Shown: positions 1-35,744 of the stretch, piece after piece
Position numbering within the stretch: the first letter of the stretch is position 1
How the letters are laid out: the number at the start of each line of letters is the position of its first letter
NCBI GenBank assembly: GCA_003599625.1
Contig: QZIU01000035.1
Location: forward strand, 1-35,744
Origin: Candidatus Parcubacteria bacterium
Lineage (GTDB): Bacteria > Patescibacteriota > Minisyncoccia > UBA9983
Length of the DNA: 35,744 bases
Direction: 5' to 3'
The notes under the pieces: model-generated
The model's input: the letters and a program-made list of their open reading frames with translations, nothing else
Database searches by the model: none
What the model was told of the DNA's origin: nothing
Made by a program: the position numbers and the translations under genes

Positions 1-7
1 AATTAAA

Positions 8-36
8 AATGGCGCCGAAAAAATTTGCGCGCCATT
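8..36 (-). terminator. Rho-independent terminator after the fic/DUF262-stub unit
   Basis: Read on the minus strand, an 8-bp stem (AATGGCGC paired with GCGCCATT, arms at 29-36 and 8-15) is followed by a T-rich run at the window edge. It lies about 20 nt beyond the stop of the DUF262 stub. This suggests the transcription unit still ends normally although its last gene has lost most of its length. Confidence 0.55.
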
Positions 37-54
37 ACGAAACAAATTACAATC

Positions 55-282
55 TTATTCAAGAGAGACTGGCTGTCTAGGAAAAGGGGTACAGGTCACT
101 GATTCAATAACAGCCATTTCTCTTTTACCGCCATCGGACGCATAAATATAGTTACGCTGATACTCCGGCTGAATAGTCAATTTCCCCGACAAGCCGAACA
201 ACCCCTTGCCTTCAAGCTCGTTATACACAAATCCATTGCAGATTTCTTTGACCGTTATATTACTTTTTAAAATTGTCTTCAT
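55..282 (-). pseudogene. DUF262 (GmrSD-type) N-terminal fragment
   Basis: The first ~60 residues from MKTILK read like the start of DUF262 proteins, including the IQPEYQRNY segment and the following KREMAVIES. That domain is the ParB/Srx-fold nucleotidase part of GmrSD type IV restriction enzymes and related defence proteins. Family members run for hundreds of residues, but here the frame leaves the family after VIES and stops about 14 residues later. I found no continuation before the terminator at 8-36, so I read this as a decayed remnant. ATG at 282 is preferred over an in-frame start at 300, which lies inside the upstream fic gene; it begins 1 nt after the fic stop, so the two were probably cotranscribed. 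Whether the stub makes a product is unknown. Confidence 0.6.
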
Positions 283-283
283 A

Positions 284-1174
284 TTATTTTTTATACACAA
301 AACTACCGCTTATCTTCCAAACTCCTTTCTCTCGAAAAGCCGGGATGCTTTGGCGCTTGGCGGCATTAGTAATAGACGACGGCGCGAGAGAATGTTTTTT
401 AATAAATTCGGAGAGCGAGACAATATTTTCGCCTTTAAGATAGGCTATCCTTTTATGCAAAGATTCCGCAATGGCAAGCGCCAAAATCTTTTCAATAATC
501 CTGGCGTCTTTTCTGTCTTTGTATTCGCGAAATGCTTTATAATAAACATCTTTTTCTTTGTTTCTGATGATTATGCGGGGAAAGCCGAGTGATAAAAGCT
601 GCAGGTTTATTAACACACGACCCATCCTGCCGTTGCCGTCGCAAAACGGATGAATTGTTTCAAAATCAAGATGGAACTTTGCTATTTTGTCTAAGAAATA
701 CGCTTCATGGTCGCTCGCATACTCGCGCAATATTTCCTCAATCATTCTCTCTAAATGCTCCGGCGCTGGCGCTATATGCGTTCCAACGCGCACATATTCC
801 CCTTTTTTTCTGAATCTTCCCGCAATGGAGTCGTCAATGCCACCGATAAGCATTTGATGAAGCAATAATATATTTTCTTTTGTCAGTTCCAATTTTTGAT
901 TATTTTTGCGCTTATATTCAATAACTCTCGCCAGATTTTTTGCTTCAAACACCTCTCGCACTGAAACATCTCTCCCCAGTTCCTGATCAAGCAAAATTTT
1001 CTCCGTTTCTTTAAGCGTTAAAGTGGAATTTTCAATGGCGTTAGAGTTGTAAACATTTTCGGGAATTTCAACATCATCAACCATAGCCAAAAGCGACTCC
1101 TTGCCGACACGCAAAGAATCAAACTCTTTCTTTAGTTCTTTAATTTGCCCCCTAAGTGCTTTGTTCGTAGCCAT
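284..1174 (-). CDS. Fic-domain protein with N-terminal inhibitory helix and C-terminal HTH
   Basis: A 296-residue Fic protein. The catalytic motif HPFCDGNGRMGR spans residues 175-186, with His175 as expected general base. Family members usually transfer AMP from ATP to protein hydroxyl groups. An N-terminal SNAIEN at residues 44-49 matches the class II inhibitory helix pattern [ST]xxxE[GN], so the enzyme is probably autoinhibited. The last ~50 residues look like a winged-helix or HTH (SLSEFIKKHSLAPSSITNAA). Similar two-domain Fic proteins are common in accessory regions. The gene has its own consensus promoter, and the -10 box lies 6 nt before the ATG, so the mRNA is probably leaderless. The target protein cannot be told from sequence. 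It sits downstream of, but is separately promoted from, a defence-like operon. Confidence 0.9.
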   Translation of the reverse strand: MATNKALRGQIKELKKEFDSLRVGKESLLAMVDDVEIPENVYNSNAIENSTLTLKETEKILLDQELGRDVSVREVFEAKNLARVIEYKRKNNQKLELTKENILLLHQMLIGGIDDSIAGRFRKKGEYVRVGTHIAPAPEHLERMIEEILREYASDHEAYFLDKIAKFHLDFETIHPFCDGNGRMGRVLINLQLLSLGFPRIIIRNKEKDVYYKAFREYKDRKDARIIEKILALAIAESLHKRIAYLKGENIVSLSEFIKKHSLAPSSITNAAKRQSIPAFREKGVWKISGSFVYKK

Positions 1175-1180
1175 GTGTAA

Positions 1181-1252
1181 ATTATAACAAATTCATGCAT
1201 TTTTTGCAATATCGCGTGAATTTGGGCAGTTTTTGGCATAAATTCACGCGAT
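1181..1252 (-). promoter_or_regulatory. fic promoter with 13-bp inverted repeat
   Basis: On the minus strand, TTGCAA (1204-1209) and TATAAT (1181-1186) are separated by exactly 17 nt. A TGT before the -10 makes it an extended -10. Only 6 nt separate the -10 from the ATG at 1174. A perfect 13-bp inverted repeat (ATCGCGTGAATTT at 1211-1223 and its complement at 1240-1252, 16-nt gap) abuts the upstream side of the -35, where an operator or activator site is expected. The regulator is unknown; the Fic protein's own HTH is one candidate. Confidence 0.7.
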
Positions 1253-1333
1253 TATTTCGCAAATATCATTTATTTCTAAAAAATTTCACTATCGTTTTTG
1301 TCGTCTTATTATTTATGACTGGATGTTGCATAC

Positions 1334-2248
1334 TTACTTTTGAATACAATGTTGCATAAATACCATTGCCAAGTTTAACATCATGCGAGCACTTTTTTCG
1401 TCTGCATAATCTTGCTTAGGGTGAGCATTTCCACTTTTACCTCTTTCCCTCATTAAAATAGTTTCAATATTTTTAAAAATTTCAGTAGTGAATTTATCTG
1501 TAGGCAACTTGCCATTTTCTGTACCTTTTTGAATTATAGATTTTATGCCATCACTACCACCAATCTTTCCATCAACGATAATCTGTAAAAATGCTTGCAC
1601 TGCGGTATTTACATTTGTTACGCAACCACTATATCCTTGGGGTGTATTTTTTCTATATTCAAAAAAAGCATCTGTTAAATCCCTATTTACGGGTTCCCAT
1701 TTTTCGTCACCAAGAATAGCGAGAGTTGGTTCATAAATTTCTTTAATAATTTTTTCTTCTTGTCTTGGTATAAATTGATCCTCAATCATTATTATATCCA
1801 ACAAAAACTGATCTGATATGTCATTGAAACAATTTCTAAATCTATCTCGATGTTTATAATAATCTGAGTTATTTAATTCATTAACATAATAAGATAAAAG
1901 TTCATAAACTATATCTTTGGACATAGTAAGAAATATATTGCGAAAATCTTTATGTGTATATTCTTTACAACAATTTTCAAGAAAATTACTATACGAAGAG
2001 TAATGCGGTCCACCATGCTTAAGATTTTCTGGACAAAAATTACTTGCCTTATTTGCATCACTAAATTTTTGCACAGCTTTATCTACATAATGTTGACTGT
2101 TATCGTCAGAAAACCAGCCTTTGTTTATAAAGTGTTTTAAAATTATTATTCGCTCTTCTGTATCACACTCACCTAAAGAACGCATTTCAAGATCTGGTTT
2201 AAGTGCTTCTGTTGCTTTTCTGTTATTTTCACTCCAAAGTTTAAACAT
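1334..2248 (-). CDS. Abi_C / HEPN-like putative abortive-infection protein
   Basis: 304 residues. The last ~120 residues resemble the HEPN-like C-terminal domain of abortive-infection (Abi_C) proteins: a helical stretch with VTNVNTAVQAFLQII, then an R-x6-H motif (R269 to H276, within RERGKSGNAH) and a final helix (ARMMLNLAMVFM). In HEPN ribonucleases an Rx4-6H motif forms the active site, so RNase activity is possible. The N-terminal ~170 residues are acidic and mostly helical, and I do not recognise them. The gene starts 11 nt after the methyltransferase stop, so the two are probably coexpressed. It is notably AT-rich. It occupies the place where a restriction enzyme would sit in an R-M pair, but no PD-(D/E)xK-type motif stands out. 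Confidence 0.65.
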   Translation of the reverse strand: MFKLWSENNRKATEALKPDLEMRSLGECDTEERIIILKHFINKGWFSDDNSQHYVDKAVQKFSDANKASNFCPENLKHGGPHYSSYSNFLENCCKEYTHKDFRNIFLTMSKDIVYELLSYYVNELNNSDYYKHRDRFRNCFNDISDQFLLDIIMIEDQFIPRQEEKIIKEIYEPTLAILGDEKWEPVNRDLTDAFFEYRKNTPQGYSGCVTNVNTAVQAFLQIIVDGKIGGSDGIKSIIQKGTENGKLPTDKFTTEIFKNIETILMRERGKSGNAHPKQDYADEKSARMMLNLAMVFMQHCIQK

Positions 2249-2259
2249 GAATTTATTTT

Positions 2260-3441
2260 TTATTTTTCCTTATGCTTAATAAGTACTCTTTGATAAACTT
2301 TTTCTAATAAATCATCCCGAATAACCACCCCACTTGCATTTAAGTCATAAGTTCCTTTTTTCCCGAATTTGTCTAAATATGCCTGTTTGCATTCTGCTGA
2401 GGAATAAACTTTTGTTTTCATTTTATACAGGTCGATGTTTTCGCACATTCCCAATATCTCAAACTGTTCCGGACTGTATTTATCAAAAAAGCTAATCGGC
2501 ACACCCATTACGCCGTTGTAATCGCTCGGGATGGAATCGGTAAACGGCACTTCTATAGCATCATAATTGTCATATTTATCATACGCTTTTTTGCCTTTAA
2601 TTTCTTTGTGCTTGCTGTATTTTAAATTTTCTTCCATTGTCATAAGGGGCAATGGCCGGTGGCGTCGTCCGTGATCAAGATTAGTGAACCAACAAACATT
2701 TCGGAACTTCACTAAACCTGTTTTTGTGTCATAAACTCCCGAAGCAAAATCGCGCGTATTTGGCGTAAAGAAATACGCGTTGCCGGCATGAAAACCGTTT
2801 CCTAGCCAAAGATTGTTGTTTTTGATTAGTGGAAAAATTTCCTTGTATGTAATCGCGTTCATATTGCCGATAATTAAAAACTTTTTATTGTACTCAAAAA
2901 GTTGCTTCACATATTCGCGAAATAAACTGAAGGGCGGATTCGTTACCACAATGTCGGATTGTTTCAGTAGCTTTATACATTCATCACTGCGAAAATCGCC
3001 GTCGTCTTCTAGCGGCGTCCATTCGTTATGTTTATTTGCCTTTAGCTGCTTGGCAATATCTTTCAAGTTGAACTCGCCATCGCCGTCTATGTCGCGCACT
3101 TCGTTAATAATAAATTTATTGGCAGTTACCTTTGGACGGCCTTTTGATTTTGTGAGAGTTTTATCATCGCCAAATAACCCCAGTTGCGTGTTGGCTACCG
3201 GCAAAGGTTTGTAGCTGGTAGTGATAAGCTGCTTCAATCCAAGTTTGTTGAAATTGAGCACAAAATAGCGAAAAAAGTTGCTCTCAAACGGATCATCGCA
3301 GTTGCAATATACCACTTTACCGCGGAATACATCAGGATCGTATTCCAAATACGCCTCAATCTCTTTCTGAATATCTCCATATTGAGTATAAAACTCGTCA
3401 TTCTTTGCCCGTTTTGCGCTTGTAAGATTTTTGTTTGCCAT
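2260..3441 (-). CDS. EcoRI-family adenine-specific DNA methyltransferase
   Basis: 393 residues, similar in layout to M.EcoRI: an N-terminal KNDEFYTQYGDI (residues 13-24), a CNCDDP motif (46-51) with the following SNFFRYF, and the catalytic NPPF at 168-171. These enzymes transfer a methyl group from S-adenosylmethionine to adenine N6 in double-stranded DNA. M.EcoRI itself is ~325 residues and acts on GAATTC. This protein is longer, partly through residues 80-150 (with a GRPKVTANKF segment), so its site should not be assumed to be the same. No EcoRI-like endonuclease is next to it. Its neighbours are an AAA ATPase upstream (42-nt gap) and an Abi_C-like gene downstream (11-nt gap). An AAGGA Shine-Dalgarno-like sequence precedes the ATG. 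Confidence 0.88.
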   Translation of the reverse strand: MANKNLTSAKRAKNDEFYTQYGDIQKEIEAYLEYDPDVFRGKVVYCNCDDPFESNFFRYFVLNFNKLGLKQLITTSYKPLPVANTQLGLFGDDKTLTKSKGRPKVTANKFIINEVRDIDGDGEFNLKDIAKQLKANKHNEWTPLEDDGDFRSDECIKLLKQSDIVVTNPPFSLFREYVKQLFEYNKKFLIIGNMNAITYKEIFPLIKNNNLWLGNGFHAGNAYFFTPNTRDFASGVYDTKTGLVKFRNVCWFTNLDHGRRHRPLPLMTMEENLKYSKHKEIKGKKAYDKYDNYDAIEVPFTDSIPSDYNGVMGVPISFFDKYSPEQFEILGMCENIDLYKMKTKVYSSAECKQAYLDKFGKKGTYDLNASGVVIRDDLLEKVYQRVLIKHKEK

Positions 3442-3483
3442 AAATTTATTTCTTGGTCCTTACGGTCTTTCTCTTCACCACAA

Positions 3484-4767
3484 TTATTCGTTAGATTTTT
3501 CAAGCAACCATTCCCAGAGCGGCTTTAACTGTATGGTTTTTCCATCTCGTTTTACTTCGCGCTCTTCATCCCAAGTGAGCACGGTGAGATTGTCCGTCTT
3601 CAGCTCGCCGCTCGCCTCTACGAGAGCTTTCGTCTCACGGTCTTCCACGGATTGATTTAGCGATTCATAGCAAACCTGATAAAGCCCAAGCACTTCTATT
3701 CCTTTCTTCACAACAAAATCCACCTCGCGGTTATTCCGGGTTTTGTAATAAAACAATTCTCGTCGCGGATCACAACCACGCTTTACCAACTCCATGAAAA
3801 CGAGATTCTCCATGAGCTTGCCCATGTCCGGCGAATGTTGAATTGCCTTAGCGCTCACGAAACCATTATCAACGGCATACACCTTCCTCGGCGATTTTAT
3901 TCGTCGGGATGATTGGTATGAATGTCGGGAAATAGAAAAAATGAGGTACGCTTCCTCGAGATAAGTTATGTATTTTTCTGTCGTCGTCGCGCTCTTCAGG
4001 TCGAGAACGTCTAAAAGCTTCCGTGTCGTATAGAGACTTGCGAAATTATTTACGAGATGCGATCCAAGGACGCTCACCTTCGTGGAAAATTTTACCTTGT
4101 GCCGTTTTACCACGTCTTTGAAAAGTAAAGCATCGAATAGCACTTGCAAGTAATCTTTCGGATCGAGATTGTTCACTACTACTTCCGGGAACCCGCCGTT
4201 CTGTAAATAATTTTCCATCAAATTCAAGAGGGCTCCACGCTGTTCCGGCAAAGATGCGTACTGAGAGTCTATAGTAAATTTCTTTGCTCTTAGAAATTCA
4301 TTGAAATCGAAAGGCAATATCTCTATTGGCATGTGTCTGCCGGTCAAATGTGTGGCAAGTTCCTTTGATAACAGATTCGCATTCGAGCCGGTCAGTATGA
4401 GATTGTATCCTTCGCGATGCAAGCGGTTAGCGAACAATTCCCATCTCGGCAAATTTTGTATCTCGTCGAAAAGAATTGTCTTTATAGGCCCGTACGCGGC
4501 ATGCAGTTCTTTCATCAGCGCGTGGGTATCGGTCGCGTCCATGGCAACCACCGCCTCCTCGTCAAAATTGAAGTACATGAACGGCCGGTCCTTGAGAAGC
4601 ATGAGCGAATAAACGGACTTGCCTGCCCGGCGCGGCCCCAGAATAACTTTTATGAGGCTCGAATCCAGCCATTTCTTGCCGAATTGGTCTTGGGTTCTTG
4701 GCACGTACTCTCCAGCCAAAAGCTCCTCTTTTTGCCGTTTTTGGTTCAAAACTACGTCTTTTTGCAT
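3484..4767 (-). CDS. AAA family ATPase with DUF4143 C-terminus
   Basis: 427 residues. Walker A GPRRAGKS is at residues 44-51. A Walker B-like LFDEIQNL and a sensor-like LTGSNANLL follow near residues 97-130. This is the AAA_14 plus DUF4143 layout common in archaea and small-genome bacteria. The C-terminal half carries a nuclease-fold-like strand pair (REVDFVV then LYQV), but a full PD-(D/E)xK catalytic set is not visible. The cellular role of this family is not established; members are frequent in mobile or defence regions. The gene has a consensus promoter and a 14-bp inverted repeat in its 5' leader. It appears to be the first gene of an operon with the methyltransferase and the Abi_C-like gene. 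No Shine-Dalgarno sequence precedes the ATG. Confidence 0.85.
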   Translation of the reverse strand: MQKDVVLNQKRQKEELLAGEYVPRTQDQFGKKWLDSSLIKVILGPRRAGKSVYSLMLLKDRPFMYFNFDEEAVVAMDATDTHALMKELHAAYGPIKTILFDEIQNLPRWELFANRLHREGYNLILTGSNANLLSKELATHLTGRHMPIEILPFDFNEFLRAKKFTIDSQYASLPEQRGALLNLMENYLQNGGFPEVVVNNLDPKDYLQVLFDALLFKDVVKRHKVKFSTKVSVLGSHLVNNFASLYTTRKLLDVLDLKSATTTEKYITYLEEAYLIFSISRHSYQSSRRIKSPRKVYAVDNGFVSAKAIQHSPDMGKLMENLVFMELVKRGCDPRRELFYYKTRNNREVDFVVKKGIEVLGLYQVCYESLNQSVEDRETKALVEASGELKTDNLTVLTWDEEREVKRDGKTIQLKPLWEWLLEKSNE

Positions 4768-4778
4768 ATTATTTTTGG

Positions 4779-4846
4779 TGTAGTGGACAAAATATACCTT
4801 TTTTGTCCACTACAAGTATTATATTAAACATAAAGGGAAAATGCAA
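4779..4846 (-). promoter_or_regulatory. Promoter and 14-bp inverted repeat of the ATPase-methyltransferase operon
   Basis: On the minus strand TTGCAT (4841-4846), a 17-nt spacer and TATAAT (4818-4823) form a near-consensus promoter. Just downstream, TGTAGTGGACAAAA and its exact complement (4779-4792 and 4801-4814) form a perfect 14-bp inverted repeat with an 8-nt centre. The repeat begins close to the predicted +1, so it is either an operator over the start site or a hairpin at the very 5' end of the mRNA. It ends 11 nt before the ATG. Confidence 0.7.
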
Positions 4847-4899
4847 TAACCGTGAATTATCCCAAAAAATTCGGCGGCTTTGGTTTAAAATACGACTCT

Positions 4900-5808
4900 C
4901 TATCTCAGGTATTTCTCCTTATTTCTCAGATGCTCTTCATAAGTTCTGGCAAAGCGGGTTTTGCCGTCTTTGCCGGAGAGATAATATAGATATGGCGACT
5001 GTTTGGGGTTTTGAGCCGCTTCAATGGCATCGAGGCCGGGATTTGATATCGGTCCGGGTGGCAGGCCTTTGTTTAAATAGGTATTGTAAATTGATTCGAT
5101 CTTGTAATCGTCGAGCGTCACATCTTTCCGCCCGGTAATATAAGGAAAGACCGCGTCAACCTGAAGAGGCATCCCGATCTCCAACCTCTTCCAAAGAATC
5201 CCGGATACAACTTTTCTATCCTCCGTTTCCGGCACTTCTTTTTCTATCAAAGAAGCCATGATAACGACATTCTGTTCCACTTCACCCGTTTTCTTGGAAA
5301 AATTATCTCTCATGGTTTTGATAACTTGGTCGGCGTTGGCGCTCGGAAGAAAAAGATAGGTGTCCGGGAAAAGGTATCCTTCGGAGTCTTTAGCTATCGC
5401 CAAAAATTCTTCTTTGTCGAAATTTTTGAAATCTGCAAAAAGTTCGCTTATATTTTTATTTGAAAAGCCTTCGGGAACAACGATTTTGACAGCGCCAAAA
5501 CCAAAATCTCCCTTGGTGAGCCTTGTCAGCACGGCCAAAACCGATAACGGCTTCTCAAACAAATACTCCCCCGATCTTATCTTTCTGGACTTATTTAGAA
5601 CTTTTGCCAGAATCTTGAAACCCAATTCGCTATGAATAATACCGGATCCTTCCAATTTTCCGGCAATCGAAGACAAATTTAAGCCCTTTTCTATTGTCAC
5701 CACCGAACTGGCCGGAAAACTATCTGGCCTTTTTAACAAGAAATTCCAGATCAGAGCGGCAAAAACAATAAAAAATAAAAGGGCTGAAAAAATGATCCTC
5801 TTTTTCAT
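4900..5808 (-). CDS. mltG: Endolytic murein transglycosylase MltG
   Basis: 302 residues, YceG/MltG family. A single N-terminal membrane anchor (about residues 4-24) is followed by a LysM-like segment (SVVTIEKGLNLSSIAGKLEGSGI) and the catalytic domain. That domain carries the hallmark ASLIEKEVPETEDRKVVSGILWKRLE, whose first Glu is the expected catalytic residue, plus the conserved YNTY...GLPPGPISNPG segment. The enzyme cuts nascent glycan strands at the membrane and is thought to set strand length. It is slightly shorter than the E. coli protein (~340). It lies 48 nt downstream of the 5857-7035 gene, with a small hairpin (5823-5844) without a T-run in the gap, so the two may share a transcript. 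Confidence 0.93.
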   Translation of the reverse strand: MKKRIIFSALLFFIVFAALIWNFLLKRPDSFPASSVVTIEKGLNLSSIAGKLEGSGIIHSELGFKILAKVLNKSRKIRSGEYLFEKPLSVLAVLTRLTKGDFGFGAVKIVVPEGFSNKNISELFADFKNFDKEEFLAIAKDSEGYLFPDTYLFLPSANADQVIKTMRDNFSKKTGEVEQNVVIMASLIEKEVPETEDRKVVSGILWKRLEIGMPLQVDAVFPYITGRKDVTLDDYKIESIYNTYLNKGLPPGPISNPGLDAIEAAQNPKQSPYLYYLSGKDGKTRFARTYEEHLRNKEKYLR

Positions 5809-5856
5809 ATGATTAGACAGTACCGCGAGGGTTAACCTACGCGGCAGAAAGCGGGA

Positions 5857-7035
5857 CTAAACCGGCAAAGCCGCCGGAGGCTCTCCTTTCTTAGCCTCGA
5901 TCCTTGCCAACGTCGGCGTTGTGATGACAGCGCCGGGGAAATGATAAATAGTGGCCAACTCTTCCGTATTTAAAATATACAATTTTCTTTTGTGGGGAGA
6001 ATAGAAAGCCGACCTTCGGACATACGCGTCGAACATCCTTTCCTTCTTCCACCCTTCTCTCGTTTTTGGAAATTGATAAAAATGATCCAAATAACCGGTC
6101 TTATTTACCAACTTGAATGCATTTAGATTATTGGATCCGTATTGCTCCATTACACCACCTAAAATACCTCTGATGGTCCCTCTGTATTTGTCTTCCTTCG
6201 CCAGATAAGCGGCTCGGATGCAGACATCATACCCTAACTTGGCAACATTTCTTTCTATCGCTTCAACGATCATTCTTTCCCCGGGAGACAAAGTCATGGA
6301 ACCAAAATCCGTTTCCTTTTCCTTGTCTCTCTTAAGAAGTTTATCGATTATTTTCGCGCCCGCGTTTTTCCATTCCGTATTCGTGGTAGCCCTGATCAAA
6401 ACCTGGAACCAGAGCTGCTCTCCCCCCTTGAGCGACCCCATGAATTCCAACAAAGCCGACATCGGATCCGTCTTCTGCTCTTCCTCATTTTCAAGTTTAT
6501 GCAATTCGTAATCTATGTAAGTTCGGATGGGATAAGCATCGTCTTTTTTTAAAGCGAATTCCGTCGAATAGAACTTGAGACCTTCCTCATTGTAAGCCGA
6601 GATATTCCTCGTATAATCCTCCGCCTCCATTATTTCCACTTCCGGATACTGCGCGTAGATCTGCTCCTCGACCAGGCCTCTCAAGCCCTTCTGGACGTAA
6701 ATATAAAAATGTATCTTTCCCTCCAAGCTGACGATCTCCAAGCTGTACCAGGCTCGAACCAGGCCTTGCCAGTACTTATCCCACCTGTTGCCGTCTCTCA
6801 TTTGATACAGAGAATTAAGGACCATTTCCATGGCCCGCGGACTTTTAGTGACCTCCTTTGGCAATTTGATATCCAAGAGAACCCATTCGATATTGCTGAC
6901 GAAATAAAGCCGGGCGTAATAAATCCAAAACTTTACCAAAGCATATCCAAAAATAACCGGCAGCCACAAAAAAGCAGAGTCAAGAACTATATTGAAGAAT
7001 CCCGAGAAAAAAGCCTGGACCGAAAACGATTCCAT
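5857..7035 (-). CDS. Conserved membrane-anchored protein of unknown function
   Basis: 392 residues. One or two N-terminal hydrophobic segments (about residues 8-40) are followed by a long soluble part rich in charged residues, with segments such as KGLRGLVEEQIYAQYPEVEIMEAEDY. I recall similar proteins in candidate-phyla bacteria, sometimes discussed with type IV secretion-like components (the VIYAQYP-type segment recalls regions preceding TraC/VirB4-like ATPases), but I cannot assign a function and no such ATPase is in view. A GGAGG lies only 1 nt before the ATG, too near to act as Shine-Dalgarno. A TGC-TATTAT extended -10 lies 6 nt before the ATG, so a leaderless transcript is more likely. 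The C-terminus is proline/alanine-rich. Confidence 0.7.
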   Translation of the reverse strand: MESFSVQAFFSGFFNIVLDSAFLWLPVIFGYALVKFWIYYARLYFVSNIEWVLLDIKLPKEVTKSPRAMEMVLNSLYQMRDGNRWDKYWQGLVRAWYSLEIVSLEGKIHFYIYVQKGLRGLVEEQIYAQYPEVEIMEAEDYTRNISAYNEEGLKFYSTEFALKKDDAYPIRTYIDYELHKLENEEEQKTDPMSALLEFMGSLKGGEQLWFQVLIRATTNTEWKNAGAKIIDKLLKRDKEKETDFGSMTLSPGERMIVEAIERNVAKLGYDVCIRAAYLAKEDKYRGTIRGILGGVMEQYGSNNLNAFKLVNKTGYLDHFYQFPKTREGWKKERMFDAYVRRSAFYSPHKRKLYILNTEELATIYHFPGAVITTPTLARIEAKKGEPPAALPV

Positions 7036-7041
7036 GCCTCC

Positions 7042-7047
7042 ATAATA
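7042..7047 (-). promoter_or_regulatory. Extended -10 box, probable leaderless start for the 5857-7035 gene
   Basis: On the minus strand TGC precedes TATTAT at 7042-7047, and exactly 6 nt separate it from the ATG at 7035. The -35 region is weak (TCTTCA-like). The same spacing recurs at several other genes in the window. Confidence 0.5.
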
Positions 7048-7070
7048 GCATCAATTTTTGAAAACTGAAG

Positions 7071-7140
7071 AGGGACTAGGTTCTAGGGACTGGGGACTAG
7101 TTATTTTTCTAATTTCTAGTCCCTAGTCCCTAGTCCCTAG
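7071..7140. repeat. Inverted array of a TAGTCCC heptamer
   Basis: The right arm (7116-7140) is three and a half tandem copies of the heptamer TAGTCCC. The left arm (7071-7101) is a diverged array of its complement (GGGACTA). The arms can fold into a long hairpin with an A/T-rich loop. It lies between the HARE gene's stop and the next gene's start and could end transcription, but it has only a short T tract. It belongs to the short-repeat class seen elsewhere in the window. Confidence 0.8.
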
Positions 7141-7146
7141 TTTTTA

Positions 7147-8178
7147 CTAAGAAACCAAGTATCTTCCGTCTTTATTTCTCTTGAAGAAATCCCTATTCTG
7201 CAGATTAACGAGAATCGTGTTTTCTTTTACATATCTTTCCTTAAGAACCTTTTTAACTATCTCTTCTTTTGTGGAGGGCCCTTCAGACTTGATTATGTAT
7301 TTTATGATATCCCTTACCGTTCCGTATTTATATCCCCATTCGGAAAGAGCGTACAATCCCCTGCCCACCAAAACGAATCTGCCATCTTTGATAAGTTCGT
7401 TGTGAACGGTAGCCGAGTTTGCCAGCTTCGCGAAAGAAACCGAGATCTTCTTTGCCACTTCCATAAAGTGCATCGGGGAACCCTCCTTCCTCAAAATAAG
7501 ATAGGCCAGATCCCTCACCCCCCTCGGTTTGATGCTCGGCGACATGGCAAAACCCCATTCGCCCATTGGATTCGAACTTATGACCTTGGATAGATTCAGC
7601 CATGACCGCGCTATGTTTTCGCTTATGTCTTCCCCAAGAATTTTCTGACCATGCTTCTTGAGGGTTACGATGATCGTTTTCTCCGGAACAAGATCGTCTT
7701 CTCCCATTTCTCCGTGCAAAGCCCTCAAAACTTGATGCACTTTGTCCGCGCTTTCAGCATGCATCGTCCATCGATGATGGAATTCGTCGTCTTCTTTGAA
7801 CTTAGTAAAATCGTCGCCAAGGGCGAGTAAAAAATAGATATGATTTTCCGTCAGGTCGTCCCCTCCGGACAAATAAGGCAAAATTTCTTTTTCCGCCAAT
7901 ATCTTGCCGCGTTTCTCCATGTTCTCCTTAAGCTCTTCAAAAGCCGTTTGGTGAGTCTCGAAAACGGGACTCTGTTTTATCGAGCTAAAGGCGAAGTTCG
8001 TTATCTGCCTTACTCTTTCTCTGGTGATCCCGTACTTTTCCCCTATCGCCTCAAGAGTCTTCTTCTCCGTATTCTCCGACAACCCAAAACGCTGAACCAC
8101 AATATCCTTAGTTCTTTCTTTTAAACAAGAGATCAACTGTTTGCTCACATTTTTTGGTTTGAATTTTAGGATTGCCAT
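7147..8178 (-). CDS. Sigma-region-4-like and HARE-HTH domain regulator
   Basis: 343 residues. Residues ~25-65 contain KKTLEAIGEKYGITRERVRQI, which matches the -35-recognising helix-turn-helix of sigma-70 region 4. The rest has no core-binding sigma regions. Residues ~215-275 (RDLAYLILRKEGSPMHFMEVAKKI) and a second copy at ~280-343 (VRDIIKYIIKSEGPSTKEEIVKKVL) look like HARE-HTH / RpoE-delta-type winged helices. I read it as a DNA- or RNA polymerase-associated regulator rather than a full sigma factor. Similar proteins are common in candidate-phyla bacteria. It starts 12 nt after the leuS stop, so it is probably cotranscribed with leuS. Confidence 0.75.
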   Translation of the reverse strand: MAILKFKPKNVSKQLISCLKERTKDIVVQRFGLSENTEKKTLEAIGEKYGITRERVRQITNFAFSSIKQSPVFETHQTAFEELKENMEKRGKILAEKEILPYLSGGDDLTENHIYFLLALGDDFTKFKEDDEFHHRWTMHAESADKVHQVLRALHGEMGEDDLVPEKTIIVTLKKHGQKILGEDISENIARSWLNLSKVISSNPMGEWGFAMSPSIKPRGVRDLAYLILRKEGSPMHFMEVAKKISVSFAKLANSATVHNELIKDGRFVLVGRGLYALSEWGYKYGTVRDIIKYIIKSEGPSTKEEIVKKVLKERYVKENTILVNLQNRDFFKRNKDGRYLVS

Positions 8179-8190
8179 ATTTTTTTGATG

Positions 8191-10773
8191 CTATCGCAAT
8201 ACTATATTTATTATTCTATTAGGCACGTAGATTATTTTTTCCACGCGCTTATCGCCTATCCATTTTCTAACATTTTCGCGTTTTAATGTCAATACTTTGA
8301 CTTCTTCTTCCGCCGTTCCAGCCTCGACTTCAAAAGAATCGCGCATCTTGCCGCCTATTTGAACGATGAGTTTAAATGTCCCGCCAGATAATTTCTTCGG
8401 ATCGAACTTTGGCCATTTTTCGCCGTGAATGGATGTTTTTTTACCCAGAATGGAGCGCCATATTTCCTCAGCCATATGGGGAGCAAAAGGGGTAAGAAGC
8501 GTAACCAGTAACGAGTAACTCGTAACGGGCAACTCGTTCTCTTTTTCCATCTCGTTGAGCAAGATCATCAAAGCGCTGACGGCAGTATTGAACTTTAACG
8601 ATTCCAAATCTTCCCCGACTTTCTTGATAGTCTTGTGCATTAAAACTTCTAGCTTAGAATTTTTTCCTTCAATTTTGATTTTTGTCCGCCGGTTGGCGGA
8701 TTGATTTTTGATTTTGAGCGACAGCGAATACACTCTCTCCAAAAACCTCTTCACCCCGTTTATCCCTTTTGGATCCCACGGGCCGTCCTGCAAATAATCG
8801 GTCATGAAAGCAAGATACATTCTCACCACATCCGCGCCGAAATTCCTTACAAGCTCGTCCGGGTCGATCACATTGCCCCTTGATTTGGACATTTTAAAGC
8901 CATCGGGACCGAATATAAGGCCGTGATTGCGTCGGACAATAAAAGGCTCTTTGAAATCGGCAAAACCAATATCGGCGATAAACTTGCTGAAGAACCTCGA
9001 ATAAAGGAGATGCATGGTGTTATGCTCCGCTCCTCCTATATACAAAGGAACAGGCAGCCATGATTTGATTTTCTTCGGATCGGCGAATTTTTTCTTATTC
9101 CTTGGATCGGTGTATCTGAAGTAATACCATGAAGAATCCACAAAGGTATCCATCGTATCCGTTTCTCTTTCCGCTTTACCCCCGCAGTTCGGACACTTAA
9201 CTTTTACCCATTTTGAGGCTTTCGCCAAAGGCGATCGTCCGTCCTCCGCAGGCCTGAAATCGTCCAATTTAGGCAATTTGATCGGCAAGTCACTCTCCGA
9301 GACCGGAATGATTTTGTATTCCACTCCCTCTTTAATAATATAATTCTTCCTTAATTTTTCGTTTTTCACTTTTAGTTTTTCACTTTCTCCGCATTTACGG
9401 CAGTAAATGACGGGTATTGGGACTCCCCAATATCTCTGGCGGGAAATAACCCAATCGCGCAGGCGATAAATTTTCTTTCTCTTTCCCAATCCTTTTTCCT
9501 CAAGCCATTTGGTTATCGCATCCCGAGCCTCCTGCGATTTCATCCCGTCAAATTTGTCCGAACCTACAAGATGCCCTTCGCCCGCGTAAGCTTTATCCAA
9601 AACGGGACAAATAGGTTTCGGATAATTCGGACATACTACTTGCCGTATCGGCAGACCATATTTTTTGGCAAACTCGTAGTCCCTTTCATCATGGGCTGGC
9701 ACGGCCATTACCGCGCCGGTACCATAAGAAGCCAACACATAATCGGCAACCCAAACTGGCAACTCTTCGCCATTAGCCGGATTTATTGCTTTTATGCCCT
9801 TCAATTCAACGCCGGTTTTTTCTTTGGAAGCCTCGCTTATTCTCTGAAGTTCGGTTTTGTGTCTCGTTCCTTCTACATATTTCTTAACTTCCTCATAATT
9901 CTTGATTCTTGATTGTTGATTCTGAATTATCGGATGCTCCGGCGCCACAACCAGATAAGTCACACCAAATATAGTATCTACTCGAGTTGTGAAGACCTCT
10001 ATGTGTCCGGTTGATTCTTTTTTTTGTTTATTTGAAATTGAAGAATTATTTGAAAATTGAAAATTGAAAATTGAAAATTTTATTGAAGTTCCTTCCGACC
10101 GCCCCACCCAATTCTTCTGCGCCAGCTTTGTATTCTCCGGCCAATCCAAGCCTTCCAGATCATCAATCAAACTGTCGGCGTAATCAGTAATTTTTATCAT
10201 CCACTGAGTAAGCTTTCTCTCCTCTATTCTTGTGCCGCACCTCTCGCAACAATTATCCACAACTTGTTCGTTGGCCAGAACGGTCTTGTCGTTCGGGCAC
10301 CAATTCACCAAAGCCTCTCCCCGATAGGCCAAACCCTTCTCATACATCTTCAGGAACAGCCATTGCGTCCATTTGTAATATTCGGGATCAATGGTGCTGA
10401 TCCTGCGGGACCAATCGAAAGAAGCTCCCATGCTCTCAAGCTGTTTTGTCATGAATTTGATATTCCCTTCCGTCCAAGATCGAGGATCTGTGTTTCTCTT
10501 TATGGCGGCGTTCTCGGCGGGCAAGCCGAAAGCGTCAAAGCCCATCGGATACATCACATTCTTGCCTTTCATTCGGTAATATCTTGCCAGGATGTCCGGC
10601 ACGGCGAAACTGAACCAATGCCCAATATGCAAATCCCCCGACGGATACGGGAACTCGGTGAGCAGCATAAAATTTTGCTTCCCCCTTGCCTTATCCTTCG
10701 TCTCATGCATTTTTTTCTTAGCCCATGCCTTCTGCCATTTGCGCTCTATTTTTTGAGGATTATACTTCTTCAT
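8191..10773 (-). CDS. leuS: Leucyl-tRNA synthetase
   Basis: 860 residues, class Ia synthetase that charges tRNA-Leu. The HIGH motif is at residues 49-52 (GDLHIGHW) and KMSKS near residue 628 (GFKMSKSRGN). The CP1 editing domain is present (EVFTTRVDTIFGVTYLV, then GTGAVMAVPAHDERDYEFA). Cysteine pairs that may bind zinc occur at CCERCG, CRKCGE and CPNCGG. The frame contains at least five low-complexity segments encoded by short repeats, at about residues 231-252, 282-292, 461-475, 686-702 and 746-758. They appear to lie in loops between conserved blocks and keep the frame open. The gene leads an operon with the HARE protein. No strong Shine-Dalgarno is visible. Confidence 0.96.
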   Translation of the reverse strand: MKKYNPQKIERKWQKAWAKKKMHETKDKARGKQNFMLLTEFPYPSGDLHIGHWFSFAVPDILARYYRMKGKNVMYPMGFDAFGLPAENAAIKRNTDPRSWTEGNIKFMTKQLESMGASFDWSRRISTIDPEYYKWTQWLFLKMYEKGLAYRGEALVNWCPNDKTVLANEQVVDNCCERCGTRIEERKLTQWMIKITDYADSLIDDLEGLDWPENTKLAQKNWVGRSEGTSIKFSIFNFQFSNNSSISNKQKKESTGHIEVFTTRVDTIFGVTYLVVAPEHPIIQNQQSRIKNYEEVKKYVEGTRHKTELQRISEASKEKTGVELKGIKAINPANGEELPVWVADYVLASYGTGAVMAVPAHDERDYEFAKKYGLPIRQVVCPNYPKPICPVLDKAYAGEGHLVGSDKFDGMKSQEARDAITKWLEEKGLGKRKKIYRLRDWVISRQRYWGVPIPVIYCRKCGESEKLKVKNEKLRKNYIIKEGVEYKIIPVSESDLPIKLPKLDDFRPAEDGRSPLAKASKWVKVKCPNCGGKAERETDTMDTFVDSSWYYFRYTDPRNKKKFADPKKIKSWLPVPLYIGGAEHNTMHLLYSRFFSKFIADIGFADFKEPFIVRRNHGLIFGPDGFKMSKSRGNVIDPDELVRNFGADVVRMYLAFMTDYLQDGPWDPKGINGVKRFLERVYSLSLKIKNQSANRRTKIKIEGKNSKLEVLMHKTIKKVGEDLESLKFNTAVSALMILLNEMEKENELPVTSYSLLVTLLTPFAPHMAEEIWRSILGKKTSIHGEKWPKFDPKKLSGGTFKLIVQIGGKMRDSFEVEAGTAEEEVKVLTLKRENVRKWIGDKRVEKIIYVPNRIINIVLR
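8501..8538. repeat. GTAACG-type short repeat inside leuS
   Basis: Interrupted copies of a GTAAC(G/C)-(A/G)G-type hexa-octamer, encoding PVTSYSLLVT just before the conserved LLTPFAPHMAEE of LeuS. The same word family occurs in the intergenic repeat at 22455-22555 and inside miaA at 33523-33559. Confidence 0.7.
8673..8718. repeat. TTTTGATT repeats flanking a TCCGCC hairpin inside leuS
   Basis: A 6-bp palindromic hairpin (TCCGCC at 8685-8690, GGCGGA at 8695-8700, loop GGTT) is flanked on both sides by copies of TTGATTTT. The segment is translated as part of LeuS (the KNQSANRRTKIKIE stretch). Confidence 0.75.
9354..9387. repeat. TTTTTCACTTT repeat inside leuS
   Basis: Two to three imperfect copies of TTTTTCACTTT(T) encode the KLKVKNEKLRKN segment of LeuS, directly after the CRKCGE zinc-like motif. 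Confidence 0.65.
9898..9930. repeat. TTGATTC repeat inside leuS
   Basis: Tandem copies of ATTCTTG/ATTGTTG encode IQNQQSRIKN in the LeuS editing domain, just after the conserved VAPEHP. Confidence 0.65.
10049..10083. repeat. TTGAAAA heptamer array inside leuS
   Basis: Four perfect tandem copies of the heptamer TTGAAAA encode the SIFNFQFSN stretch of LeuS, between GTSIKF and the conserved IEVFTTRVDT block of the editing domain. Confidence 0.8.
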
Positions 10774-10795
10774 AATTAAATTGGATAATACAACA

Positions 10796-10824
10796 AAAAT
10801 CCCGATTTTTCAACCGGGAATTTT
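10796..10824 (-). terminator. Rho-independent terminator downstream of the DUF5671-like gene
   Basis: On the minus strand AAAATTCCCG pairs with CGGGATTTT (one bulged base) around a 10-nt loop, and a T-run follows. It ends the 10850-11806 transcript before leuS begins. Confidence 0.75.
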
Positions 10825-10849
10825 GCGACATAATCTCGTTCTTTTATTT

Positions 10850-11806
10850 TTATTGAATTCTTTCCTTATCCTTTATTGCGGGATATAACTCCGGATCTAT
10901 TTCACGATCGAAACATTGCCTGCCGGATTCATGCTGCCAATCATCATTGATCCTTCTGTCGAAGATCGGTGCTTTAGCGTATGAGTCATTTTGCCCGTTT
11001 CTGCTTTCCAAACTGAACATGGCGCACAATCTGAATTTCAAGTCGCCTGTTTTTTCGTATTCATAAGAAGAACCGGTCTCAGGATCGTTCGGAATGATTC
11101 CAAAACCTGATAGTGGATCTTTCAATTCATCAAGATTATTCGGCAAACTGCCCTTTCGCTGATAAAAATTTATAACCTGATACTGAATATTCTGCAGATC
11201 GGAAACTCTTCTCTCGTCAAATCTCTGCTTTCTTTGCGTCGATGGAGAACCCATTAAAAGGAAACCTCCGACAAGGGCGGCCAAAACAACAACGGAAGAA
11301 ATAATCATGAATATTTTTCCTGCCGCCGACCTGACCGCCACATCTCTTCTTAACTCGTAAACATAATATCCGAAAATCGCTCCGGCCACGACAAGAATAG
11401 AAAGCACTTTAAGCAAAAATCTGATTGTTATTTCCCCGCCCAGAAAAGTATTTATAAGAAAAACCAGATCGGTGATGATCGTAACTCCGGCCACGAAAAG
11501 AGTTACGAAAGTAAGCCACTTCCTTATCCAAATCCCCCTCTTTTCCGGATGCTCTCTCAAGTCCTTGTTTAAGAAATAAGACACGACAAGATGAAGAGGA
11601 AAAACAATCACCAGGGAAGCTATCGAAAGCCTCATGGAAGAAAAATTATCGAAGCTGTAGCTTAAAGGATCGGGGAAAAGATTGTCTGTCATCTTAAAAA
11701 ACAAATTGATCAGACTTATCCCGCTAATGTACAAAGTCGCCATCGCCGCGAGATAAAGAAAAAAATCCTTCGGCGAAGTCCTGACCCTGGTTTCAATATT
11801 ATTCAT
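10850..11806 (-). CDS. DUF5671-like multi-span membrane protein with pilin-like tail
   Basis: 318 residues. About five transmembrane segments fill residues 15-190, including FFLYLAAMATLYISGISLI, LVIVFPLHLVVSYFL and IFMIISSVVVLAALVGGFLLMG. The first part resembles the DUF5671 membrane domain. A soluble C-terminal part follows (RRVSDLQNIQYQVINFYQRKGSLPNNLDEL), whose pattern recalls the post-helix region of type IV pilin/pseudopilin-like proteins. No enzymatic motif was found. It is monocistronic, with its own terminator. The DUF assignment is from memory of the family pattern. Confidence 0.65.
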   Translation of the reverse strand: MNNIETRVRTSPKDFFLYLAAMATLYISGISLINLFFKMTDNLFPDPLSYSFDNFSSMRLSIASLVIVFPLHLVVSYFLNKDLREHPEKRGIWIRKWLTFVTLFVAGVTIITDLVFLINTFLGGEITIRFLLKVLSILVVAGAIFGYYVYELRRDVAVRSAAGKIFMIISSVVVLAALVGGFLLMGSPSTQRKQRFDERRVSDLQNIQYQVINFYQRKGSLPNNLDELKDPLSGFGIIPNDPETGSSYEYEKTGDLKFRLCAMFSLESRNGQNDSYAKAPIFDRRINDDWQHESGRQCFDREIDPELYPAIKDKERIQ

Positions 11807-11864
11807 TTTTTTATATTAGCTATTAATGTCTCAATAATACAACAATGGAACCCCGTTTTTAGTC

Positions 11865-11952
11865 TTGACAGAACTCTAAAGGCATGTATTATAATGGCAG
11901 GAACTTAAAAATTGAAATAGAAATTTCTTAAAAATTTTTGCCGAAAAGGAGG
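11865..11952 (+). promoter_or_regulatory. Consensus promoter and Shine-Dalgarno for the 11960 gene
   Basis: A perfect TTGACA (11865-11870) is followed after 16 nt by TATTAT (11887-11892), overlapping TATAAT (11890-11895, 19-nt spacing). A ~60-nt leader follows, then AAGGAGG (11946-11952), 7 nt before the ATG at 11960. Unlike most genes here, this one has a full leader with an excellent ribosome binding site, so strong expression is expected. Confidence 0.85.
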
Positions 11953-11959
11953 GTTGTAT

Positions 11960-12406
11960 ATGTCAAAGGAACATCCAGAAAAACTGCAATCAAATAATGT
12001 AGGAAGAGAAGAGTTTCAAGAGATTTTATTGAATAAAATAAAAAACATTGGTCAGACTGGAGATTCTGGAAATGTAAAAGAATTTTTATTACCACAGCAT
12101 CCAATTGCGCAGGCATTGGGTATCATGGCTTACAGTGGGCATGATTTTTCAATTGATTTTGATTTTAAAAAGAAAGATATTAGTTACAAAGGACTGATTG
12201 ATTTACTAAACTCCACGTTAAGAGGAACCCAGGTAGATCTCAGAGAAGATACAGGGTGGATAAGTGGATGTTATGATATTGTAGATAAGACAGACAACAA
12301 AAGATTAGGAGCTGTTGTTATTACGTTAGACCCGGAAGAGAAAAATGTCCATATTTCTTTTTGGTACGGAATAGTTGCACAAAAATCATTTGAGAAAAAC
12401 TGCTAA
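11960..12406 (+). CDS. Hypothetical protein, stand-alone plus-strand gene
   Basis: 148 residues from ATG 11960. An in-frame TTG at 11954 overlaps the Shine-Dalgarno region and is too close to it. I do not recognise the family. The sequence is soluble-looking, with no signal peptide or membrane segment. The first 60 residues are probably helical and charged. The rest alternates strand-like segments (HDFSIDFDFKKKDISYKGL, GAVVITLDPEEKNVHISFWYG) with tryptophans in the GWISGCYD and SFWYG motifs, consistent with a small alpha/beta fold. It is AT-rich and lies between convergent and divergent minus-strand housekeeping genes as a complete unit with promoter, Shine-Dalgarno and strong terminator. That suggests a regulated or recently acquired gene. 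No function can be assigned. Confidence 0.75.
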   Translation: MSKEHPEKLQSNNVGREEFQEILLNKIKNIGQTGDSGNVKEFLLPQHPIAQALGIMAYSGHDFSIDFDFKKKDISYKGLIDLLNSTLRGTQVDLREDTGWISGCYDIVDKTDNKRLGAVVITLDPEEKNVHISFWYGIVAQKSFEKNC

Positions 12407-12431
12407 GGGGTATGTAAACAGAAAAATTGTG

Positions 12432-12470
12432 AACTCCTTGGACTTAAGTATTAAGTCCAAGGAGTTTTTT
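12432..12470 (+). terminator. Strong Rho-independent terminator of the 11960 gene
   Basis: A perfect 16-bp stem (AACTCCTTGGACTTAA with its complement, arms 12432-12447 and 12451-12466) with a 3-nt loop is followed by TTTT and further Ts. It is 25 nt after the stop codon. Confidence 0.92.
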
Positions 12471-12557
12471 ATTTCAGTTGGGCGTGTAAGCAAGTTTGTG
12501 TGTAAATGGCAATGGATAATAATTTCCGCGGCGCTAGTTTAGCAAGACCTTGCTTTT

Positions 12558-13598
12558 TTATATCCGAAACTCTATCACATCCCCGTCTTTCACCACATAT
12601 TCCTTCCCTTCCGTGCGGACGAGGCCTTTTTCTCTGGCTTTGGCGTAAGAGCCGGCGCTAATCAGATCCTGCCAGTTGATCACTTCGGCCCTGATGAATT
12701 TTTCCCTGAAGTCGGTATGGATAGCCGCCCCGGCTTCCGGCGCGGTGGAATTTTGCCTGATGGTCCAGGCCCGCGTCTCATCTTCGCCGGTAGTAAAATA
12801 ATTCATCAATCCGAGAAGTCTGTACGACTCCACGATAAGTTGATCAATATTGCTCTTAAGAACAAGTTCTTTTTTATCTTCATCGCTCATTTCCATCAAG
12901 TCCTCCTCCGTTTTAATATCCAGAACAACATGATTCTTCTTCTTCAATTCTTCCGGCAAATCCATATTTTTATCAGAAATATTATAGATATACAAAATCG
13001 GTTTCAGTGTGAGAAGATGCAGGTCCCTCATTAAGTCCATGTCGCTTTTGTCCAAACTTTCTTTTGCCAATTTGCCTTGCTCGAGCGCCGCTTTCACCTT
13101 CTTGACCGCTTCCAATTTCTTGATGATTTCTTTGTCGCCCGATTTTACTTCTTTTTCCAAAGTCCCGATTCTTTTATTGACCGTTTCCAGATCCGCCAAG
13201 ATCAGTTCCGTTTCAATCACCCCGATGTCTCCCACAGGGTCAACTTTGTTATGCACGTGAATGATCTTGTCATTGTCAAAAACGCGAACTACCTGTCCGA
13301 TCGCGTCCACTTCCCTGATGTTGGCCAGAAATTTATTACCCAGCCCTTCCCCTTCAGAAGCGCCCTTCACCAGACCGGCAATGTCCACAAACTCCACCGC
13401 CGCCGGCACTACCTTTTTTGACTTGGAAAATTCCGCCAGCTTACCCAGCCGCTCGTCCGGCACTTCCACCACGCCCACGCTCGGGTCAATGGTGCAGAAA
13501 GGATAATTGGCGATATCCACCTGCTTTTTAGTAAGCGCCTTAAAGAGCGTGGACTTCCCCACATTCGGCAGACCGACGATACCGATAGACAAACTCAT
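12558..13598 (-). CDS. ychF: YchF/OLA1-family P-loop NTPase
   Basis: 346 residues. The N-terminal G domain has P-loop GLPNVGKST (residues 8-16) and the YchF hallmark [29 protein letters not shown] coiled-coil insertion (roughly residues 130-190) and a C-terminal TGS domain (ending [17 protein letters not shown]) complete the layout. YchF proteins bind ribosomes and hydrolyse ATP rather than GTP because their fourth G-motif is altered; here the corresponding segment reads [10 protein letters not shown]. The length is slightly below the usual ~363. An extended -10 (TGC-TAGAGT) lies 7 nt before the ATG, suggesting a leaderless mRNA. A small AGCAAG/CTTGCT hairpin lies right beyond the stop. Confidence 0.95.
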
Positions 13599-13605
13599 GC
13601 GCTAA

Positions 13606-13611
13606 ACTCTA
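13606..13611 (-). promoter_or_regulatory. Extended -10 box, probable leaderless start for ychF
   Basis: On the minus strand TGC precedes TAGAGT at 13606-13611, with 7 nt to the ATG at 13598. The -35 is poor. Support comes mainly from the same geometry at other genes here. Confidence 0.4.
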
Positions 13612-13698
13612 GCATTTTTTGAGAAAAAATAAAGGTATTCGGCAATGGTTGCGATCCACAGTATCCAACAGTATTTACATTTTTCCCTGATCTGTTAC

Positions 13699-13735
13699 AA
13701 ACCGCTTAGTAGTTCTAAGGAACGAACGGCGGTTT
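13699..13735 (+). other. Orphan hairpin with T-tract in the ychF upstream gap
   Basis: AAACCGC (13699-13705) pairs with GCGGTTT (13729-13735), enclosing a smaller GTTC/GAAC hairpin, and is followed on the plus strand by TATTTTTT. It looks like a plus-strand terminator although no plus-strand gene ends here. The rest of the 13599-13856 gap holds only this hairpin, the terminator at 13753-13800 and the ychF promoter. Confidence 0.4.
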
Positions 13736-13752
13736 TATTTTTTCCGGTATCC

Positions 13753-13800
13753 AAAAATAATAAGCCGTTAGTAAGAGATATGCGCTCTTGCTAACGGCTT
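13753..13800 (-). terminator. Rho-independent terminator of the exported Ig-like protein gene
   Basis: AAGCCGTTAG (arms 13791-13800 and 13762-13771) forms a stem extended by a CAAGAG/CTCTTA pairing with one wobble. It is followed on the minus strand by ATTATTTTTG. It lies about 57 nt beyond the stop at 13857. Confidence 0.85.
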
Positions 13801-13856
13801 TCAATCGTTGTTTGGGGAAAGAAAAAGTCCCCCTTCATCTTAAGCAAACTCAATCT

Positions 13857-15023
13857 CTATTTTCTCCTTCCTCCTTGTTTTTTACGAGAATGCGCCTTCG
13901 TCATATTGATCGAAGCGCCTCCTTCGGAAACATTGAAGCTGAAGGAGTAATCAGCATCCATCTGCGTGCCTGCAAAATTAGCAGCGCGGATGGCTCGCTT
14001 GAAAACAGCCGTATAACTTCCTGGATTGAGGGGTGAATCGGGCTTAAAAATAACTTTCCTTCCGTCACCCTTTGTCCATCCTGAAACCTGTCCGTCCGGA
14101 CCAGTCAGAGAAAAAAACTTATCATCGCTTCTGCCTCCCGTATCAACCCCCCATGTTGACTGATTGATATCATCTGTATTGAGAAGCACGTTGAAGCTTG
14201 CCGTCACTTCTCCGTCGGAATATTTCGAAGAAATAACATACAACTTTTCAACATATACCGGCCCGGGGTCGGCAGCGGGAGGAGCGGACTGGGTAGTAAA
14301 GGACCAGCCATAACTACGGTTGATCCTCACATTGTCCACGTCGCGGATCCCGAATCCAACAATGACGATATGAGATTCGTCATAGCCAAGAGTCGTGGAA
14401 GGGGTTAGATAAACAGTTGTGCTTCCGCCAGTGGTTTCAAAGGAATAAGCTCCGGAGAGGCTAGACATTCCGCCATCTCCCCATAACGACAAGCTGGCGC
14501 TTACAGTGTCAGTGTCGATCTCTTTGCTGAAATTAACGCTGATAACTTTGTTTATGGAAACGTCAGTATCGCCGTTCAATGGCGATACTGAAGAAGTCAC
14601 CGCGGGAGCCAAAACCCCGTCTCCTCTGGTCGTGAAAGCAAAACTTGTCCCGGTGCCTGCCCCCGTCAATGGGTCATCCGTCGAACTCAGCAACCCATTG
14701 GTCAAGGTCACGACATAGGTCGTGCTTGAACCCAAATCATCATTAGGATACAAAACGACCGTGTCGTTCAAGGCATTTGTCGAATCAAAATAAATTATCG
14801 CTGAGACAACCGTACTTGTCCCATCTTCGGTCATATAGACCGTACTCGATGTGGCGCTTGCAGTCCCGACACTGTCATCGAAAAACATTACGATGGAGTA
14901 ATTTTGATGAACCGTGTCGGAACCATTTCCGGGATCAGAGCTTGTTAAATCAAAAGCTCGCCCGGTTGAACAAAATGATAAAAACAGTACAACAAAATAA
15001 AATGCGAAAATTACCTTCTTCAT
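13857..15023 (-). CDS. Exported protein with bacterial Ig-like (Big_5) repeats
   Basis: 388 residues. A Sec signal peptide (MKK, then the hydrophobic VIFAFYFVVLFLSF, cleavage likely after GRA near residue 23) is followed by three Ig-like repeats of the SbsA/Big_5 type. Each has a pattern such as SSxPxNGxxDVxxN...VxFxxxxDxxTxxxSxxxx: about residues 24-132, 137-245 and 252-366. Such domains occur in S-layer and cell-surface proteins. The C-terminus ends in a basic HSRKKQGGRRK tail instead of an LPXTG or membrane anchor. The ATG is preceded by CAGGAGGG at proper spacing. A possible short leader ORF lies just upstream (15025-15078). It is monocistronic with its own terminator. Serine/threonine content is high, as is usual for surface proteins. 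Confidence 0.8.
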   Translation of the reverse strand: MKKVIFAFYFVVLFLSFCSTGRAFDLTSSDPGNGSDTVHQNYSIVMFFDDSVGTASATSSTVYMTEDGTSTVVSAIIYFDSTNALNDTVVLYPNDDLGSSTTYVVTLTNGLLSSTDDPLTGAGTGTSFAFTTRGDGVLAPAVTSSVSPLNGDTDVSINKVISVNFSKEIDTDTVSASLSLWGDGGMSSLSGAYSFETTGGSTTVYLTPSTTLGYDESHIVIVGFGIRDVDNVRINRSYGWSFTTQSAPPAADPGPVYVEKLYVISSKYSDGEVTASFNVLLNTDDINQSTWGVDTGGRSDDKFFSLTGPDGQVSGWTKGDGRKVIFKPDSPLNPGSYTAVFKRAIRAANFAGTQMDADYSFSFNVSEGGASINMTKAHSRKKQGGRRK

Positions 15024-15024
15024 T

Positions 15025-15078
15025 TTACCCTCCTGAATTAATTAAGGACAAAAAAATAAAACGCGCCAAATACAACAA
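15025..15078 (-). CDS. Possible 17-codon leader peptide upstream of the Ig-like protein gene
   Basis: An AAGGAGGG (about 15079-15086) is followed by an open frame starting at one of two adjacent TTG codons or a third TTG three codons later. It encodes a hydrophobic peptide (LLYLARFIFLSLINSGG) whose TAA ends 1 nt before the ATG at 15023 and overlaps that gene's own Shine-Dalgarno. The arrangement would couple translation of the two frames. It is speculative: the Shine-Dalgarno is very close to the first TTG, and the peptide is short. Confidence 0.25.
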   Translation of the reverse strand: MLYLARFIFLSLINSGG

Positions 15079-15187
15079 CCCTCCTTTCTGATTGAGTTTG
15101 TAAGATAAAATTAAAGAGCTTTCCGAACTGTTTTATCCATAACATACTTTTCCGAAAAAGTAAATATCAATTTATCCACAGCTGATT

Positions 15188-15193
15188 TATAAT
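15188..15193 (+). promoter_or_regulatory. -10 box for leaderless nfo mRNA
   Basis: TATAAT at 15188-15193 lies 6 nt before the nfo ATG at 15200, with a weak TATCAA (15165-15170) at 17-nt spacing. No Shine-Dalgarno is possible if transcription starts where expected. Confidence 0.55.
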
Positions 15194-15199
15194 AATTTA

Positions 15200-16030
15200 A
15201 TGAATATCGGGGCTCATGTTTCCATTTCGGAGGGTATAGATAAGGCGCCGGAGCAGGCGGCCAAGTGGGGTTGCGAAGCGATGCAGATCTTCACCCGGTC
15301 GCCGCAGGGAGGACCGGTCCCGCCGATCAGCGACGAGAAAGCCGCGGCGTTTAAAGAAAATTGCCAAAAATTCGGAATCAAAGCCGTTTACATCCACGCC
15401 CCCTACTACATAAACCTGGCTTCAAAGAACAATCGAGTTTATTACGGCTCGATAAGTTCCATCAGGAAGGAACTTGAAAGAGCCACTCTTCTTGGAGCAA
15501 AATATGTAATGACCCATATCGGCTCGGCGAAAGAAGCCGGGGAAGGATCCATAAAACTGGCCGTCAAAGGTCTGGAAAAAATATTTGACGGTTACGGCGG
15601 TTCCGCTTCCCTGCTGATAGAAAACAGCGCCGGAGCCGGGCAAATAATCGGATCCAGATTCGAGGATATTTCGGAAATTTTTGCCTCTTTCAAAGATCAG
15701 AAGTATTTGGCCGGAGTTTGCCTGGACACTCAGCACAGCTTCGCGTCGGGCTTTGACTGGAAAAACAAATTTGAAGAAAGCCTCGGATTAATAGATAAAA
15801 ATTTTGGCGTTGATAAAATAAAACTGATGCACGCCAACGACAGCGCCACCGATTTAAACTCCCATCTGGATCGACACGCGCATATCGGCAAGGGGAAGAT
15901 CGGTCTTGAAGGGTTTGAGAAATTGGTTAGATTCGCCAAAGAAAAAAATATCGACATGATCTGCGAGACGAATTATCCGGGCGTGGTGGAAGACATTGAG
16001 ACATTAAAAGAGATTAGAGATGAATTTTAA
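15200..16030 (+). CDS. nfo: Endonuclease IV (AP endonuclease, Nfo)
   Basis: 276 residues, a TIM-barrel zinc enzyme that cuts DNA 5' to abasic sites in base-excision repair. Metal-ligand regions are conserved: GAHVSISEG at the N-terminus, YIHAPYYINLAS near residue 65, THIGSAKEAGEGS, LLIENSAGAG, GVCLDTQHSFASG, LMHANDSATDLNSHLDRHAHIGKG and ICETNYPG at the end. Length is normal for the family (~280). The gene is on the plus strand, divergent from the Ig-like protein gene, and followed after 24 nt by an aminotransferase on the same strand. The -10 box 6 nt upstream of the ATG suggests a leaderless transcript. Confidence 0.97.
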   Translation: MNIGAHVSISEGIDKAPEQAAKWGCEAMQIFTRSPQGGPVPPISDEKAAAFKENCQKFGIKAVYIHAPYYINLASKNNRVYYGSISSIRKELERATLLGAKYVMTHIGSAKEAGEGSIKLAVKGLEKIFDGYGGSASLLIENSAGAGQIIGSRFEDISEIFASFKDQKYLAGVCLDTQHSFASGFDWKNKFEESLGLIDKNFGVDKIKLMHANDSATDLNSHLDRHAHIGKGKIGLEGFEKLVRFAKEKNIDMICETNYPGVVEDIETLKEIRDEF

Positions 16031-16051
16031 ATTTCGAATTTTAAAATTATT
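16023..16051. repeat. AATTTTAAA-type short repeat at the nfo stop
   Basis: Imperfect inverted copies of AATTTTAAA around a TTTCGAA centre span the nfo stop and the gap to the next start. A related word occurs at the murC stop (28586-28612). Confidence 0.55.
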
Positions 16052-16054
16052 AAC

Positions 16055-17356
16055 ATGCGTAACAACATCGTACATCAGGGCGCGGGCGAATTGGCCTACG
16101 AAATAAGAGGCATTGTTGAGATTGCCGAAAAGATCCAAAGCCTCGGTCAGGAAATAACCTGGGAGAACATCGGGGATCCCGTAGCTAAAGGTTATAGAAT
16201 ACCGGATTGGATCAGAGAGATCGTCAAGAAAGCGATAGACAATGAAAGGTCTTTCGGCTACAGCCCTACCAAAGGTCTTCTCGGCACGAGACAGTTTTTG
16301 GCCGAAAGACGCAACAAAAAAGGCGGCGCCAAGATCACCCATGACGATATCTGTTTTTTCAACGGTTTGGGCGACGCTATCTCTAAAGTTTACACTTATC
16401 TCCGGCGTGACACCCGCGTGATCGGTCCGTCCCCCGCTTACTCCACTCACTCTTCGGCGGAAGCCGCTCACGCCGGATCGCCGCATATCACCTATAATCT
16501 CCTGCCAGAAAAAAATTGGCTGCCGGATATGGCCGACCTGGAAAACAAAATCAAATATAATCCCTCAATCTCAGGCATCCTCATAATCAATCCCGACAAT
16601 CCGACCGGCATGGTTTATCCCGGGAAAGTCCTGGAACAGTTCGTGAGTCTGGCGGAAAAATACGATCTTTTCCTGATCAGCGACGAAATATATTACAACA
16701 TCACCCATGATTCGAAAAAGATGGTGGAACTTGGAGAGATCGTTGATGGAGTGCCTGCAATCGCGATGAAAGGCATATCGAAAGAATTCCCCTGGCCGGG
16801 GGCCCGCTGCGGTTGGATCGAGATTTACAACAAAGATAAGGACGAGATTTTCGCGAATTATGTGAAAAGTTTATTAAACGCCAAAATGCTCGAGGTCTGC
16901 TCGACGACGTTGCCGCAAAGCGTCATACCGGCGATAATGTCCGATCCTCGCTACGAATCGCACCTGAAAGAAAGGCGGGGATTTTACAAAAAACGCGCCG
17001 AAAAAGTTTATAAGATTTTCAGATCCGCGCCCGGAGTGATCTCGCCGAAAACAAACGGGGCCTTCTATGTCTCCGTGGTTTTTAAGAACGGCATTTTAAA
17101 TAATAATCAGAAACTGGAAATAAAGAACAAAGCGATAAAAAAATTCGTGGAAGAAAAAACCGCCAACGGAACGCCGCCGGACAAAAGATTCGCTTACTAC
17201 CTTATGGGCGCGACGGGCGTCTGCGTCGTCCCTCTTTCCGGCTTCAACTGCAATCTGCAAGGCTTCCGCGTAACCCTTCTTGAGACCGACGAAGCCAAAT
17301 TCGACTGGACATATCAAACAATAGCGGAAAAAATAAAAGAGTATTTGGGGAGTTAA
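16055..17356 (+). CDS. PLP-dependent class I/II aminotransferase
   Basis: 433 residues, fold type I aminotransferase. Recognisable blocks are a glycine-rich YSPTKGLLGTRQFLA, the N-D-Y-K set with NPDNPTGMVY (residues 179-188), SDEIYYNI with Asp210 contacting the PLP pyridine nitrogen, and the Schiff-base lysine Lys243 in GISKEFPWPGARCGW. An arginine near the end (FRVTLLE) fits the substrate carboxylate-binding position. Substrate cannot be told. The N-terminal ~40 residues (VHQGAGELAYEIRGIVEIAEKIQSLG) match a form of the family I have seen in archaea and candidate-phyla bacteria. It follows nfo by 24 nt without a clear Shine-Dalgarno, so is probably cotranscribed. It is convergent with the gene fragment at 17366. 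Confidence 0.9.
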   Translation: MRNNIVHQGAGELAYEIRGIVEIAEKIQSLGQEITWENIGDPVAKGYRIPDWIREIVKKAIDNERSFGYSPTKGLLGTRQFLAERRNKKGGAKITHDDICFFNGLGDAISKVYTYLRRDTRVIGPSPAYSTHSSAEAAHAGSPHITYNLLPEKNWLPDMADLENKIKYNPSISGILIINPDNPTGMVYPGKVLEQFVSLAEKYDLFLISDEIYYNITHDSKKMVELGEIVDGVPAIAMKGISKEFPWPGARCGWIEIYNKDKDEIFANYVKSLLNAKMLEVCSTTLPQSVIPAIMSDPRYESHLKERRGFYKKRAEKVYKIFRSAPGVISPKTNGAFYVSVVFKNGILNNNQKLEIKNKAIKKFVEEKTANGTPPDKRFAYYLMGATGVCVVPLSGFNCNLQGFRVTLLETDEAKFDWTYQTIAEKIKEYLGS

Positions 17357-17365
17357 CACGGCCAT

Positions 17366-17584
17366 CTACCTTTGGGCGATAAAAAGAATATCGGCTTTAA
17401 GTATATTCCTAAAAAATTTTTTGTGAACTTCCGGGTAAACTTTAATAAAATCTTTGCTTTTTATCGTTAAGGGAAAATCAATAACAAGGTGATTACTTTT
17501 AGTATTCCAATAATTTATCCATTCAGAAATTTTGTCTTGTAAACTTGCGCTTCCGGCAATAACAACTTTTATCTTTGTTTTCAA
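17366..17584 (-). pseudogene. Truncated small conserved protein (N-terminal fragment)
   Basis: 72 residues starting at a TTG 1 nt after the Nudix stop. The N-terminal KIKVVIAGSASLQDKISEWINYW, then DFPLTIKSKDFIKVYPEVHKKFFRNILKADILFIA, matches the first half of a small protein type I recall from candidate-phyla genomes with a nucleoside-deoxyribosyltransferase-like beginning. The frame stops at the point where the family normally continues (ADILFI...), 9 nt before the end of the convergent aminotransferase gene. I therefore read it as truncated at the edge of an accessory block. The family recall is uncertain. Confidence 0.5.
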
Positions 17585-17585
17585 A

Positions 17586-18170
17586 TTAATTTTGGATTAA
17601 ATAATTTTTTAAGCTTCTCCATCCTTTCAGGAAAGAGTTTTGCTTCGTAAAGTTTCGAAATGATTCTTTTTCGACAAAATTTTTACCGATGGCGATATCA
17701 ATAAATTCGTTAAAATTGACTGGCTTCACAGTTATCTTTTCTCCCGCGTCCAAATTCAAATCGGCAACTTTTTTCAGTCCTTTCGCAATAAAAGTGTATA
17801 TAACCCAGTCAATCTTAGATGTAGGATGTTGAGCATCCCAAAGAATAAATTCGGACGCTTCATATCCGGTTTCCTCAAGCAATTCGCGCTTGGCAGCTTC
17901 TAAAATATCTTCTCCTTCATCCACGCGTCCGCCCGCCGCTCCAATAAATAGCTCCTTGCCGGGCTGTTCTTGTATGGTGAGTAAAATCTTCCCATCGTCC
18001 AAAACCGGAAAGACAACAACAGTGTCGGGGCGCTTCAATTTTTCAAAAGTGGTTTTTGTTCCATCATACAACTTCTGCTCCCATTGATACACATCAAACA
18101 GCACGCCCTTAAAAACTCTTTTGGCATGCTCCGGGATCGGTTGTTTAGACTTCGGACGACTGATTTTCAT
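17586..18170 (-). CDS. Nudix hydrolase (ADP-ribose pyrophosphatase-like)
   Basis: 194 residues. The Nudix box is intact: GGRVDEGEDILEAAKRELLEETGYE fits Gx5Ex7REUxEExGU. The upstream strands (VFKGVLFDVYQWEQKL, TVVVFPVLDDGKILLTIQEQ) resemble ADP-ribose/NDP-sugar pyrophosphatases of the NudF type, which cut a phosphoanhydride bond in nucleoside diphosphate derivatives. The exact substrate is not predictable. It starts 5 nt after the RBBP9-like hydrolase stop and is followed by a fragment 1 nt later, so it lies within an operon of accessory metabolic genes. Confidence 0.9.
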   Translation of the reverse strand: MKISRPKSKQPIPEHAKRVFKGVLFDVYQWEQKLYDGTKTTFEKLKRPDTVVVFPVLDDGKILLTIQEQPGKELFIGAAGGRVDEGEDILEAAKRELLEETGYEASEFILWDAQHPTSKIDWVIYTFIAKGLKKVADLNLDAGEKITVKPVNFNEFIDIAIGKNFVEKESFRNFTKQNSFLKGWRSLKNYLIQN

Positions 18171-18175
18171 AAATT

Positions 18176-18754
18176 TTATTCAATAATTGAAACTCTTTTA
18201 TGTACTATTTCAATCAATTGGGGAAACGGTCCGTATCCGTCATCGGAGGTTATGTGTCCGCCGTTTGGAACGGTTACGATTTCCGAACCCAATAATTTTT
18301 CGAATTTTTCTTTTGTTTTTAGATATGGCACCCAAGGGTCATTGTCGCCCAGAATGGTGATTGAGAACCCAAGATTATTTTTGACTTTTTCGGTATCAAT
18401 CGGAGCCTCAAGCCAAGGCTTGGCGATGGCTTGCGCTTTTAACCCTTCCAGATTATCAAGATCAAACCAACCGGCAACAAATATCGCGCCCCCAACTTTG
18501 ACGTCAATACTTTCCAAATACCGCATAATAGTTTGGCACCCGATACTATGACCGATGAAATAAGTCTCTTGATCAGGTTGCCCAACAATTTTGGAAAGAA
18601 AAGGCACCCAATCCTCGATGGTCGGATTTTCGCTATGCGGAAGATCGGGACAAAGAACCTCATACCCAAACTTCTTAAATTCCGATGTAACCCAAGGCAT
18701 CCAATCCAAATCAGCCGCCCCATCCCAACCGTGAACAATAATTATTTTTTTCAT
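18176..18754 (-). CDS. RBBP9/YdeN-family serine hydrolase
   Basis: 192 residues, alpha/beta hydrolase. It begins with the oxyanion-side IIIVHGWDG, then PDLPHSENPTIEDWV. The nucleophile elbow is GHSIGCQ near residue 82, the acid lies in GDNDPWVP and the histidine in PNGGHITSDDG. This is the compact RBBP9 layout without a lid domain. The natural substrate of these hydrolases is unknown. Part of a minus-strand cluster with the Nudix gene (5-nt gap). The protein is complete. Confidence 0.88.
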   Translation of the reverse strand: MKKIIIVHGWDGAADLDWMPWVTSEFKKFGYEVLCPDLPHSENPTIEDWVPFLSKIVGQPDQETYFIGHSIGCQTIMRYLESIDVKVGGAIFVAGWFDLDNLEGLKAQAIAKPWLEAPIDTEKVKNNLGFSITILGDNDPWVPYLKTKEKFEKLLGSEIVTVPNGGHITSDDGYGPFPQLIEIVHKRVSIIE

Positions 18755-18801
18755 ATATCTTGATGTTTGTTCAATTAGAACTCATAATATTATTGCAAAC
18801 T

Positions 18802-19986
18802 TCATAAGGCTACCTTTTCTAAAATATCCAACCCCTTTTTAGCAACTTTCTTTTCAATATTCAAAGCAGGAAATAGAGTAAATATTTTGTTGTTGAGCGG
18901 AGAAAAAAGAACACCACTTTTTTGAGCTTTTGCCACTATTTGGTTAGCATAGCCAGCGTGCTCAAATTCGACACCTATTGCCAATCCTTTCGCGCGAATT
19001 TTCGCAGGATATCTAAATTTCACGTGCGAAAGACGATCAACAAAATATTTACTCATCTCATTTGTATTTTTTTCCAGTTGACCCTTGTGCTTCACAATGT
19101 ATTTTATATTTGCTATAGCTGCCTCGGTACTCAATGGATACCAACCATAGGTTGAGTAAAAACTAAATTCATACTCCATTGATTTTGCAACTTCTTCTGT
19201 CGCAATAGTCGCACCCAAACCGCCATATCCGCCCGTAATTCCTTTTGCCAAGCACATGATGTCAGGTTTTATTCCAAAATGTTCTGAAGCAAAAAGTTTT
19301 CCAGTTCTCCCGAAGCCAGTAGCAACTTCGTCCATAATGAGTAGTGTGCCGTATTTTTTGCAAAGTGCTTGAGCGCGACTCATAAACTCCTTTTTTGGGA
19401 TCTCGACGCCCAGATTGCAAACTATCGGCTCCATGATGAGTGCGGCGGCGTCACCCTCTTTCAGCAATGTCTCAAGCTGATCGGCAGCTTTGTCATCAAG
19501 CGGAGGTTTTATCTTATAGCAATTTGGTAGGAGATTTTTGTACCAACTACGAAAATCTGACGAGCCAACACTCATCGCACCAATTGAATGTCCGTGATAA
19601 CTACCTTCAATTGAAATAAACTTGTACCTCTTTGTGTGAGACATCGCCGCCTGAAGCGCAATTTCTACCGCTTCTGTCCCGCCCGTAGCTCGGAAACTTT
19701 TTTGTAAATTTCCCGGTGTGATTTGTGCCAGAAGTTTCGCTAATTCTGCCCATGATTTATACAAATAGGCAGGATTTACATAATCAGGGCATTTATACTG
19801 ACTAATTTTCTTTTTGATCTCTTTATTACCCCAGCCAATATTTCCAACACACCAACCCATCAAAAAATCGATGTATTTCTTGCCTTTGGAATCAAACAAA
19901 AAACTTCCGTCAGACTTTATAATCTCCAAATCTTCGGCTGGCAAGTCACGCGCAAGAAATTTTTTGTCCGATTCTTTTACTTTCAT
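18802..19986 (-). CDS. Class III aminotransferase (acetylornithine/GABA-type family)
   Basis: 394 residues. Class III signature: LIMDEVATGFGRTGKLFASEHFGIKPDI, with Asp219 and Schiff-base Lys248 in CLAKGITGG. TGGTEAVEIALQAA (residues 101-114) and SYHGHSIGA (129-137) bind the PLP phosphate. These enzymes move an omega-amino group to 2-oxoglutarate or pyruvate, but the substrate is not clear from sequence. It is slightly shorter than many homologues at the C-terminus, but the final KGLDILEKVAL is typical. An AAGGAAAA lies just before the ATG. It is not accompanied by other arginine- or GABA-pathway genes here. Confidence 0.88.
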   Translation of the reverse strand: MKVKESDKKFLARDLPAEDLEIIKSDGSFLFDSKGKKYIDFLMGWCVGNIGWGNKEIKKKISQYKCPDYVNPAYLYKSWAELAKLLAQITPGNLQKSFRATGGTEAVEIALQAAMSHTKRYKFISIEGSYHGHSIGAMSVGSSDFRSWYKNLLPNCYKIKPPLDDKAADQLETLLKEGDAAALIMEPIVCNLGVEIPKKEFMSRAQALCKKYGTLLIMDEVATGFGRTGKLFASEHFGIKPDIMCLAKGITGGYGGLGATIATEEVAKSMEYEFSFYSTYGWYPLSTEAAIANIKYIVKHKGQLEKNTNEMSKYFVDRLSHVKFRYPAKIRAKGLAIGVEFEHAGYANQIVAKAQKSGVLFSPLNNKIFTLFPALNIEKKVAKKGLDILEKVAL

Positions 19987-20010
19987 AAATTTTCCTTAAT
20001 AAATCATCAT

Positions 20011-20046
20011 AAAAAAAGTCAGAACCCGCTTGCGGAAAAACCCTGA
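20011..20046 (-). terminator. Probable terminator downstream of the CYTH gene
   Basis: On the minus strand a broken stem (CAG...CTG outside, CCGC/GCGG inside, with mismatches between) is followed by seven Ts (20017-20011). The T-run is convincing, the stem moderate. Confidence 0.5.
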
Positions 20047-20077
20047 TTGACCGCCTCATAAATTTATTTTGCCCTGA

Positions 20078-20672
20078 TTAAAAATCTTTAACTACTTTTG
20101 CCTGAATAAGCGTTTGATAATGATTCGGTTTTACCCGTTTAAGATATTCAATGACTTTCCCGCGTACTGGCGCAATTGTGAGATTTTGCGATTTTGCAAA
20201 ATTCATTATTTTTTCAATCGCGCCTCCAATGTCTGATTTTTCATTTACCATTAACTCAATCTCTCCGATATTGTAAGTAAAACTTTGAAAATCAACGACA
20301 TCAAGGTCGAAATGGTTCCTTTTTATACTTTCTTCTCGTTGTTTTACAAACACAAAAAGGAAAATAACCAGCTTTTGCCAAATCATCCGCGAGATTTCCA
20401 TTCGATGGTAGATTTAGAGCTTCTCTAATTTTCTCCTTATCTTCTAATTCATCATATTGATCAGCCAACCTCTCTACTCCCTCGTGTAATGGAAGTTTTA
20501 GTTCAAATCTACCATCGCGAGAACGGAGCCATTTATCTTTTGAAGTTAGAGAAAAAATTTCTGTATCATAATAAATATCAGTGAAAACTCGCTCGTTCAA
20601 AAATTCCGCGTCTTTCCTTAGCCGCTCTTTATCTTGCTCATTAAGGATAAATTTTTTCTCTACTTCAATCAT
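20078..20672 (-). pseudogene. CYTH-domain (triphosphate tunnel) protein with a frameshift
   Basis: The N-terminal frame (20301-20672) begins MIEVEKKF, the ExExK signature of CYTH proteins, and runs through LRSRDGRFELKLPL and TTRRKYKKEPF. The expected continuation DLDVVDFQSFTYNIGEIELMV lies in the next frame (20078-20320). Skipping a single base at about 20309-20312 (within TTTCGACC on the minus strand) joins them into one protein of ~197 residues, the usual length of thiamine-triphosphatase or class IV adenylate-cyclase-like members. CYTH enzymes hydrolyse or cyclise triphosphates with metal ions. The break is a one-base insertion, a sequencing error, or less likely a functional shift. It follows the AAA ATPase gene by 19 nt. 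Confidence 0.75.
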
Positions 20673-20691
20673 AAAAATTACTTTAACCAGT

Positions 20692-22125
20692 TTATATCAA
20701 TAAGAAATAGTCCAATGGGATCTTAACTACATTGGTATCCTCTAATAAGGTAAGTGAATTGCGACAGACTACCACTCCGTATTTTGCCGAACCAACTTTT
20801 TTCATAGTGCTTCTAACTTGCGTTCCGAGCTTTTCTCCTATACCAACTTCGATCGGAATAATATTCTTGCCACCGATTGTAAGAATAAAATCAGCGCCAG
20901 CTTTCGAACTGTCATAATTCAAAGCGCCCCGGCTATTGGCTACGAATTCCCGATATAGAATCATAGCTACAATATCCTCCATAAGACGGCCTTTCTGACC
21001 GGAAAAAATCTGCTCGTTACCGGCAACCGAAAGAAAAGCAGAGCGCATTGCGCTGGACATAAATTGATAGCGCGACGGCTTCCTCACTTTTTTAGCGTTA
21101 GAGCCGTGGGGCATAACACGGATGAGCAACTCTGCTTGCTCTAAAACTTCCAGAATATTGGAAATGGTATTGACGCTCACTTCAAGCGTGGCGGCAAGTT
21201 TCTGGATACTTACCACATCTGATTCTGCTAAGAGGAATAGAACTCTCTTAATATGGCCGAGTGTTTTAGTATCGAATCGGCCAAGACCCTGTACGTCTTG
21301 ATTGATCACTTTGTCTAGTAATAAAGTGATTGTTTGGTATACCCGAACCTCATCCTTGATCCGTATTGCAAAGGGCAGAGTACCGATTTTTAGATACTCA
21401 TCTACATAATGCCGGTCAATGGTTGACCAGGCATTGATTACGCTCTGCTCGCATTTCTTTAATTTTTCGTAAGCATCTTTTGCCGAATCAGCATGGAACA
21501 ATGCTTCCTTTATGTTTTTCTTTAAATCTTTTACCGGATATTTACCATCGCGGATCATCAAGAATTCCGAGAAGCTGGTTGGAAAAAGTTTTTGGAAAAT
21601 AGAACGGCGGATCACGTCGGGATTGGTTTGCAAAGATACCGCCGACGAGCCACTGCAAATCACAAATACTTTATTTGTCCTGTCGTACACCGACTTGAGT
21701 ACCGCCGCCCACTTCGGATCATATTGAGCTTCGTCTATGAAAATAAAGATCGGCTGAGTCATTTTCTCAAAGCTTTCACCGATGATTCTTTCATAGGCGC
21801 TTAAAACATCTTTTAAGGACGAACCTATCACATTTACAACTTCATCTAGCGACACATAAAGCATTCGGCGATCGCCGACTTCCTTATGATGGTTTAAGAA
21901 CAATTGAGCGAGTATCGTTGTTTTTCCAACACCCCGCAGACCAGGAATAATAATCCATCTGTCTTGAGCGTTGGGATTATGCAAAAAGTCGCGAAAATAC
22001 TTATCAATTTTCACGTAAATATTCCTTTGAGGGAATTTCTTGCTTTGCTCGTCCTGGGTATAAGACCTCAGCCGGAAAGGAGCTTGAACAAGTTGATTCT
22101 GTACGTATTTAAGGGTTTCTTCCAT
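20692..22125 (-). CDS. AAA family ATPase with inner HTH and nuclease-fold-like C-terminus
   Basis: 477 residues. Walker A GLRGVGKTT is at residues 62-70, Walker B IFIFIDEAQYD near 125-135 and a sensor CSGSSAVSL near 155. A winged-helix region (ESDVVSIQKLAATLEVSVNTISNILEVLEQAELL) lies near residue 320, and a C-terminal part has GADFILTIGGKNIIPIEVG. The last part has the strand spacing of a PD-(D/E)xK fold, but a glycine stands where the catalytic lysine is expected (IPIEVG rather than IPIEVK), so nuclease activity is doubtful. It is a different subtype from the ATPase at 3484-4767. It has a consensus promoter with direct repeats. Role unknown; such genes recur in accessory regions of small-genome bacteria and archaea. 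Confidence 0.82.
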   Translation of the reverse strand: MEETLKYVQNQLVQAPFRLRSYTQDEQSKKFPQRNIYVKIDKYFRDFLHNPNAQDRWIIIPGLRGVGKTTILAQLFLNHHKEVGDRRMLYVSLDEVVNVIGSSLKDVLSAYERIIGESFEKMTQPIFIFIDEAQYDPKWAAVLKSVYDRTNKVFVICSGSSAVSLQTNPDVIRRSIFQKLFPTSFSEFLMIRDGKYPVKDLKKNIKEALFHADSAKDAYEKLKKCEQSVINAWSTIDRHYVDEYLKIGTLPFAIRIKDEVRVYQTITLLLDKVINQDVQGLGRFDTKTLGHIKRVLFLLAESDVVSIQKLAATLEVSVNTISNILEVLEQAELLIRVMPHGSNAKKVRKPSRYQFMSSAMRSAFLSVAGNEQIFSGQKGRLMEDIVAMILYREFVANSRGALNYDSSKAGADFILTIGGKNIIPIEVGIGEKLGTQVRSTMKKVGSAKYGVVVCRNSLTLLEDTNVVKIPLDYFLLI

Positions 22126-22144
22126 ATTGTTATAGCCTTTTTAG

Positions 22145-22196
22145 GTGATATAGTATAGTCACTTACTATGTTACTCTAGTGATATAGAGATGTCAA
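22145..22196 (-). promoter_or_regulatory. Consensus promoter with CTATATCAC direct repeats (ATPase 20692-22125)
   Basis: On the minus strand TTGACA (22191-22196) and TAACAT (22168-22173) are 17 nt apart. Two copies of the nonamer CTATATCAC (22179-22187 and 22145-22153), 34 bp apart, lie in the spacer and downstream of the start site. That is about three helical turns, as expected for cooperative repressor binding. Confidence 0.65.
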
Positions 22197-22267
22197 GTAC
22201 TGATTTTTGCCTGGGAATTAGAGCCTTTTTAGCCTATTTACTAAATCCATATATCGTATTTTCACTA

Positions 22268-22290
22268 TTATTCGATCAGTAATCGAATAA
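22268..22290. other. 9-bp perfect inverted repeat 3' of tRNA-Ala(TGC)
   Basis: TTATTCGAT (22268-22276) and ATCGAATAA (22282-22290) flank CAGTA. There is no T-run, so terminator function is weak; it may be an operator or a processing hairpin. The rest of 22197-22348 shows nothing else I can name. Confidence 0.4.
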
Positions 22291-22348
22291 TTTGACCTTG
22301 AGGGTAATCATTTATGCCACGAAATTTATCAGAGATCTTGGGTGATTT

Positions 22349-22421
22349 TGGACCCGACCGGATTCGAACCGGTGACCTCCTCATTGCAAATGAGGCGCTC
22401 TACCAACTAAGCTACGGGCCC
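22349..22421 (-). tRNA. tRNA-Ala (anticodon TGC)
   Basis: A 73-nt cloverleaf: acceptor GGGCCCG / CGGGTCC with the G3:U70 alanine identity pair, D-arm GCTTAGTTGGTAGAGC, anticodon stem CCTCA/TGAGG with loop TTTGCAA (anticodon TGC), and T-arm CCGGTTCGAATCCGG. The discriminator is A73. CCA is not encoded. It reads GCA and, by wobble, other Ala codons. Confidence 0.97.
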
Positions 22422-22454
22422 TTTTTAACGGGAATTATTGTAACACAGAAAATG

Positions 22455-22555
22455 ACCCATAACCAGTAATGGGTAACGTGTAATAAAGCGAGATCAAATC
22501 TCAATCTCTATCCAAATTACCGGTTACTCGTTACGCGTTTACTCATTACCGTTAT
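22455..22555. repeat. GTAACG/GTTACG short-repeat inverted pair
   Basis: The left arm (22455-22485) has AACC/GTAATGGGTAACGTGTAAT words. The right arm (22516-22555) has the complementary GTTACTCGTTACGCG words. The right arm runs into the histidine kinase gene and supplies its last codons (NGNE and stop at 22539). Confidence 0.75.
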
Positions 22556-23792
22556 AAACCGGCAAAGTAAAGTAAAACATCGAGCCGCCTCTGGGCGCCG
22601 GTTCGTAGCCCACCTTGCCCCCATGCTTTTCGATGATATTTTTTACGATAAACAAACCCGCGCCCGTCCCTTCCGTATGGACAGCCTTTGCTCTTTTATC
22701 CCTGAAAAATTTTGTGAAGAGAGAATTGACTGATTCTGGAGACACGCCGACGCCGTTATCTTTAACGCTGAACCAAATTTTATATTTGTCTTTACTTAGA
22801 GAAATGGCAATGTTGCCGCCATTGGGACTATATTTCACGGCATTATCCAAATAATTGGCAACGGCGGCGCCAAGGCGATTTTTATCGCCCCTCACCGGAA
22901 AAACATCCTCCGGGACTTCGCATAAGATTTTAATATTCCGCTGGGTCGCGGCATCCTGATAATTTTTTGCCGCTTCCTTTACGAGTTCCGCCATGTCGAC
23001 TTTTTCAAACTTGTATCCGAAAAGGCCCTCCTCTATTTCCGTAATATTAAGAAGATGAGAAGTGAACTCTATAAGCTCGTCCGTGTTTGCCGTTATATTT
23101 TTAACGCCGGACTCTTTCTTCGCCTCATCCAAACCCTTGCCCATCAGCATCCCCGCGGCCCATTTTATATTTGTAAGAGGAGTCAGGATCTTGTGAGACA
23201 TTATCGTGATGTATTCGTTCTTCATCCTGTCCAGATACTTCGCTCTCGTCACATCTCTTATGATCTTGAGGATTTCCCCTCTTTCTTTACTGAGCGGAAC
23301 CTGGATAAGCTGATAAAAAAGATCCTGGCCGTCTTTATCTTTGTAACTGAACTCCGTTTCCTCTTTATCCTTCATTGGCATAAAAATAGCCCTGAGCAAA
23401 GGTTGAGGGTTATTTACTTCCGCCACCGTCTTATTTTTAAGGTCGGGAGCGGACAAGCCCAAAAATTGTTCCGCCATTCCATTTACGGTCAAAATTCTTC
23501 CCGAAGAATTGTGCACAATAAGACCCTCTACCATATTCTCGACTATTTCCCGCTGCCGTTCTTGAAGAACTTTCCCTTCTTCTTCTTTCTCATCTATTCT
23601 TTCAATAAACAAGAGCGAAAATTTGACAAAGACAATAGCCACTATGGCTATCAAGGGAACAAATATGAAGAGTATATAAGCGAAGGTAGAAAAACTTTTG
23701 GGGTACAAATAAAATAGTACCCCATTAGTTAACGCGAATGCTATTATACCACCGGCTATCCAACCGATCTTTTCCCTATCCAACTTGACCAT
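22539..23792 (-). CDS. PAS-domain sensor histidine kinase
   Basis: 417 residues. Two N-terminal membrane spans (about residues 10-30 and 37-62) with almost no external loop are followed by a PAS domain (~80-185, GLIVHNSSGRILTVNGMAEQFLG). HisKA has the phospho-acceptor His in MSHKILTPLTNIKWAA (usual form SHELRTPL). HATPase_c has N box NYLDNAVKYSPNGG, DNGVGVSP and GTGAGLFIVKNIIEKHGG. All catalytic boxes are intact. With no sizeable external domain, input probably comes through the membrane segments, the PAS domain or the 4-TM partner encoded just upstream, whose stop overlaps this start by 17 nt. The last four codons are formed by a short-repeat element. Confidence 0.93.
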   Translation of the reverse strand: MVKLDREKIGWIAGGIIAFALTNGVLFYLYPKSFSTFAYILFIFVPLIAIVAIVFVKFSLLFIERIDEKEEEGKVLQERQREIVENMVEGLIVHNSSGRILTVNGMAEQFLGLSAPDLKNKTVAEVNNPQPLLRAIFMPMKDKEETEFSYKDKDGQDLFYQLIQVPLSKERGEILKIIRDVTRAKYLDRMKNEYITIMSHKILTPLTNIKWAAGMLMGKGLDEAKKESGVKNITANTDELIEFTSHLLNITEIEEGLFGYKFEKVDMAELVKEAAKNYQDAATQRNIKILCEVPEDVFPVRGDKNRLGAAVANYLDNAVKYSPNGGNIAISLSKDKYKIWFSVKDNGVGVSPESVNSLFTKFFRDKRAKAVHTEGTGAGLFIVKNIIEKHGGKVGYEPAPRGGSMFYFTLPVYNGNE

Positions 23793-24225
23793 TTGGCAAT
23801 ATATCTCTTCTCGCTTTGGCTATCTTATATAGACCGAGTATCACCATGATGAAGCCTATGCCGACGCCAAAGGCGTGAGCTATGGATGAGCTGGCTGGCC
23901 CAAGAAACGGATACACGCTTTCGACTCCCGTGTACATCCAAACAAGCAGATGCGTATCTCCCACTCCGTACATCAATACGCCCCAAGCGATGAAATAAAG
24001 GGGTTTTTGCAAAGCGGTCCCTTTAAGTATTCTTGAAGCGAAGTAGGCAATGATGGAAGTCAAAACCAATAAGGTTATCTCCACGACCAATGTCACGAAG
24101 ACCTGCGAAAATCCCTGGACGGCCAAAGCTTTCCCGATCTTTTCATAAGAAAGCATCACGGGAAAAACCAGGATCAAATCGATTACGACGACGGCAATGA
24201 TAAAATATTTCAATTTGCTTAACAT
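23776..24225 (-). CDS. Four-span membrane protein in a two-component operon
   Basis: 149 residues with four predicted transmembrane helices (about 7-27, 42-65, 75-95 and 112-134) and short loops. I do not recognise a named family. Conserved-looking features are GDTHLLVWMYTG between helices 3 and 4 and a basic cytoplasmic tail (YKIAKARRDI). It lies between the response regulator (5-nt gap) and the histidine kinase (17-nt overlap), so it is very probably coexpressed and may act as the sensory membrane subunit for the kinase. That role is an inference from position. Confidence 0.7.
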   Translation of the reverse strand: MLSKLKYFIIAVVVIDLILVFPVMLSYEKIGKALAVQGFSQVFVTLVVEITLLVLTSIIAYFASRILKGTALQKPLYFIAWGVLMYGVGDTHLLVWMYTGVESVYPFLGPASSSIAHAFGVGIGFIMVILGLYKIAKARRDILPNGQVG

Positions 24226-24230
24226 TTTGT

Positions 24231-24608
24231 TTATATTCCTTCTTTGGTTATGAAGGTCTTAACTTTCAAGACAATCTCTTCCGGCGTATGATAAGCCTTG
24301 ACTATGTAATCCCTGGCTCCAAGCAAAATCGCCTTGTCGATGTTGTTCTTATCATAAAGATTGGACAACACCAGCACGGGAATTTTCTTCAACTCCTCAG
24401 AGGAATGCATTTCTTCAAGGATTTTAAACCCGTCATTTTTCGGAAGAACCATATCCGTAAGAATAAGGTCGTACTTTTCTTTCCTGATCTTGTTCAAACC
24501 ATCCTCGCCGTCCATCGCGGTATCGATGTCAAAGCCTCCTTCCTTTATTTTTTCCGCCAATATTCCAAGGAGAAACGGATCGTCTTCTATGATGAGCAAT
24601 TTCGCCAT
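24231..24608 (-). CDS. CheY-like single-domain response regulator
   Basis: 125 residues consisting only of a receiver domain. The acidic pair is E8/D9/D10, the phospho-acceptor Asp52 lies in DLILTDMVLP, and the switch residues are Ser in VLVLSN and Lys in YIVKAYH. There is no DNA-binding output domain, so it must act by protein contact or as a phosphorelay link. It is the first gene of an operon with the 4-TM protein and histidine kinase, which is its likely phosphodonor. Confidence 0.93.
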   Translation of the reverse strand: MAKLLIIEDDPFLLGILAEKIKEGGFDIDTAMDGEDGLNKIRKEKYDLILTDMVLPKNDGFKILEEMHSSEELKKIPVLVLSNLYDKNNIDKAILLGARDYIVKAYHTPEEIVLKVKTFITKEGI

Positions 24609-24778
24609 ATTGTCTTTAGATTAAAACCGCCAAACCATTAAATTATTTCTTATAATAAGATTAAATTTTTGATGCAACCCGGCAATCAACCATGACTCGA
24701 CCGGATGATTGCCAAGGTTCGCTATATGTGAATTTCATATTAAGTTTATCAGGGCTGAGTCCGCTGTCAACTAAAAAA

Positions 24779-24806
24779 TATACACAGGGAAAAAATATGT
24801 TATATT
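24779..24806 (+). promoter_or_regulatory. Promoter of the dehydrogenase gene, probable leaderless start
   Basis: TATACA (24779-24784), a 16-nt spacer and TGT-TATATT (-10 at 24801-24806) are followed 7 nt later by ATG 24814. Further upstream, 24661-24778 carries only a GGCAATCA/TGATTGCC inverted repeat and nothing else I can name. Confidence 0.5.
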
Positions 24807-24813
24807 GGATACC

Positions 24814-25947
24814 ATGATAATCAAGGACAAATACGGCCCGGAATACATGTTGGAAGTTTACGACCCCGAAACAGATATGGAAGGATACCTTGTCATAGAC
24901 AACACCGCTTTCGGACCCGGGAAAGGGGGCATCAGGATGACCCCTGCCGTATCTCTCGAAGAAGTTTACCGATTGGCCAGAACGATGACTTGGAAAAACG
25001 CTTTGGCCGGAATCCCTTTCGGCGGAGCCAAAGCGGGAATCAAGTGGCCCCGCTTGCAGGCGGGCAAGCCAAGCAATGAGCAAAATGTTAAAAAGCAATT
25101 TATTCAAAGTTTTGCCCGAGCCGTCAAACCTTTTTTAATAAAAAAATATATCGCCGGACCCGATGTAAACACGGGAGAAAAAGAAATGAACTGGTTCGTC
25201 GAAGCTGCCGAGGATCCGCGCGCGGCGACGGGAAAACCGTTCGACTTTTGCCACTCCTCCGGCAAAAAATGCGGGCTGCCGCACGAGCTTGGCAGCACCG
25301 GTTTTGGCGTCGCGCAAGCCGCCGCCATCGCCATTGAACTTTCCGGCCTGGACATCAAAAAGACGAGCGTCGCGATAGAAGGATTCGGCAATGTGGGAGA
25401 ATTTACTTTCCGGCACTTGGCAGAAATGGGAGCCAAAATCGCGGCCATAACGGATATTCACGGCGGCGTTTACGATAAAAACGGTTTGGATCCGGAAAAA
25501 CTCATGAACCTGAAGAAAAAGAGGAGATCCCCCGTCGAATATGACGGCGGAGTCAAAATTAAAACCGGCGAATTATTCTCTCTCCCAGTCGACACGCTGA
25601 TACCCGCCGCGGTTACAGATTCCATAAACGAAGCTAACAAAGGAAAGATAACAGCCAAGATAATAGTCGAGGGAGCCAACATACCGATGCGGGAAAAAAT
25701 AGAAAAGGAATTCTTTAAAAGAGGGGTTCTCGTCGTCCCTGACTTTGTGGCTAATGCCGGAGGAGTCATTTCTTCTTACGCCGAACATCGCGGGTACGAC
25801 GCCAAAAAAATGTTCGAACTTGTGGATGCCAAGATAAAAAGCTCCGCGACGGCCGTGATCAAACAAAGCTTGGAACAAAAAAGATGGCCTCGCGAAGTGG
25901 CCATGGAAATAGCGGTAAAGAGAGTGGAAGAGAAGATGGGAAAATAA
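24814..25947 (+). CDS. Glu/Leu/Phe/Val-family dehydrogenase
   Basis: 377 residues from ATG 24814. An in-frame TTG at 24805 lies inside the -10 box and is rejected. The catalytic-domain GPGKGGIRM, then IPFGGAKAGI with the expected active-site lysine, and GPDVNTGEKEMNW are followed by a C-terminal Rossmann domain with VAIEGFGNVGEFTFRHLAEMGAKIAAITD. The family deaminates amino acids oxidatively to 2-oxo acids with NAD(P). Which amino acid is not clear; the layout is closest to glutamate dehydrogenases. Residues ~75-90 (KWPRLQAGKPSNEQ) come from a palindromic CCCGC/GCGGG segment and differ from the usual sequence. The gene is convergent with ddl. Confidence 0.92.
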   Translation: MIIKDKYGPEYMLEVYDPETDMEGYLVIDNTAFGPGKGGIRMTPAVSLEEVYRLARTMTWKNALAGIPFGGAKAGIKWPRLQAGKPSNEQNVKKQFIQSFARAVKPFLIKKYIAGPDVNTGEKEMNWFVEAAEDPRAATGKPFDFCHSSGKKCGLPHELGSTGFGVAQAAAIAIELSGLDIKKTSVAIEGFGNVGEFTFRHLAEMGAKIAAITDIHGGVYDKNGLDPEKLMNLKKKRRSPVEYDGGVKIKTGELFSLPVDTLIPAAVTDSINEANKGKITAKIIVEGANIPMREKIEKEFFKRGVLVVPDFVANAGGVISSYAEHRGYDAKKMFELVDAKIKSSATAVIKQSLEQKRWPREVAMEIAVKRVEEKMGK

Positions 25948-25949
25948 TT

Positions 25950-25975
25950 TTCAATTTACAATTTACAATTTTTAT
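25950..25975. repeat. CAATTTA short repeat between gdh-like gene and ddl
   Basis: Tandem TCAATTTACAATTTACAATTT fills most of the 32-nt gap between two convergent genes. No conventional terminator is present there. Confidence 0.6.
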
Positions 25976-25979
25976 TAAA

Positions 25980-26945
25980 TTACCTCTTCATCGCCAGCGT
26001 AATAAGATGGTCAAGTAACTCCCTATAAGATGAACCCACCGCGTTGATCGCCTTTGGCAAAAGCGATTCGCTGGTCAAGCCAGGTAAAGTGTTAATCTCC
26101 AGAATATAAATCCCTTTTTTCGAGACAATGAAATCCGAACGCGAATAATGCCTCGAACCGATGGCGTTGTGAGCCGCGACAGCCAGGGATTCTATTTCTT
26201 TCTTGATGCTTTGATCAAAATTGGCCGGACACAATTCCCTCGTCGCGCCGTTGTATTTCACTTCATAAGCGAAGAATCCCGAATCCGCCGGCGGAATTAT
26301 CTCGATCACCGGCAAAGCGTAATGCTTTTTCCCCCTGAAGTCGTCTATCACCCCGCAAGTCGCTTCCCTGCCTTTTATGTGTTCTTCGATCAAAAGCCTG
26401 CCCAAAGAAGATGAGGTTCTTTCCAAAGCCGAGACCAGTTCCTCGAAGTGATAGGCAATGGAAACTCCGAAGGAAGAACCGCCCAATGGATCCTTAACGA
26501 CCCATGGCGGAGGCATCGTCCTGAAAATCTTTCGGGCTGATTCCTTGATATCTCCGTCAACTAAAATTTCCATGGCCATGGGAACTTTTAACCCAGCTCT
26601 CCTGAAAGACTCCCGCGCCATGATCTTGTTCATGCCTAAAGCCGAAGCGGTCACCCCCGAACCGGTATAAGGGACATTGAATGTTTCCAGAATATGCTGG
26701 ACCTTGCCATCCTCTCCATATTCTCCATGAAGAGCGTTAAAAACAACATCAATGTCTCTGAGCGCCTGATCATGATAGACCGGCCTGTTTGATTGATGCC
26801 ATTGCCCGCCTTTATCTACGAAGATATCTCTTCCAATATATTTTTCCGGCGACAAATTGGCCAAAACACCCTCTCCGGTCTTAAGAGAAACCTCGTGCTC
26901 CCTTGAAGGCCCGCCGCGAAGAACTCCTACGATAATCTTGCCCAT
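25980..26945 (-). CDS. ddl: D-alanine--D-alanine ligase
   Basis: 321 residues, ATP-grasp fold. N-terminal VLRGGPSREHEVSLKTGEGV and FNALHGEYGEDGKVQHIL fit Ddl, followed by the GMNKIMARESFRRAGL block, PPWVVKDPLGGSSFGVSIA for ATP binding, and the C-terminal SRSDFIVSKKGIYILEINTLPGLTSESLLPKA with the metal-binding EINTLPG. The enzyme makes the D-Ala-D-Ala end of peptidoglycan precursors. A perfect 12-bp TCCGCC/GGCGGA palindrome lies in frame at 26284-26295 (encoding PPAD). A TATAAT lies 6 nt before the ATG, suggesting a leaderless mRNA. Confidence 0.95.
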   Translation of the reverse strand: MGKIIVGVLRGGPSREHEVSLKTGEGVLANLSPEKYIGRDIFVDKGGQWHQSNRPVYHDQALRDIDVVFNALHGEYGEDGKVQHILETFNVPYTGSGVTASALGMNKIMARESFRRAGLKVPMAMEILVDGDIKESARKIFRTMPPPWVVKDPLGGSSFGVSIAYHFEELVSALERTSSSLGRLLIEEHIKGREATCGVIDDFRGKKHYALPVIEIIPPADSGFFAYEVKYNGATRELCPANFDQSIKKEIESLAVAAHNAIGSRHYSRSDFIVSKKGIYILEINTLPGLTSESLLPKAINAVGSSYRELLDHLITLAMKR

Positions 26946-26951
26946 GCAATA

Positions 26952-26957
26952 ATTATA
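26952..26957 (-). promoter_or_regulatory. -10 box for leaderless ddl mRNA
   Basis: On the minus strand TATAAT (26952-26957) is 6 nt before the ATG at 26945. The -35 is poor (TTTTCC-like). Confidence 0.5.
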
Positions 26958-26992
26958 ACTGCAACTGGCGAAAAGGAAAATGGGATTTCACA

Positions 26993-27105
26993 ACAACTCA
27001 AATATCAGAACTCAAAAGTCAAAACTACAACTCAAAACGCAAAGCTGGCAATTAGTTTTTTGTTTTTAGTTGTGGTTTTGAGCTCTGAGTTTTGAGTTTT
27101 AAGTT
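26993..27105. repeat. AACTCAAAA / TTTTGAGTT inverted short-repeat element
   Basis: The left arm (26993-27040) is made of AACTCAAAA-like words and the right arm (27055-27105) of their complements (GTTTTGAGCTCTGAG, GAGTTTTGAGTTTTAAG). The imperfect arms could form one long hairpin. It fills the gap between the hydrolase stop (27108) and the ddl promoter. The same AACTCAAAAGTC word is found inside miaA. Confidence 0.75.
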
Positions 27106-27107
27106 TT

Positions 27108-27773
27108 TTAGTAGAGCTTTTTTAACCACTCCACTATCTCTCCCATCAAGGCGGGTTCCTCTTTGAACATCGTCGTGCCGTGGCCCGCGTTTTTAAGAAT
27201 CTTCATTCTATTGTCCTGATTTTTTGAAAGCGCAAAAAGCTTGCTGACCGTTTCGCTGGAATAAGCGTCATTTTCTCCGCCAGCTGCCATAAAAAACGCC
27301 TGATCTCCTTTGAGCTGCTTGGCCAGCCTTTCTGTCGCGATACCCTTATAATCAAGTCCCGGCGAAAGCAATACGACAGCTTTTATTTCCGGATGCTCAA
27401 CTTGGAATTGCAAACAAAGATTCGCTCCGATGGAAGCTCCAACAAGAGAAATTCTCTTCAAAGGAATGTCTTGATTGGTAAAAAAGTTAACAGCCGCTTT
27501 GACATCGTTTATCGAACTTTGATGATCCTCGTCGCTGAAGTTCTTGAATCCGTCCGGCCCCCCTTGCGATTCCCCGTGTCCCCTAAGGTCGATGGCCAGG
27601 CAATGGAATTCCGCCATTTTTAATTTTTCGGCCAGATCATTCCAGCTTTCTTTAGCGGCAGGCATCATGTGGAGCAAAACAACAGCCGGAGAATTTTTGA
27701 TCTTCGACGGAAAATAATTGCCTATTATCTCGACGTTATCTTCCGTGACTAATTTAACTCTTTGGATTTTCAT
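27108..27773 (-). CDS. Alpha/beta hydrolase (dienelactone hydrolase / S33-like)
   Basis: 221 residues. AVVLLHMMPAAKESWNDLAEKL holds the oxyanion region, and AIDLRGHGESQGGPDGFKNFSDEDHQSS is typical of the fold. The nucleophile elbow is GASIGANL near residue 116, the acid lies in GGENDAYS near 168 and the histidine in NAGHGTTMF near 197. The triad is complete and there is no lid domain. Substrate unknown; esterase or peptidase activity is possible. There is no signal peptide, so it is cytoplasmic. A short repeat element follows it instead of a standard terminator. Confidence 0.88.
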   Translation of the reverse strand: MKIQRVKLVTEDNVEIIGNYFPSKIKNSPAVVLLHMMPAAKESWNDLAEKLKMAEFHCLAIDLRGHGESQGGPDGFKNFSDEDHQSSINDVKAAVNFFTNQDIPLKRISLVGASIGANLCLQFQVEHPEIKAVVLLSPGLDYKGIATERLAKQLKGDQAFFMAAGGENDAYSSETVSKLFALSKNQDNRMKILKNAGHGTTMFKEEPALMGEIVEWLKKLY

Positions 27774-27788
27774 ATTATTTTAAACCCT

Positions 27789-27821
27789 AAAAACATAAAA
27801 TCCGCCGAGGCGGACTTTATG
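27789..27821 (-). terminator. Rho-independent terminator built on a TCCGCC/GGCGGA stem
   Basis: On the minus strand the palindrome CATAAAGTCCGCC / GGCGGATTTTATG (27794-27821, one wobble, tight loop) is followed by TTTTT. It lies just upstream of the hydrolase start and probably ends transcription coming from the tRNA-Ala(GGC) side. The stretch 27822-27910 holds two TATAAT-like boxes but no gene I can support. Confidence 0.65.
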
Positions 27822-27910
27822 GGATATGTATTAGAATGCCCGTTCCATATAATAAGAGAACAGGAAGCACTCACATGATTATATAATAGCAAACCCAGGA
27901 AAAAAGGTCA

Positions 27911-28043
27911 AATGGACCTACGGGGAATTGATTTTCTTATGGAAAATCCCGGGGTTAAATTATTGCTTCGCAATATAATTTAACCCTTCAATTCCCCACG
28001 CAAGCCAAGCAGTTGGCTTACTGTAGGTCATTTCACTTCGTTC
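27911..28043. repeat. Structured element with a duplicated tRNA-Ala 3' end
   Basis: 27911-27931 is a 21-bp exact copy of 28044-28064, the 3' end of tRNA-Ala(GGC). Between the copies, nested pairings are visible: GACCTAC (27915-27921) with GTAGGTC (28023-28029); GGGGAATTGA (27922-27931) with its complement (27988-27997); AAGCCAA/TTGGCTT (28002-28008, 28013-28019); and a bulged GGGTTAAATTATTGC hairpin (27952-27986). The whole can fold as a branched structure ending in a tRNA acceptor/T-arm sequence. It lies immediately 3' of the tRNA gene. Confidence 0.8.
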
Positions 28044-28045
28044 AA

Positions 28046-28116
28046 TGGACCTACGGGGAATTGAACCCCGCCCTCGCCCATGCCATGGGCGCGTTCTACC
28101 GATGAACTATAGGCCC
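28046..28116 (-). tRNA. tRNA-Ala (anticodon GGC)
   Basis: A 71-nt cloverleaf: acceptor GGGCCTA / TAGGTCC with the G3:U70 alanine identity pair, short D-arm GTTCATCGGTAGAAC, anticodon stem CGCCC/GGGCG with loop ATGGCAT (anticodon GGC), and T-arm CGGGGTTCAATTCCCCG. The discriminator is A. CCA is not encoded. Its 3' 19 nt plus two flanking bases are duplicated at 27911-27931. Confidence 0.95.
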
Positions 28117-28167
28117 TTCAATAAAGACAGTATATACAAAAATAACGGATTTTCAATCTTGCGGATA

Positions 28168-28239
28168 TGCCCCCAGTATGAATCGAACATACATCTTATC
28201 CTTAGGACGGATCTGCTCTATCCATTGAGCTATGGGGGC
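28168..28239 (-). tRNA. tRNA-Arg (anticodon CCT)
   Basis: A 72-nt cloverleaf: acceptor GCCCCCA / TGGGGGC, D-arm GCTCAATGGATAGAGC as usual for tRNA-Arg, anticodon arm ATCC/GGAT with loop GTCCTAA (anticodon CCT, codon AGG; the outermost stem pair is a G-A mismatch), and T-arm GTATGTTCGATTCATAC. The discriminator is A. CCA is not encoded. It is 51 nt from tRNA-Ala(GGC) and may share its transcript. Confidence 0.93.
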
Positions 28240-28286
28240 CGATTTTCCATTTTTCACCTTAGCACAGAATGAGATTTTTTCCAAAA

Positions 28287-28320
28287 TAAAAATACGACGC
28301 GTAAACGAGTCGTATTTTTA
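28287..28320 (-). terminator. Rho-independent terminator of the glutaredoxin gene
   Basis: A perfect 12-bp stem (TAAAAATACGAC with its complement, 28287-28298 and 28309-28320), 10-nt loop, and a T-rich tail on the minus strand, just after the stop at 28328. Confidence 0.85.
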
Positions 28321-28327
28321 CCGGTTT

Positions 28328-28561
28328 TTATATTCCCAGCATTTGGGAAAGTTTTTCCTCATCGAATCCGATCATGACTTCCCCGTCCACTTCTATCACC
28401 GGCACGGCCATCTGTCCGGTTTTCTTTATCACCTCGTCTCTCATTTGCGCGTCCTTGGTGAGATCGTAGTCAGTGAAAGGAATATTTTTATCCGTTAAAA
28501 AATCCTTTGCCATCCTGCAATAAATGCAAGTCGGCGTCGAATAAATGATTACTTTTTTCAT
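28328..28561 (-). CDS. Glutaredoxin-like protein (NrdH/Grx type)
   Basis: 77 residues, thioredoxin fold. The redox motif is CIYC at residues 12-15, after VIIYSTPT. The cis-proline lies in AVPVIEVDGEVMIGFDEEKL. Such small proteins reduce disulfides and often feed electrons to ribonucleotide reductase. CIYC differs from the CPYC of classical glutaredoxin and CVQC-type NrdH, so its electron donor is uncertain. It is complete, followed by its own terminator, and starts 31 nt after the murC stop. Confidence 0.92.
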   Translation of the reverse strand: MKKVIIYSTPTCIYCRMAKDFLTDKNIPFTDYDLTKDAQMRDEVIKKTGQMAVPVIEVDGEVMIGFDEEKLSQMLGI

Positions 28562-28592
28562 ATAATGATGATACTACGTATAATTTTAAATT

Positions 28593-29930
28593 TCAAATTT
28601 TAAATTTTTTTAATAATTCTTCCCCCACTTTATATATATCTCCCGCTCCTATTGTCATCACGACATCGCCTTCTCTCGCGTTCTCCCTTAAATAATCTTC
28701 GATTTCGGAAAAATTTTTAAAAGAAAAAACCGTTTTACCGTTCTTGGCGATCTCGTCTCTTAAAATATCCGAACTGATCGATGGATCAGGCTTCTCCCTC
28801 GCGGCATAGATCGGGGCGAGAACCACCATGTCCGCATTCTTAAAATTCTTGGAAAACTGACCAAGAAAATGTTTGGTCCGACTATAAAGATGGGGTTGGA
28901 ACACGGCGATGATCCTTTTGCCCGGAAAATATTCCCTGGCTCCCGCCAACACCGCTTCGACTTTCTGCGGGTTATGAGCGTAATCATCATACACCAGCGC
29001 GCCTGTATTTGTGATTCCTTTATACTCAAATCTTCTCCATGGCCCTTCAAAATCCTCTAAAGCCTTCCGAGCCGCTGGATCATCAACGCCCACCGCCGCG
29101 GCCGCGCCCAGGGCCGCCTTGGCATTCATTCTGTTGTGATCTCCGGGAAGTTTAAGCTTAGGAACGGCGATTCGGGCATAATCGATAATTTCGCATTTCA
29201 CGGTCTCTAAAATTGGCGTGATATTCGGATTTGATTTATCGGTTATCAAAAAACCATCTTCCGGAATCTTGCTTGCCAATTCCGCGAAAGCATTTTGGAT
29301 GTCGCTTAAATCCTTATAGAAATCAAGATGATCTTCATCGATGTTGGTGACGACCAAAATTTTAGGATTCAGGCTATGAAAATTTTTCTTGTACTCATCG
29401 GCTTCCACCACCAGGTATTTGCTTTTGCCGTGGATGAAATTGCTTCCTCGCCTCGCCGCAGCTCCGAGCGCAGGCGGATCATTATCTTTCAAAAGACTGC
29501 CTACGATGACAGTCGGATCTTTTTCGGCATTAATCAAGATTTTGGCTAACATTGCCGTCGTTGTGGTTTTGCCGTGAGTGCCGGAGACGGCAATAGTGTA
29601 TTTTTCTTTAGAGATCAAGCCCAGCGCTTCGGAATAAGAAAAGGTTGAAACATTTCTTCTTCTGGCTTCGACAAGCTCCGGATTGTCCTCGGCGAGAGCG
29701 GCAGTGTGGATCACCGCGTCGCAACCGTCCGGAATATTTTTCGCGTCATGGCCAATGGAAATTTTCACCCCCAGCTTTCCCAACTCATCCGTCACCAAAG
29801 AAGAGGCCTGATCCGATCCGCTAACCCTCTTCCCTTCCTCCAGCATCATTCTTGCTATGGCCGACACGCCAATGCCGCCGATCCCTATAAAATGCGCTTT
29901 TTTAATTTTGGATAAATCAATATATCTCAT
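28593..29930 (-). CDS. murC: UDP-N-acetylmuramate--L-alanine ligase
   Basis: 445 residues, Mur ligase family. N-terminal HFIGIGGIGVSAIARMMLEEGKRVSGSD binds the UDP-sugar. The ATP P-loop is VSGTHGKTTTTAML near residues 113-126. VVEADEYKKNFHSLNPKILVVTNIDEDHLDFYKD and GDHNRMNAKAALGAA follow, and the C-terminal domain has YDDYAHNPQKVEAVL and AVFQPHLYSRTKHF. It adds L-alanine to UDP-MurNAc, the first step of the peptide stem. The length is normal (~450). The last codons (KKFKI) and the region beyond the stop are formed by an AATTTTAAA-type short repeat. Confidence 0.96.
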   Translation of the reverse strand: MRYIDLSKIKKAHFIGIGGIGVSAIARMMLEEGKRVSGSDQASSLVTDELGKLGVKISIGHDAKNIPDGCDAVIHTAALAEDNPELVEARRRNVSTFSYSEALGLISKEKYTIAVSGTHGKTTTTAMLAKILINAEKDPTVIVGSLLKDNDPPALGAAARRGSNFIHGKSKYLVVEADEYKKNFHSLNPKILVVTNIDEDHLDFYKDLSDIQNAFAELASKIPEDGFLITDKSNPNITPILETVKCEIIDYARIAVPKLKLPGDHNRMNAKAALGAAAAVGVDDPAARKALEDFEGPWRRFEYKGITNTGALVYDDYAHNPQKVEAVLAGAREYFPGKRIIAVFQPHLYSRTKHFLGQFSKNFKNADMVVLAPIYAAREKPDPSISSDILRDEIAKNGKTVFSFKNFSEIEDYLRENAREGDVVMTIGAGDIYKVGEELLKKFKI

Positions 29931-29980
29931 CTCTGCTTTGCCTGCTTACTTTACTATGACCCAACAGAACATTCAACACA

Positions 29981-30670
29981 TTAAAAAAATTTAGCCCTCT
30001 TTTTTCTCCACTCTTCTATCTTCTTATGATCCCCCGATTTGAGGATCTTCGGGATGGAATACTTTTTGCCTTTAAATTCGAATATGTCCGGCTTGGTGTA
30101 AAGCGGGTAGCCGGAGACGTACCGCTCTTCTTCCAGCGATTCTTCTTTGCCAAGCACTCCCGGAATTTGCCTGGAAACTGAGTCTGCCACGACGGCAGCC
30201 GGAAGCTCGCCGCCGGTTAAAATATACGGCCCGATAGAAACTTCTTCCACGCTTACCCCAAGAGCGGGTATTATCTTTTTTATCCTCGCGTCAATCCCCT
30301 CATATCTTCCGCAAATCATTATGATATTGTCGTATTTTTTCGCCCAATCCCGCGCCAATTTTTTATTAAATTGTTTTCCGCCTGGAGAAAAAATGATGAT
30401 TTTTGTTTTCCTAAGTTTTGAGCTTTGAATTTTGAGCTTAGAACTTAAAATTGAACCGATTGTATTGACAATCGGTTCAATTTTAAGAACCATCCCCGGC
30501 CCGCCGCCAAACGGCTTGTCATCCACCTTCTTATGCTTATCTTCCGCAAAGTCTCTTAAATTATGCAAATTTACTTCCACGAGCCCGCCCTTCCGAGCCC
30601 GACCCAAAATGGAAGAATTGAAATATTCTCTTAAAACTTCGGGAAAAATTGTTATGACATCGAATCTCAT
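29981..30670 (-). CDS. trmD: tRNA (guanine-N1-)-methyltransferase
   Basis: 229 residues, SPOUT (trefoil-knot) methyltransferase that makes m1G37 with S-adenosylmethionine. Family marks are FDVITIFPEVLREYFNSSILGRA, DDKPFGGGPGMVLKIEPI, ICGRYEGIDARI, and the knot SIGPYILTGGELPAAVVADSVSRQIPGVLG. Residues ~69-88 (NTIGSILSSKLKIQSSKLRK), placed between EPIV and the conserved TKIIIFSPGGKQFNK, are encoded by a 20-bp foldback and a short repeat. They appear longer than usual for the family. The gene follows khpA. The usual neighbours rimM and rplS are absent. Confidence 0.95.
   Translation of the reverse strand: MRFDVITIFPEVLREYFNSSILGRARKGGLVEVNLHNLRDFAEDKHKKVDDKPFGGGPGMVLKIEPIVNTIGSILSSKLKIQSSKLRKTKIIIFSPGGKQFNKKLARDWAKKYDNIIMICGRYEGIDARIKKIIPALGVSVEEVSIGPYILTGGELPAAVVADSVSRQIPGVLGKEESLEEERYVSGYPLYTKPDIFEFKGKKYSIPKILKSGDHKKIEEWRKKRAKFF
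30412..30487. repeat. 20-bp perfect foldback plus AAGCTCAAAA repeats inside trmD
   Basis: Positions 30444-30463 and 30468-30487 are exact reverse complements (20 bp, 4-nt loop ATTG). The arm beginning CTTAAAATTGAACC includes the codons of the conserved LKIEPIV. Next to it, 30412-30443 holds imperfect GAGCTTTGAATTTTGAGCTT repeats. All of it is translated within TrmD. Confidence 0.85.
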
Positions 30671-30695
30671 TTTAAATGTTTACACTATTGGCAAA

Positions 30696-30733
30696 AGAAA
30701 ACCCCTTCCGCCAGGCGGCGGATGGGGTTTTCT
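30696..30733 (-). terminator. khpA terminator with TCCGCC/GGCGGA stem
   Basis: AGAAAACCCCTTCCGCC (30696-30712) pairs with 30717-30733 with one mismatch around AGGC. A T-rich run follows on the minus strand (GGGGTTTTCTTTT). The inner stem is the same TCCGCC/GGCGGA palindrome found elsewhere in the window. Confidence 0.75.
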
Positions 30734-30746
30734 AACTAAAATCAAA

Positions 30747-31049
30747 CTATATTTTCAAATCGTCCATAGCCTGATCAACGCTCTTCACCGGTCTGGTGCT
30801 ACCTTCCGGCTCTTCAATCTTAAGATTGACTCGAGCATTGTTCTTCATGCCAACAACTCTCAAAAGAGTTCTGATGGCCTTGGCCGTGTTGCCGCTTCGT
30901 CCGATAATCTTTCCCATATCGGCGGGATCAGTTTTGAGAGTTATAAGAACTCCCATTTCGTCGACCTTTCGGTCAACTTTCACCGCTGAAGGGTTATCAA
31001 CGAGCGCTTTGACGACGTACTCAAGAAATTCCTTATCTCTTTCAGCCAT
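30747..31049 (-). CDS. khpA: KH-domain RNA-binding protein KhpA
   Basis: 100 residues with one type II KH domain. The GKIIGRSGNTAKAIRTLL segment (about residues 55-72) carries the GxxG loop that clamps single-stranded RNA. KhpA works with KhpB in Gram-positive bacteria and affects cell-wall growth; here only KhpA is in view. It is typically encoded between rpsP and rimM/trmD, and that order holds here except for rimM. The C-terminus is extended by ~20 residues (EEPEGSTRPVKSVDQAMDDLKI) over the ~76-residue usual length. It has its own consensus promoter. Confidence 0.93.
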   Translation of the reverse strand: MAERDKEFLEYVVKALVDNPSAVKVDRKVDEMGVLITLKTDPADMGKIIGRSGNTAKAIRTLLRVVGMKNNARVNLKIEEPEGSTRPVKSVDQAMDDLKI

Positions 31050-31113
31050 TTTATTGTGCTCTATCGCTTATTTTTTATAATCCGCAGTTCGACCGCGTCT
31101 GCATCGTGGTTCT

Positions 31114-31141
31114 ATTATATACGAAAAAAGCCCTTTGTCAA
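31114..31141 (-). promoter_or_regulatory. Consensus khpA promoter overlapping the rpsP terminator
   Basis: On the minus strand a perfect TTGACA (31136-31141) and a perfect TATAAT (31114-31119) are 16 nt apart. The -35 lies inside the terminator hairpin of rpsP, and the terminator's T-run lies in the spacer. Confidence 0.85.
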
Positions 31142-31161
31142 TACCTATTGACAAAGTGGCT
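31124..31161 (-). terminator. Rho-independent terminator of rpsP
   Basis: On the minus strand an 11-bp stem (CTTTGTCAATA with its complement), extended by GCC/GGC across a one-base bulge, is followed by TTTTTT (31129-31124). It lies 12 nt beyond the rpsP stop. Confidence 0.85.
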
Positions 31162-31172
31162 ATACTACAGGA

Positions 31173-31550
31173 TTATTTTGCCGCTTCGGCTGGTTCCGCG
31201 ACCGGTTTTTCTTCCGCTTTTGGTTCGGCAGCAACGCTTTGAGCAACTTCCGCTCCGGTTTTAGTCGGTTCTTCCTTCTTGGGCTGAGACGGCAAAACAT
31301 TAATCTTAGGCCCTTTTATAACTTTTTCCCTTACCAAAAGATTGTGGACGGTGTCCGAAACTTGGGCTCCTTTGGTTATCCAGTCTTTTATTTTGTCGCC
31401 GGAGAGCTTTATCTGATCCTTCTGGGCGTTATAAAAGCCAAGCACTTCTATGGCTTTTCCGCTTGAAGCGGCCCTTCGGGAATCGGTCAAAACAACCCTG
31501 AAGGACGGGTCATGCTTCTTGCCTACCCTGTGAAGTCTTATCTTTAACAT
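31173..31550 (-). CDS. rpsP: 30S ribosomal protein S16
   Basis: 125 residues from ATG 31550. The open frame runs further upstream to 31676, but that part is not S16-like and lies beyond the promoter, and the true start MLKIRLHRVGKKHDPSFRVVLTDSRRA is typical. The S16 domain fills the first ~82 residues. A ~43-residue tail rich in Ala, Glu, Lys and Pro (KKEEPTKTGAEVAQ, EPKAEEKPVAEPAEAAK) follows, which is longer than in most bacteria. S16 binds 16S rRNA during small-subunit assembly. An extended -10 (TGC-TAGTAT) 7 nt before the ATG indicates a leaderless transcript. It is divergent from miaB. Confidence 0.95.
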   Translation of the reverse strand: MLKIRLHRVGKKHDPSFRVVLTDSRRAASSGKAIEVLGFYNAQKDQIKLSGDKIKDWITKGAQVSDTVHNLLVREKVIKGPKINVLPSQPKKEEPTKTGAEVAQSVAAEPKAEEKPVAEPAEAAK

Positions 31551-31557
31551 AATGAGA

Positions 31558-31586
31558 ATACTAGCAGATAAAAATAAAGTTGGCAA
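31558..31586 (-). promoter_or_regulatory. rpsP promoter, leaderless
   Basis: On the minus strand TTGCCA (31581-31586), a 17-nt spacer and TGC-TAGTAT (-10 at 31558-31563), then 7 nt to the ATG at 31550. Confidence 0.7.
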
Positions 31587-31603
31587 TAAGAGCGAACCGT
31601 ACG

Positions 31604-31632
31604 TTGAAAAAACCGCCGAAAAATAATAGACT
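31604..31632 (+). promoter_or_regulatory. miaB promoter, possibly leaderless
   Basis: TTGAAA (31604-31609), a 17-nt spacer and TAGACT (31627-31632) are followed 8 nt later by ATG 31641. It is divergent from the rpsP promoter; the two -35 boxes are 17 nt apart. Confidence 0.5.
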
Positions 31633-31640
31633 CTTTTATT

Positions 31641-32936
31641 ATGGATAAATATTTGATTACCACCTTCGGATGCCAAGCCAACATGGCCGATTCCGAGAAA
31701 ACGTCTTGGGTAATGGAAAATGCCGGCTATAAAAAGGCCGTGGATGAAAAGGATTTACTCTCCGCGAAGAATCCTATATTGATCTTCAACACCTGCTCCG
31801 TCCGTCAAAAAGCGGAGGATAGGATCTTCGGCCTGAATAAAAAAACCGAGTTATTCAAAATTCAAAATTCCAAATTGAAAATTATCTTGACGGGTTGCAT
31901 GATGCACTACAAAGAAGAAGAGCTGAAGGAACGGCTTCCGTTTTTCGATCATTTCGTGGATATTAAGAATATCGATACGCTTCCAAAATTCATTGGTCAC
32001 AGAAATGAGCTTAAAAAAACAAATGTGACCACTGGATTGCGATCGCAATCCAGTGGTAAGATTTTGGGTCGCGGAGAAAGTCTGATCAAACGGAAGACTT
32101 CCAAAGTTTCGGCTCTTATTCCCATCTCGCATGGCTGCGATAATTTTTGCACTTATTGTATTGTGCCGCTGGCCAGAGGAAGAGAAATTTCAAGGCCGGT
32201 TGAACAAATTTTGAGCGACGTCAAAAAAGCGGCAGATGGCGGGGCGAAAGAAATTTGGCTTTTGGGGCAGACGGTGAATAGCTATAAAAAAACGGTCAAT
32301 TTCGCCGACTTGTTAAGACTTGTAAATGCAATTCCGGGCGACTTTTGGATTCGCTTTACTTCCCCGCACCCGAAAGATTTTTCGGACGATTTGATTAAAG
32401 CGATGTCGGAATGCGAAAAATTCGCTCATTACATAAACCTTCCCGTCCAATCCGGCAACAACACGGTTTTAAAAAGAATGGGCAGACCTTATACGGTGGC
32501 GCGCTACAAAAAGCTTGTCAAAAAAATTCGCCAAGCCATGCCCGACATCGCCATCTCAACGGATGTGATAGTCGGCTTCCCCGGCGAAACAAGAAAACAA
32601 TTCGAAGATACGAAAAAATTATTTGAGGAAATAAAATTCGATATGGCTTTTCTTTCCGAATACTCTCCCCGCCCCAAAACCGCCGCCGCCAAAGCCTTCA
32701 AAGACGATGTGCCTCACAAAGAAAAAGAAAAGCGCAAAGATGAGATCAATGAGGTATTAAAAAAGACCTCTTTAGAAAACAACAAAAAACTTATCGGCAA
32801 AACGGTAAAAGTTTTAAACGGGCGCACGGAAGGCAATAAGCCAATTGGAATCGAAGGCAACCAGCCCAAAAATAAATTCGCCTTAGCAAAAATTACAAAA
32901 GCAAACACATGGAGTTTAAAAGGAAAATTATTGTGA
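31641..32936 (+). CDS. miaB: tRNA-2-methylthio-N6-dimethylallyladenosine synthase
   Basis: 431 residues, radical-SAM methylthiotransferase. The N-terminal domain has TFGCQANMADSEK, then FNTCSVRQKAEDR and TGCMM, whose cysteines bind the auxiliary cluster. The radical-SAM cluster motif is CDNFCTYC near residue 165, followed by GGAKEIWLLGQTVNSY and the typical INLPVQSGNNTVLKRMGRPYT and STDVIVGFPGETRKQF. A short C-terminal TRAM-like part follows. It adds a methylthio group at C2 of i6A37. Two repeat-derived segments lie in frame: residues ~71-82 (LFKIQNSKLKI) and ~130-139 (the 30-bp palindrome). Its 3' end overlaps miaA by 28 nt, which fits their consecutive reactions at A37. Confidence 0.96.
   Translation: MDKYLITTFGCQANMADSEKTSWVMENAGYKKAVDEKDLLSAKNPILIFNTCSVRQKAEDRIFGLNKKTELFKIQNSKLKIILTGCMMHYKEEELKERLPFFDHFVDIKNIDTLPKFIGHRNELKKTNVTTGLRSQSSGKILGRGESLIKRKTSKVSALIPISHGCDNFCTYCIVPLARGREISRPVEQILSDVKKAADGGAKEIWLLGQTVNSYKKTVNFADLLRLVNAIPGDFWIRFTSPHPKDFSDDLIKAMSECEKFAHYINLPVQSGNNTVLKRMGRPYTVARYKKLVKKIRQAMPDIAISTDVIVGFPGETRKQFEDTKKLFEEIKFDMAFLSEYSPRPKTAAAKAFKDDVPHKEKEKRKDEINEVLKKTSLENNKKLIGKTVKVLNGRTEGNKPIGIEGNQPKNKFALAKITKANTWSLKGKLL
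31851..31886. repeat. TTCAAAA heptamer repeats inside miaB
   Basis: ATTCAAAATTCAAAATTCC-type tandem copies followed by a complementary-looking TTGAAAATT encode LFKIQNSKLKII just before the conserved LTGCMM. The same heptamer in the opposite sense occurs in leuS at 10049-10083. Confidence 0.7.
32028..32057. repeat. 30-bp perfect palindrome with GCGATCGC core inside miaB
   Basis: The sequence from ACCACTGGATT to AATCCAGTGGT is identical to its own reverse complement over 30 bp. The centre is GCGATCGC (32039-32046), the octamer known in cyanobacteria as HIP1. It encodes TTGLRSQSSG and lies in the linker before the radical-SAM domain. Because it is a palindrome, the opposite strand encodes the same peptide in one frame. 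Confidence 0.9.
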
Positions 32937-33913
32937 TTCTCGGCCCGACGGCGAGCGGGAAAAGCGAGTTGGGGGTAAAGTTAGCCAAAAAAATCGGGGG
33001 TGAAATTATTTCGGCCGATTCTCGGCAGGTGTATAAAGGGCTAAACATAGGAAGTGGTAAAGTTGATGGCCGGTGGATTATTGAGAGTTTAAATAAAAAA
33101 CAATTCAGAAAACTCAAAAGTCAAAAGTCAAAAGTCAAAAGTACAACTCAAAATTCAAAAGTTTTTAAATACAAGGGCGTATCACACTATTGCATTGATT
33201 ATGTTAGCTCGAAAAAAATCTATACCGTGGTTGACTTTAAAAAATGCGCCGAAGAAGCGAAAGAGAAAATTTTCGCCGGAAATAAAATTCCGATTATCGT
33301 CGGCGGAACAGGATTATATATTCAGGCGATCGTGGACAATATTGTCCTGCCAGAGGTAAAGCCGGACTGGAAACTAAGAAAGGAATTGGAGAAAAAAACG
33401 GCAACGGAAATGTTTGAAATGCTTAAAAAACTTGATCCGGAAAGAGCCAAAACCATTGATCCGAAAAATCCCCGACGTCTGATCAGAGCGATAGAAATAG
33501 CAAAATCCTTAGGTTCCGTGCCAATTACGCGTTACGGATTACCTGTTACGGGTTACGATTTTCTTCAAATCGGAATTAAATTACCGGATGAAATTCTTAA
33601 AAAGAATATCGAAAAAAGAATCAAAAAAATGCTGAATCCGCCGGCAGGCGGAGGGCTGGTCGCCGAAACGAAAAAATTAAAAAAATCCGGTTTGACATGG
33701 AAGCGAATTTACGAGTTTGGCTTTGAATACAAATATCCGGCCATGTTTTTGCAAAAGAAAATAAGCAAAGAAGAGATGCTTTCGAAAATGATTGCTGAAA
33801 ACTGGCAATACGCCAAACGGCAAATGACTTGGTTTAAGAGAGATAATAGGATCGAATGGATTGAAGACACAAAAGAAGCGGAAAAAATGGCGAAAGATTT
33901 CCTGAAAAAATAA
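32909..33913 (+). CDS. miaA: tRNA dimethylallyltransferase
   Basis: 334 residues. P-loop GPTASGKS is at residues 12-19, followed by SADSRQVYKGLNIGSGK (35-51), the conserved GVSHYCID near 90, GGTGLYIQAIVDN, NPRRLIRAIEIA and AKRQMTWFKRD near the end. It transfers a dimethylallyl group to N6 of A37 in tRNAs reading UNN codons; MiaB then methylthiolates it. Three repeat-derived segments lie in frame at about residues 66-87 (KLKSQKSKVKS), 205-218 (ITRYGLPVTGYD) and 243-249 (NPPAGGG). The start at 32909 overlaps miaB by 28 nt and gives the usual N-terminus. Confidence 0.96.
   Translation: MEFKRKIIVILGPTASGKSELGVKLAKKIGGEIISADSRQVYKGLNIGSGKVDGRWIIESLNKKQFRKLKSQKSKVKSTTQNSKVFKYKGVSHYCIDYVSSKKIYTVVDFKKCAEEAKEKIFAGNKIPIIVGGTGLYIQAIVDNIVLPEVKPDWKLRKELEKKTATEMFEMLKKLDPERAKTIDPKNPRRLIRAIEIAKSLGSVPITRYGLPVTGYDFLQIGIKLPDEILKKNIEKRIKKMLNPPAGGGLVAETKKLKKSGLTWKRIYEFGFEYKYPAMFLQKKISKEEMLSKMIAENWQYAKRQMTWFKRDNRIEWIEDTKEAEKMAKDFLKK
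33111..33166. repeat. AAAAGTC heptamer array inside miaA
   Basis: Four tandem copies of CAAAAGT followed by ACAACTCAAAATTCAAAAG encode the lysine/serine-rich KLKSQKSKVKS stretch between KVDG and KYKGVSHYCID. In typical MiaA proteins only a short loop separates these blocks. Confidence 0.85.
33523..33559. repeat. ATTACG/GTTACGG repeat inside miaA
   Basis: Imperfect copies of GTTACGGATTACCT encode ITRYGLPVTGYD after GSVP. They are of the same word family as 8501-8538 (leuS) and 22455-22555 (intergenic). Confidence 0.65.
33637..33652. repeat. TCCGCC-GGCA-GGCGGA hairpin inside miaA
   Basis: A perfect 6-bp palindromic stem with loop GGCA, translated as NPPAGGG. It is the same stem as at 8685-8700, 27801-27814 and 30707-30722. 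Confidence 0.7.
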
Positions 33914-33936
33914 AAGCCCCTTGATGTCGGGGCTTT
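33913..33936. terminator. Bidirectional terminator between miaA and the HD gene
   Basis: AAAGCCCC (33913-33920) pairs with GGGGCTTT (33929-33936) across an 8-nt loop. A T-rich run follows on the minus strand (TTTTATTTTTT) and a short one on the plus strand. It sits directly at the miaA stop. Confidence 0.75.
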
Positions 33937-33967
33937 ACCACTTTATTTACCTAAGACCGGGAAAAAA

Positions 33968-34609
33968 CTAGCAAAGACCATCCACTTCTTGATTAAGCCT
34001 CTCGAAAAATTTCTCCATGAAATTGTGCCGACTCTCGGCCATACGCCCACCCTCTTCAGTCTGCATTTTATCTTTCAAATGTCTTAATTTCGCCAAGTAT
34101 TCCCGATAAGGAGTGTCCTCCCTCGAGTATTCTTCGGTTTTTTCTAAGTCCACATTCTTATTGTGCAATCTCGCCCCGTGCTCTCCGGAAAAGAGGAAAG
34201 CCCTGCCTATTCCCACCGCCCCCATGGAATCAAGCTTGTCAGCATCAAAAAGTATTTTAGCCTCGAGGGTTTTTGGACTCTTGTTTCCTCTGAATCTATG
34301 AGTCTGTATGCAATGACTAATCTCTTCTATCGCATCTTCTTTAAGACCATGGCGCTCCAAAATCTTTCTTGCCATAATGGCTCCTAACTCCGCGTGGCAA
34401 ACCTTGCCGCAACTCTCGCCCTCCTCGCGCCTAGCTATGTCATGCAAAATTGCGGCCAGTCCTATAATATTAAGGTTGGCATCCACTTTTTCTCCTATCC
34501 GCAAAGCCAATTTATAGACCCTTTCAGTATGATCCCAATCGTGACTGCCTTTGGATCTAGACAATATTTCAATCGCTTCTCTTTTTATAGAATCAAAATG
34601 ATTTTGCAT
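33968..34609 (-). CDS. HD-domain phosphohydrolase
   Basis: 213 residues. Metal-ligand motifs of the HD superfamily are in order: H26 in DWDHTERV, HD in AAILHDIARREEG (near 53-54), CHAELGA with a histidine, HCIQTH, and Asp in ILFDADKLDSMG. This fits the small single-domain bacterial HD hydrolases (YedJ-like), which cleave phosphate esters, often nucleotides; the substrate is unknown. The start ATG at 34609 overlaps the upstream P-loop ORF by 25 nt and lies at the edge of a GC-rich palindromic element. Confidence 0.9.
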   Translation of the reverse strand: MQNHFDSIKREAIEILSRSKGSHDWDHTERVYKLALRIGEKVDANLNIIGLAAILHDIARREEGESCGKVCHAELGAIMARKILERHGLKEDAIEEISHCIQTHRFRGNKSPKTLEAKILFDADKLDSMGAVGIGRAFLFSGEHGARLHNKNVDLEKTEEYSREDTPYREYLAKLRHLKDKMQTEEGGRMAESRHNFMEKFFERLNQEVDGLC

Positions 34610-35007
34610 TTGAAAATTTTGCGGGGGTACAAGGAATCGGTCACAAGTATTTTTCTGCTGAAAAATCTTGCGACCCCGCCTCGCGCCGCCGCGCTCCGGC
34701 TTTCGATTCCTCTCGGGTAAAATTTTTCAAATTCTTCAGGTTTAAGTTTGGGAAGTTGTTCTTTAGGTAAATTCATAGATTGACTAAGTAGGTCTCCAAA
34801 TCCCAGTACTCTGGCATTAAATCCATCCTTGGTTAGGGCTTTTGCCAAGTAGTCCTTACCAGTTGCGTTTAAGCCGGCAAATACAATGGTGGGGTTTAAG
34901 CCTCCTACTCTATGTTCAGCTTCAACATTTGGTTCTATAACAACTGCGGTTCTACTGCCTAATTGTTCAAGTCTGAATTCGGATTCCTTGTGGCGATTGT
35001 TTTGCAT
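34585..35007 (-). pseudogene. P-loop (adenylate-kinase-like) protein with replaced C-terminus
   Basis: 140 residues. The N-terminal ~95 residues carry a P-loop-like FAGLNATGKDYLAKAL (residues ~43-58; Asp where Ser/Thr is usual) and GFGDLLSQSMNLPKEQLPKLKPEEFEKF. This suggests a small nucleotide or dephospho-CoA/adenylate-type kinase. From about residue 96 the frame reads through the GC-rich palindromic element at 34609-34731 (RGIESRSAAARGGVARFF...), and the remaining kinase fold (lid and C-terminal helices) is missing. It is probably a disrupted gene; a short functional product cannot be excluded. It starts 2 nt after the stop of the 35010 gene, so they form an operon. Confidence 0.6.
34609..34731. 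repeat. GC-rich palindromic element (about 120 bp) at the end of the P-loop gene
   Basis: The ends form an imperfect inverted repeat: TTTGAAAATTTT...AGGAATCG on the left (34609-34639) and its complement on the right (34704-34731). Inside, GGTC-CAAG-ATTTTT pairs with AAAAAT-CTTG-GACC across a CTGCTG loop (about 34639-34675). It is followed by a very GC-rich stretch with CGCG-CCGC-CGCG. Base composition differs sharply from the AT-rich surroundings. No transposase is present. Confidence 0.65.
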
Positions 35008-35009
35008 AA

Positions 35010-35471
35010 TTATCCTCCCACGATTTTAAAGTAATAATTTCTGGTTTCCACGTTCATCTTTTTATATTTGAATTTTTCTTTTTTAAAATACTTACCTGTA
35101 ACTCGTTGAGATATTTCCACTAAAGGTTCAAAGTTATCTTGGTCGTAATTGACATACTCGGCTGGAAAATGGGGAACATGTAACTTATTGATTTGGGCTT
35201 CTACTTCAGTTAATATTTGTTTTTGAGTGAGAAAGTCGATAAACGAATTTATTTTTTGAACAAAATCTTTTCCAATTTTGCAGGCTTGTTCATTTGTCTT
35301 AGCTAGTTTTAGATTTTTCACTATTTCTTGATATTCTTTTTGCAGTTGTCTAGCCTCCTGATAGGAGCCGTGTTTGTATATCAGGTACATTTGTCCTGAG
35401 ATATATTTTTGGTATGCTTTACCAGCAATTTTATTATTTGCTGCATTCACATTGATAACAGGAATGTACAA
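35010..35471 (-). CDS. Hypothetical protein, helical
   Basis: 153 residues from a TTG at 35471; a start at the Met near residue 28 is also possible. No family recognised. The middle (residues ~35-100: YQEARQLQKEYQEIVKNLKLAKTNEQACKIGKDFVQKINSFIDFL) is probably helical, perhaps coiled-coil. The C-terminal part is basic and rich in Tyr and Lys (TGKYFKKEKFKYKKMNVETRNYYFKIVGG), as if it binds nucleic acid. No signal peptide or membrane span. It heads a short operon with the P-loop gene and HD gene. Composition is AT-rich like other accessory genes here. Confidence 0.6.
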   Translation of the reverse strand: MYIPVINVNAANNKIAGKAYQKYISGQMYLIYKHGSYQEARQLQKEYQEIVKNLKLAKTNEQACKIGKDFVQKINSFIDFLTQKQILTEVEAQINKLHVPHFPAEYVNYDQDNFEPLVEISQRVTGKYFKKEKFKYKKMNVETRNYYFKIVGG

Positions 35472-35501
35472 TCTTAAAAAGAGACTTGATTTTATTTGAT
35501 T

Positions 35502-35533
35502 AAAAAGCTCCTCACGAATGAGGAGCTTTTTTT
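35502..35533 (-). terminator. Terminator overlapping the end of the CCA-adding enzyme gene
   Basis: A perfect 13-bp stem (AAAAAGCTCCTCA with its complement, 35502-35514 and 35519-35531), loop CGAA, with T-runs on both sides. The stop codon (35512-35514) lies inside the stem. Confidence 0.9.
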
Positions 35534-35744
35534 ATAGATTGCAAGATTCGTCTTTTTAATTCAGCTTTATTGCGAATTCCGGTATTTAACTGAATCTCAT
35601 ATGCTTTGTGTACTAATTTACCCATTTCTGGGCCTGGTTCAATTTCTGGCATTAAATCGCGACCTTGTAATATTGGCTCTTCAATACCATCATAAACCCC
35701 TGCTATTTGCGCCCTTTGTATAAATTTATCAATTTCAGGAATTG
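35512..35744 (-). CDS. CCA-adding enzyme / poly(A) polymerase family, C-terminal part
   Basis: The gene enters from the right edge and is open from 35742 to the TGA at 35512-35514, giving the last 76 residues. LQGRDLMPEIEPGPEMGKLVHKAYEIQLNTGIRNKAELKRRIL matches the C-terminal RNA-binding part of class II tRNA nucleotidyltransferases (GrDLm-pGp-mG pattern). These add CCA to tRNA 3' ends without a template, which suits the three tRNAs here, none of which encodes CCA. The catalytic head lies outside the window, so a multifunctional HD-containing form cannot be judged. The last residues (KAPHS) are encoded by the terminator stem. Confidence 0.8.
   Translation of the reverse strand, partial: IPEIDKFIQRAQIAGVYDGIEEPILQGRDLMPEIEPGPEMGKLVHKAYEIQLNTGIRNKAELKRRILQSIKKAPHS

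Follow-up and report, generated by a model that had tools for sequence, protein, structure and literature searches.

Dispersed hairpins with heptamer-array arms between genes, in 23S rRNA and in coding frames of a Candidatus Parcubacteria genome

The genome from which the analysed DNA derives (the window, a stretch of 35,744 nucleotides) contains several families of dispersed hairpins, each about 65-135 bp long, with arms that are arrays of seven-nucleotide words. Each family has its own words and has multiplied in this genome, with copies placed between genes, in the 23S rRNA and in frame within proteins. The preliminary description of this DNA took words of 7-10 bp as the mobile unit. That unit is too small, as ten copies of family B align across ~105 bp with a conserved core outside the tandem part. 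Sequence comparison further shows that the same sites bear different words in relatives and that some arrays fill segments of unchanged length.

The elements are very probably small hairpins with complementary arms of 7-nt words (~65-135 bp), dispersed as selfish or nearly neutral DNA. Their copying by template switching from resident hairpins is plausible, with slightly less than an even chance. The whole reading, nature and copying route together, is considered moderately probable. The source genome is reduced (~0.9 Mb), and it shows that heptamers can form the arms of dispersed hairpins and reach coding frames, rRNA and ribosomal operons in this way. In the sister species the slots are refilled with new words, which makes the question of dispersal testable. 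The elements also explain unusual K/N/S-rich or VTSYSL-like stretches in the proteins of bacteria of this sort, stretches that can mislead alignments, trees and annotation.

Period-7 arrays in the source genome

Arrays of period 7 (and 14) are a feature of the whole Patescibacteria-like genome. Of the lags from 3 to 30, only 7 and 14 have runs of 11 or more matches in the window (five each; none at any other). The genome was sampled by 19 stretches (L009-L027, 375 kb), where 47 segments with a score of at least 12 were found at lag 7 and 26 at lag 14, versus 0-10 at each of the other lags from 2 to 40, the 10 belonging to lag 21. Dinucleotide shuffles of the same 375 kb gave a single such segment in total. 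The counts are therefore far above expectation, and chance or base composition is ruled out as the source of the signal. The contig C26 (L028), chosen via a pattern match, was excluded from this lag count and included in the array-location, word-stock and family counts. Control loci of other phyla have virtually no period-7 arrays; the control set of 27 loci was of Bacillota type, with Dictyoglomota and Coprothermobacterota records also used (coding-run and family tests). The repeats reported earlier in leuS, miaA, miaB, trmD and several gaps do lie at those places.

The 96 arrays with a score of at least 11 in 425 kb of the source genome are mostly intergenic (56), the others lying within ORFs (25) or at ORF edges (15), although the ORFs, as called by a simple program, cover 89% of the bases. 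Eight of the 11 distinct words of coding arrays recur in non-coding or edge arrays of the same genome. Words are strongly shared within the genus (6 versus 0.8 expected), whereas sharing with Acidobacteria is at chance level (1 exact versus 0.8 expected). Word families universal across phyla are thus unsupported for this genome against Acidobacteria.

Hairpin families

Many of the word arrays are the arms of larger dispersed hairpins. The window contains the following features outside the genes or at their edges, none with an assigned strand:

7071..7141: family D hairpin, intergenic, with arms (CTAGTCC)n / (GGACTAG)n and the word CTAGTCCCTAGTCC; match 7071-7140, E 4.1e-16; folding z -7.65
22455..22555: intergenic hairpin whose arms are (GTTACNN)n / (NNGTAAC)n, overlapping the ORF end at 22539; z -4.12
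25946..25971: array (AATTTAC/AATTTTC)n with one arm only, lying between convergent genes
26996..27103: whole copy of a family B hairpin, intergenic; E 4.7e-23; z -4.91
28582..28608: 3'-edge array (AATTTTA)n of the ORF 28593-29930

Complete copies measure mostly 95-135 bp in families A, B and F and 63-87 bp in family D. At E <=1e-4 the 425-kb sample holds 9 copies of A, 17 of B, 12-13 of D and 18-20 of F, a few places being matched by both the B and F profiles. The iterated profiles may include the MiaA and LepA copies whose E-values are quoted below. The four families have no copies in shuffled DNA, Acidobacteria or Bacillota-type loci. G001, the nearest genome, has three copies of B and none of A, D or F, and the other relatives have one of A and two of B. 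The word CTAGTCCCTAGTCC has 23 matches in the source genome and none in 36 relatives, a distribution that reads as a lineage burst.

The alignment of the ten family B copies has terminal inverted repeats and defined ends, and the number of tandem units varies within the arms. All eight hairpins tested fold below their own shuffles (z -2.5 to -8.0), the copy in LepA only moderately (z -2.5, with 2 of 200 shuffles equally good).

Arrays in LeuS

The leuS gene is the host of five array sites:

8191..10773, minus strand: leuS (AlphaFold model, mean pLDDT 82.7)
8501..8537, minus strand: (GTTACNN)n array, LeuS aa 746-758, overlapping the predicted helix 749-759
8685..8717, minus strand: GC palindrome TCCGCCGGTTGGCGGA with (TTGATTT)n, in a variable loop at aa ~686-697; pLDDT <50 at 694-703
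9355..9386, minus strand: period-14 array, aa 463-473, within an in-frame length gain
9898..9923, minus strand: (TTGATTC)n array, aa 285-292, in a segment of usual length
10028..10079, minus strand: (TTGAAAA)n array, aa 232-249, in a segment of 32 residues versus the standard 16; pLDDT <50 in the loop 238-251

All repeat-encoded segments had been described as inserted in frame. This is true of MiaA and LeuS aa 232-258, where the segments are present or absent among relatives as indels, and fails for LeuS 8501-8537 and 9898-9923 and for MiaB 31853-31883, where relatives have ordinary codons at equal length. Three of the four arrays found at the site of 8501-8537 lie in a segment of 31 residues (the fourth in 37), and 31 is the commonest length (18/75) at that segment in array-free LeuS. 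This array is therefore no insertion, and neither is the one at 9898-9923, which has the usual length; both sites align gap-free to most relatives of the class. At 9898-9923, five genomes of other genera have arrays here too, at equal spacing and built of other words, and different words at one LeuS site extend even to Acidobacteriota (the 'Acido' group of this comparison included L157, a Coriobacteriia record without array).

The inserts at site 232 add from 9 to 33 residues, in none of ten cases a multiple of 7 residues, which argues against simple 21-nt slippage. Site 232 could be parsed in 77 and site 282 in 58 of 81 LeuS sequences. On a tree of 73 of them (over 700 residues; L169 and L057 excluded), supported branches force 8 state changes at site 232, and site 282 has 6 on the tree.

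Arrays in MiaA, MiaB and TrmD

Six features lie in the other tRNA-related genes of the window:

30416..30443, minus strand: period-14 array in a variable TrmD loop (SSKLKIQSSK)
31853..31883, plus strand: (ATTCAAA)n array in MiaB; length unchanged, not an insertion
32021..32064, plus strand: 44-bp palindrome in frame in MiaB (TNVTTGLRSQSSGKIL), of a dispersed family; z -6.72
33109..33166, plus strand: single family B arm in MiaA, within an in-frame insertion; match 33113-33166, E 7.4e-7
33525..33557, plus strand: (GTTACNN)n array in a variable MiaA loop (ITRYGLPVTGY); in G001 the array is absent and the segment 2 residues shorter
33640..33660, plus strand: short GC-rich stretch in MiaA (NPPAGGG), a 4-residue gain over G001

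Two of these had been counted as repeat arrays, the second of two in miaB and the third of three in miaA. The former is a palindrome and the latter has no heptamer array. Intergenic copies of the MiaB palindrome lie at L017:9878-9923, L017:10523-10569 and L021:11439-11482, with a partial one at L018:2262-2291. At MiaB 31853-31883 the segment between the anchors is 19 residues long in all but one of 12 genomes (13 rows, one genome contributing two), whether or not it has an array, and G005 has a different word (AAACTGT) at this site. The TrmD loop has 27 residues in the source genome and 34, 24 and 22 in relatives (3 of 11 parsable).

Other host genes and 23S rRNA

Hosts are not restricted to tRNA-related genes, as had been supposed, and include DnaG, LepA, PilD, SecA and the 23S rRNA. 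LepA contains an in-frame 130-bp copy of family F (E 7.1e-17) and PilD a part of family A. The arrays of L4, PvlArgDC and a ClpC-like ORF are at the N-terminal edge and may precede the true start. Among the array ORFs identified by Pfam (those of more than 150 residues with arrays scoring at least 12, plus TsaD), 4 of 9 in the source genome outside the window and 6 of 9 in G001 are tRNA-related; a bias toward tRNA genes is suggestive only. Four variable hairpins of the 23S rRNA span 146-211 nt, compared to 25-65 nt in five relatives, and three of these four have different inserts in G001. The two family F copies in the 23S rRNA share flanks, and part of this signal is therefore duplication or gene conversion.

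Comparison with the nearest genome

G001 belongs to the same genus (median protein identity 63% over 121 reciprocal best hits) and was the nearest genome available; no copying event was caught between near-identical genomes. Among 55 conserved neighbouring gene pairs, an array is present in the source genome only at 9 junctions, in G001 only at 1, in both at 2 and in neither at 43 (10, 1, 1 and 43 by ORF ends). Gaps between ORF ends can mislead through start-codon choice, and the spacers were therefore remeasured between homologous protein ends. The clean gains held: 103 bp in the source genome versus 7 in G001 at rpsN/rpsH, 101 versus 11 at rpsH/rplF, 112 versus 7 at rplO/secY and 122 versus 4 at mraZ/rsmH (genes named by eye). 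Copies thus sit inside a ribosomal-protein operon where the genes of G001 nearly abut. The spacer holding the hairpin 26996..27103 measures 165 bp versus 47 in G001 (162 and 35 by ORF ends). The spacer also differs by more than 60 bp at 11 of the 43 array-free junctions, so that junctions also change in length where there are no arrays. Seven sites in six orthologous proteins (72-81% identical) have arrays in both species, and the words differ at five of them.

Proposed mechanism and alternatives

A replication strand that stalls or breaks, in many cases at a hairpin, would switch onto a resident heptamer hairpin, copy one arm or the whole hairpin and then return. A return with no net offset would leave an in-place patch, and a return with an offset an insertion. 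Slippage in 7-nt steps would keep the arms homogeneous. Survivors within genes would be those that are stop-free, keep the frame and fall in tolerant loops or compatible helices. As only tolerated products would survive in genes, a few slots would be re-used and the words would turn over. The arrays of unchanged length could also have arisen by insertion plus deletion or by drift under amino-acid constraint.

A broader form of the proposal, which appears rather doubtful, treats the hairpins as selfish and indifferent to sequence. The architecture (7-nt periodic complementary arms) and not the word would be inherited, and a host copying process would spread it. Slots in proteins, rRNA hairpins and operon junctions would then be refilled with different words across Patescibacteria, Saganbacteria, Acidobacteriota and, to judge from published descriptions of similar repeats, Cyanobacteria.

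Alternatively, a transposase (HUH/Y1, RAYT-like or other) that recognizes the hairpin ends could move the hairpins in trans, as MITE- or REP-like elements. Such an enzyme would also give the defined ends and the conserved core of family B, and the terminal inverted repeats, the whole-length family copies and the lineage-specific burst of CTAGTCCCTAGTCC agree with it. At site 232, the LeuS of a Falkowbacteria record (L169) carries an in-frame insertion that by eye resembles a whole Y1-type transposase. The Y1 domain, the only family searched for, was found once in the source genome, with no array of score at least 10 in its 3.1-kb locus, and four times in G001, where two loci have arrays within ~1.5 kb (a score-11 array near one, two arrays in the neighbouring ORF of the other). 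A Y1 gene as neighbour of the arrays is not supported in the source genome. Against movement by a transposase, the longest direct repeats flanking 30 copies of families A, B, D and F are 3-6 bp, with averages (5.0, 4.5, 4.2 and 4.0 bp, respectively) close to the ~4.4 bp of a similar, not identical, control. A REP-type tag sought near the ends is not conserved (GTAG within 12 bp in 4 of 30 copies, CGTC in 1 of 30). One enzyme would also have to accept several unrelated words, and the length-preserving arrays would be left unaccounted for. This explanation is considered unlikely.

Ordinary heptanucleotide slippage from chance two-copy seeds, with frame selection in genes, is highly improbable. 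In one survey, cited in PMC4679880 and PMC4692102, heptanucleotide repeats are reported to outnumber the other classes in most genomes, and the tandem units within the arms do differ in number. On the other hand, the family copies align past the tandem part, the arms form hairpins, the insert sizes at LeuS 232 do not fit and the control bacteria have almost no signal. Coding DNA of the source genome has 20 runs of at least 10 matches at lag 7 versus a mean of 1.0 at other lags, but no excess of runs of 8-9 (8 versus 5.6) and a mild one of runs of 6-7 (131 versus 77; highest other lag 118). These lengths point to arrival as blocks and not to gradual growth. The argument is weaker elsewhere: coding DNA of Acidobacteria has raised runs of 8-9 at lag 7 (12 versus 3.9). 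Gradual in-place growth by misalignment is therefore disfavoured at most. The stretches of other relatives were picked around synthetase or MiaB matches, which biases their coding counts upward.

If the hairpins were kept by selection for an RNA function at gene ends and within mRNAs (as terminators, processing sites or protein-binding structures), this would account for their stability, for the enrichment between genes and for the several orthologous gaps that hold a hairpin of different sequence in each species. However, 31 tandem gaps showed no leaning to the upstream stop codon over the downstream start (Wilcoxon p 0.58), 43 of the 55 junctions are array-free in both species and the Rfam matches in the window are three tRNAs only. 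Terminators are ruled out by this lack of position bias together with the gains inside ribosomal operons that are nearly gapless in G001, and for RNA elements in general the chance is slim. Selection at the protein level, favouring K/N/S-rich or alternating hydrophobic loops in tRNA-binding enzymes and yielding heptamers only as a by-product, is scarcely credible: the tRNA-related hosts and the similar residues that recur at LeuS 232 agree with it, but amino-acid constraint alone imposes no 7-nt period, and the same words occur in non-coding DNA and the families in rRNA.

Comparison with known systems

To our knowledge, there is no agreed dispersal mechanism for the cyanobacterial heptanucleotide repeats, although they are a long-known class. 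Among openly licensed PMC papers, none was found that describes heptamer hairpins, or palindromes within reading frames, for Patescibacteria or Acidobacteria. MITEs and REP/RAYT systems resemble the hairpins in being short inverted-repeat elements of many copies, with terminal inverted repeats in family B, and differ in that here no clear target duplication, tag or linked transposase (Y1 was sought) was detected.

The TAACTGA repeats are direct heptamers of Beggiatoaceae, Cyanobacteria and Bacteroidetes, mostly intergenic and in some cases within ORFs; the published description has one word, mostly just upstream of start codons, and one inverted set in the genome studied (PMC4679880). Slippage linked to the polymerase contact length has been proposed for heptanucleotide repeats, as cited in PMC4679880 and PMC4692102. 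The likeness lies in the direct heptamers, mostly intergenic and patchy across phyla, whereas the present elements have many words, a hairpin architecture and positions internal to conserved proteins.

The cyanobacterial STRRs occur within the RNase P RNA gene and also in the tRNA-Leu intron. According to the available text on the P6b region of this intron, class I has taken the place of the class II motif at one fixed position in several lineages of Nostoc, with indels of 7 and 14 nt (PMC4476775). Tandem 7-nt units and hairpin stems built on 7-nt motifs are common to both systems. The present elements differ by forming several families per genome, in protein frames and 23S rRNA of Patescibacteria-like genomes, and by coding arrays also in Acidobacteriota.

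The Rickettsia palindromic elements are ~150 bp long and form ten families, with nearly half of the copies inserted in ORFs, as reported in the available text of PMC10969869. Together with the cyanobacterial heptanucleotide repeats they are the nearest known counterparts of the present hairpins. The preliminary description had invoked their logic, largely rightly, as families B and F and the MiaB palindrome lie both between genes and in frame. The systems share dispersed palindromes between genes and in frame in unrelated genes, and a size of ~100-150 bp in the case of families A, B and F. Unlike the Rickettsia elements, those described here have arms of heptamer arrays with words that vary by family and species, possible single-arm insertions, and some arrays in segments of unchanged length.

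Heptamer periodicity

The window's genome (G000) carries dispersed hairpin families, with different words at fixed slots and with some arrays in segments of unchanged length. When the window is matched against itself at offsets (lags) of 3-30, runs of at least 11 matches occur at lags 7 and 14 exclusively, and the repeats that the preliminary description had placed in the gaps and, as in-frame segments, within leuS, miaA, miaB and trmD are a real signal. The window, one of the 35 contigs of a 906-kb bin (95.6% complete, 4.5% contaminated), encodes a LeuS that clusters in the LeuS tree with Patescibacteria records, one Giovannonibacteria among them. Across 375 kb of G000, 47 segments were found at lag 7 and 26 at lag 14, with 0-10 at the other lags up to 40; shuffled DNA gave one segment in the same test. 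Lag 9 is mildly raised across the genome (9 segments). The control loci (27 records, 442 kb, chiefly Bacillota, Chloroflexota and Actinomycetota) contain no lag-7 run of at least 12 and one run of 10-11. Since the signal is strong in G000 and nearly lacking in shuffles and control loci, period-7 arrays are a trait of certain lineages and not general to DNA.

A pattern of three GTTACNN units has 155 matches, very unevenly distributed, in 11 of 145 Patescibacteria genomes; the reversed pattern, used for comparison and itself partly clustered, has 16 in 7 genomes. The Acidobacteria loci fetched via LeuS are array-rich. Word sharing is far above chance inside the genus and not above chance between G000 and Acidobacteria.

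Hairpin families

Intergenic arrays frequently form paired complementary arms. The families were found by iterated profile searches with single-copy seeds (E of at most 1e-4).

Copies of the hairpin families (profile search, 425-kb sample; a few places are matched by both B and F, so that their counts overlap)
Family A: 9 copies
Family B: 17 copies
Family D: 12-13 copies
Family F: 18-20 copies

The profile searches gave no copies of these families from block-shuffled DNA, from Acidobacteria or from the control loci, three family B copies and no other family in the same-genus sister species (G001), and one family A and two family B copies in other relatives. Seeds with the words AATCAAG and AATTTTA matched themselves alone. 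Ten family B copies align over ~105 bp, with a conserved core around CTACAACT ... AGTTGTGG outside the tandem part. The unit is the hairpin rather than the 7-10 bp word in tandem or inverted order described earlier. All 8 elements tested fold more stably than their own shuffles (z -2.5 to -8.0).

A separate palindrome of 44 bp occurs in frame within MiaB and at three intergenic places; a fourth such copy is partial. The centre of the MiaB palindrome (window 32021-32064) is GCGATCGC, which is also the octamer of the cyanobacterial HIP1 repeat, probably by coincidence. GC-rich palindromes are nested near the hairpin tips in 5 of 8 F copies tested, 1 of 10 B, 0 of 6 A and 0 of 6 D, and the elements look as if inserting into hairpin loops.

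Nested GC-rich palindromes near heptamer hairpin tips (G000 stretches)
L016:9451-9577
L013:8237-8366
L024:16374-16473

Gene junctions and 23S rRNA

G000 and G001 share 55 pairs of neighbouring genes. An array is present in G000 only at 9 of these junctions, in G001 only at 1, in both at 2 and in neither at 43. Spacer differences above 60 bp also occur at 11 of the 43 array-free junctions.

Examples of junction spacers with array gain in G000 (measured between homologous protein ends; genes named by eye from the proteins)
rplW/rplB: 41 bp in G000, 7 in G001
rpsN/rpsH: 103 bp in G000, 7 in G001
rpsH/rplF: 101 bp in G000, 11 in G001
rplO/secY: 112 bp in G000, 7 in G001
mraZ/rsmH: 122 bp in G000, 4 in G001

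Within the bacterial LSU rRNA of G000 (Rfam; L014:5903-9140) lie F copies at two sites, a B copy at a third and a longer-period hairpin at the fourth. The four insert sites measure 146-211 nt, against 25-65 nt in five relatives, and at three of them the inserts in the 23S rRNA of G001 are different. Hairpins of a second type, built of TTCATAAAG-like words with a period of 9-10 nt, are seen in 23S at L014 ~7470-7615 and in L207 of G001. At the 3' part of the G000 gene lies a Group I intron (Rfam RF00028, L014:9073-9406).

Arrays within proteins

Elements in coding frames
LepA: family F copy, 130 bp (profile search)
MiaA: single arm of family B (profile search)
PilD: part of a family A element (profile search)
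MnmA and TsaD: F-type arms

Slot re-use with word change is best displayed by LeuS. At site 232 (window residues 232-258), the distance from a conserved W(I/V)G(K/R)SxG to (F/Y)TTR is exactly 16 residues in 43 of 77 parsed LeuS. Arrays occur there in 12 of the 77: in two the distance stays at 16 residues, and in the other ten it is 25-49, with no extra length (9-33 residues) divisible by seven. The words differ among Patescibacteria, Saganbacteria and Acidobacteria, and one Acidobacteria LeuS (L158) has both hairpin arms in frame. Supported branches of the LeuS tree force eight changes at site 232, and a second site needs six. By eye, the site-232 loop of a Falkowbacteria LeuS (L169, 9462-12332) holds a long in-frame insert resembling a whole Y1-type transposase, and that of a further LeuS (L057 of G023) an in-frame domain resembling a HAD-type phosphatase. 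The L169 locus has another ORF, of 680 aa, rich in GTAACGA/GAAGTAA arrays.

LepA, AlaS, TsaD, MnmA, Fmt and MiaA (72-81% identical) were compared between G000 and G001, having been picked for arrays in both. Five of the seven common sites carry different words, the exceptions being MiaA (related words) and the C-terminal site of MnmA (same words); four further sites have an array in a single species. Array-bearing ORFs seem to be enriched in tRNA-related enzymes, which account for 4 of 9 such ORFs in G000 (window not counted) and for 6 of 9 in G001.

The in-frame insertion claimed earlier holds for the B arm in MiaA and for LeuS 232-258. Not every coding array is an insertion: one site in MiaB (window 31853-31883) measures 19 residues in 11 of 12 genomes: the window (AATTCAA word), the relative G005 (AAACTGT word) and nine array-free genomes. 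At LeuS 282-293, 6 of 6 array bearers match the spacing of most array-free relatives, and at LeuS 746-758, a helix predicted by the structure model, 3 of 4 retain the commonest length. Runs of 8-9 matches show no excess in the coding DNA of G000 and longer ones do, which argues for the arrival of arrays as blocks. Growth in place, which is less favoured but possible, agrees with the mildly raised 6-7-match runs of the same DNA and with the raised 8-9-match runs of Acidobacteria coding DNA (12 vs 3.9), but not with the 8-9-match runs of G000.

Origin of the copies

The words show a lineage burst, with 23 matches of CTAGTCCCTAGTCC in G000 and 0 in 36 relatives, and 8 of 11 gene-borne words are drawn from G000's own stock. 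For the new dispersal mechanism suggested in the preliminary description, we infer template switching: new copies would arise at hairpins or stalled forks. The main rival is a transposase that moves the elements; a search for some of the typical signs, which covered one transposase family and the flanks of the copies, gave nothing clear. Within genes, survival would be restricted to stop-free, frame-keeping and structurally tolerable products. Two of the loop-type LeuS sites lie at or beside low-confidence model stretches (238-251 and 694-703).

Comparison with known systems

The searched literature did not yield the combination seen in G000, in which hairpins with heptamer arms occupy coding frames, rRNA and operon junctions and their words turn over. 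Published relatives include the Rickettsia palindromic elements (review PMC10969869), the TAACTGA repeats (PMC4679880) and G-rich heptamers known from Xanthomonas and Nostoc (PMC4692102). The initial comparison with the Rickettsia elements is largely apt in that dispersed hairpin families reach coding frames, but here the arms are heptamer arrays and the words differ between families and species. According to PMC4476775, the stems of Nostoc P6b use one or the other of two 7-nt motifs, and class I has taken the place of class II several times; 7-nt motifs and motif replacement are common to P6b and the G000 hairpins.

Follow-up and report, generated by a model that had tools for sequence, protein, structure and literature searches.

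Immediately 3' of the tRNA-Ala(GGC) gene of a Patescibacteria genome lies a short folded stretch. It is probably a single copy of a dispersing DNA element, small and non-coding, that has the architecture of the E. coli RtT repeats and is set in the tRNA T loop at the C56|R57 boundary. The window that was analysed is one whole contig (C6; 35,744 nucleotides) of the 0.9-Mb, 35-contig genome G000, among whose relatives are Ca. Campbellbacteria MAGs. Exact 21-bp copies of the tRNA-Ala(GGC) 3' end were located at 27911-27931 and 28044-28064, with 112 bp between them, so that the duplicated end reported in the original prediction is real, and the nested arms that it described in the spacer (GACCTAC/GTAGGTC and GGGGAATTGA/TCAATTCCCC) are there as well. 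The 17 last letters of the tRNA are repeated at the far end of the element and occur once more, inverted, inside it. No open frame was found in the unit.

Read along the tRNA strand, the gene is followed by the linker TTGAACGAAGTGAAAT, the inverted acceptor GACCTAC, a side hairpin, the inverted T arm GGGGAATTGAA, the hairpins P2 and P3 (CGGGATTTTCCATAAGAAAATC) and finally the direct copy AATTCCCCGTAGGTCCA (Table 1). The side hairpin is a module that is also present at other tRNAs. The spacer had been expected to fold, and it does so far better than shuffled sequence: the RNA fold of the 135-nt trailer reaches -52.0 kcal/mol versus -27.5 +/- 3.8 for shuffles (z -6.4), its DNA fold -34.3 (z -8.3), and none of 200 shuffles folds as well in either case. 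The DNA fold of the tRNA strand accommodates all named helices at once, and the predicted fold of the tRNA-sense strand of the unit is a three-way junction of P1, P2 and P3.

Table 1. Parts of the tRNA-Ala gene and of the unit behind it, with positions in the window.
Feature	Position	Strand	Basis
tRNA-Ala(GGC), host gene	28046-28116	-	ARAGORN and Rfam RF00005
Proximal direct copy (tRNA-Ala positions 57-73)	28046-28062	-	inside host gene
Linker TTGAACGAAGTGAAAT with ACGAAGT mini-hairpin	28030-28045	-	sequence
Outer part of stem P1: GACCTAC, the acceptor 3' strand inverted	28023-28029	-	sequence and folds
Side hairpin GTAAGCCAA-CTGC-TTGGCTTGC, splitting the inverted arm into two halves	28000-28021	-	sequence and folds
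Inverted T-arm copy (GGGGAATTGAA), inner part of stem P1	27987-27997	-	sequence and folds
P2 hairpin with GCGAAGC tip; sequence differs among copies, pairing kept	27952-27986	-	sequence, folds, alignment
P3 motif GGGATTTTCCATAAGAAAATC, hairpin conserved in six genome copies and in relatives	27930-27950	-	motif search, alignment
Match to covariance model R1 (type A core and T-arm arms), 67 bits, E 4e-16	27922-27997	-	
Distal direct copy of tRNA positions 57-73, running on into the ancestral downstream flank	27913-27929	-	sequence search; G001 site comparison

The unit is not confined to tRNA-Ala. In the search for further copies that had been proposed at the outset, its spacer core was found behind five further tRNAs of G000, in each case directly 3' of the gene (Val, Gln(TTG), Gln(CTG), Ser(GCT) and Lys(TTT)), and P3 (GGGATTTTCCATAAGAAAATC, with at most three mismatches) occurs seven times in this genome, six of them at tRNAs. 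Inspection of the 3' sides of all 41 tRNAs of G000 revealed more units with other cores; those of type B stand behind each of the two Glu tRNAs and, arrayed in tandem, behind Ser. Where the G000 units are clear, the direct copy extends from R57 to the discriminator base, with an inverted copy of that same tRNA end in between. The plan is tRNA, linker, inverted 3' end of the own tRNA, structured core and direct copy of positions 57-73, and the units measure about 80-220 bp. One tRNA-Pro (L028, G000 C15:4882-5200; L259) is apparently interrupted in its anticodon loop by a unit, which holds a complete second tRNA-Pro within a long stem and then a type A core.

A survey of four genomes (G000, G001, G005 and G010; 163 tRNAs with enough flank) found an exact copy of positions 57-73 at most 300 nt downstream of 24 tRNAs, one of which was an adjacent tRNA gene and was later removed, versus 0.3 expected with swapped probes from other tRNAs. 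With up to three mismatches allowed, and leaving out two matches that were neighbouring tRNA genes, units stand behind 35 of the 163 (9 in G000, 5 in G001, 12 in G005 and 9 in G010). The inverted arm fits its own tRNA end better than a median of 98.5% of 134 other tRNA ends; it is poor in some units (Ile, Phe and one Glu). Altogether the Patescibacteria units fall into at least five core families and occupy up to about a quarter of the tRNAs of a genome.

Alignment of 12 type A units supports the three-helix structure, with 95% of cells paired versus 33-55% when the structure is slid along the alignment, and 37 double-change cells versus 11.7 in shuffled data. P1 covaries by construction, therefore P2 and P3 are the independent evidence: compensatory changes affect five of the nine P2 pairs, and P3 shows a G-C to A-U exchange in three units. 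In distant families the stems and loops of P3 differ, again with compensation. Covariation of the arms, proposed at the outset as a test of the fold, is therefore seen in the core stems, and this pattern of substitutions indicates that they are under selection. Run over 384 genomes of the class, the covariance model R1 matched at 47 places, spread over 23 of them. Of the 42 matches examined, 37 follow a tRNA on the same strand by no more than 400 nt on its 3' side, and these tRNAs are of many kinds. Among 380 genomes drawn from the whole phylum, only one besides that of the window matched R1, and weakly. A P3-like core (CTAGGGGATTTYCTAYAAGAAAATCATAG) is also centred in near-perfect palindromes outside tRNA genes in the genome G084 (L057, L073, L075, L076, L077, L132); these are locus-specific, with arms of about 40-54 bp where measured.

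Comparison of related genomes points to turnover of the units. In G005 the units of two tRNA genes, Gln(TTG) and Leu(CAG), have an identical 48-nt core, while their arms differ and fit the respective tRNA, and both strong type A units of G001 share the same P2, which differs from that 48-nt core. The arrays also differ between the sister genomes G010 and G005: the order at Leu(CAG) is C-A in the former and A-C in the latter, the three G010 units at Gln(CTG) compare with one of another type in G005, and Leu(GAG) has two units in G010 and one in G005. In some cases the unit type is kept at the same tRNA between sister species. For the window itself, the comparison with a relative that had been suggested proved informative: in G001, of the same genus, the tRNA-Ala orthologue is a single tRNA followed directly by TTGACTTTTATTCTC..CATGTGAGCG, the counterpart of the G000 flank after the distal copy (TTTGACCTTTTTTCC..CATGTGAGTG). 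Judged by this alignment of flanks the G001 locus, which has no second copy, is an empty site, with the caveat that its tRNA-Ala has itself diverged from that of the window.

The composition of the loops bears on which molecule folds. The tRNA strand of 37 element stretches contains 41 instances of CGAAG and none of CTTCG, versus 50:36 in the background, and 34 of the 41 instances have a further closing pair. The d(GCGAAGC) sequence forms an unusually stable DNA mini-hairpin with a Tm of 78 C (PMC4686876). Loops of the RNA type, GNRA or UUCG, do not rank among those common in the elements. The bias suggests that the folded form is the tRNA-sense strand, which may be DNA; perhaps it is single-stranded DNA, since the DNA-stable C(GAA)G mini-hairpins stand on the tRNA strand only.

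The closest known counterpart is RtT (RF00391, rttR), the 178-bp repeats of tyrT/tyrV. In the E. coli tyrT region tyrV is followed by three tandem 178-nt units. All three have an inverted T arm GGGGAAGGAT, then GAGAA, then the core, and close with a copy of the tRNA-Tyr 3' end. As in Patescibacteria, the units stand in tandem 3' of a tRNA, each terminated by a copy of its 3' end, and an inverted T-arm copy precedes the core (GGGGAAGGATGAGAA at Tyr). This arm is likewise retargeted: GAGGATGAGAA at tRNA-Pro in E. coli and GTGCAGGTGAGAA at tRNA-Lys in Providencia each fit the tRNA concerned. The GAGAA junction recurs in some Patescibacteria units (GGGATGAGAA, GGGACGAGAA). RtT copy number varies, from 1 to 14 places per E. 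coli genome with a median of 3. Two traits of the RtT plan, a unit 3' of a tRNA that closes by directly repeating the 3' end of that tRNA and an inverted T arm of the own tRNA before the core, are found in Patescibacteria and in enterics. The core sequence, however, is unrelated to that of the window: RF00391 gave no match to 27880-28060 at E<=5, whereas E. coli copies score 133-138 bits, and an Rfam search returned no family match for the unit. By plan the window unit would be classed as RtT-like, by sequence as lying outside the Rfam family.

The anatomy, the T-loop boundary, the arms that match the own tRNA, the shared cores, the tandem arrays and their reordering, the empty site and the compensation in core stems can all be read from the compared sequences, and from them we infer how the element might move and re-match its inverted arm. 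The unit sits precisely at the C56|R57 step of the T loop and begins with its own copy of positions 57-73; because the unit brings this copy along, the tRNA stays whole. Behind it follow the linker, the inverted tRNA end as 5' strand of P1, then P2 and P3, and last the original 57-73 in its displaced position. What is copied or recombined may be the folded single strand, perhaps ssDNA. The T-arm palindrome, which is conserved, would be the place where this happens in a new tRNA gene, so that the new 57-73 arm would come from the target tRNA, and the inverted arm could then be re-matched through fold-back (quasi-palindrome) copying. No transposition event or intermediate was seen among the units compared. 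An element of this kind is probably selfish or neutral. The original suggestion of a miniature element that targets tRNA 3' ends gains from the copies at other tRNAs, the empty site, the covariation and the shuffled tandem arrays, but its target has to be redefined as the T loop, between C56 and R57, and not the extreme 3' end. The regulatory trailer or the decoy RNA suggested alongside it may also apply.

We found no dedicated integrase or other enzyme tied to the units, no phage or plasmid copies of the unit were matched, and viral contigs contained no exact P3. A Y1/RAYT transposase was rejected as the mover: G005 and G084, with 2 and 13 P3 copies, are without Y1_Tnp (PF01797), and the RAYT flanks examined are without a P3-like hairpin. 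REP/RAYT palindromes resemble the units as small dispersed hairpins with a conserved flank; in contrast to them the units lack a Y1 transposase association and target tRNA genes. RAYT-type Y1 transposase genes are themselves common in these genomes (L114-L124; up to 14 matches in G009), several of them between gene-specific palindromes. A tyrosine integrase was dismissed as well, since a Phage_integrase search found typically one Xer-like gene per genome, and G044 has none yet has a unit. The sole Xer-like match of G000 (L236/L240, C26:9775-10476) falls into two stretches about 265 bp apart in one 447-codon open frame, which suggests that its catalytic domain has received an insertion. The units share with integron attC sites and their cassette arrays the folded single-strand site, the inverted arms, the tandem array and the conserved fold with variable hairpins, but the units are gene-less, their target is the T loop and their arms match the host tRNA; the same Phage_integrase search met essentially Xer-like genes and no IntI-type integrase.

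Islands and phages that integrate into tRNA genes by a tyrosine recombinase at the T-loop sublocation also insert there and restore the 3' part of the tRNA. The units differ in being about 100 bp long, in carrying an inverted copy of the target and in having no integrase; none of them (about 80-220 bp) contains an integrase frame. The CPR rRNA insertion sequences, from the same radiation, are likewise short, lack ORFs and interrupt genes for stable RNAs, but their hosts are rRNA genes, and 'tRNA' is absent from the main text of that report (PMC11270868). TIGR-Tas arrays, which are long alternating dual-repeat arrays beside Nop proteins (PMC12045711), were dropped from consideration. No endonuclease frame lies in the units, and the GIY-YIG genes of these genomes are separate inserts. 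Small genes of this kind lie in or beside tRNA or tmRNA genes at about 18 of 27 loci examined, in nine genomes (L207:662-1185; L274, L275, L296, L281, L297, L284, L291). At tRNA-Leu(CAA) and tRNA-Val(TAC) a repeat of the 5' part of the tRNA, reaching as far as the anticodon loop, precedes the gene, which is followed by a full tRNA, and in a G010 tRNA-Lys with GIY-YIG the break is at the T loop, the same place as in the units.

Several other origins can be weighed against a dispersing DNA element. The trailer might be a functional RNA, cut at its tRNA-like 3' ends to give a stable small RNA, or tuning maturation in the manner of RtT if the inverted arm competes for the 3' strand of the tRNA. 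It is structured and covarying, it lies nearly always on the same strand 3' of tRNAs, and the E. coli counterpart is annotated as the RtT sRNA processed from the tyrT transcript; a conserved RNA function would likewise be compatible with the long-lived units of one type at one tRNA in sister species, which count against mobility. We nevertheless consider this reading somewhat unlikely, given the patchy presence (35/163 tRNAs, 23/384 genomes), the unrelated cores at the same tRNA, the varying order and number in arrays, and the DNA-type GAA triloops where RNA-type GNRA or UUCG loops would be expected. A replication accident, in which template switching at the T-arm palindrome yields small tandem inversion-duplications with cores as fillers copied from elsewhere, is a slightly weaker candidate. 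A tandem inversion duplication has the same succession of direct, inverted and direct copies, and the P3-like hairpins of G084 lie in locus-specific near-perfect palindromes away from tRNAs. Such accidents, however, would not readily fix the boundaries between C56 and R57 and at the discriminator base, nor account for defined core families across many genera with stems under selection.

Two further explanations involve a protein. The units could be passengers of the small GIY-YIG endonucleases of tRNA genes, spread by repair after the nuclease cuts. That most of these loci adjoin tRNA or tmRNA genes, one of them interrupting tRNA-Lys at the T loop, agrees with this, but most of the inserts duplicate the 5' part of the tRNA, many are located next to the tRNA gene or within its anticodon loop, and no GIY-YIG gene adjoins the RtT repeats of E. 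coli in the stretch that is annotated, which makes the explanation improbable; as a source of the enzyme the GIY-YIG genes are a lead only. Tyrosine-integrase islands leave a direct copy that extends from the T loop to the 3' end of the tRNA, and the copy seen here is of that kind. It is nonetheless very improbable that the unit is the remnant of such an island, with the T loop as attB and its genes lost, as all units are about 80-220 bp long, in tandem and with target-matched inverted arms, and no integrase beyond Xer was found.

A dispersing element with RtT architecture thus remains the reading that we prefer for the window. A bolder and rather doubtful extension is that the Patescibacteria units and E. 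coli RtT form one unrecognised gene-less mobile class, which would move as folded tRNA-sense ssDNA, land in the T loop of any tRNA and rebuild its inverted arm on the new tRNA. If this is true, target specificity would be copied from the host at every move. So far Rfam lists RtT as a family whose annotation is that of a small RNA processed from a single tRNA operon; that its plan recurs in a distant bacterial radiation, at about one fifth of the tRNA genes in four genomes and with re-matched arms, makes it a general phenomenon. The spread of units and the rebuilding of their arms can now be tested directly, in E. coli as well. Duplicated tRNA 3' ends are not always the marks of deleted islands, and our data suggest that small folded sequences have a widespread means of establishing themselves in tRNA genes that had gone unrecognised.
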